IMG/VR virus record: IMGVR_UViG_3300036939_000030
Coordinates: 1-32,765 of that record
Length of the DNA stretch: 32,765 nucleotides
Direction: 5' to 3' (one strand)
DNA from: a virus
The notes below the pieces were generated by a model. The model was given only the letters and a program-made list of their open reading frames with translations. It made no database searches and was not told where the DNA came from. This document shows positions 1-32,765 of the stretch, piece by piece (position 1 is the stretch's first letter; every line of letters begins with the position of its first letter). The position numbers and the translations under genes were made by a program.

Positions 1-2
1 TC

Positions 3-1553
3 ATAAAGCTAGCTGGCGCAGGTTCACCAACCGAGCTGGCCGGTTTCCAGGCGGAAACCATCGTAATTAACGAAGGCGACAAGATCCACCACACGACGAA
101 GGCGGAGGCGCCCGCGCATGAGCTGGCCGCGATCCGCGCGAAGCAGTTCGAATTTACTTCGAAGATAATCGAGAACTCGACGCCGACCGACGAGAACGGC
201 CCGACCTGGCGCAATTTCCTGAAAGGCAGCCAGCACTATTGTTACCTGCCTTGCCCGCATTGCGGCTTGATGCAGCGCCTTTCCTTTTTCCGAGAGGAAA
301 AAGAGGTTCCATTCGACGAGCAGCTCGAGCCGCTTCCCAAGGGGCAGAAGCGAATCGAGCAAACCGGCCAATTCAAGTTTGACGCGGCCCGCATCACCGA
401 GCGCCGGGAAACCGAGCCGGGAAAATGGGAAGACGTGGGAATCGGTTGGGATTACGACAAGGCGGCCGACGTGACCGTTTACGAGTGCGCGGCCGGGTGC
501 GAGATCGCACCCTCTAAACTTGGGTGGATGCTCCGCCGTTACCGATGGGTGAGCCACAACCCGAAGGCCACGCGCTCGCATATCTCCGCGCATTTTTGGG
601 CGGGTTACTCGCCTTTCGAGTCTTGGGGAACGATCGCGAAAAAGTACCTGCTCGCGATGGGTGACCCCGGGAAGATGCACGACCTTTACAACAGCGACTT
701 TGGGTTGCCGTTCAAAGCAGTGCAAACGGCCGTCGAGGATGCCGACATTGAAAAGGTGCAGAAGGCCTCGCCGCGGTACCTTTTGCGCCAGATCCCGGCC
801 GGAGAGGCTGCAGGCGGATTCGAGCCGCTTTACTGCACCATGACAGTGGACGTGCAGAAGCAGACCGGCCAAAACCCGTTTTGGTTTTCGGTTTATGCTT
901 GGGGCATTGCTTGGGATTTGCCCGGGTGGCCTACGGTTGGCGTGCTGGTCGACTACGGCCCCGCGGTTTCCTGGCAGATGGTGCAGGAGGTTGCAGGCAT
1001 CGTGCCGAATTCGAGCGGCCAGTTTAACGAATACCCGTGGCGAGATCCGCGCACCGGAGCCGAGAAAAAGCTGCGCGTGTTCTCTGGCCTGGTCGACTCA
1101 GGCGACCAGGCACAAAGCGAGGCCGACGTTTACGATTTCTGCCTGCAGAATGCCGACGTTTTCCAGCCGTCCAAGGGTGGCAGCCGTGCACACTGCCGAG
1201 GCGAGCGCGTCCGGATTTCCGAAGTATGCGACAAGCAGCTTGGCCTCGTTTGGTATTGGTCCGACGTTTTCGCGCAGCTGCTTTACAGGCGGATAATCAA
1301 GGACCGGAAAGAAACCCGCTGGCTGCCGATCGACCTTGGCCCGGAGTTTTTCGAGCAGCTGACCGACGAGAGAACCGAGCTCAACAAAAAGGGGCATCTC
1401 GTATGGGTGGCACCGAAGAAAAACAACCACCTTGGCGACTGCCTCAAAATGCAAGAAGTGCTGCGCGGCTCAGTCGAGCAGCTGCTCGACGTCGCCCGCG
1501 TTGCTCGCTCGAATATGATCGAGGCCGAGGCCGACCAGGCACTCGCCGCATGA
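3..1553 (+). CDS. Phage terminase large subunit, GpA family (5' partial)
   Basis: The motor and nuclease subunit that packages DNA into proheads. The frame is open from base 3, so the N-terminus with the Walker A motif lies left of the window; 516 codons are visible. The first visible residues read GSPTELAGFQ, followed by the KIIENSTPT and GSQ segments and a CPHCG motif at visible residues 84-88, all typical of lambda gpA-type terminases. The nuclease half starts near the MTVDVQ motif, with its Asp at about residue 283, and the C-terminus contains the usual KKNNHLGDCLKMQEV block. A TTG at 267 is internal and not the true start. The stop overlaps the next start as ATGA. The family assignment is firm from motifs and from its position before a gpW-like gene and the portal. 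The small subunit and cos/pac site should lie to the left. Confidence 0.95.
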   Translation: MKLAGAGSPTELAGFQAETIVINEGDKIHHTTKAEAPAHELAAIRAKQFEFTSKIIENSTPTDENGPTWRNFLKGSQHYCYLPCPHCGLMQRLSFFREEKEVPFDEQLEPLPKGQKRIEQTGQFKFDAARITERRETEPGKWEDVGIGWDYDKAADVTVYECAAGCEIAPSKLGWMLRRYRWVSHNPKATRSHISAHFWAGYSPFESWGTIAKKYLLAMGDPGKMHDLYNSDFGLPFKAVQTAVEDADIEKVQKASPRYLLRQIPAGEAAGGFEPLYCTMTVDVQKQTGQNPFWFSVYAWGIAWDLPGWPTVGVLVDYGPAVSWQMVQEVAGIVPNSSGQFNEYPWRDPRTGAEKKLRVFSGLVDSGDQAQSEADVYDFCLQNADVFQPSKGGSRAHCRGERVRISEVCDKQLGLVWYWSDVFAQLLYRRIIKDRKETRWLPIDLGPEFFEQLTDERTELNKKGHLVWVAPKKNNHLGDCLKMQEVLRGSVEQLLDVARVARSNMIEAEADQALAA

Positions 1554-1726
1554 CCCAACCCGAACAGCTCGAGCTAAAGTTTTTGGTCGAGCGTTCGGAA
1601 CTCAGGCAGGCCGAATTTCCCTGGCGTTGTTTGGTGAATCACCAATCTAGCGAGCGAGTCCAGACGTCTGGACAACGCCGCCGCCGCCGATCGCGGCCAG
1701 CTGCGCAGGTTGACTCGACCAGGTAG
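1550..1726 (+). CDS. Small hypothetical protein, 58 aa
   Basis: An unrecognised small protein whose ATG overlaps the terminase stop as ATGA, the same coupling used elsewhere in this genome. The N-terminal half is ordinary (MTQPEQLELKF). The C-terminal third is low-complexity and very basic, with five arginines in a row. The 16-bp palindrome GTCCAGACGTCTGGAC lies inside the frame and is read as Val-Gln-Thr-Ser-Gly, which suggests the palindrome inserted into or grew from the end of an older gene. No function can be given. It could be a real accessory head gene or an incidental frame. Confidence 0.45.
   Translation: MTQPEQLELKFLVERSELRQAEFPWRCLVNHQSSERVQTSGQRRRRRSRPAAQVDSTR
1658..1673 (+). repeat. 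16-bp palindrome GTCCAGACGTCTGGAC, copy 1 of 6
   Basis: A perfect inverted repeat with left flank GCGA and right flank A. It lies inside the 58-aa frame just after the terminase gene. The centre is GACGTC. Confidence 0.95.
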
Positions 1727-1795
1727 GCGACTACCGACCAGGCGGCCCGCATCTTTCATCGAAAGCACTGCGCGGCCGCTCTTTTTTTGCCCTGG

Positions 1796-1801
1796 TTGAC
1801 T
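1796..1801 (+). promoter_or_regulatory. TTGACA-type element (TTGACT) before gpW-like gene
   Basis: TTGACT ends 14 nt before the ATG at 1816 and supports that ATG over the GTG at 1810. Confidence 0.5.
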
Positions 1802-1815
1802 GGCCCCGCGTGGCA

Positions 1816-2085
1816 ATGACAACCGACGAACTAGCGCAAACGCTGGCAATTTGTGCCGAAGCGGACCTGGTAAACCTCGAGGAGCTCCGCGCCTTGAGCC
1901 TGGCGAAGATGCTTTCGGGTGGTGGTGAAGTGACGTTTACCATTTCGGCCACCTTGAACGGCAGCCAGGCGGCCCAGGAGTGCAGGCGCAGTGCCGACGA
2001 GCTGCTCGCGATCGTGCAACGCGCGATCGACCACAAAAACGGCGCAGTCGTGCCGGTTACCTACGCGGACTTTTCCGGCCTCTAA
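1816..2085 (+). CDS. Head-tail joining protein, gpW-like (89 aa)
   Basis: A candidate for the small protein that stabilises filled heads and forms part of the tail-attachment site. It has an N-terminal helical segment (DELAQTLAICAEADL), a beta-like stretch (EVTFTISATL) and a C-terminal helix (CRRSADELLAIVQRA), matching the helix/strand/helix plan of gpW, although it is longer than the 68 aa of lambda gpW. Its place between terminase and portal is exactly the lambda A-W-B order. The ATG at 1816 is preferred over the GTG at 1810 because TTGACT lies 14 nt upstream of it. The assignment rests mainly on position and size. Confidence 0.5.
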   Translation: MTTDELAQTLAICAEADLVNLEELRALSLAKMLSGGGEVTFTISATLNGSQAAQECRRSADELLAIVQRAIDHKNGAVVPVTYADFSGL

Positions 2086-2088
2086 CCT

Positions 2089-3660
2089 ATGGGCTTTTTC
2101 TCTTCGATAAAGGCCGCGGCCGCTGGCGCCGTTTTGGGTTTCCGCGCCTCTTACGGCAGTTACAGCGACGCCACGACGCACAACAGCCCCGACCGCGGCA
2201 CGGTTTACTATTACCCGCCGAGCGACACCCGTTTCCACATTTCCAGCTATACGCGCCGCGAGGTTTCCCGCCGCGTCGAATGGCTTTTCCAGAACTTCGC
2301 ACCCTTGAAAGAGGGAGCGCGAGGCATTGCTCGCCACACAGTCGGAAAGGGAATTTCCCTGCAGATCAATTCGACCGATGAGGAGTGGAACGAGCTAGCC
2401 GAGGCCGACTGCGAAACCTATTTCCTCAGTGCAAACAGGTTCGACAGATCCGGAAAGCGGAACTTTTACGAGGCGCAGTTTTTCGCGGTTTTCGCCCGGG
2501 TGAAGGTTGGCGAATTCCTGGCCAGCTTCGCAGAAAACCCGCGATGGAATGGCGAACCGTGCGTGCAAATTTGGGATTCGAACGAGATCGAGACGCCGCC
2601 CGACCGGGAAACCGACGCCTACACCGTCGACGGTGTAAGGCTCGACGAAGACCACGCCGCAGTTGAGTATTTCGCGCGCTCGCTTGGCGGCACTTACAAG
2701 GGGATTCCCGCCTCCGAAATGATGCATTGGTATTACGCCGATGCCGTAAACCAGCCGCGCGGAATTTCGGAATTTGCGCAGGCAGTGGCGGCCTTTCAAG
2801 ACGTGCGGGAAGCGGTAAATATCACCACCAAAACCGCCAAGCAAAACACCGCGATTGGCTTACACATTAAGAAGCTGGCCCGAAAAGGCCAGATGGGTGG
2901 CGTTTCCAAGATCGAGGCCGAGGCCAAGCGGCTTGGCCAGGCCGCATCGGGAGAACCGGCCGCACCTGGTACCCACGACAAGAACGAAAAGGCATACGAG
3001 AAAATCGCAGGTGGTGGCGCGATCATTTACACGGACGAAGACGGCGACGCCAAGTTTTTGACCCCGCAAAGCCCGACGCCGCTTCTCGAGCCGTTCGTTA
3101 CCAAAGTGCTAATGCGGAACGGGTTTTCGTCGATTGGAATGTCGGCCGAATTTTTCTGGAGTTTGACCGACCTAAACGGCACTTCGGTTAGGCTCGTAAA
3201 TCAAAAGGCCGAGGCAACTTTCGATTGGTTCGGAGACGGTCTAATCGGCCGCTTTTGCACGCCCGTTGCAGTGCGTTACATCCTGCACCGCATCGAAACC
3301 GGCAAACTCAGGCGCCCGACCGATCCAAACTGGATTACAAAACTGCACTGGCAGCGGCCCGCCCGGATTTCTCTCGACCGTGGCGACGCTCAAATCGAGG
3401 TAACGCAGCTGCAGAACGGAATCGAGACGCTGGCCAATATCAACGACAAGCGCGGCCGCGGCTGGCGCCCGCAGGTGAAACAATGGTTTCGCGAATTCGC
3501 CTACGCTTACAAATGCGCGGCCGAGGCTGGCGTGCCTTGGGCCCTCAAATTCTGGCGTGCCAACATGCCTGGCGCAGCTGGCGCAGATCCGACCGCAGAC
3601 CCGGCCGAAACCGACGCGACCGAATCGGCCAAGGGTGACACGGAGAAAAAGGCAGCATGA
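2089..3660 (+). CDS. Phage portal protein, lambda family (523 aa)
   Basis: Forms the dodecameric ring at one capsid vertex through which DNA enters and leaves. It has the lambda-gpB family layout: a short N-terminus, then RRVEWLFQNFAPLKEGARGI followed by HTVGKG (the conserved start of the portal fold), a central region with ASEMMHWYYADAVNQPRGIS and FQDVREAVNITTK, and a C-terminal region rich in aromatic and basic residues. Its length fits the family (about 500-550 aa). The ATG follows the previous stop by three bases with no Shine-Dalgarno sequence and no TTGACA element, so translational coupling is likely. Its stop overlaps the next start as ATGA. The acidic, Asp/Thr-rich tail looks disordered. 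Confidence 0.93.
   Translation: MGFFSSIKAAAAGAVLGFRASYGSYSDATTHNSPDRGTVYYYPPSDTRFHISSYTRREVSRRVEWLFQNFAPLKEGARGIARHTVGKGISLQINSTDEEWNELAEADCETYFLSANRFDRSGKRNFYEAQFFAVFARVKVGEFLASFAENPRWNGEPCVQIWDSNEIETPPDRETDAYTVDGVRLDEDHAAVEYFARSLGGTYKGIPASEMMHWYYADAVNQPRGISEFAQAVAAFQDVREAVNITTKTAKQNTAIGLHIKKLARKGQMGGVSKIEAEAKRLGQAASGEPAAPGTHDKNEKAYEKIAGGGAIIYTDEDGDAKFLTPQSPTPLLEPFVTKVLMRNGFSSIGMSAEFFWSLTDLNGTSVRLVNQKAEATFDWFGDGLIGRFCTPVAVRYILHRIETGKLRRPTDPNWITKLHWQRPARISLDRGDAQIEVTQLQNGIETLANINDKRGRGWRPQVKQWFREFAYAYKCAAEAGVPWALKFWRANMPGAAGADPTADPAETDATESAKGDTEKKAA
3635..3640 (+). promoter_or_regulatory. TTGACA-type element (GTGACA) before 61-aa gene
   Basis: GTGACA lies inside the portal coding sequence and ends 16 nt before the ATG at 3657. 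Confidence 0.4.
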
Positions 3661-3842
3661 GCCCACAAAATCGCCAGGCAATCGCAACGCTGCTTTTCGT
3701 GGCGTTGCTCCTTTCGAACAAGCTCCGCGCGGCCGTAATCGCCAAGCGGAAGCGCGAGAACTTCGAGCAGCTGCAGCGCGGAATCGCACGGCTAAACGAG
3801 ATCCGCGACCGCCGCGGCCAGCAGTGGCCAAGCTGGAACTGA
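3657..3842 (+). CDS. Small predicted membrane protein (61 aa)
   Basis: Its ATG overlaps the portal stop (ATGA). Residues about 8-27 form one hydrophobic segment (AIATLLFVALLLSNKLRAAV), followed by a very basic and polar helix (AKRKRENFEQLQRGIARLNE). The product is therefore probably a single-pass membrane or amphipathic protein. Its position between portal and prohead protease is where lambda-like phages often encode small, poorly conserved proteins. Function is unknown; a holin is possible by topology but not by context. Its TGA stop doubles as part of the CTGACA element before the protease gene. Confidence 0.6.
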   Translation: MSPQNRQAIATLLFVALLLSNKLRAAVIAKRKRENFEQLQRGIARLNEIRDRRGQQWPSWN

Positions 3843-3844
3843 CA
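3839..3844 (+). promoter_or_regulatory. TTGACA-type element (CTGACA) before protease gene
   Basis: CTGACA contains the upstream gene's TGA stop and ends 17 nt before the ATG at 3862. Confidence 0.45.
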
Positions 3845-3861
3845 CGGCACGCCCCGCCGAT

Positions 3862-4716
3862 ATGCGTTTCGACCAATTCTACACCAAACTTTTCTGCAGG
3901 CCTCTTTGCCTCGAGGCAGGCGCCCGGATTTCCTACGAGCAAACGCTGCTCGCGATGATGAAAAGCGCGCAGGCGCCCGACCTGGCCGCGGCGCAGGCCG
4001 CTTTCGAGCTCCGGAAGAGTGACCCAACACGAGCCGCCAAGCGTGCCGAGGGAATTCTCGAAATGCGCGGCAGCGACACGGCAATCGTGCACATCGACGG
4101 CGCAATCGATAAGCACCTTTCCGACCTCGATTTGCTGTGCATGAACGCAACCGATTTGCGCGACGTCGACAAGGCCCTCGCGAAGATCGATGGCGACAGC
4201 AAAATCGAAAACGTGCTGCTCGCGTTCAACAGCCCAGGCGGAGGCATTACCGGAGTGCCGGAGACGGCCGCGAGAATCGCGGACCTGGCCACCCGCAAAA
4301 ACGTTTTCAGCTACACCGAAACGCAGCTCTGCAGCGCGGCCTATTGGTTGGCCAGTGGCACCGACCAGATTTTCGGCACGGCATCGGCGCAGGTTGGCTC
4401 GATTGGCGTTTACCTGGCTTTGATCGATGAAAGCCGCGCCCTCGACGCAATGGGAATTCGCGTCGAGACGATCCGCGACGGGAAGCACAAGGCAGCTGGC
4501 GCCAGCTGGAAACCGTTGTCGGAGGAAGACAAGGCGCACTTTCAAAAACAGGTTTCGCAGATTGGCACGATGTTCCGCGGCGCCGTGAACCAGAAGCGGC
4601 CCGCCGTATCGGTCGACACCATGCAAGGGCAGAGCTTTTTCGGCCGCGAGGCTCTAACGGCTGGCCTGGTCGACGGCATCGTTTCCGACCTCTCCGGAGC
4701 TCTGCGCATGTTCTAA
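3862..4716 (+). CDS. Prohead protease, S49 (SppA/lambda C-like) family (284 aa)
   Basis: A serine protease expected to mature the prohead by cutting scaffold and portal. It shows the S49 landmarks: AIVHIDGAI (first core strand), an oxyanion-type loop NSPGGGITG, the nucleophile segment TQLCSAAYWLAS with catalytic Ser about residue 158, ASAQVGSIGVYLALID, and the general-base Lys in DGKHKAAG (K208 or K210). The C-terminal EALTAGLVDGI block is also typical. Length fits a stand-alone phage S49 protease. Unlike lambda C/Nu3, the scaffold is not nested in frame; a separate coiled-coil gene follows after a terminator. The GTCC palindrome begins directly after the stop codon. Confidence 0.92.
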   Translation: MRFDQFYTKLFCRPLCLEAGARISYEQTLLAMMKSAQAPDLAAAQAAFELRKSDPTRAAKRAEGILEMRGSDTAIVHIDGAIDKHLSDLDLLCMNATDLRDVDKALAKIDGDSKIENVLLAFNSPGGGITGVPETAARIADLATRKNVFSYTETQLCSAAYWLASGTDQIFGTASAQVGSIGVYLALIDESRALDAMGIRVETIRDGKHKAAGASWKPLSEEDKAHFQKQVSQIGTMFRGAVNQKRPAVSVDTMQGQSFFGREALTAGLVDGIVSDLSGALRMF

Positions 4717-4732
4717 GTCCAGACGTCTGGAC
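4717..4732 (+). repeat. 16-bp palindrome GTCCAGACGTCTGGAC, copy 2 of 6
   Basis: A perfect copy beginning immediately after the protease TAA and 8 nt before a strong terminator hairpin. Flanks are A on the left and T on the right; this is the only copy without A on the right. Confidence 0.95.
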
Positions 4733-4740
4733 TACACCCC

Positions 4741-4777
4741 ACCGCCTGCAGGTTGCACCACCTGCAGGCGGTTTTTT
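4741..4777 (+). terminator. Rho-independent terminator after protease gene
   Basis: A perfect 13-bp stem, ACCGCCTGCAGGT paired with ACCTGCAGGCGGT, with a 6-nt loop (TGCACC) and then six T. It sits in the middle of the head module, between protease and scaffold genes, so the scaffold/capsid genes probably have their own transcription start or need antitermination. Confidence 0.9.
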
Positions 4778-4809
4778 GTGCCCTGGCTGCAGATCCGCGC
4801 CGCTGGTTG

Positions 4810-4815
4810 TTGACA
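4810..4815 (+). promoter_or_regulatory. TTGACA element before scaffold gene
   Basis: A perfect TTGACA ending 15 nt before the ATG at 4831, in the short leader that follows the terminator. Confidence 0.5.
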
Positions 4816-4830
4816 CGACCGCGCGAGGAA

Positions 4831-5430
4831 ATGCGTTACAGTTCAAACCTCGCTTACTTCGCCGCTATCACAGCGCGCCGGATGCTCGCCCCGGATAAAG
4901 GCGATGGCACCGGAGCAGCTGCAGGCAATGGCGGCACCACCGACGAAACCCCGAAGGCTGGCCCGACTCAAAAGGCGAAGCTCGAGGCCGCAGAAAAGCG
5001 CGTTTCCGAGCTCGAGGGACAGCTCGCAGCAAACGGCGATTTGCAGGCCAAGCTCGACGCAGCAAACGGGAAGATCGAGGCCGCAGAGAAGGCAAAGGCA
5101 GACGCCGAAAGCGCACTCGAAACAGCCAAGGCGACTATTTCCGGCCTCGAGGGTGAAAAGGCGCAGCTTTCCGAGCAGGTAACCAAGCTGCAAGGCCAGG
5201 TTGGCCAAACGTCCGACCGAGCAGGGGAGCAGTTGAGCGCCGCAGGCCTCAACCCTGGCACACCAAAGCAGGAGCCAGCAGCAGCCGCCAACAGCGACGC
5301 GGACCTAGTCGCGACTTGGGAAAATTACCTCAAGGCAGGCCCCATCGATGCCGCCGAAATGCGCGCCACGCTTGGCGCAAAACTCGACGCCGCGGCCGTG
5401 GCTTACGACCGCGCCCAACTCTCCGCCTAA
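4831..5430 (+). CDS. Scaffold-like coiled-coil protein (199 aa)
   Basis: A probable internal scaffold directing capsid assembly. After a short N-terminus and a Gly/Thr-rich linker, residues about 50-135 form a long coiled coil dominated by Ala, Glu and Lys (KLEAAEKRVSELEGQL and similar). A Pro/Ala-rich linker and a C-terminal helical segment (DLVATWENYLKAG...LDAAAVAYDRAQL) follow. Its position directly before the major capsid gene and after the prohead protease is the classic scaffold slot. The ATG at 4831 is chosen because TTGACA lies 15 nt upstream; earlier start codons would run through the terminator. No catalytic motif is seen. Confidence 0.75.
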   Translation: MRYSSNLAYFAAITARRMLAPDKGDGTGAAAGNGGTTDETPKAGPTQKAKLEAAEKRVSELEGQLAANGDLQAKLDAANGKIEAAEKAKADAESALETAKATISGLEGEKAQLSEQVTKLQGQVGQTSDRAGEQLSAAGLNPGTPKQEPAAAANSDADLVATWENYLKAGPIDAAEMRATLGAKLDAAAVAYDRAQLSA

Positions 5431-5496
5431 CGCGCAGACACGCCCCAAACGACCACCACACCACCCGCAATTTTTCACCACCACCACTAGAAAAAA
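5431..5496 (+). promoter_or_regulatory. G-poor, unstructured leader of the major capsid gene
   Basis: A 66-nt spacer that is C/A-rich and nearly free of G in its last 50 nt, ending with seven A just before ATG. It has neither a Shine-Dalgarno sequence nor a TTGACA element. Such a leader should stay single-stranded, which could allow efficient Shine-Dalgarno-independent initiation of the most abundant virion protein. Confidence 0.5.
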
Positions 5497-6408
5497 ATGG
5501 CACTCTCAGCAGCAGCAGCCCTTCGGCTCGACCGCGTATTGCAAACCGGCCTAACGGCCCTTTCCCGCCGCCTGGCACCGCTTGCGATGTTCTCGCACGT
5601 GTACCAGGCCGAGGAGCTGCAGCGCGGAAAGGCGATTCACGTTCCTTTTGTCCCGTTGGAAGGCCTGGCCTCCCGTGACTGGAACGCAAACAACGGTTAC
5701 GAAGACGGCGATTTCAACGTCGAGGAGATCCCGGTTACGATCTCACACCGGAAATATCAGCCGTTCAGCTACACCAGCGAGCAGCTGGTCGGCCTCTCTC
5801 CGGCAATTCTGGAACAGGCGATGGTGCAGAAGGCCGACAAGCTGGCCAGCGACATTATCACGCACGTTATGGGCGCCATCACGGTGGCGAACTACGGCGC
5901 GCATGTAATGGAAATCGACGGCTCGGTTTTCGACACAAACGACATTATCGACCTGGACGGCGCAATGACCGTGCAGAACTGGCCAGGCGTCGGCCGCGGC
6001 TTGCTGCTCGACTCCACTTTCGCGACCACCGCGAAGAAAGACGAGGCACTCAAGGACCAGAGCCGCAGCGGCTCCACGCAGACACTCCGCGAGGGTGTAA
6101 TCGGCCGCGTTGGCGGTTTCGACGTGGCAGAAACTCCCGGCCTGCCTGAAAACGGCGAGCGCCTGAAAGGCTTTGCCTGCCTCCCTTACGCTCTTTTGCT
6201 GGCGTCCGCTCCGATCGAGCCCGCGCCTGCAGTAAAGGCGCAGCTTTTCGATTATCGGAAGGTAGTCGACAAGAACACCGGCCTTGCTCTGGTTTACCGC
6301 CATTGGGCAGACCCGAACAGCGACAAGGAAAAGCGCGTTATCGAAGTTTGCTACGGTTTCGCGAAGGGTGACGCGGCACAGCTGAAGCGCATCACGCGCC
6401 CGGCCTAA
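5497..6408 (+). CDS. Major capsid protein (303 aa)
   Basis: The probable main shell protein with an HK97-type fold. The call rests on position right after the scaffold gene, length, and sequence character: an N-terminal helix (LRLDRVLQTGL), a stretch of short strands (KAIHVPFVPL, FNVEEIPVTISHRKYQPFSYT), an alpha-helical spine-like region (SPAILEQAMVQKADKLASDI), the segment GRGLLLDSTFATT, and a C-terminal beta region (NTGLALVYRHW...KRVIEVCYGFAKGDA). It is somewhat reminiscent of P22-type coat proteins, but subfamily cannot be fixed by eye. The unusual A-rich leader fits high expression. No cleavable N-terminal delta domain is obvious, so scaffolding probably depends on the upstream coiled-coil protein. 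Confidence 0.82.
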   Translation: MALSAAAALRLDRVLQTGLTALSRRLAPLAMFSHVYQAEELQRGKAIHVPFVPLEGLASRDWNANNGYEDGDFNVEEIPVTISHRKYQPFSYTSEQLVGLSPAILEQAMVQKADKLASDIITHVMGAITVANYGAHVMEIDGSVFDTNDIIDLDGAMTVQNWPGVGRGLLLDSTFATTAKKDEALKDQSRSGSTQTLREGVIGRVGGFDVAETPGLPENGERLKGFACLPYALLLASAPIEPAPAVKAQLFDYRKVVDKNTGLALVYRHWADPNSDKEKRVIEVCYGFAKGDAAQLKRITRPA

Positions 6409-6419
6409 TCCTCCTGGCT

Positions 6420-6959
6420 ATGCTGCAGGTAATCACAGTCGGCCGGAAGCATGGCGAAACGGGTTTCGCCTTGCTGGCTGACTCGAGCGTAAACGCAGGC
6501 GCACAGCTCGCAGAGTTTAAGCGGCTGGCTGCCAGCCGTACAAACGACGAGCTCGCAGAGCTGCAGATTTGGCACAGCAACAGTGGCGTTGCAAAGCAGG
6601 TGCGATTTCGCCCTGCCAACCCGGAGGCCCTCGAGGCCTCCGCGGCCGCCGCTGCCGAGCGCGAGCTCGAGCTGCAGAAAGAGGAGCGGCGCCGCCAAGA
6701 CGCCCGCGCGTCGGTTTATATCGACCAGGTAAACCAGATCGACCGGCTAACCAAGGCCCTGGCAGATGCCGAGGCCAAGCTCGAGGCAGCAAACAAGCAG
6801 CTCGCAGAGCAGGAAAAGGCAGCTGCAGCCGCGATCGAAAAGGCAGCCACAGCCGCGACTCAAAAAGCGCAGGTTGACGCGAAAGCGAAGGGAGCGAAGG
6901 CCGCGCAGACGCAGAAAGGCGACGCAGCGACCGCCAACGCAAACACGCAGCAGCAGTAA
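6420..6959 (+). CDS. Coiled-coil virion-associated protein (179 aa), unknown
   Basis: Not recognised. The first 70 residues look like a small folded domain (MLQVITVGRKHGETGFALLA). The rest is a long charged coiled coil (ASVYIDQVNQIDRLTKALAD, AEAKLEAANKQLAEQEK) ending in an Ala/Lys/Thr/Gln-rich low-complexity tail. Placed just after the capsid gene, it could be a capsid-decorating or head-associated protein, or a second scaffold-like factor. Start ATG lies 11 nt after the capsid stop with no Shine-Dalgarno sequence. Confidence 0.7.
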   Translation: MLQVITVGRKHGETGFALLADSSVNAGAQLAEFKRLAASRTNDELAELQIWHSNSGVAKQVRFRPANPEALEASAAAAAERELELQKEERRRQDARASVYIDQVNQIDRLTKALADAEAKLEAANKQLAEQEKAAAAAIEKAATAATQKAQVDAKAKGAKAAQTQKGDAATANANTQQQ

Positions 6960-6969
6960 AACTCAGCAA

Positions 6970-7037
6970 GCACGGGTGCCCACTTCGAGCGGGTACCAAT
7001 CAGCAAAAGCCGCTGACTAGATAGTCGGCACCCGTGC
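6970..7037 (+). other. Long-range inverted repeat between head genes
   Basis: GCACGGGTGCC (6970-6980) and its exact complement GGCACCCGTGC (7027-7037) enclose 46 nt that contain a second small hairpin, GACTA-GA-TAGTC, and a GGTACC palindrome. It fills most of the 96-nt spacer between two head genes. No T-run follows, so an RNA processing or stability element is more likely than a terminator. Confidence 0.55.
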
Positions 7038-7055
7038 CCAAGTTTTCAAATCCCC

Positions 7056-7451
7056 ATGACCACCGCGGAACGGTCAAAACTCATTTCTCGAGGCGCCCGG
7101 ATAAAGCGCGCAATCAAACGGCTGCAGGGGTTTCTCGACACGATCGAGGAAACGCTCGAGCGGCTGCCGAAAGGCACTTACAAGGGCGACACGCCCGCGG
7201 ATAGCTGCCAGGTGATCGACCAGAAGGCAGGCGAGACAAAATTCGACCTCGAGGCCTGCAACGAAGAGGCAGCGCGCGAGATTTGCGGCCCTCTGAAGTT
7301 TCGAACCCTTTTCGAGCGCCGCGTTGTTTACTCACCTTGCGACGGTTTCGCCCTGGTTGCGGCCCGCGTGTTGCGAGACAAGGCCGCCGCGTTGCTCACC
7401 CTTTGCGCCAAGCCTGGCAAGGCTGGCAAGGTTTACGTTCGTTGGGTGTAA
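7056..7451 (+). CDS. Hypothetical head-completion candidate (131 aa)
   Basis: Not recognised. It begins with a basic amphipathic helical segment (SRGARIKRAIKRLQGFLDTI) and has a more beta-like C-terminal half (LFERRVVYSPCDGFALVAAR). The stop overlaps the next ATG as TAATG. It opens a run of four tightly coupled genes between the capsid and tail-tube candidates, the slot normally used for head-tail adaptor, stopper and tail-terminator proteins. The preceding ATG region has no Shine-Dalgarno sequence. Confidence 0.65.
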   Translation: MTTAERSKLISRGARIKRAIKRLQGFLDTIEETLERLPKGTYKGDTPADSCQVIDQKAGETKFDLEACNEEAAREICGPLKFRTLFERRVVYSPCDGFALVAARVLRDKAAALLTLCAKPGKAGKVYVRWV

Positions 7452-7777
7452 TGGACGCCCTACGCTTACTTTCGAGCGGTTTCGCGATGCTGGCGGGGAA
7501 GTTTGGAACGGTCGCAATCACGATCGACACCTTTCCGGAGCCGATCGAAACGCATTGGACGGACTTAGGCAAAACGGAGGTTCTCGAGATCAACGGCCGC
7601 CGCGTTTCGTTTTCCGTCCTGGTACAGTTCACACGCTCACAGCTGCCAGCTGGCCGGATGCCGCGCCAAGGGCAGACAGTGACCCGCGCAGACGACGGCA
7701 CCGTTTACAAAATTTCCGGGGAAGTGCAGGCCGACGCCCTCACCGTGCGATTTGCATTACAGAGCCGCAACGCATGA
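7451..7777 (+). CDS. Head-tail joining candidate (108 aa)
   Basis: The start is the ATG in the TAATG overlap at 7451; the frame is open farther upstream but that part is antiparallel to nothing plausible and overlaps the previous gene. The protein looks beta-rich: TVAITIDTFPEPIETHW, VLEINGRRVSFSVLVQF, QTVTRADDGTVYKISGEVQ, DALTVRFALQ. This resembles small head-closure or stopper proteins in size and pattern (phage gpFII / SPP1 gp16-like), but no decisive motif is visible. It overlaps the next gene by ATGA. Confidence 0.65.
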   Translation: MDALRLLSSGFAMLAGKFGTVAITIDTFPEPIETHWTDLGKTEVLEINGRRVSFSVLVQFTRSQLPAGRMPRQGQTVTRADDGTVYKISGEVQADALTVRFALQSRNA

Positions 7778-8151
7778 AAGCCGCGTTTCTCGCATTCATT
7801 CGGCGCCACCTGGTCGACCTAAAGCCGACCCTCGAGGCCGACGATTTCATTTCTGAGCAGTCGCGAATCGAGGTTGCGAGACGCGCCGCGGAGATCCGCC
7901 GCGGCAATCTCTACCTGCCACACGACACAATCCCGCACGGCTCCTTTATTCCGTTTGGCGCCACGGAGGCCAAACCCGTTCGAACCTCGCTGCCTGGCAA
8001 GATCCGCGTTTCGCTCCGGATGGGTGAATTTCCACGCGCATTCGTGCGGCACAACGGCTGCACCCGTTGTTTTATGCTGCTAGATTTCGGCACGCACTGG
8101 GAGCTTGGCCAGGAACACGGCCGCAACGTTCACTATCGGGCGACCCCATGA
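7774..8151 (+). CDS. Hypothetical head-tail protein (125 aa)
   Basis: The start is the ATG overlapping the previous TGA (ATGA). A helical N-terminus (KAAFLAFIRRHLVDLKPTLE, ISEQSRIEVARRAAEIRRGN) is followed by a beta-rich domain (PGKIRVSLRMGEFP, FMLLDFGTHWELGQEHGRN). It lies in the adaptor/stopper/neck cluster. The closing WELGQEHGRNVHYRA stretch resembles the end of HK97 gp10-like proteins only superficially. Function is inferred from neighbourhood alone. Confidence 0.6.
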   Translation: MKAAFLAFIRRHLVDLKPTLEADDFISEQSRIEVARRAAEIRRGNLYLPHDTIPHGSFIPFGATEAKPVRTSLPGKIRVSLRMGEFPRAFVRHNGCTRCFMLLDFGTHWELGQEHGRNVHYRATP

Positions 8152-8591
8152 AAGACCACGCCCTTTCGCTTTCGGTGGCCTACGCAATCGCGCCAGAAAC
8201 CGCGTTGCGAGTTTATGCCCACGACCTCGAGCTAGTCGACGACGGCGCCGGAGGTTTCGAGCACCAGAAGCCGAGCGAGATCGAGCGCCGCGCAGTGCTC
8301 ATAAAGAGCGAAAGCGAGCCGCTGGTCGGCTCTGCCAGCTACGCCCGCGGCCTGGTCGAAATCACGGTCGAGAGTGACAGCGACGAAGACAACAGCGAGA
8401 CGCACGCGCAGCGTGTAACCGCAGTGGCCGACACAATGGCCGACCTGGCCAAGCTGCAGGCAGGCGCCGCCAAGGTTGGCGAGCTCGAGCTGCTCGGAAA
8501 AGCGTGCCCGACGCAGACAAACCCCGAGACAGTGCAACGCGCTTTTTCGACGGTTCTCTCGTATCGCATCGGCTACAAGCGCACGGTTTAA
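8148..8591 (+). CDS. Tail terminator/completion candidate (147 aa)
   Basis: The start is the ATG overlapping the previous stop (ATGA). The protein has alternating strands and helices (HALSLSVAYAIAPETALRVY, ERRAVLIKSESEPLV, GLVEITVESDSDED) and a long C-terminal helix (RVTAVADTMADLAKLQAG). Last in the coupled head-tail cluster, immediately before the tail-tube candidate, it sits where lambda gpU-like tail terminators are usually encoded, and its size fits. No family motif was recognised. Confidence 0.6.
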   Translation: MKDHALSLSVAYAIAPETALRVYAHDLELVDDGAGGFEHQKPSEIERRAVLIKSESEPLVGSASYARGLVEITVESDSDEDNSETHAQRVTAVADTMADLAKLQAGAAKVGELELLGKACPTQTNPETVQRAFSTVLSYRIGYKRTV

Positions 8592-8601
8592 CCTGGCGCC
8601 C

Positions 8602-8624
8602 AAAATGGCCAAGCTGGCCATTTT
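8602..8624. terminator. Terminator-like symmetric hairpin before tail-tube gene
   Basis: AAAATGGCCA, a 3-nt loop (AGC), then TGGCCATTTT: a perfect 10-bp inverted repeat with A-run and T-run on opposite sides, so it could act in both directions. The T-run is only four long, so termination may be partial. Confidence 0.5.
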
Positions 8625-8658
8625 GCGCAGCTGTTTAACGCTTGGGAATGGTGACCCG

Positions 8659-8664
8659 TTGACA
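8659..8664 (+). promoter_or_regulatory. TTGACA element before tail-tube candidate
   Basis: A perfect TTGACA ending 15 nt before the ATG at 8680, in an 88-nt spacer after the symmetric hairpin. Confidence 0.55.
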
Positions 8665-8679
8665 CCCGCCGCGGCCTAT

Positions 8680-9033
8680 ATGCCCGCAAACGATGTTAAA
8701 TTTGGAATCACCAAGCACGCAGGAACGCTAATCGACAGCGTCGACACCACCGGCAACGTGCAGGTTGCAGAGCTGCGCGGAAGCAACGGAAACGTTGCGC
8801 TCGTTCACCCGTTCAACAAGACGACCGCCTTTTCGGTGAAGGGACACGGCACCACGGCCGTTGTGCCTGGCGTTGGCGACTCCGGAATCAGCGGCCTGAC
8901 AGGTGGCGTTTCCGTGATCGAGGAATTCAAAGGCAGCGAAGTAAACGACAATTTCGACGGCTGGGAATACAGCGGGAAGCACTACCCGAACGCGGACACG
9001 ATCGCGGCCGCAGATCCCGACGACGGCCCTTAG
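8680..9033 (+). CDS. Tail tube (major tail protein) candidate (117 aa)
   Basis: A small beta-rich, Gly/Val/Thr-rich protein (VDTTGNVQVAELRGSNGN, TTAFSVKGHGTTAVVPGVGD, TGGVSVIEEFKGSEVNDNF). It has its own upstream hairpin, a TTGACA element and a downstream terminator, which suggests independent, high expression. It lies between the head-tail cluster and the tail-chaperone/tape-measure cluster, where siphophages encode the tube protein. It is shorter than most tube proteins, so the call is by context. The ATG at 8680 is preferred to upstream in-frame starts that overlap the previous gene. Confidence 0.55.
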   Translation: MPANDVKFGITKHAGTLIDSVDTTGNVQVAELRGSNGNVALVHPFNKTTAFSVKGHGTTAVVPGVGDSGISGLTGGVSVIEEFKGSEVNDNFDGWEYSGKHYPNADTIAAADPDDGP

Positions 9034-9056
9034 TAGGAGCCGCAGCCGCAGCAACC

Positions 9057-9090
9057 GAGCGGCGCGCAAGGTGCGCGCCGCTCACCCTTT
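9057..9090 (+). terminator. Hairpin terminator after tail-tube candidate
   Basis: GAGCGGCGCGC, loop AAGGT, GCGCGCCGCTC: a perfect 11-bp GC-rich stem followed by ACCCTTT. The T-tail is short, so read-through into the tail assembly genes is likely. Confidence 0.7.
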
Positions 9091-9098
9091 AACATCCC

Positions 9099-9542
9099 AT
9101 GCACGACGGCCAGCGTATCTATTCACTCGAGGCAGAAACCGGCAGTGCACTTTGCACCCGGAACACACAACTTTTTGCAGCCCTTGGCGCCTTGGGAATC
9201 GACCCCGAGGAAACGCTTTGTGGCGAGTATCGCGAGAGCATCGGAGGCAAAACGGTTTCGGTTACCGTGTGGCGCCTGAAAGAGCGCAGCAAGTGCGGCC
9301 GCTATGACACCGCAGAAATGATTCGCGCCTGGAACGATCCGCATTTCGCGCGGACCAATCCCGAGCACCCTCTCGCCTACCTCCGCGCCGGTTTCGGCAA
9401 TTACGACGAGGCCAGGCGGTTTATCCGCGAGCGCGGCCCGATCGCGATTAAACGCCGCGGCAAGCGCGTTGCACTCATCACCCGCGACACCAAACCCGAG
9501 CACCGCGAGCGGATTCTCGCAGGCCTCAACGCGCCGGAATGA
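9099..9542 (+). CDS. Hypothetical protein upstream of tail chaperones (147 aa)
   Basis: Not recognised. It has a mixed alpha/beta composition (GKTVSVTVWRLKERSKCGRY, EMIRAWNDPHFARTNPEHPL, GPIAIKRRGKRVALITRDTK). It overlaps the next start as ATGA and follows the tube terminator by a few bases, so it is probably the first gene of the tail-assembly transcript. The ATG at 9099 has neither a Shine-Dalgarno nor a TTGACA element. Confidence 0.65.
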   Translation: MHDGQRIYSLEAETGSALCTRNTQLFAALGALGIDPEETLCGEYRESIGGKTVSVTVWRLKERSKCGRYDTAEMIRAWNDPHFARTNPEHPLAYLRAGFGNYDEARRFIRERGPIAIKRRGKRVALITRDTKPEHRERILAGLNAPE

Positions 9543-10048
9543 TCGACCAGGCAGCCGACCAGCTGGCGGCCCGTCGAGCCGCAGAAACGCGCGCATTTCT
9601 CGGAGCCGAGGAAGCGGTTTTCGGAGATATCACTTTGCGGCCGGTTTCGCTGGCCTCGCTGGCGTTGCTCGAGGAAACGAGAAACGAATTTCTGCACCCA
9701 CAAGGCCCGCTGCAGACAGTGCCGCACCCGGTTACGTGCGAGCTCCTGCAGCTGCCGACGATGGCAAACGAAACGTTCGCAGTCGCGGCCTTTGCTTTCA
9801 TCCACGGCGCACCCATTTCCGCCGTGCGTCGCGTGGCGTTTTCGCCCGCACTTTTCCGCGAGGCAGTGCTCGAGTTTTCCGAGCAGATCCAACCCTCGCA
9901 CCTGCCAGGCCTTACGGCCGAGATAACCGACCGCCTGCAGGCAGTAACCCGCCTGCAGTTCGATATCGCACCCAAACCCGAGAAACCCGGCAAAGGCGGC
10001 CGAAAAGCGCCCGACCCACCGGGAAACTTCTCGAGCCAGGAAGGTTAG
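9539..10048 (+). CDS. Tail assembly chaperone G (169 aa)
   Basis: The short product of a lambda G/G-T-type pair that prepares the tape measure for tube polymerisation. Mostly helical with hydrophobic patches (VSLASLALLEETRNEFL, FAVAAFAFIHGAPIS, LPGLTAEITDRLQAVTRLQ). The identification rests on position two genes before the tape measure and on a canonical slippery heptamer, GGGAAAC, six codons before its stop, in the right frame for a -1 shift into a 92-codon extension. The start overlaps the previous stop as ATGA. Confidence 0.75.
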   Translation: MIDQAADQLAARRAAETRAFLGAEEAVFGDITLRPVSLASLALLEETRNEFLHPQGPLQTVPHPVTCELLQLPTMANETFAVAAFAFIHGAPISAVRRVAFSPALFREAVLEFSEQIQPSHLPGLTAEITDRLQAVTRLQFDIAPKPEKPGKGGRKAPDPPGNFSSQEG

Positions 10049-10305
10049 CCGCGGAAGTGGCACCCCTGGCCGAGAAACTCAATTGCACGCCCTGGCACCT
10101 TCTCTGGCTGACGCCTTACACGCAGCTAGTGCAGTTCGTGCACGTGTTTCTACGCGCGGCCGACGTGTGGACGGTACCGAAGAAAAAGCAGGAACCAGAG
10201 AAGCAGACCACGGCCGAGGATTTCGACGAGCTGCTCGGAGATCCGGAGCACACCGAAACCGACGTCGACGAGCTCGACGAGCTGCTCGGAGATCCGGAGC
10301 CATGA
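9539..10305 (+). CDS. Tail assembly chaperone G-T by -1 frameshift (255 aa)
   Basis: Predicted fusion product. Ribosomes read 163 codons to AAC at 10025-10027, slip back one base, and continue in the -1 frame from 10027 to the TGA at 10303. The extension has a helical domain (APLAEKLNCTPWHLLWLTPY) and an acidic tail with the repeat DELLGDPE twice. By analogy with lambda T, the extension would bind tail-tube subunits. It overlaps the next gene as ATGA. The extension has no good start codon of its own near the junction, which favours frameshifting over a separate gene. Confidence 0.75.
10021..10027 (+). promoter_or_regulatory. -1 ribosomal frameshift slippery site GGGAAAC
   Basis: The zero-frame reading is G GGA AAC, matching X XXY YYZ. 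An imperfect downstream fold is possible, with GCCAGG (10035-10040) pairing CCTGGC (10065-10070) around the zero-frame stop. Confidence 0.8.
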
Positions 10306-11105
10306 GCACAAGCGGCCTGCAGGCCTCTTTCGATATGCGACGCTTCCAACGCGGCGCAGAATTCCTTGTGCGGACCAGCAAGCGCGGAGGCGAAAGCGTA
10401 CTGCGCGAGCAGGCCCGCGGCTTTGTACGTCGAGCGATCGACATTACACCCCCGAGCACCGGCAAAGCCTCCAACGCGGCCAAGAAAAAAGGCGAGGCAT
10501 CGGTCGAGGCCGATTTGCGCCGGATAATGACCCCGAAAAAACGGAGCTGGCTCGAGCACCTCGAGCAGATCGCAGGCGGGAACAAAGTAGAGGCCCAAGT
10601 TTTGCGCCGCAAAGACGGCACGGCCTATCTGATCGACTACGATTTTATTTTGTGGGGAAGGGGAAGCCTGGCCGACTTTCACCAGAAGCGCAGGCGCCAG
10701 AGCGATGGCCGCGTAAAACGCACCAATCGCGGAGTGACCACCGGCCGGAAACTGACAGACGGCGCCGATATGGCTTTCGTTCCGGCCGATAACTTCGCCT
10801 GGTACCTGAAACGCGCAAAGCAGCGTGTCGGATTGCTGGCCGGAGGTTTCAACGCCGCGGCCGACGAGCTCGGAGTTTCGCGGCCGTCATGGATCAAACG
10901 CCACGGCACCGGCCGCGGAGATATCGACGTTTCAATCGGCGCCAGCTTGCTGGCCATCACCATTACAAACGACGTGCCTTACGCTGGCACCGTGCGCGGT
11001 TTCCAGCCGCGTTTACAGCGCGCACTCAATGACCAGGCCAAGGCGATGGAAAAGCGCATTGACCACTGGCTAGCGCAGCAAGGCCGCCGCGCCGGTTTCC
11101 GCTGA
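10302..11105 (+). CDS. Phage tail protein, gp10/minor-tail-like (267 aa)
   Basis: The start is the ATG overlapping the G-T stop (ATGA). Features include an N-terminal helix (SFDMRRFQRGAEFLVRTSKR), the phrase RRAIDITPPSTGKASNAAKK, which is the LVRRTPVDTG-like element of HK97 gp10-type proteins, and a C-terminal segment (ITNDVPYAGTVRGFQPRLQR) that matches the family's usual N-x-VPYA ending. The central insert (YDFILWGRGSLADFHQKRRR) makes it longer than typical gp10 proteins. Its location between chaperones and tape measure is unusual for gp10 but common for minor tail components. Confidence 0.65.
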   Translation: MSTSGLQASFDMRRFQRGAEFLVRTSKRGGESVLREQARGFVRRAIDITPPSTGKASNAAKKKGEASVEADLRRIMTPKKRSWLEHLEQIAGGNKVEAQVLRRKDGTAYLIDYDFILWGRGSLADFHQKRRRQSDGRVKRTNRGVTTGRKLTDGADMAFVPADNFAWYLKRAKQRVGLLAGGFNAAADELGVSRPSWIKRHGTGRGDIDVSIGASLLAITITNDVPYAGTVRGFQPRLQRALNDQAKAMEKRIDHWLAQQGRRAGFR

Positions 11106-11107
11106 CA
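11102..11107 (+). promoter_or_regulatory. TTGACA-type element (CTGACA) before tape measure
   Basis: CTGACA includes the upstream TGA stop and ends 17 nt before the ATG at 11125. Confidence 0.45.
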
Positions 11108-11124
11108 CAACACCCCGGGAAAAT

Positions 11125-13446
11125 ATGTCCTCCATCGTAACAAATATCGTGCTCGGAGTTGGCGGTTTCCTTTCGCCACTGCGCACCGCGTCAAACGAGC
11201 TCCTGCAGTTTCAAGGGCTCTTTATGGGACTGCAAACGGCCTTTACTGGCGTTATGGCCCTTGGCGACGCGGCCGCGGCCGTCCTCTCGAAACCTTTCGA
11301 GCTCGCAGGCGACGCCCTCGAAAAAGCGGGGAACATGCAGCAGCTCGAAACGAGCTTTAAGATTCTAACCGGGAACGCTGAGAAAGGCCTGGCCCTGGTC
11401 GGAGAGCTGCAGCAGCTCGGAGCCTCGACCCAGTTCGAAGTTTTGGAAGACCTGGCACCGGCCGGGAAATCGCTGCTCGCGTTCGGTGAATCGGCCGCGA
11501 CGATTCCCGACACGTTGCGCCGGATTGGTGACGTCGCAAGCGGAGTAAACACCGACCTAAACGGCCTGGCGTCCATCTATGGCAAGGCCCGGATTGCTGG
11601 CGTCCTGATGACCGAGGATCTAAACCAGCTGACGGAAAGAGGCATTCCCGTAATCGGTGAATTTGCCAAGCAGCTTGGCGTTGCGGAAAGCCAGGTAAAA
11701 GGCCTGGCGGAAACTGGCGCCCTCACGTTCCCGATGCTCGAGCGTGCTTTCGTTTCGCTCACTTCCGAGGGTGGCAAATTCTCCGGAATGATGGAGGCCC
11801 AAAGCAAAACTTGGAACGGCCTAAAATCGAATTTCGCAGACAGCTTTTCGCAGGTGCAGGTTGCATTCGCAAAACCGCTAATCGAAGGCCTTTCGGAGCC
11901 ATTCGCAGAGCTCATCGGAGAACTCGGAGGCATTACACCCGCGGCCGCCTCGTTTGGCCGCGTAATTGGCGGCCTGGTTGGCGATACGATCGAGCTCGCG
12001 CAGGTGGTCGGCAGCCTGGTTTCGGCGGCCAAGTCCTTTGCGCCAGGCCTGGCCGGAATTGCCCTTGGTTTCGGCCTGGTAAAAATGAGCGGAAGCGCGG
12101 CAACGATGGCATTGCGCAACCAGCTAACGGCCCTGGCCGTTGCGATCCGCTCGCCAGGCGAGGCCCTGGTCGGCCTCCGGATGCAATGGCAGGCGCAGCT
12201 CGCAGCGATGCAGACGCAGACCACAGGCACGGCCGCGGCAATGAGAACGGCCCTGGCTGGCGTCGGCATTGGCGTTGCACTCTCCGCCGTGACTTATGGC
12301 TTTTCCGCGATCATGGACCGCGCCAACAGCCTAAAGAGCGGCGCCGCGGCAATGTCCGACATAGGCGACGCTTTCGAAAAGCAGGCACTCGGAAACCTTC
12401 GCAAAATGGGCGAAGTAGGAAACGAGCGCGAGCGCGTCGCGATGCTCGAGCAGCTCAACGGCCAGCTCGACGAAATGCGCGAGAAGCAAAGCCGCGTCGA
12501 CCGCGATTTCGAGCACTTGGGAGAGAACGCGCAGGCCGACCAGATGCGCGCCGATATCCGCGAGCAGCTCAACCAGCAAGCTGGCTTGCTCGAGATCCAG
12601 ATTAACCGGACGCGCGCCCTTACGGCCGACGAAATGCGGCGCGCATCGGCAACCAGGAAAACGGCCGAGGCCACAAAGGCACAGCTCGAGGCCCTCGAGG
12701 CTCTCGAGAAGGCATTCGCCAACCTGGCCAAAGCGAAGGAAAAGGCCGCTTTCGACGCACTCACACCGGACCAGCAGCGCGCCAAGCTGGTTAAAGATAG
12801 CGGCCTTGGCACCGTCGAGCGCATCGACTCCGAAATCGGAAAGGCGCAGCGCAAAGAGGCAGACGGCCGACTCAAACCAGAGGAGGCCGCGCGAGCTTCG
12901 AAGCTGGTCGAGATCCGCAGCCAGCTGCTCGACGTCGAAAAGCAGATCGCAGCCGAGCGCGAGAGATCCGCGGAGAAACAGCGCGACGAGGCCGAGAAGC
13001 TGGCAGAGGCAAACCGGAGCGCGCAGAAGTTCCAGCGCGAGGGAGCTCTCGAGATTCTCAAATTGACGGCCAAGGCTCGTGGAGACGTCGACCGCGTGGC
13101 AATGATCGAGCGCCAGCAACGTTACGACGAGCTTTTCGGCCAGGCACAAGGCGCCAACCTTGGAGCCATGCAGGCCGACAGCTACGCGCGCCAGATGCTC
13201 GAGGCCGAGGAGCGCGCCAAGCTGGCCGACGAGGAAAAACCGACCTATTCCCGCACGGTTGCAGATGCCGACCGCCGCGTCGGCTTGGGTGGCGCCGCTG
13301 CAGGTGGCGATTTAATCCTGAAAGAGAACCAGAGGCAGACGCGCGAGCTAGTGCTGCAAACGGGTTACCTCGACGAGATCCGCCGCAACCTGGCCAAGCC
13401 GCAGGCACCGGCCCCGCGGCCCGTGGCGGTATTCTCGCGCGGCTAG
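11125..13446 (+). CDS. Tail tape measure protein (773 aa)
   Basis: Sets tail length and occupies the tube lumen. The N-terminal 230 residues carry the tape-measure core domain: NMQQLETSFKILTGNAEKG, VLEDLAPAGKSLLAFG, VNTDLNGLASIYGKARIAGV, TEDLNQLTERGIPVI. Next come hydrophobic, Gly/Ala-rich segments (ASFGRVIGGLVGDTIELAQ, LAGIALGFGLVKMSGSAAT, GVGIGVALSAVTYGFSAIMD) that could cross membranes on DNA injection. From residue 430 on it is a long charged coiled coil. Using the rule of about 1.5 angstrom per residue, a tail near 115 nm is expected. No lysozyme or peptidase insert was seen. The 16-bp palindrome starts at the last base of its TAG stop. Confidence 0.93.
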   Translation: MSSIVTNIVLGVGGFLSPLRTASNELLQFQGLFMGLQTAFTGVMALGDAAAAVLSKPFELAGDALEKAGNMQQLETSFKILTGNAEKGLALVGELQQLGASTQFEVLEDLAPAGKSLLAFGESAATIPDTLRRIGDVASGVNTDLNGLASIYGKARIAGVLMTEDLNQLTERGIPVIGEFAKQLGVAESQVKGLAETGALTFPMLERAFVSLTSEGGKFSGMMEAQSKTWNGLKSNFADSFSQVQVAFAKPLIEGLSEPFAELIGELGGITPAAASFGRVIGGLVGDTIELAQVVGSLVSAAKSFAPGLAGIALGFGLVKMSGSAATMALRNQLTALAVAIRSPGEALVGLRMQWQAQLAAMQTQTTGTAAAMRTALAGVGIGVALSAVTYGFSAIMDRANSLKSGAAAMSDIGDAFEKQALGNLRKMGEVGNERERVAMLEQLNGQLDEMREKQSRVDRDFEHLGENAQADQMRADIREQLNQQAGLLEIQINRTRALTADEMRRASATRKTAEATKAQLEALEALEKAFANLAKAKEKAAFDALTPDQQRAKLVKDSGLGTVERIDSEIGKAQRKEADGRLKPEEAARASKLVEIRSQLLDVEKQIAAERERSAEKQRDEAEKLAEANRSAQKFQREGALEILKLTAKARGDVDRVAMIERQQRYDELFGQAQGANLGAMQADSYARQMLEAEERAKLADEEKPTYSRTVADADRRVGLGGAAAGGDLILKENQRQTRELVLQTGYLDEIRRNLAKPQAPAPRPVAVFSRG

Positions 13447-13461
13447 TCCAGACGTCTGGAC
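13446..13461 (+). repeat. 16-bp palindrome GTCCAGACGTCTGGAC, copy 3 of 6
   Basis: A perfect copy whose first G is the last base of the tape-measure TAG stop. Flanked by A on both sides. Confidence 0.95.
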
Positions 13462-13516
13462 AAGGCCACCCGGCTGGAAATGAAAAGCGCCGGCAACGTC
13501 GGCCGGCCGCCTGACT

Positions 13517-13522
13517 TTGACA
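13517..13522 (+). promoter_or_regulatory. TTGACA element before first tail-tip gene
   Basis: A perfect TTGACA with a longer gap (21 nt) to the ATG at 13544 than elsewhere; the hexamer itself begins with an in-frame TTG. Confidence 0.4.
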
Positions 13523-13543
13523 GGGAGGCAGCGGGAAAATCCT

Positions 13544-14314
13544 ATGCCTCCGCCAATCGTAAAAGTTAACGGCCTGCACTTGGTTCTAAACGGCATCACC
13601 GGAGACGCGGCCGACAGGAACGGAGTTGCCACAATCAACGTGCCCGTGCACGTGCCCGACATTGTAACGGCTCTGATGCTCGACGCGCAGGCAGTCGCGG
13701 CCGCTCTCGGAATTGGCGGCCTGACGTGCACCGGCCGCCCGCTGCAGCAGCTCGAATTCGGGGAATTCCAGGTAAATTTTCAATTCGAAGGCCTCAACAG
13801 CGAGGTTGCATTCGACCAGGCGGAAAACCTGGCCAGCTACAGTTTCACGGGTGAAATGGGCGAAGCGCCGATCCAAACGCACCCCGAATTTGCGGCCCTG
13901 GCTGCAAAATATGGCTGGCTGAAAGACGAGGAGAAATTCGCGGCCGAGCTTGGCGGGAACGCTGGCAACAGCGGCTCGACCCCGTACTCGCAGAGCCGCA
14001 CCGGGAAGAAGAAGGCCAACCCGATGGCCGGAGTTGAAAGCTATTTCAAGGCAGGCGCCACCTACTCGCGCACGTATGCGGTTACGAGCGTGCCCGCATC
14101 GGTTTATCTGAATCAAGGAACGCTGATCGAGTACCCGCCCGGAGCTGAAAAGCTCGGAATTCCGAAATTTAAGGGGCGCGTATGGCTGAAGATGGCGCCA
14201 ACGATCGACACCAGCGCAGGCAGTGCCATTCGGGTTACGGAAAATTACAAGCTGACCGGCCAAGACCCGACCGCGGCCAAAGACATTTACGGCCGCGGCC
14301 AGCTCGAGGAGTGA
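13544..14314 (+). CDS. Tail-tip structural protein (256 aa), unknown family
   Basis: First gene after the tape measure, where siphophages encode distal-tail and tip proteins. It appears beta-rich at both ends (VKVNGLHLVLNGITGD, GEFQVNFQFEGLNSEVAF; TYSRTYAVTSVPASVYLNQG, GRVWLKMAPTIDTSAGSAI) with a Lys/Ser-rich flexible middle. No family was recognised. The ATG at 13544 is preferred to the in-frame TTG at 13517, because the latter is part of the TTGACA element. A Cys-poor, secreted-style composition agrees with a virion role. Confidence 0.65.
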   Translation: MPPPIVKVNGLHLVLNGITGDAADRNGVATINVPVHVPDIVTALMLDAQAVAAALGIGGLTCTGRPLQQLEFGEFQVNFQFEGLNSEVAFDQAENLASYSFTGEMGEAPIQTHPEFAALAAKYGWLKDEEKFAAELGGNAGNSGSTPYSQSRTGKKKANPMAGVESYFKAGATYSRTYAVTSVPASVYLNQGTLIEYPPGAEKLGIPKFKGRVWLKMAPTIDTSAGSAIRVTENYKLTGQDPTAAKDIYGRGQLEE

Positions 14315-14318
14315 CCGA

Positions 14319-14975
14319 ATGCTTTTCGACCCTCTTTTCGTAAGGGTAGGCCAGGCGATAACCGAAAAGCTCTGGAACGCCCTACTTGCCCGCGTGGCGG
14401 CCGTGCGGCTCCTGCCTGGCCCGGGAATCCGCCTGCAATACACGGAAAACGGAACGATCGTTTCCGCGATCGACACCGGCCGCGGAGGCGCGCCCGTGCA
14501 TCATTTCCGGGTGACCCTGGCAGGCGACCGCCTCACGATCCGCCCTGGCTTGGTAAACGGTATCGAGCCAAAAATCGGCACGACCCCGCTTTCGGGAGAC
14601 AAGAAAACGCCGCAACCTTCGCTCGACTTCCGGAGCCCGAAGCTAGACGGCGAGCGCCGCGGATACGTTGCGCTAGAAATCCAGTGCGGCCCAGATTGGC
14701 AAATTACCAATGTGCAGGCGGTACAGGTGGCAGCTTGGGAAACCGAAGACGGGAAACCGGCAGAGCAGGGGAGCGGCCAGCCGAGCGCCATTTCTGGCGT
14801 GCCTGGCTTGCTCAATCGGCGCGTGCGTTACCCGCTGGCCCTCATCCAGCCCGACCAGGCGGGAAACCTCGAGGTTGTGCAGATCGTGCACTTTCACCTT
14901 CGCCACCACGTAAAGCCGCGCGACCTGGCCAGCAACGTTGCGCGCCATTTCTTTTCGATTGGAGGCGTCGCGTAA
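14319..14975 (+). CDS. Tail protein, paralogue A (218 aa)
   Basis: Begins four bases after the previous stop, with GAGGAG upstream as one of the few Shine-Dalgarno-like sequences in the window. Residues about 10-50 (GQAITEKLWNALLARVAAVR, then LPGPGIRLQYTENGTIVSAI) closely parallel the N-terminus of the next gene, and both continue with a (R/V)xxxRPGxVxG motif. The two genes therefore look like an old tandem duplication. The rest is beta-rich (RGYVALEIQCGPDWQITNVQ). Context suggests a tail-tip or fibre-base component. Its TAA overlaps the next ATG. Confidence 0.7.
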   Translation: MLFDPLFVRVGQAITEKLWNALLARVAAVRLLPGPGIRLQYTENGTIVSAIDTGRGGAPVHHFRVTLAGDRLTIRPGLVNGIEPKIGTTPLSGDKKTPQPSLDFRSPKLDGERRGYVALEIQCGPDWQITNVQAVQVAAWETEDGKPAEQGSGQPSAISGVPGLLNRRVRYPLALIQPDQAGNLEVVQIVHFHLRHHVKPRDLASNVARHFFSIGGVA

Positions 14976-16057
14976 TGGTTACCGAGCTGCCGACGATCGC
15001 GGCCCGCGTCTGGAATTCGCAGGTTTCCAAGATCCGCCGCGCGCGAGCGGTTACCGGCCTTGGCGTGCGCCTCTGGTACACGGCCAAAGGCATTATCGTT
15101 TCCCTGGCAGGCGGCCGAGAGGAGTTTCGCCACCCGTGGCAGATGCGCGGAGAGTGGCAGCCGAGCGCCGCAGATCCGGAGCGACTCGAGTTTCGCGTTT
15201 TCGTGCGGCCTGGCTTTGTGACCGGCCGCGACGTCGTAATCGATATGCAAGGCCGCGAGTCCAGACGTCTGGACAGCAAGAGCGGCCAAGCGATCGAGCG
15301 GCAACACGTGCGGCTTACAGATCCCGAGCCGCCTTTCCTGGTTGTCGGCACCTGGCGCAATCCCATTGCGGCCGCTGGCATTACTGCCACCCTCGAGGGT
15401 GAGCTCGTAGCACTGCCAGGCGAAGGCTACCCGGAATTTTTCGCCCGCCGCGGAGTGCGGCCCGCCTCGCCAGGCGGCAACGCCACCGAGCCAGGCACGA
15501 TCGAGGCCCCATTCGACGCGCAGCGCACGCGCGAGCTCCGCGCGGCCGACGTCGTGCTCGTAACGCCGCGCACGGCTACGGCAACGCAGGTGCAGCCGCT
15601 CGACCCCTTGAGCCAGTCGGCAACGATCGAGCTTTCGAGCGTGTTCCTAAATGATGCAGTGCGCGGCCAGCCGCGGCACCGCCTGGTTTGCGTGCCAAAG
15701 TTTGTGCCCCCTCGAGAACCTTCTGCAGTCGAGCGGCTGCTCGGAACCTACACGGAGCCGCAAACCGACGAGCTCAGAATCGGCACCGTTTGGATGGTTT
15801 CACCACCAGACGCCGGAGCCGACGCGGTACCCGATGACACCTGGCAGGCCTATTTTCAAAACGTGGTTTTCTGGAATCTAAACCACGCCACCCGGAACGA
15901 AGTGCCCGACGCGCCGCAGCCGCCAACCCGCCTGCAAACTGGCATCCCTTGGGCAGACTTTTTCGGCAACCTGCAGCTGCAGCAATCAAACGACATTCTC
16001 GCGCAGGTTGGCGCCTACCTGGCAGGCGGAGACTTTAGCGGAATTTATTGGACGTGA
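14975..16057 (+). CDS. Tail protein, paralogue B (360 aa)
   Basis: The start is the ATG in the TAATG overlap. Its N-terminus (IAARVWNSQVSKIRRARAV, LGVRLWYTAKGIIVSLA, FRVFVRPGFVTG) is homologous by eye to paralogue A. The C-terminal 200 residues are extra. The 16-bp palindrome lies inside the gene at codons about 95-100 in a different frame from the other coding copies, encoding Ser-Arg-Arg-Leu-Asp. A virion tail-tip role is inferred from position. The stop overlaps the next GTG start. Confidence 0.7.
   Translation: MVTELPTIAARVWNSQVSKIRRARAVTGLGVRLWYTAKGIIVSLAGGREEFRHPWQMRGEWQPSAADPERLEFRVFVRPGFVTGRDVVIDMQGRESRRLDSKSGQAIERQHVRLTDPEPPFLVVGTWRNPIAAAGITATLEGELVALPGEGYPEFFARRGVRPASPGGNATEPGTIEAPFDAQRTRELRAADVVLVTPRTATATQVQPLDPLSQSATIELSSVFLNDAVRGQPRHRLVCVPKFVPPREPSAVERLLGTYTEPQTDELRIGTVWMVSPPDAGADAVPDDTWQAYFQNVVFWNLNHATRNEVPDAPQPPTRLQTGIPWADFFGNLQLQQSNDILAQVGAYLAGGDFSGIYWT
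15259..15274 (+). repeat. 16-bp palindrome GTCCAGACGTCTGGAC, copy 4 of 6
   Basis: A perfect copy in mid-gene of tail paralogue B, with GCGA on the left and A on the right. It is the only copy far from a gene boundary. Confidence 0.95.
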
Positions 16058-16221
16058 GCGCATACGACCCATTGCAACGCCGCCTCGAGCGAGAGGCCGA
16101 GGAACTCGAGGCCGCACCCCCGCCGCCGCTGCTTAACCCGCCTTGGCCTTACAAGGCCGAACCCTTCGACGCTTTGTTTTTCGCGCTCGACCAGGTGCCA
16201 GAGAAGCAGGCCGACCCATAG
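16054..16221 (+). CDS. Small hypothetical protein (55 aa, GTG start)
   Basis: A GTG start overlaps the previous TGA as GTGA. The product has an acidic helical N-terminus (RRLEREAEELEAA), a run of five prolines and an aromatic C-terminal part (NPPWPYKAEPFDALFFALDQ). It resembles short accessory proteins between tail-fibre genes. Function unknown. It is supported by tight coupling and by filling an otherwise empty spacer. Confidence 0.55.
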   Translation: MSAYDPLQRRLEREAEELEAAPPPPLLNPPWPYKAEPFDALFFALDQVPEKQADP

Positions 16222-16230
16222 GCGGCCCGG

Positions 16231-16236
16231 TTGACT
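16231..16236 (+). promoter_or_regulatory. TTGACA-type element (TTGACT) before 970-aa gene
   Basis: TTGACT ends 14 nt before the ATG at 16251. Confidence 0.5.
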
Positions 16237-16250
16237 CAGGCCCGCGGGGA

Positions 16251-19163
16251 ATGAGTAAAATCCCGCTTTTCGCCAGCCTGGCAACGGAACGCCTAGTAAA
16301 TCGCGACGGAGGAAACGCGACGCTGCCGCCGTTTGTCTTCGGTGACACAAAGGTTTTTACCCTCGAAACCCTCGAGTCGACAGATACCGGCCTGCAGGTG
16401 CGCAACCTGAATGTGCGCAGCCTCCGCGCGACGCTTGGCCGGGTGCAGGAACCGCCCACCGCTGGCACCTTCACGTTGCGCGCCAACGTGGCCAGCAAAG
16501 CGGCGCCTACGTTCCAGGTAGTCGACCCGAACACGCTCGAATATGTCTGGATCTATCACGACGGGGTAAAGGTTCAGGAATTCAACGCGCCAAACGATTT
16601 TCCCTCGCAGGCGCTCGCCTACTTCAACAGCCAGGCCGCGGCTTACCTTTCGGTAATCGCGACAGAGAACGAAGACGACGAGGCAGTTTATACCTTTACC
16701 GGAGTGCAGCCCGGAAACGTGGCAGTCGTCAAATTGCGCATCGGCTACACGAAAAACGTTTTTTCCGGATTCGTGGAAGTTTCCACGACCGTTGGCGCAC
16801 CCGTGCCCGTGTTTTCGGCCGAGATCACGCCACGGAGCACACCGGCCGCTTTCGCGCAGGCCCTTGCTCCCGTTCTCACGATCGCAGAGCCGACACAGCC
16901 CGCGGCTGGCTTATGGGTTTTCCGGCTGCCGAACCGCGGCCAGCTCCCGGCCTCTTTCAACGTCGGAGCCAACCGCCTGGCGCCGCGTTCGTTCGTCCGG
17001 ATTCGCTCTTATGAGGCCGACGCCGGGGAGTGGTGGCATGAGGTGCAGCTCATCCAAACGCCCGCCGCTTCGAACAGTGCGTTTGCCCGGGTGCTGCCAC
17101 CCGCGCCAAGCGTCGAGCGCGTGCGCGCCGGAGCTGCTCGCAACCCTGGCTCGAGCGCCAACACAAACGAAGTGCAGCGAATCAAGATTCCCCGCGATTT
17201 CCGCGGCACGTTTTCGCTGACTTTCGACTTTCGCAGAACCGGCCTTTTGAGCCCGCAAACGCCGCCCGAGGAAATGCAGGCCGCTCTAAATGCCCTCTTT
17301 CTGGACGGCAAACAGCGGTTTGCGGTTTCAGTTATCGAGGCCGATTTCGCGCACGTGGAATTCGTGGGCCCGCTCGAGTCCAGCCCGCAGAATCTAATCA
17401 GCGTCCAGGTTGAGAGTTTCGAGCCTGGCGTTATGGAGTTTGCGCTTTTCCTTGGCCGTCCAGAAATGGCCGCCTTGCTGCGCGACCGCGCCGAAATCGA
17501 GCTGCCTTTCGAGATCGAGCTCGAGGTTGTCGACGATGACGAAGACGCGGCAAACCCGGCCATTCCAGGCCGCGCGGTTACGATCGCGCAAACAAAGGTA
17601 AAGGTTACCCGCGAGCAGGCATTCGAGGAGCTCCGCGAAGTGCAATCGATCGACTGGCTAAAGCCCCCGGCCCTGGTCGACTATATCCCCTTTACTCCGG
17701 ACCAGGTAATAACCGGCCAGCAGCATTACACGGCGATTTTCGGGAACGGCCTCACCCGCGTTTTCTCTTTCGGTTTCAACCTGGCGACGCCTTGGATTTC
17801 TGGCGTTGTCGTGCGCGAAAACAAGCCGCTTGGCCGCGTGTTCGTGAACGGCACCGACTACACGCTCGCAGCTGGCAACGATGCAGCAAACGAGCTCGTT
17901 TTGACGGTTGCAAATTCGGTGCCGATGCCAGCCCTAAACAGCCTGGCGATTTGCATTACAACGGCAGGCCCGAAGTCCGCATTTCAGGCGCACACGCACA
18001 CAGTCGGCCAGATTGTCGGCCTGCAGGAGTTGCTCGACGTCCTGGCCGAGCGGCTAACAAACATCGAAGACAAGCTGCCTTTCACGGCGCCAGGCACCCG
18101 CGACGCAGACGCGAGCGCGGAACAGGTTTTCGAGATCCCGAATTTTGCGACGCAGTACCCCGGCCGCTATTTGACGAGCGACTTTTCGAAACCCGTTTCG
18201 ATTGCACGGCCGCCGCGGCTCCTGCCAGCCATCCACGACGCCGCGGCCGAGCAGCTCGAGGCAGGCCCGTTGCCAGCTGCCAACGCATCGCGCTACGTGA
18301 TCGAAAACGCGGCCGTCGACTCGCTGGCCCTCGACGCACAAGCAGGCGCCGGAAACCTGCAGGTGAAGGTTTCGCACTCGATCAAAACTGGCGACTCGAT
18401 CAGCCTCGACGGGGAAACCTGGTACACAGTCGGATTGGTGCCGCTTTCGGGAACTTACATTCCCATAACGCCCGCCCTGGCTGCCGACGCTTTCACCGAC
18501 CAGGAAGTTTACCGCCGCAATTTTGATTCTTACGCTGGCGACGTTCTCGTTTACACCGGCAACGCGCCCTTGCTGGTACCAGGCCGCCGCGGCGCCCTGA
18601 AAGCTGGCGCCATTGTCGGAAGCGACGGCCGCAGCTGGTACCCGCTGACGTGGGAAAACGGCACCACGTCGTTTTACCCGGCCGATATGGAGCGCGAGCT
18701 TTTCACGTTCCCGCTAAACGAGAAAATGCTGCGCCCGGGTGGCGAGCTCGAGCTCGAATTCGCATTCGCGGCAAAGCTGGTAAACGCCAACACGGCCGCG
18801 CAATTGCTCCTGGTTGTCGAGTTTGGCACCACGCCAAACCAGGTAACCCCGGCCACGACCGGAGTTAACTTGTCCGATGTGACCTGGAACGCGGCGCCGC
18901 TCCTTTCGCAACGCATCATTTTAACCGGCCAGCGCGTCGACGGAAAATTTGGCGTCGCGATCCGCAGGAGCCTGCAAAACGCATTCGCGGCCGACCGGCT
19001 GCTTTACGGGATTTGGGAAGCAGCAGGCGCCACCCCGAACACGGCAAACCTAGTGCTCCGCGCCCGCGTCAAACACTTCGACACGGAGAACAGCCAGGCA
19101 GACGCCCGCGGCGCCGTGTGGCTCTCCATGACCGAGGCCGAGGCCAAAATTTCTAACCTCTAA
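16251..19163 (+). CDS. Large tail fibre/tip protein (970 aa)
   Basis: The largest gene in the window, a probable central fibre or baseplate-hub-associated fibre. The N-terminal 500 residues look like repeated beta domains (TFTLRANVASKAAPTFQVVD, VYTFTGVQPGNVAVVKLRI, FRGTFSLTFDFRRTG). The middle has AFQAHTHTVGQIVGLQELLD, where the HTHTVGQI...L motif resembles the His-rich collar motif seen in many phage fibre proteins, followed by a short helix (VLAERLTNIEDKL) that could trimerise. The C-terminus is beta-rich (WYPLTWENGTTSFYPADME). The start at 16251 is chosen because TTGACT lies 14 nt upstream; earlier in-frame codons overlap the 55-aa gene. Confidence 0.75.
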   Translation: MSKIPLFASLATERLVNRDGGNATLPPFVFGDTKVFTLETLESTDTGLQVRNLNVRSLRATLGRVQEPPTAGTFTLRANVASKAAPTFQVVDPNTLEYVWIYHDGVKVQEFNAPNDFPSQALAYFNSQAAAYLSVIATENEDDEAVYTFTGVQPGNVAVVKLRIGYTKNVFSGFVEVSTTVGAPVPVFSAEITPRSTPAAFAQALAPVLTIAEPTQPAAGLWVFRLPNRGQLPASFNVGANRLAPRSFVRIRSYEADAGEWWHEVQLIQTPAASNSAFARVLPPAPSVERVRAGAARNPGSSANTNEVQRIKIPRDFRGTFSLTFDFRRTGLLSPQTPPEEMQAALNALFLDGKQRFAVSVIEADFAHVEFVGPLESSPQNLISVQVESFEPGVMEFALFLGRPEMAALLRDRAEIELPFEIELEVVDDDEDAANPAIPGRAVTIAQTKVKVTREQAFEELREVQSIDWLKPPALVDYIPFTPDQVITGQQHYTAIFGNGLTRVFSFGFNLATPWISGVVVRENKPLGRVFVNGTDYTLAAGNDAANELVLTVANSVPMPALNSLAICITTAGPKSAFQAHTHTVGQIVGLQELLDVLAERLTNIEDKLPFTAPGTRDADASAEQVFEIPNFATQYPGRYLTSDFSKPVSIARPPRLLPAIHDAAAEQLEAGPLPAANASRYVIENAAVDSLALDAQAGAGNLQVKVSHSIKTGDSISLDGETWYTVGLVPLSGTYIPITPALAADAFTDQEVYRRNFDSYAGDVLVYTGNAPLLVPGRRGALKAGAIVGSDGRSWYPLTWENGTTSFYPADMERELFTFPLNEKMLRPGGELELEFAFAAKLVNANTAAQLLLVVEFGTTPNQVTPATTGVNLSDVTWNAAPLLSQRIILTGQRVDGKFGVAIRRSLQNAFAADRLLYGIWEAAGATPNTANLVLRARVKHFDTENSQADARGAVWLSMTEAEAKISNL

Positions 19164-19168
19164 AGCAG

Positions 19169-19978
19169 ATGGCAAAGCCAGTAATCAACACAACGCAGAG
19201 CGTGCTCGGATTTCTGCAATGGCAGACTTGGGCATTTCAGCCGACAGCGACCGGCCAGCCAACCGGCTGGCAGGCCTCCACCCTCCCGCCTGGCGTTACG
19301 ATGAACGCAACCACGGGATTTATCAGCGGCGCAGCCACGGCGCCTGGCGTGTACCTTTTCCAGCTGACGGCCTCGAATGCCGATGGCGTTTCTGATCCCG
19401 TAGTTTTCGCGTGTGGCATCGAGGCGAGCGGCTACGTGCAGCCGTCGAACATCCTCGAAACCATTATCGACGTTACGACGCGCCGCGTTTTCGTCGGCCT
19501 TTCCCTGGCCGAGCTGCAGGCGAAAGGCAGCGCCGCAATTGCCAACACGGCCGACGAGAAAGAGGCGAAAAAGGTTTCGCCGCTGATGTGGCTAAAAGCA
19601 GGCGACGACGTCCTTTTTTCCATCCGGTTTATCAAGGGGGGAGTTGTGGCGCCGCTGCAGCTCTCGAGCCTCAAGTTTGTTTTGAAGGAATTCGAACCCG
19701 AAACCGAGATCGTCAAAACGACCGGCAACGCCGACACCTGGCAGCAAACCGGCAGCGGCCAAAACTCGAGTTTTCAGCTATGGGCGAAGATCGATGGCGA
19801 CGCACTGCGCGCCATTCTCAGCGATTACGAGCAAGACGAGGAAACGAGTTTTAAGGCCCTTGGCGAATTCCAGTGGCTCGAGGCAAACCCGACAACGCCG
19901 CGCATCGGCCCCGCTCAAATCGTCGGCTCGAGCCGCACGTTTGGCGTGACTCTGCCGCGCGACCTTACCGCGAATTGA
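19169..19978 (+). CDS. Tail protein with Ig-like (He_PIG) domain (269 aa)
   Basis: Residues about 30-75 (STLPPGVTMNATTGFISGAA, then PGVYLFQLTASNADGVSD) match the putative-Ig (He_PIG) repeat, where a G-x-I-S-G turn is followed by a Y-x-F-x-L-x-A-x-N strand. The remainder is a separate alpha/beta domain (DVTTRRVFVGLSLAELQAKG, VLFSIRFIKGGVVAPLQL). Such Ig-like modules are common on virion surfaces, where they bind carbohydrates weakly. It probably belongs to the tail-fibre complex with its neighbours. ATG lies five bases after the previous stop. Confidence 0.75.
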   Translation: MAKPVINTTQSVLGFLQWQTWAFQPTATGQPTGWQASTLPPGVTMNATTGFISGAATAPGVYLFQLTASNADGVSDPVVFACGIEASGYVQPSNILETIIDVTTRRVFVGLSLAELQAKGSAAIANTADEKEAKKVSPLMWLKAGDDVLFSIRFIKGGVVAPLQLSSLKFVLKEFEPETEIVKTTGNADTWQQTGSGQNSSFQLWAKIDGDALRAILSDYEQDEETSFKALGEFQWLEANPTTPRIGPAQIVGSSRTFGVTLPRDLTAN

Positions 19979-19979
19979 T

Positions 19980-21383
<1,404 letters not shown>

Positions 21384-21397
21384 TTTTGGATCCAAAA
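21384..21397 (+). repeat. 14-bp palindrome TTTTGGATCCAAAA, copy 1 of 2
   Basis: A perfect AT-flanked palindrome directly after the previous TAG stop and overlapping the TTG start of the next frame. The second copy lies at 29318 before the zinc-ribbon gene. Confidence 0.9.
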
Positions 21398-21826
21398 TTC
21401 GCCACCGTTGCCAAGCTGGCTGCCGAGCACCGCGTCGGCAGCGTCGGAATTGTTGGGCCCCACGCGCTGCGCACTGCGCAGCCAGGCGACCGGCTGCAGC
21501 TGCTCGTTTCCAAGTGCCTGGCCAAGTGCGGCCGATTCGCGGCCGCCCTGGCCGAGCAGCTCGACGAGCCAGTCGAGTTGCACGACGCGGCCCGCCTGCC
21601 TTGGGCATCGCACCTGCACCTTTCCGTTTGCTGGTTGAACGTCGACACGCTGCCGCGCGTGGAATACCCCCGCGGCGCCGTGGCCTTGATGAAGCACGGC
21701 GCCGGATTCGTAAACGTGCCCCTCGCAGGAATCCCGCACCTGGTACCAGTCGACCGGCCGCCGCCCGTGAAGCCTGGCCGAGCGTCCAAGGTTTACGAGG
21801 CCCCGCCCGGAGGTTTCTTGATATGA
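21386..21826 (+). CDS. Hypothetical protein (146 aa, TTG start)
   Basis: The first possible start is the TTG at 21386, inside the TTTTGGATCCAAAA palindrome; no ATG lies nearby in frame. The N-terminal half (VAKLAAEHRVGSVGIVGPHA, DRLQLLVSKCLAKCGRFAAA, LAEQLDEPVELHDAARLP) has an alpha/beta pattern a little like minimal nucleotidyltransferases, but the catalytic GSxxRG/DxD signature is absent. It overlaps the glycosyltransferase gene as ATGA, so the two may act together. No function can be assigned. Confidence 0.55.
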   Translation: MDPKFATVAKLAAEHRVGSVGIVGPHALRTAQPGDRLQLLVSKCLAKCGRFAAALAEQLDEPVELHDAARLPWASHLHLSVCWLNVDTLPRVEYPRGAVALMKHGAGFVNVPLAGIPHLVPVDRPPPVKPGRASKVYEAPPGGFLI

Positions 21827-22647
21827 TCGAGCGCGCGGTTTTCTCACTCTGGACGCGGCCGCCCTCGTTTCAGATCCGCCGCGGCCCCTTGCTGGTTGCC
21901 ACCCTGGCGCACTGCCTGGCCGCGTTGCACTTCCAGGAAGTGCATTTCGTGACCGATCGACGCGGCGCCGCAATTTCGGCCGCTCTAGGTTGGCGTTTTA
22001 CCAATCTAAGCGAGGCCCTCGAGCAGCTCGACGCGCCCGCGGAAGTTTGGGCAGCTGGAAAGCTCGAGGCCCTCCGCCTGCAGGAATCGCCCGCCGTGCA
22101 CGTCGACCAAGACGTTTTTTTGCTCGGAGGCCTGGCCGATTTCCTCGACGCCCCTTTGCTGGCTCAGTCACCCGACCGCCTCGAGGTTTACCAGCGAGCC
22201 GAGGCCCGCGGCCTTTTCGACCTGGTCGACCTGCAGCCCGGTTTCGTGCCCGTCAATGCTGGCGTTATCGGAGGCGCCAACCTGGCCGCCGTGCGCGAGT
22301 TTGCCGAGCTGGCTCTCGAGAAGATCCGGAGGTTTCACGGCCAGCCGTTTGGCGGCACCTGGCCGAGCATGATTTGCGAGCAGTATTTCTTCGCACAATT
22401 CGCGGCCGATCGCGGCCTCGAGCTGCGCACGCTGTTTGGCTCAGATCCGACCCGCGAGCAGCTGGCCGCCCTCCCATACGTGCACCTTACAGGCGAGGCC
22501 AAGCTGCAGCCGTTTTACCTCGAGAGGGTAGAAACCCGCCTTTCTCGAGATTTCCCCGCCCAATATGCGGCCTTTTTGGCCGGATGGGAGGCCTTGCCAG
22601 GAAAGGCGCCGGAGCTGCAGGAGTGTTGCGGCTGCCGCGGCTTTTGA
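21823..22647 (+). CDS. DUF6734-like putative glycosyltransferase (274 aa)
   Basis: A GT-A-type fold is suggested by several features in order: an opening RAVFSLWT(R)P strand, ALHFQEVHFVTDRRGA, then KLEALRLQESPAVHVDQDVF with a DxD motif (D95, D97) usual for metal and nucleotide-sugar binding, VPVNAGVIGG, and WPSMICEQYFFAQFA with the conserved E-Q pair. This order is known from DUF6734 proteins, mostly in Bacteroidota. Inside a fibre cluster it could glycosylate a virion protein or alter a host glycan. The start overlaps the previous stop (ATGA), and the TGA stop forms part of the next TTGACA element. The assignment is by motif and is reasonable but not proven. Confidence 0.72.
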   Translation: MIERAVFSLWTRPPSFQIRRGPLLVATLAHCLAALHFQEVHFVTDRRGAAISAALGWRFTNLSEALEQLDAPAEVWAAGKLEALRLQESPAVHVDQDVFLLGGLADFLDAPLLAQSPDRLEVYQRAEARGLFDLVDLQPGFVPVNAGVIGGANLAAVREFAELALEKIRRFHGQPFGGTWPSMICEQYFFAQFAADRGLELRTLFGSDPTREQLAALPYVHLTGEAKLQPFYLERVETRLSRDFPAQYAAFLAGWEALPGKAPELQECCGCRGF

Positions 22648-22649
22648 CA
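22644..22649 (+). promoter_or_regulatory. TTGACA element before membrane/coiled-coil gene
   Basis: A perfect TTGACA that includes the glycosyltransferase TGA stop and ends 15 nt before the ATG at 22665. Confidence 0.5.
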
Positions 22650-22664
22650 GCGCCGCGGGTGGCG

Positions 22665-23090
22665 ATGAATCCACCCACCGCCGCCGAAGTCCAGACGTCT
22701 GGACAAACCCCAACCCTGCCAAAAAAGCTGCGCGCCGTTGTCGAGATATCGGCCGCAATCCTTGGCGCCCTGGCCGTATTGGCTACCGGGTGCCTCTGGC
22801 TTTTCTCGTTTATCAGCGACGCCGCAATCAGACGGGAAAGCCTGCCAAAGCAGGTGGCAGAACTTGCCGAGGTTCAAAAAGTGAACACTGGCAAAATTGG
22901 CGAGCTCGAGAAAAAGGCCGAGGCCTCGCTTATCGATCGAACGAACCTGCACAGAGAGGTTGCGGAAAGCCGCGCGGCTCTCAGCGGCTCAATCAAAGAC
23001 CTGGCCGACGCACTTTCGAGGCGCCTCGACCGGCTCGACGATCGCACCGAGCGCATAGGCGACCGCGTCGGAGTGGAGCGCGCAAGGTGA
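22665..23090 (+). CDS. Membrane-anchored coiled-coil protein, lysis or virion candidate (141 aa)
   Basis: After a polar N-terminus, residues about 25-50 form one transmembrane helix (VVEISAAILGALAVLATGCL, WLFSFIS). The remainder is a long coiled coil (LPKQVAELAEVQKVNTGKIG, ADALSRRLDRLDDRTERIG). The topology suits a holin-like or spanin-like protein or a membrane-anchored virion factor, but it lies several genes before the endolysin. Codons 9-14 include the 16-bp palindrome, read Val-Gln-Thr-Ser-Gly. The start is fixed by TTGACA 15 nt upstream. Its TGA stop is part of the next GTGACA element. Confidence 0.65.
   Translation: MNPPTAAEVQTSGQTPTLPKKLRAVVEISAAILGALAVLATGCLWLFSFISDAAIRRESLPKQVAELAEVQKVNTGKIGELEKKAEASLIDRTNLHREVAESRAALSGSIKDLADALSRRLDRLDDRTERIGDRVGVERAR
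22689..22704 (+). repeat. 16-bp palindrome GTCCAGACGTCTGGAC, copy 5 of 6
   Basis: A perfect copy 24 nt into the membrane/coiled-coil gene, read in frame as VQTSG. Flanked by A on both sides. Confidence 0.95.
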
Positions 23091-23092
23091 CA
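23087..23092 (+). promoter_or_regulatory. TTGACA-type element (GTGACA) before tailspike gene
   Basis: GTGACA includes the upstream TGA stop and ends 16 nt before the ATG at 23109. Confidence 0.45.
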
Positions 23093-23108
23093 CACGCCGC
23101 CGCGTGTT

Positions 23109-24527
23109 ATGGCATTACCGACAACGTCAGTTTGGGAGATTCGAAACACCGGCCACTTTTCAAACGGCGCCGGTTTCAATCCTTCGCGCGCAGGTGGCAT
23201 CGATCGCAGCCAGCAAGACGAGCCGCACGTCGTCATTGATGGCGCCACCATCACGGCCACCATTCACACCGCGCCCGCGCAGCTCAACTTGACCGGCTAC
23301 ACGGTTATTTTGGGCGACGTCGGAAATTTTGTTCAGATCCTCACCGGAGCGAGCACAAACGGATTTTTCGAAATAACGGCCGTCGATATCCCAAACAATC
23401 GTTGGGTGCTCGACCGCACAGTCGGCACCGCAGGCGCCACAATCACTGGCCGGATGGGAGGCGCCGCCAATGGCCCGCAACGCATTTTCTTATCTGCAGG
23501 CGCAGGCCACCGCTATTGGTGGAAATCGGGAACCTACCAGCAGAACAACGGAAACAGCGGCGCAGAATTCGGCGCCACACTTGGCACCTTTGCCACGTCG
23601 GCCGAACCAATTTTCGTGCGTGGCTACAAGACCACCCGCGGAGACGATGCCGAGCGGCCGCTTGTCCTGATTTCTGGCGCCGGTTACGCGACGGCCTACT
23701 CTGTGCGCGTCGGCCAAGGGTGGCAGGTTCGAGGAATTGAGATCGACGCAAACGCCCTTTCCGGAATCATTGCGTTTTCGGCCTCTGGCGTGCGATCGAC
23801 GGCAATTGATTGCATCGCGCGCGGCTGCGATGGCGCGAACGGGAAAGGTTTCGAGACGATCAACACCGAGTGTTGCGCCGCTTACGATTGCTCGACCGGA
23901 GGCCAAGGCGGAACACACGAACGGCTATTCGTGCACAACAACGTTGGCGGCTCGATTCTAGGCACCGGCCTTGCCAGCCCCGTTGGCGTCGACAGGTGCA
24001 TTTTCGTTAACATCATTAACCCGATTACAGGCGCACCGGCCCGGGTGACAAATTGCGTGGCCTACAAGACCACAAACGGTTTCACGGCTGGCAGTAGTTA
24101 CACCCATTTCGACAACTGCATTTCGCACACGTCGACGCGCGGCTTTTACGTCGCTTCGAACACCGGCCACGCCCGGTTTACCAATTGCTTTGCCTACGCT
24201 TGCACGACCGCGTTTTCGAATCTGAATGGCACCGCGCCAGGTGGCACGGCTGACAGTTTCGAGAGCAGCTGCGCGACGTTGACGGCCGACCCTTTCGAGA
24301 ACGTCGCAATTTCAGATTTCCGACTCAACAACACGGCTGGCGGAGGCGCCACCTGCAAAAACCAGTCGCACCCCGTTCCCATCATTCACAACAACGGAGC
24401 GCCAACTTTGCTGGCGTCCTCGTTTGACGCTGGCGCCCTGCAGTCGGCTGCAGTCGGAGGAGGAGGAGGCACCACAAACCCGCTGCCAGGCATCGGCTCC
24501 GCAATCATCCAAGGCGGACTTTTCTAA
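23109..24527 (+). CDS. Right-handed beta-helix tailspike-like protein (472 aa)
   Basis: A probable receptor-binding or polysaccharide-degrading spike. From about residue 185 to 390 the protein is a series of short rungs of the form x-x-G-I-x-I-D, x-x-C-x-A-x-x-C, F-x-N-C-x-A (WQVRGIEIDANALSG, STAIDCIARGC, VDRCIFVNIINPI, THFDNCISHTSTRGF, ARFTNCFAYACTTAFS), the pattern of pectate-lyase-type parallel beta-helices. The N-terminal 150 residues would be the attachment and head-binding part; the C-terminus ends in a Gly/Pro-rich segment. The abundance of Cys and Asn rungs is notable. Substrate unknown. Confidence 0.82.
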   Translation: MALPTTSVWEIRNTGHFSNGAGFNPSRAGGIDRSQQDEPHVVIDGATITATIHTAPAQLNLTGYTVILGDVGNFVQILTGASTNGFFEITAVDIPNNRWVLDRTVGTAGATITGRMGGAANGPQRIFLSAGAGHRYWWKSGTYQQNNGNSGAEFGATLGTFATSAEPIFVRGYKTTRGDDAERPLVLISGAGYATAYSVRVGQGWQVRGIEIDANALSGIIAFSASGVRSTAIDCIARGCDGANGKGFETINTECCAAYDCSTGGQGGTHERLFVHNNVGGSILGTGLASPVGVDRCIFVNIINPITGAPARVTNCVAYKTTNGFTAGSSYTHFDNCISHTSTRGFYVASNTGHARFTNCFAYACTTAFSNLNGTAPGGTADSFESSCATLTADPFENVAISDFRLNNTAGGGATCKNQSHPVPIIHNNGAPTLLASSFDAGALQSAAVGGGGGTTNPLPGIGSAIIQGGLF

Positions 24528-24541
24528 ATCACCCCGAATCT

Positions 24542-25966
24542 ATGTTCGCAAAAATCAACCAGGCCATTTCTGGCATTTTCACCACGACCAGCCCGACCAC
24601 AGGCGCCACCGTTGACGCAGACGGAGCGCCCACCGTTGCAGCGTATCGAAACGGCACGCTCGACGCTGGTTTCGTTGTCACCGTTGCGCAGGTTGGAATC
24701 GCTGGCGTTTATCGGTTTTCCGGCTCAGTGCCGAACACCTACACGCAGCCCGATTGCGTCGAGTTTGTGGCAGCTGCCACCGTTGGCGGAATCAGCAGCC
24801 GCGCGAGCGTCGGCCGCCTGCAGGTGGTTTCCCGCCTAGCTAGTGAGCTGCCACTTGCAACCGAGATCCGGAGCGACCTCGACGCGAGCAGCACCAAGCT
24901 AGCGAACCTCGACGCGACAGTTTCCAGCCGCCTGGCGGCCTCGAGCTACACGGCGCCCACTGCAGCACCGACCGCCGCGCAGATCCGCGCGGAAATGGAC
25001 AGCTCGAGCACCAAGCTAGCGAACCTCGACGCGACAATTTCGAGCCGACTCCCGCACGCCGGTTACACCACGCCACCGACCGCGGCCGCGATCCGCTCGG
25101 AAATGGACAACGGAAGCACCAAGCTAGCACGGCTCGACGTCGTGCTTTCCACGCGCCTGGCGGCCTCCGATTACACGGCACCCACTGCAGCACCGACCGC
25201 CGCGCAGATCCGCGCGGAAATGGACAGCTCGAGCACCAAGCTAGCGAACCTCGACGCGACAGTTTCGAGCCGCCTCGCTGCCTCAAACTACAACGCCGCA
25301 CCGACCGCCGCAGCAGTCGCGGCCGCGGTAGATTCGACCCTCACAGCCGCGCACGGTTTGGGCAGCTGGCAGGCAGGCGAAACCGCAGGCCTTACCGGCC
25401 CGCGTGCAATCACGTTGCGGTTTCAGGATGCAAACGGCGACCCCGTGCCGAGCGTCGACTTTGTGGTTTCTGGCGTTGGCGTCGGCCGCAGCGGCGCCGA
25501 TGGCGTGGCCGAGTTTGGAATCGTCGACGGCTCTTTCGAAGTGATCGCACGGCCGACAGGGGGAACCCTTTTCGAACCGGCCGCCCTGGTCGTTTCTGGC
25601 GAAGACCTCGAGCAAATCGTTGCAGGCACCACGCGGATTATTCCGATGCCAGCGACGCCCGGAACCTGCAAAGTTTCCGGCCAGCTGGTAACGATCGACG
25701 GCAAACCGGCTGCAGGTGCAAAAGTGCAATTCGAATTGCACCCGCAAAAGGCCATCGGAGGCGAACAGCTCGTGCACGGCCGCCGTGTGATCGCGACGGC
25801 AGACGGCAACGGATTTCTCGAAATCGACTTGCTGCGCAATGACGTGCTCGAGACGCCGGGAACGTTCTACCGGGTGCGCTCAGAGGGTGCAGTTTTGGCA
25901 GGGGAGCGCGTCGAGTTTCTTTCGCCAACGTTTGACCTGGCGCAGCTCGCCAACGCACCGGCCTAG
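24542..25966 (+). CDS. Repeat-containing phage tail fibre protein (474 aa)
   Basis: The N-terminal domain (VDADGAPTVAAYRNGTLDAG, VGIAGVYRFSGSVPNTYT) resembles an Ig-like fibre base. Residues 106-255 contain four repeats of 36-40 aa built on AAQIRAEMDSSSTKLANLD, then ATVSSRLAAS and a TAPTAAPT linker, a pattern often seen in phage fibres as helical hairpins. The C-terminal half has two carboxypeptidase-regulatory-like beta domains (ITLRFQDANGDPVPSVDFVV; CKVSGQLVTIDGKPAAGAKV). A 225-bp-spaced, 81-bp exact DNA repeat lies inside. It is the last fibre gene before the lysis cassette. Confidence 0.75.
   Translation: MFAKINQAISGIFTTTSPTTGATVDADGAPTVAAYRNGTLDAGFVVTVAQVGIAGVYRFSGSVPNTYTQPDCVEFVAAATVGGISSRASVGRLQVVSRLASELPLATEIRSDLDASSTKLANLDATVSSRLAASSYTAPTAAPTAAQIRAEMDSSSTKLANLDATISSRLPHAGYTTPPTAAAIRSEMDNGSTKLARLDVVLSTRLAASDYTAPTAAPTAAQIRAEMDSSSTKLANLDATVSSRLAASNYNAAPTAAAVAAAVDSTLTAAHGLGSWQAGETAGLTGPRAITLRFQDANGDPVPSVDFVVSGVGVGRSGADGVAEFGIVDGSFEVIARPTGGTLFEPAALVVSGEDLEQIVAGTTRIIPMPATPGTCKVSGQLVTIDGKPAAGAKVQFELHPQKAIGGEQLVHGRRVIATADGNGFLEIDLLRNDVLETPGTFYRVRSEGAVLAGERVEFLSPTFDLAQLANAPA
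24857..25312 (+). repeat. In-frame tandem repeats within fibre gene
   Basis: Four coding units of about 108-120 bp. Bases 24956-25036 and 25181-25261 are identical over 81 bp, so recombination could delete or duplicate exactly 75 codons without shifting the frame. Confidence 0.9.
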
Positions 25967-25978
25967 CCGATCCGCGTT

Positions 25979-25984
25979 TTGACA
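25979..25984 (+). promoter_or_regulatory. TTGACA element before hydrolase gene
   Basis: A perfect TTGACA ending 17 nt before the ATG at 26002. Its last base opens the hairpin that encloses this start codon. Confidence 0.5.
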
Positions 25985-26018
25985 AGGGGCGGCCTGGCGT
26001 TATGCCAAGCCGCCCTTT
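25984..26018 (+). terminator. Terminator-like hairpin enclosing a start codon
   Basis: AAGGGGCGGCCTGGC pairs with GCCAAGCCGCCCTTT (one G-T pair, one mismatch) around a 5-nt loop GTTAT. The ATG at 26002 begins in the loop. CACTTTTG follows. It could end the fibre transcript, hold the hydrolase start closed, or both. Confidence 0.65.
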
Positions 26019-26667
26019 CACTTTTGAACGTCGCAAAGATGGCGACGGCGATTTCGTGCTTTGCCTAAACGGCATCCACACCAACCCCGCGGCCGACAGC
26101 TGGACCGATCGCGCGGAAGAGTGGTTTTTGCGCCGGACCTCGCACGACGTCGACGCCTACGAATACCACCAAACGGCGATTTTCGGCCGCCTCTTTTCGG
26201 AGAATCGGCACCTTCGAAACGTCGTGCAATTGCTGGCCGAATACATGGCCGCAGGCGGCCCGTTTCGGCTGCACATCCTGGCGCACTCGCGCGGCTGTGA
26301 AATCGCCAGGCGCCTGGTTGTCGAGTGCGGTTTCCGCGTGGAATCGATGCACCTTTTTTCGGCTGCCATCGATCCGGATTTCGGCCGCAACGGCCTTGGC
26401 GCCGCCCTCGAGCGTGGCCAGGTTAACCGCGTGCGGCTCTACACGTCGAAAAGCGATGGCGTGTTGCGTTGGATTGCTGGCGCCTCGCTTGGCCTATATG
26501 GCCGCCTTGGCTACACCGGCCCGCGGAACGTTTGGCCGCACATCGCGCACCGCGTCGAGCAGACGCCCCGCGACACCTACAACCACGGCAGCTGGTTTTC
26601 GCCAGGCAATTTCGAGGAGTCCATGCAGCTGGCCGAGTGGGAAATCGACAACCTGCCAATGCGTTGA
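26002..26667 (+). CDS. Alpha/beta hydrolase, possible lysis esterase (221 aa)
   Basis: A serine hydrolase by motif: FVLCLNGIHTNP is the first core strand with an oxyanion-type loop, FRLHILAHSRGCEIARRLV is the nucleophile elbow with Ser96 (H-S-R-G), Asp152 in SKSDGVLRW and His195 in YNHGSWFS complete a triad in the right order. Next to an endolysin it recalls LysB-type phage esterases that attack the outer envelope, but similarity to that family was not demonstrated; a depolymerase-type role on host surface glycans is also possible. The start codon lies in a hairpin loop and follows TTGACA by 17 nt. The TGA stop forms part of the next TTGACA. Confidence 0.8.
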   Translation: MPSRPFTFERRKDGDGDFVLCLNGIHTNPAADSWTDRAEEWFLRRTSHDVDAYEYHQTAIFGRLFSENRHLRNVVQLLAEYMAAGGPFRLHILAHSRGCEIARRLVVECGFRVESMHLFSAAIDPDFGRNGLGAALERGQVNRVRLYTSKSDGVLRWIAGASLGLYGRLGYTGPRNVWPHIAHRVEQTPRDTYNHGSWFSPGNFEESMQLAEWEIDNLPMR

Positions 26668-26669
26668 CA
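26664..26669 (+). promoter_or_regulatory. TTGACA element before endolysin gene
   Basis: A perfect TTGACA that includes the hydrolase TGA stop and ends 14 nt before the ATG at 26684. Confidence 0.5.
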
Positions 26670-26683
26670 GCCGCGGCCGCGGT

Positions 26684-27376
26684 ATGCAAACGCCCCTCGT
26701 TTTCGACCCCGAAACAGTCAAAAGAATCCAGCGCCGTTGCGGTATGCCCGCGCGCCTGGTCGACGGAGATTTCGGCAAACTCACCTTGGCGGCCGTCGAC
26801 GAAACGCTCGCGAGCGTCGAGCAGTTTCTCGCCAAGCAGATTGGCGTTTCACCAATCAAGGCCGAGGCCGCAAAGCCCCGGCCGCTGGCCACATCGATGG
26901 CCGCGGCAATCGTGCGAAATGCCGAGGAGGAAATCGGCACGAAAGAGCAGGGGGGAAACAATCGCGGAAAGCGTGTTCAGGAATACCAGGCCGCAACCTG
27001 GTTGGAAGGCACCGGCTGGGCATGGTGCGCGGCCTTTGTGTGTTTCGTGCTCCGCGATGCGATCGCAGAGTTTGGCGCGGTACCGTGGAAACGCCCTTTG
27101 ACCGCTGGCGCCTACGATTTCGAAAATTGGGCAAAGCAAAACGCTGCCGCTGGCGTGCAGCTTTTCAAGCCCGCCCGTAAAACGAAAATCAAGGCAGGCG
27201 ACATCGTGGTTTTCAATATCTCGCACATCGGCATTGCGGTTAAAGACCAGGCCAGCGACGGCTCAGTCGAAACCGTGGAAGGCAACACCGGCCCGGAAGG
27301 CGGCCGCGATGGCGACGGAGTGTGGCGGAAAAATCGCCACGTGTCAGAGTTCCGCGCGGTTATCCGCGTGCCATGA
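26684..27376 (+). CDS. CHAP-domain endolysin (230 aa)
   Basis: A cysteine amidase/peptidase that should cut peptidoglycan at lysis. The N-terminal 50 residues (DPETVKRIQRRCGMPARLVD, GDFGKLTLAAVDETL) look like a small peptidoglycan-binding-type domain. The catalytic CHAP core follows: GTGWAWCAAFVCFVL with Cys115, KAGDIVVFNISHIGIAV with His181, and VETVEGNTGPEG with Glu199 and Asn201. No signal peptide is present, so a holin would be needed; the likely membrane partners are the 141-aa protein or an unidentified gene. The start is fixed by TTGACA 14 nt upstream. The stop overlaps the next ATG (ATGA). Confidence 0.9.
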   Translation: MQTPLVFDPETVKRIQRRCGMPARLVDGDFGKLTLAAVDETLASVEQFLAKQIGVSPIKAEAAKPRPLATSMAAAIVRNAEEEIGTKEQGGNNRGKRVQEYQAATWLEGTGWAWCAAFVCFVLRDAIAEFGAVPWKRPLTAGAYDFENWAKQNAAAGVQLFKPARKTKIKAGDIVVFNISHIGIAVKDQASDGSVETVEGNTGPEGGRDGDGVWRKNRHVSEFRAVIRVP

Positions 27377-27612
27377 GTGAACCCCGCGATTTCGAAATCA
27401 CCTACAGCCCCGAGCAGCGCGTCGACCTGGCGCCGCTGCTCGTTTGGCGCAAGCTGCCGCAAGATCCGGAGCAGCTGCAGGCCGAAATCGAGGAGCTGCG
27501 CAGGCTACTGCTCGACCGCGCCCTCGAGCAGTTCCTCGAGCGAGTCCAGACGTCTGGACAGATCGACGCCAAAGCGTGTTTTCGGGTAGGGGAGCCCCTT
27601 ACGAAACCTTAA
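27373..27612 (+). CDS. Small helical protein at end of late operon (79 aa)
   Basis: The start is the ATG overlapping the endolysin stop. The protein has a short beta-like N-terminus (DFEITYSPEQRVDLAPLLVW) and a helix (EQLQAEIEELRRLLLDRALE) that then reads through the 16-bp palindrome as Val-Gln-Thr-Ser-Gly. It has no membrane segment, so it is not a holin or spanin by itself. Its stop overlaps a pair of adjacent palindromes. Function unknown. Confidence 0.6.
   Translation: MSEPRDFEITYSPEQRVDLAPLLVWRKLPQDPEQLQAEIEELRRLLLDRALEQFLERVQTSGQIDAKACFRVGEPLTKP
27544..27559 (+). repeat. 16-bp palindrome GTCCAGACGTCTGGAC, copy 6 of 6
   Basis: A perfect copy in the last third of the 79-aa gene, read in frame as VQTSG, with GCGA on the left and A on the right. 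Confidence 0.95.
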
Positions 27613-27639
27613 AGCAGGTTTAAGGGTGCCAGCTGGCAC
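27607..27639. promoter_or_regulatory. Two abutting palindromes after the late operon
   Basis: CCTTAAA-GCAGG-TTTAAGG (27607-27625) is followed without a gap by the perfect palindrome GTGCCAGCTGGCAC (27626-27639), then by a C7 tract and GAA. It lies where late genes end, in a 134-nt spacer. It may be an operator, a terminator variant or a processing site. Confidence 0.55.
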
Positions 27640-27746
27640 GGTTCCCCCCCGAATGCGACCAGGCGAACCACGGCACGCGGCCGCCTGGCCGATCGATTGC
27701 GCACCAGCTGGCGACCGCAGACGAGCACAAGGCGGCCCGTTATGCT

Positions 27747-28379
27747 ATGCAGAAACCGGCCTCAATTTGCATAATGACCCCGGAAAACGTTTTCGCGTCC
27801 CGATTTCTCCACCTTCTCGGAGGCGCCACCGACCACCCGCTCGCACAGCTGGCCAGGCACGTGGCAATTGTTCAGTGCGTGGCCAAGGCCTACGCCCTGC
27901 AGCAGATCCGGACCAGACGAACGGCCCTGGCGTTTATGGCCGTCAGCCTCACCGGAATTTTGACGCACCGCGAGCTTGCCCGGGTGACGACGCACATTTC
28001 GGAGCTTGGCCGAAAGTTTCTGGCCGGAACCGCGAGCGACGAAACCACCCTCGAGCAGATCGCGGTTTCGCTGGCGTCCGTTTTTTACGATCGCACGCAG
28101 CAGCCAATCGCTTTCGTTAGCAGGCAGGAACCGCCCGCGTTTTTCCCGCATGGCGACGTTGTAATCGAGCACGTGCTCGACGGCCGAATCGAGCACCGCC
28201 GCGGCTGCACCTTCTCGCACGTCCAAGGCGATGGCCAATTGATCGAGCCAGGCGACGTGGCCACCTGCCTGGCGCACGACGAGCACGGCGCCGCGTGCGT
28301 GGCTGCCTTTCTGGCGCCTGGCTGCTCTGTGTTCATCACCCCGGCAGACGACGAGCGGCCGCTGCACGCGGTACCATAA
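27747..28379 (+). CDS. Hypothetical accessory protein (210 aa)
   Basis: Not recognised. The ATG at 27747 or 27774 could be the start; the later one gives MTPENVFASRFLHLLGG. The first half is helical (HPLAQLARHVAIVQCVAKAY, AFMAVSLTGILTHRELARV), and the second half is beta-rich with several His and Asp (HGDVVIEHVLDGRIEHRRGC, EPGDVATCLAHDEHG), which may bind a metal or form a cupin-like sheet, though no cupin signature is complete. It lies beyond the late operon, in a likely accessory region. Confidence 0.65.
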   Translation: MQKPASICIMTPENVFASRFLHLLGGATDHPLAQLARHVAIVQCVAKAYALQQIRTRRTALAFMAVSLTGILTHRELARVTTHISELGRKFLAGTASDETTLEQIAVSLASVFYDRTQQPIAFVSRQEPPAFFPHGDVVIEHVLDGRIEHRRGCTFSHVQGDGQLIEPGDVATCLAHDEHGAACVAAFLAPGCSVFITPADDERPLHAVP

Positions 28380-28412
28380 GCGGCGCAATTTTCGGCCTGG
28401 CTTTCGTTCAAG

Positions 28413-28418
28413 CTGACA
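28413..28418 (+). promoter_or_regulatory. TTGACA-type element (CTGACA) before exported FnIII gene
   Basis: CTGACA ends 16 nt before the ATG at 28435. It lies largely in the loop of a small hairpin, CTTTCGT (28401-28407) with ACGAAAG (28418-28424). Confidence 0.45.
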
Positions 28419-28434
28419 CGAAAGAAGCGGCTGA

Positions 28435-28857
28435 ATGAAAACACTTAAACGCGCTTTCGCGCTTCTCGTTTGTCTCGCAGGTTTCCACACGGCCGCCGTG
28501 TGCGTCGCCCTGGTTGCCACCGTCATGGAATCGACCGCGGCACCCGTCGCTGTGGAATGGGACGCCCCCACGGCCGGAGATCCGCCGCAAAAATATATGA
28601 TTTTCGAGCGGCTGCCAGATGGGACAACCAAGGCCCTGGCGACCGTCGACGCCCCAACCACAACGGCAACGCTGGACTTGGGACCAGGCGAGCACCGGCT
28701 TTTCGCGGTTTCGTGGAATGTCACCGGCCAGAGCGAGCCAAGCAATACGCTGTTTATCCCTGGCCAGCTGCCAGGCGCACCGCTCAATTTCCGCATTCGG
28801 GTAACGGCTGAAATTACAGTCACCGTGCCCCCGATGGCGCCGCCGCCGCCGCAATGA
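28435..28857 (+). CDS. Exported fibronectin type III protein (140 aa)
   Basis: Residues 1 to about 35 form a signal peptide (KTLKR, then a hydrophobic core FALLVCLAGFHTAAVCVALV). A single FnIII domain follows: VAVEWDAP as strand A/B, KYMIFERLPDG, ATLDLGPGEHRLFAVSWNVT and SEPSNTLF, the usual W...Y...T.L.L.PG...F.V.A.N...S.PSN order. A short C-terminal Pro-rich tail ends it. It lies outside the virion operon, so it may be a lysogenic-conversion (moron) protein exported by the host, or a surface-binding virion accessory. The stop overlaps the next start (ATGA). Confidence 0.72.
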   Translation: MKTLKRAFALLVCLAGFHTAAVCVALVATVMESTAAPVAVEWDAPTAGDPPQKYMIFERLPDGTTKALATVDAPTTTATLDLGPGEHRLFAVSWNVTGQSEPSNTLFIPGQLPGAPLNFRIRVTAEITVTVPPMAPPPPQ

Positions 28858-29138
28858 ACCGGCCGCCGCCGCAACTCCGGCCGGAGGCAGAAGCGGCCCT
28901 GATGGCCTACGCGGCCGCCCTTGGCGAGTGGCTGGCGCGGCGCCACTTGGGCGAAACGGACCTGCCACGGCCGGTTTTAGTGGCGCCGCTACACGTCGAC
29001 CGCGTCGACAGATCCGCGGCAAAGTGTCGAGAAAACCGCACTTTGCCGACCTTGGCGGGAGGTTTGGAACCCCCCCCGAAACTTTCCGAGGCCAGAAGCC
29101 TGGCGGAAAAAGGGGGGAAAGCTGTAGCGGATTTGTAG
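28854..29138 (+). CDS. Hypothetical protein (94 aa)
   Basis: The ATG overlaps the FnIII stop (ATGA). Residues 8-30 form a helix (PEAEAALMAYAAALGEWLAR); the rest is loose, Pro/Leu-rich and of low complexity. The 3' third of the gene contains a 10-bp inverted repeat and a C8 tract, features more like the control region that follows, so the reading frame may end artificially late. Function unknown. Confidence 0.45.
   Translation: MNRPPPQLRPEAEAALMAYAAALGEWLARRHLGETDLPRPVLVAPLHVDRVDRSAAKCRENRTLPTLAGGLEPPPKLSEARSLAEKGGKAVADL
29017..29048. promoter_or_regulatory. Inverted repeat CGGCAAAGTG / CACTTTGCCG
   Basis: Perfect 10-bp arms separated by 12 nt. The right arm, GCACTTTGCC, resembles a shortened form of the GGCACTTTTTGCCT direct repeats 300 bp downstream. 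It overlaps the end of the 94-aa reading frame and may belong to the integrase-binding region. Confidence 0.5.
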
Positions 29139-29212
29139 CGAAAAAAGGCCCGGGAACACGGCAACCGACCCCCCTTTCGGCCGCGTTTTCTCTCCCCCCC
29201 GGCCATTTTCGA

Positions 29213-29232
29213 GGGTGAACACGTGTTCACCC
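29213..29232. promoter_or_regulatory. 20-bp palindrome with TGAACAC half-sites
   Basis: GGGTGAACAC and its exact complement GTGTTCACCC abut, centred on CACGTG, in the 236-nt gene-free stretch before the zinc-ribbon gene. This looks like an operator for a dimeric regulator. Confidence 0.6.
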
Positions 29233-29317
29233 CCCCGAATCAGCGATTTGCGATTTTTGGCAATTTCGCCCCAGGAAACCCGGAGCTCGGAGCATAAGAG
29301 CAGAGCCCGGTTTCTAA

Positions 29318-29331
29318 TTTTGGATCCAAAA
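29318..29331. repeat. 14-bp palindrome TTTTGGATCCAAAA, copy 2 of 2
   Basis: Identical to the copy at 21384. It lies just before the GGCACTTTTTGCCT repeats and 44 nt before the zinc-ribbon start. Confidence 0.9.
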
Positions 29332-29332
29332 C

Positions 29333-29363
29333 GGCACTTTTTGCCTGCCGGCACTTTTTGCCT
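29333..29363 (+). repeat. Direct repeats GGCACTTTTTGCCT, integrase arm-site candidates
   Basis: Two identical 14-mers (29333-29346 and 29350-29363) in a 17-nt period, extended as GCC/ACC at their 3' sides. Short tandem direct repeats next to an integrase gene are typical of arm-type binding sites. A related sequence in the other orientation, GTGCCTTTTTTGC, lies at about 29608 within the integrase gene. Confidence 0.6.
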
Positions 29364-29374
29364 ACCTTGCGCCG

Positions 29375-29608
29375 ATGGGCCCGACGAACCCGCAAAGCAT
29401 CACGTGCCCCCAATGCGGCCGCACCAGCTGGAACCCTGGCGACGTGAAACACCGCTATTGCGGCGCGTGTTGCCAGTATCACGACACAATGCGGCCTAGT
29501 GTTCAAAGTGAACACTACGCCGAAAGCCGCACCACGTTTTCTGGCCGGATGTTCGGAAAGATGGCGAACCAGGCCCGCGCCTGGCTGACTGGCCGCGGGT
29601 TATTGTAG
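29375..29608 (+). CDS. Zinc-ribbon protein (77 aa)
   Basis: Cys11-x-x-Cys14 and Cys29-x-x-Cys32 form a treble-clef or zinc-ribbon site: CPQCGRTSWNPGDVKHRYCG reads like the C-P-x-C-G-x-x-S-x-N-x-x-D-...-Y-C-x-x-C family found in many phages and bacteria. The C-terminal half is basic and helical (FGKMANQARAWLTGRG). A DNA- or RNA-binding role is possible. Its 3' end overlaps the integrase 3' end by 94 bp in convergent orientation, and it holds the inverted repeat TAGTGTTCA-AAG-TGAACACTA. Confidence 0.72.
   Translation: MGPTNPQSITCPQCGRTSWNPGDVKHRYCGACCQYHDTMRPSVQSEHYAESRTTFSGRMFGKMANQARAWLTGRGLL
29497..29517. promoter_or_regulatory. Inverted repeat TAGTGTTCA-AAG-TGAACACTA
   Basis: Perfect 9-bp arms with a 3-nt spacer, sharing the TGAACAC half-site with the 29213 palindrome but in opposite arrangement. 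It spans the integrase stop codon inside the zinc-ribbon gene. Confidence 0.55.
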
Positions 29609-30876
29609 TGCCTTTTTTGCATTTCGACGGAATCGCCTGCCTCATAGGCGACTTGCGCCACGTCCTTTGTTAACGCGATGCGGTAACTGCAGTAAGAGTG
29701 CCGCAGCGCGTTTGGCGGGTAACTCACGTCGAGCACGATCCCGAGCTCGCCAGCCAGTCGAGCCGCGGCCGCCATTTCCTTGGCCGTTTCGGCTGCCGCG
29801 AGAATGAACCTGGCCCTTTCGTGATCGATGCGAGGCACCCGGCCGTTGCGCGCCGGAAGCACCGGCCCGGAGGCATTGCGCCACGGCTCGAGCCAGGCGG
29901 CCAAGTTGTCGGAGATTGGACACGGCCGCGGCTGGCCGGTTTTCGCGGTTTCCGGCCTCACCCTGATTTCGCGTTCGTGCCAGTCGAAATCGGACCACCG
30001 CAGCGCATCCTTTCCGCGCGGCGCATCCTTCGATAAAACGATTTCCTCTGGCCGCACCCCGGAAAAGGCATTCAAGGCCAGCCACGGCAGAAACTCTTCG
30101 CTGCAGTGCTGCAGATAGAGCCGCAAGACCTCTGGCGCCAAAATGCCAATCCGCGGCCGTACTCGACGAATCGGGGAAACCTTTTTGGCCTCGTTTGGCA
30201 CGTCGGCCCGGAGGTAACCGCGCGACTGCGCAAAGGCGAACACCTGGCGAACCTCGCGCAGCAGGTTATTGCGGCGCCGCGGCCCGACCGGCTGGCCACC
30301 GCGGCCGCGGTACGTGTCGAGCAGTCTCTCGAGATCCGCGGCCGTAACGTGTTGGATGGGCCCGGGAAACCTGGCCGCGAGCAGCTCACCCGTTGCACGG
30401 AGGCCGCGGAGGTAACGCCGCTGCAGATCGTGCCCGCTTTTGCTCGCGAGCATTTCCTGCACGACGGATTCGACGGTTTGCGTTTTGGCCGTCAGTACCA
30501 GCACCCCGGCCGCGACGATATCGCCAAGCGACCGGCCCACCATATCGGCAGACTTTCGCGCCTGGCTCCATTCGGCCACCATATCGGCAAACGAGATCCC
30601 GCGTTTCACACATTCGGAAAGCGCGAGGGAATACGCGATCCGATCGCCAGGCACCAGCTCGCGAGCATCGGCACCGGCCGCGACTATCTCGAGGCCGATC
30701 CGCTCCGCGTACCGGAGCGCGGCCGCATGATCCGAAAACGCACGCACGCCACGGCCAAACGGCCGGAGATCAACTTGCGTTCGGCCATCGGCGCAAGGGT
30801 ACCACCGGAGGCGCAGAGGCCCGACTTTTACAACGTTGCGGCCAGTGGGGGGAGGCACGCCCGGAACCGTAGGCAA
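29515..30876 (-). CDS. Tyrosine-type integrase (453 aa, TTG start)
   Basis: A site-specific recombinase for prophage integration or excision. An N-terminal arm-binding region and a SAM-like core-binding domain (VVQEMLASKSGHDLQRRYLR) are followed by the catalytic domain: Arg275 in NAFSGVRPEEIVL, Arg392-His393 in PPNALRHSYCSY, and nucleophile Tyr424 in QKRHYNNPRP. Two usual residues differ: the first His of box II is Asn389, and the His/Trp nine residues before the Tyr is Asp415. Similar N and G(N/H/D) variants occur in integrases of Planctomycetota/Verrucomicrobiota by recollection. The start is a TTG (revcomp at 30874-30876); no better ATG lies near. It is the only clear leftward gene. Confidence 0.93.
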   Translation of the reverse strand: MPTVPGVPPPTGRNVVKVGPLRLRWYPCADGRTQVDLRPFGRGVRAFSDHAAALRYAERIGLEIVAAGADARELVPGDRIAYSLALSECVKRGISFADMVAEWSQARKSADMVGRSLGDIVAAGVLVLTAKTQTVESVVQEMLASKSGHDLQRRYLRGLRATGELLAARFPGPIQHVTAADLERLLDTYRGRGGQPVGPRRRNNLLREVRQVFAFAQSRGYLRADVPNEAKKVSPIRRVRPRIGILAPEVLRLYLQHCSEEFLPWLALNAFSGVRPEEIVLSKDAPRGKDALRWSDFDWHEREIRVRPETAKTGQPRPCPISDNLAAWLEPWRNASGPVLPARNGRVPRIDHERARFILAAAETAKEMAAAARLAGELGIVLDVSYPPNALRHSYCSYRIALTKDVAQVAYEAGDSVEMQKRHYNNPRPVSQARAWFAIFPNIRPENVVRLSA

Positions 30877-31009
30877 AACGCAGGCGTGAAAAAACTAAAT
30901 AATGCTTTGCACGGGTGAACAAAAGGCGCACTCTCAAAGCTCCGCCTGCAGATCGCGTGCACGCCGCACGCATCGGAACCCCAGGCGCCAAGCGAAACGT
31001 AAAAATGTA

Positions 31010-31231
31010 ATGAATGCCCTACTTCCCGACGCGCCGCCAATCGCCGCGCGCGACTCCCGCACAGTCAATTTGCGCCGCGACGTGCACAAGGTTCTAAAGC
31101 GCGCAGCAGACGACGAAGAAAAAAAGCTAATCGATTACCTGCCAACCGTCGTGGAAGCAGGATTAAAGGCCTTGGGAAAGTGGCAAGATCCCGCGCCGCC
31201 AAAAGGCAAGCCGAGACGCTCTAGAGCTTGA
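31010..31231 (+). CDS. Ribbon-helix-helix-like regulator (73 aa)
   Basis: SRTVNLRRDVHKVLKRAADD followed by EEKKLIDYLPTVVEAGLKAL fits the RHH plan: a short strand (TVNLR), helix A, a turn and helix B, with a basic C-terminal tail. Phage RHH proteins (Arc, Mnt, Cox-like) often repress early or integrase genes. It is divergent from the integrase across a 133-nt spacer, a natural place for a lysis-lysogeny or integration switch. The ATG at 31010 is preferred to an in-frame ATG at 30902 because the intervening peptide is arginine-rich noise and the spacer would hold promoters. Confidence 0.62.
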   Translation: MNALLPDAPPIAARDSRTVNLRRDVHKVLKRAADDEEKKLIDYLPTVVEAGLKALGKWQDPAPPKGKPRRSRA

Positions 31232-31265
31232 TCCTAGAGCCATCCCCCGGAAACTTTAGGCAACC

Positions 31266-31293
31266 CGCCTGGCGTTGCCAACAGCGCCAGGCG
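31266..31293. terminator. Hairpin between RHH gene and next gene
   Basis: CGCCTGGCG and CGCCAGGCG form a perfect 9-bp stem with a 10-nt loop, followed by ACCCCCT and no T-run. It may be an attenuator or stability element rather than a true terminator. Confidence 0.4.
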
Positions 31294-31304
31294 ACCCCCT
31301 CAGA

Positions 31305-31625
31305 ATGATTTTCGAAAACGGCACACCAGAGCAGAAAGACGCGGCTATAAAGACCGCGCAAAAGCTGGCGGATTTGCTTTGTCTGCTCGACCGCATCGAC
31401 CCGAGCGAGCTCGACACCTTGGCCGCTGTAATGGCAAAGCAGCCGACCAACGGAGCAGAGGCGCAGGCAATGGCCGCGGACCTATTGAAGCAGGCCGAGC
31501 TCGCCCGGAAGTGGAAAGGGGAGGCCGCCGCGCAGCTAATGAGCCCGCGCGAGATCGCAAAAAAGTTTGCGCTCTTTATGCTGCGCAGAGTTTCAACCCA
31601 ACGTTTCGGAGAAATCGGAGGATGA
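31305..31625 (+). CDS. Hypothetical helical protein (106 aa)
   Basis: The ATG at 31305 is chosen over a TTG at 31275, which lies at the start of the hairpin loop. The protein is almost all helical (EQKDAAIKTAQKLADLLCLL, DTLAAVMAKQPTNGAEAQAM, PREIAKKFALFMLRRVS), with basic C-terminal residues. It could be a DNA-binding or phage early regulatory protein; no family was recognised. The next gene overlaps it as ATGA. Confidence 0.6.
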   Translation: MIFENGTPEQKDAAIKTAQKLADLLCLLDRIDPSELDTLAAVMAKQPTNGAEAQAMAADLLKQAELARKWKGEAAAQLMSPREIAKKFALFMLRRVSTQRFGEIGG

Positions 31626-31945
31626 ACGCCGACGCCGACGAGCTCGAGGCAGGCCGCAGGCGCCCGCAATTCTACCGACTCGAAGGGCGCCGACTGATTG
31701 CAACCACCAAGGCACCGGCCGCCGAGATCGTGCTCGAATCCGACACGCTCGAAAGCGTCACCGTTCGCACCGTTTTTACTGGCACCGTTTCAGGATGGGA
31801 CCGCGAAGGGAAACCGCTCGTTTTCCGCACCACCGTAACGGGAGGCAGGCAGGCAGGAAACAGCCGCGTTTACAGCTCGCAAGACGCGGCCGAGGAAGGC
31901 CACCGGAAGCTAATGCGAGAACTTTTTCCGCCGTGCACGCGATGA
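31622..31945 (+). CDS. Hypothetical early protein (107 aa)
   Basis: The ATG overlaps the previous stop, with GGAGG directly before it. The N-terminus is charged and the centre is a string of strands (FYRLEGRRLIATTKAPAAEI, DTLESVTVRTVFTGTVSGWD, PLVFRTTVTGG), then a C-terminal helix (SSQDAAEEGHRKLMRELF). It looks like a small beta-barrel or OB-like early phage protein, but this is only an impression. Confidence 0.6.
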   Translation: MNADADELEAGRRRPQFYRLEGRRLIATTKAPAAEIVLESDTLESVTVRTVFTGTVSGWDREGKPLVFRTTVTGGRQAGNSRVYSSQDAAEEGHRKLMRELFPPCTR

Positions 31946-32160
31946 AACCAGGCAATCCCGGCAGCCCCATTGCGAGCACGTGCGGAAGACTCAGAAAAAA
32001 CGCGGCTGGCGCTCCTGACAGAGCGCCAGCCGTAAACTTAAACCCTCGCCTGATAGCCCGAGAAGCAGCTGCGTTTGTAGCACGACGGCCGTTAGGCGCA
32101 AGAACGCCAAACATTGAAAACGAATTCTGCGCGCCCTCTGGTCGTGCTTTTATGGTGTAA
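31942..32160 (+). CDS. Doubtful small frame (72 aa)
   Basis: An ATG overlapping the previous stop (ATGA) opens a 72-codon frame, as coupled genes do here. Against it, a strong hairpin lies in its middle and the peptide is low-complexity (Pro/Ala/Arg-rich). It is listed for completeness; the region may instead be a control spacer. Confidence 0.25.
   Translation: MKPGNPGSPIASTCGRLRKNAAGAPDRAPAVNLNPRLIAREAAAFVARRPLGARTPNIENEFCAPSGRAFMV
31995..32032 (-). terminator. Strong hairpin, terminator in leftward orientation
   Basis: A perfect 12-bp stem (CGGCTGGCGCTC / GAGCGCCAGCCG) with loop CTGACA. AAAAAA lies to its left after two bases, so on the minus strand the stem is followed by a T6 run. On the plus strand only TAAACTT follows. 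It should stop leftward transcripts before they reach the RHH/integrase region. Confidence 0.65.
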
Positions 32161-32341
32161 CGGCTACAACGCCAACGACGAACCGCCCGCGCCACGCGAG
32201 GCAATAAATTTGGACGTGCCCGCACTTTTGATGCAGTGCGGTTTCGGTTTATCCGCAGAAACGCGGCTGCACTGCTCGCAAGTGCTGTGCACAATGCTGA
32301 AGGAAAACCCCCACGTCGGCCGCGTTGACGTGCGGCTATGA
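32114..32341 (+). CDS. Hypothetical protein (75 aa, TTG start)
   Basis: The first possible start is the TTG at 32114 (GTG at 32144 is an alternative); no ATG is in frame near the beginning. The peptide (RPLVVLLWCNGYNANDEPPA, INLDVPALLMQCGFGLSAET, RLHCSQVLCTMLKEN) has four cysteines and looks like a small folded protein. It overlaps the next gene as ATGA, consistent with an early operon. Unknown function. Confidence 0.5.
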   Translation: MKTNSARPLVVLLWCNGYNANDEPPAPREAINLDVPALLMQCGFGLSAETRLHCSQVLCTMLKENPHVGRVDVRL

Positions 32342-32765
32342 CCCTGCAGCGAAAACGGCGCACCCGGGAAGAATGCGAGGCCCTGGCGTTGCGCTGCTAT
32401 CGGAACCTTTCCGAGTGGGCTCTTTCCGACCGGCAACGGCGCCTTGCTTGGGAAATCGTAAACCTGACTTTCGGCCGCGGCCGGGAATTCGTCGACGTTT
32501 ACGGGAACTTACTTTCACGGCTAACGCTCATCGACACGGGCGACGTGACCCGCACCCTAAACGAGCTTTCCGAGCTTGGCGTCGTGCACGTGCTCGCCAG
32601 CAGGCGGCCGCAGCGAATCTATTTTTTGCCAGAGGCCGAGCTCATCACCCCGGAAACGTCGATATCTCAAACCGAGCGCGCGGCCGTCCTGGCAAAAATC
32701 GAGACGCTGCAGCCAGCTGCAGAAACGGAAGACCGCAAAGGGCAGCAATTCCTCGCGCTCGAAAC
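32338..32765 (+). CDS. Winged-helix, replication-initiator-like protein (3' partial)
   Basis: Runs off the right edge; 142 codons are visible with no stop. The ATG overlaps the previous TGA. The first helices (EECEALALRCYRNLSEWAL, SDRQRRLAWEIVNLTFGRG) precede a winged-helix pattern (DTGDVTRTLNELSELGVVHV, then a SRRPQRIYFLPEA wing), which resembles the N-terminal DNA-binding domain of lambda O-type or plasmid replication initiators and of some transcription regulators. Its place downstream of RHH and small early genes agrees with a replication role. Function is inferred only. Confidence 0.55.
   Translation, partial: MTLQRKRRTREECEALALRCYRNLSEWALSDRQRRLAWEIVNLTFGRGREFVDVYGNLLSRLTLIDTGDVTRTLNELSELGVVHVLASRRPQRIYFLPEAELITPETSISQTERAAVLAKIETLQPAAETEDRKGQQFLALE

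What the first reader, a model, noticed from the sequence alone, without database searches (positions are those of the whole stretch)
1658..27559. Six perfect copies of a 16-bp palindrome, GTCCAGACGTCTGGAC, spread over 26 kb
Copies begin at 1658, 4717, 13446, 15259, 22689 and 27544. A given 16-mer is expected about 0.00001 times in a window this size, so six exact copies cannot be chance. Two lie directly at stop codons, three are inside genes close to a start or stop and are read in the same frame as Val-Gln-Thr-Ser-Gly, and one is in mid-gene. The base to the left is always A and to the right A in five of six, so all copies point the same way as transcription. None is seen near the integrase or early region. 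Possible roles are stoperators bound by a phage repressor (as in phage L5), partition or anchoring sites, mRNA hairpins (6-bp stem, ACGU loop), or a host-wide highly iterated palindrome.
Basis: partly seen in the sequence, partly recalled or inferred. Interest (0 to 1): 0.85.

Follow-up and report, generated by a model that had tools for sequence, protein, structure and literature searches.

The report
Dispersed ParB landing sites in phage
The six identical palindromes are real and are most likely landing sites for a ParB-type DNA-clamp protein that the phage's relatives encode, which gives a widespread but uncharacterised phage protein family a candidate DNA target.

Summary
Confirmed: GTCCAGACGTCTGGAC occurs six times exactly, with no 1-3 mismatch variant (about 1e-5 expected). 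Two copies abut stop codons, three read VQTSG near gene ends, one is mid-gene.

Best explanation: a parS-like loading site for a phage-encoded orphan ParB (ParB_N + HTH_ParB, no ParA found). The window is a fragment that stops inside a RepO-like gene; in relative G081 the homologous gene is followed directly by parB. G081 carries seven such sites, one in the 3' end of parB. G005 and G002 carry the exact site and ParB genes. Searching with ParB proteins gave 80 phage loci holding 30 exact copies of a sister palindrome, GTGCAGACGTCTGCAC (0.0004 expected). The variable base pair tends to follow ParB's recognition helix. Structural relative G078 has no sites, and no ParB was found in it.

Placement resembles L5 stoperators, but the linked protein is not an immunity repressor. 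Binding was not tested; what ParB does there (condensing, silencing, anti-silencing) is inference, and the window's own ParB is predicted, not seen. Eleven exact copies in one bacterial MAG (G020) remain unexplained.

The parts
1658..1673 (.). site 1, near the 3' end of small ORF 1550-1726 (VQTSGQ frame)
   Evidence: exact match; frame
4717..4732 (.). site 2, directly after the TAA stop of the head maturation protease gene, before a terminator-like hairpin with a T run
   Evidence: hairpin
13446..13461 (.). site 3, its first G completes the TAG stop of the tape-measure gene
15259..15274 (.). site 4, inside ORF 14684-16057 (ESRRLD frame)
22689..22704 (.). site 5, near the N-terminus of a predicted membrane protein (MNPPTAAEVQTSGQ...)
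27544..27559 (.). site 6, near the 3' end of ORF 27322-27612 (VQTSGQ frame)
29515..30876 (-). tyrosine integrase, related to integrases of ParB-bearing phages L161 (38% identity), G081 (33%) and L158 (33%)
32338..32763 (+). RepO-like gene cut off by the window end; its G081 homologue directly precedes parB, so a parB is predicted just past the window
   Evidence: E 1.2e-5 to the G081 gene; G081 gene order and Phage_rep_O match of the G081 gene

Best explanation
Each palindrome is a specific binding (loading) site for a phage-encoded, ParA-less ParB-like protein, as parS is for ParB. Supported by sequence: the sites recur in phages that encode such a ParB, often lie inside the parB gene itself, and their class tends to follow the ParB recognition helix. 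Inferred: the window's phage encodes such a ParB just past the window end; ParB binds the sites, loads as a CTP clamp and slides out, so that sites every 2-9 kb could let clamps cover the whole phage genome. parB sits with replication-type genes in G081 and VarioGold, so the role is probably in the lytic phase (organising or condensing replicated DNA, or switching genes as KorB and VirB do) rather than partition of a plasmid prophage. Sites sit at gene ends because the sequence is tolerated there.
For: G081, which shares integrase, endolysin and RepO-like homologues with the window, has seven sites and a ParB_N + HTH_ParB protein with a site in its last codons. G005 and G002, with three exact copies each, encode ParB-like proteins. 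80 loci fetched with ParB proteins hold 30 exact GTGCAGACGTCTGCAC (0.0004 expected), 43 of 50 whole records match GTSCAGACGTCTGSAC within one mismatch and the reversed control 0. 45 sites inside parB, 40 outside. Four C-type phages have the site, or a weaker form of it, in the last 50 bp of parB. Helix YAR/YGR goes with the G type, YER or SER with the C type. Same length and central ACGT as parS. G078 has no site and no ParB found. Cultured phage VarioGold has six dispersed sites and a parB.
Against: The window's own parB is not in the sequence. No binding data. G020 has 11 exact copies but no phage-type ParB was found in it. G006 has degenerate sites and no ParB found in 28 kb. L158 has a YER-type ParB but no site within two mismatches. 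Only a few independent C-type cases exist, and G005 (YAS) and the second G002 ParB do not fit the helix rule. The in-parB sites partly reflect a conserved protein motif. The 50 records were chosen by me with a lean to loci that showed sites.
Confidence: 0.82

Rival explanations
1. Stoperators: sites for the phage immunity repressor that block transcription across late genes in the prophage, as in mycobacteriophage L5.
For: Dispersed copies at gene boundaries and a flanking-base bias that follows transcription in the window.
Against: Exact palindrome shared by unrelated phages (G005, G002, G007) that should not share an immunity repressor; the sister site tracks ParB across many phages; sites also inside parB.
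Confidence: 0.07
2. Sites of a host-encoded DNA-binding protein (nucleoid or regulatory), used or mimicked by the phage.
For: MAG G020 has 11 exact copies and no one-mismatch copies, mostly at gene ends.
Against: 57 relatives of G020 have none; no other of about 85,000 genomes shows more than two listed copies; the window is compositionally unlike G020 (r 0.35).
Confidence: 0.06
3. RNA hairpins at gene ends (6-bp stem, ACGU loop) used for mRNA processing, stability or termination.
For: The 16-mer folds as a hairpin; in one copy it precedes a terminator.
Against: Folding is guaranteed by any such palindrome; sites occur in N-terminal codons and on either strand relative to genes in G005; class follows a DNA-binding protein.
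Confidence: 0.03

Closest known systems
Chromosomal ParB-parS (and Noc-NBS)
   Same: Contiguous 16-bp palindrome with central ACGT, multiple copies, a copy in or near parB; ParB_N + HTH_ParB protein; profile matches Spo0J, ParB and Noc structures.
   Different: Arms differ from TGTTTCACGTGAAACA; sites spread over the whole genome instead of near the origin; no ParA found.
KorB-OB of plasmid RK2
   Same: ParB relative with many operators on one mobile element; long-range silencing by a CTP clamp (PMC11790492); weaker profile match to KorB.
   Different: Other operator sequence; plasmid; its KorA partner was not looked for here.
VirB-virS of Shigella
   Same: ParB-like protein without a partition role that loads at a specific site in a CTP-dependent way (PMC10770331).
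   Different: Acts at promoters as an anti-silencer; not a phage-wide set of sites.
L5 stoperators
   Same: Dispersed at gene boundaries of a temperate phage.
   Different: Asymmetric site bound by a monomeric immunity repressor (PMC9283540).
N15-type dispersed centromeres
   Same: ParB-type sites spread over a phage genome (from memory, not tested).
   Different: N15 is a linear plasmid prophage with SopA/SopB; here an integrase is present and no ParA was found.

Membership tests
ParB-parS-type site/protein pair | Protein with ParB_N and HTH_ParB domains encoded by the same element | tested here: met
   Met in G081 and G005 and ParB-like ORFs in G002; for the window itself it cannot be tested, the record ends first
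ParB-parS-type site/protein pair | Multiple copies of a specific 16-bp palindrome | tested here: met
ParB-parS-type site/protein pair | A site in or next to parB | tested here: met
   In relatives: 45 sites inside parB, 3' end of parB in C-type phages
ParB-parS-type site/protein pair | Specific binding and CTP-dependent loading | not testable with these tools
   needs biochemistry
ParABS partition system | ParA ATPase partner | tested here: not met
   ParA profile: no hit in the window, G005, G081, G002, VarioGold, Aval or 79 of 80 ParB loci
ParABS partition system | Canonical parS TGTTTCACGTGAAACA | tested here: not met
   the window palindrome shares only the central ACGT and the length
L5-type stoperators | Asymmetric site bound by the immunity repressor | tested here: not met
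   core is a perfect palindrome; the linked protein is ParB-like; repressor binding itself not tested
Highly iterated palindrome of the host | High copy number in host chromosomes | tested here: inconclusive
   65 stretches in about 85,000 genomes, 11 of the copies in one MAG; the window's host is unknown

The most novel reading that the evidence does not exclude
Many integrating temperate phages carry a genome-wide set of parS-like sites that let an orphan ParB-CTP clamp coat the whole phage chromosome during infection, for a role other than partition: condensing or sorting replicated DNA for packaging, anti-silencing, or shielding from host defence.
Probability: 0.4. Interest if true: 0.85.

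Novelty: new variant of a known kind. Interest (0 to 1): 0.7.

Why it matters
A recent survey (PMC12704722) found ParB-like proteins widespread in phages and prophages, in the divergent group almost always orphans without the ParA-binding motif, and with roles left open; in the passages I read it names no DNA target for them. The palindromes give candidate targets: GTGCAGACGTCTGCAC for one large group and GTCCAGACGTCTGGAC / TTCCAGACGTCTGGAA for another. This makes direct tests possible (gel shift, CTPase stimulation, ChIP-seq, gene deletion in a cultured phage) and offers natural variants for studying how ParB specificity changes. Text searches for either sequence found nothing relevant in the open-access library; subscription papers and preprints were not covered.

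Tried and rejected
Mobile 16-bp insertion: disfavoured, because a G020 copy sits in a conserved-looking aldehyde dehydrogenase stretch (LSRRLD) with no insertion (judged from memory of the family) and the site class follows ParB. Library adapter artefact: rejected because copies respect gene ends and reading frames. MetJ-type operator (AGACGTCT core; Rhodanobacter, Pantoea and Buttiauxella hits): single copies, no methionine genes beside them. Chromosomal parS of G020: canonical parS is absent from G020, but also from most genomes listed nearest it, so its absence says little. ParB looked weak at first (one search found only G005 itself) and was revived by G081. DUF1016 nuclease as binder: only a lead from Clostridia loci (family named from memory). 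Searches that gave little: major head protein, megablast against cultured phages, Rfam.

Full report
Observation. The window is a 32,765-base IMG/VR virus record, a fragment of a temperate tailed phage (terminase, portal, head protease, major head protein, tape measure, endolysin, integrase). GTCCAGACGTCTGGAC is present exactly six times and never with one to three mismatches; about 1e-5 copies are expected. No other 16-bp palindrome is repeated in it. Two copies touch stop codons, three read VQTSGQ near the ends of ORFs, one is mid-gene as ESRRLD.

Following the motif. In IMG/VR it has 23 stretches in 19 records, several with two or more copies plus near variants. A similar control palindrome has two single hits; it is not perfectly matched, since one of its reading frames holds a stop codon. 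In about 85,000 genomes there are 65 stretches, scattered apart from one MAG, G020, with 11 exact and no one-mismatch copies. The syntenic relative G078 (29-63% aa identity over the terminase and head genes) has none at up to three mismatches. So positions turn over while the sequence stays exact, which points to a sequence-specific binder.

Finding the binder. A search for the variant TTCCAGACGTCTGGAA led to G081, a 38.6-kb record with seven dispersed KTCCRGACGTCYGGAM-like sites. G081 is close to G007 (two exact copies, itself distantly related to the window) and has homologues of the window's integrase, endolysin and RepO-like gene. It encodes a 612-aa protein with ParB_N and HTH_ParB domains, with a site in its last codons. 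G005 and G002, with three exact copies each, also encode ParB-like proteins. In G081 the RepO-like gene runs directly into parB; the window ends inside the homologous gene (E 1.2e-5), and L161 shows the same order. The window integrase resembles those beside the parB of L161, G081 and L158.

Independent test. ParB proteins from five motif-bearing records were aligned and used to fetch 80 ParB loci (1.27 Mb; G081 is one of them). These hold 30 exact copies of a different palindrome, GTGCAGACGTCTGCAC, in 21 loci, against 0.0004 expected; the next commonest 16-bp palindrome has three copies. That sister sequence played no part in choosing the loci. In 50 whole records 43 match GTSCAGACGTCTGSAC within one mismatch, up to eight per genome, and the reversed pattern matches none. 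I chose those 50 from the 80 after seeing site counts, so 43/50 is an upper estimate; the count over all 80 loci is unaffected. Of 80 partial loci fetched that way, 15 hold a ParB ORF, and 10 of their 87 exact sites lie inside it; a small and partly redundant control set had none. Within the ParB loci 45 sites (one mismatch allowed) lie inside parB, mostly over the codons of a conserved SADVCTD motif, and 40 lie outside. The inside ones are partly explained by protein conservation; the outside ones are not.

Specificity. ParBs with YAR or YGR at the end of the recognition helix go with TGCAG..CTGCA; those with YER (G081, L160) or SER (one of three G002 ParB-like ORFs) go with TCCAG..CTGGA. L159 and L161 (YER) have weaker sites with a constant right half, CGTCTGGAA; L158 (YER) has none within two mismatches; G005 (YAS) uses the C type. 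This is a trend from few C-type cases, not corrected for common descent. Both site types share length and central ACGT with canonical parS. The ParB profile matches solved Spo0J, ParB, Noc and KorB chains.

No ParA. A ParA profile from three seeds found nothing in the window, G005, G081, G002, G007, VarioGold, Aval or 79 of the 80 loci; the one hit, L229, has a chromosomal-type ParB helix. With an integrase present, partition of a plasmid prophage is not supported.

Cultured examples. Variovorax phage VarioGold (OP296522) has six sites within two mismatches of the G type spread over 39 kb, one in parB, four within 66 bp of an annotated gene end. Acidovorax phage Aval (OP131589) has a related set around GTGCACACGTGTGCAC. 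A text search of the VarioGold paper found the ParB domain but no mention of palindromes or inverted repeats.

Mechanism. Supported by sequence: site, recurrence, link to ParB, trend with the helix. Inferred: binding, CTP-dependent loading, sliding over the phage genome, a lytic-phase role. KorB (PMC11790492) and VirB (PMC10770331) show that ParB relatives can silence or activate genes in this way. I give 0.82 to the sites being ParB-type loading sites; the particular function is much less certain.

Left open. G020's 11 copies: two ParB-type proteins were found in it, one chromosomal-looking, one beside a transposase-like gene, neither with the phage helix. Clostridia loci where the sequence lies inside and just after one nuclease-like gene. 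G006, with degenerate sites and no ParB found in 28 kb.

Noticed in passing
window 21384-21397 and 29318-29331: A second palindrome, TTTTGGATCCAAAA, occurs twice, each time directly after a TAG or TAA triplet (the first ends ORF 19980-21383), a placement like that of the main sites.
   Followed up: partly
window 24890-25247: AGCACCAAGCTAGC occurs four times in 350 bases inside one ORF (24542-25966), a short coding repeat.
   Followed up: no
L093-L103 (genome G020, record series CALEMW01): One bacterial MAG has 11 exact copies of the 16-mer and no one-mismatch copy in 4.1 Mb, mostly at gene ends, while 57 genomes listed as relatives have none.
   Followed up: partly
L241 144-1376: A ParB-like ORF (411 aa, HTH_ParB match) lies beside a transposase/integrase-like ORF on a short G020 contig.
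   Followed up: no
L041 5892-5907 and 6646-6661: In several Clostridia MAGs the exact 16-mer lies inside a nuclease-like (DUF1016-like, by eye) gene as PIVQTSGQ and again about 29 bp after its stop.
   Followed up: partly
L005 1689-2480: A phage contig has four 18-22 bp palindromes with a central ACGT and different arms (GTGCCGACGTCGGCAC twice, GTGACGACGTCGTCAC, GTCCAGACGTCTGGAC) within 800 bases.
   Followed up: no
L026 3194-3250 (record G002): An exact site and a one-mismatch site lie 41 bp apart in G002, the only close pair of the C-type sites seen.
   Followed up: no
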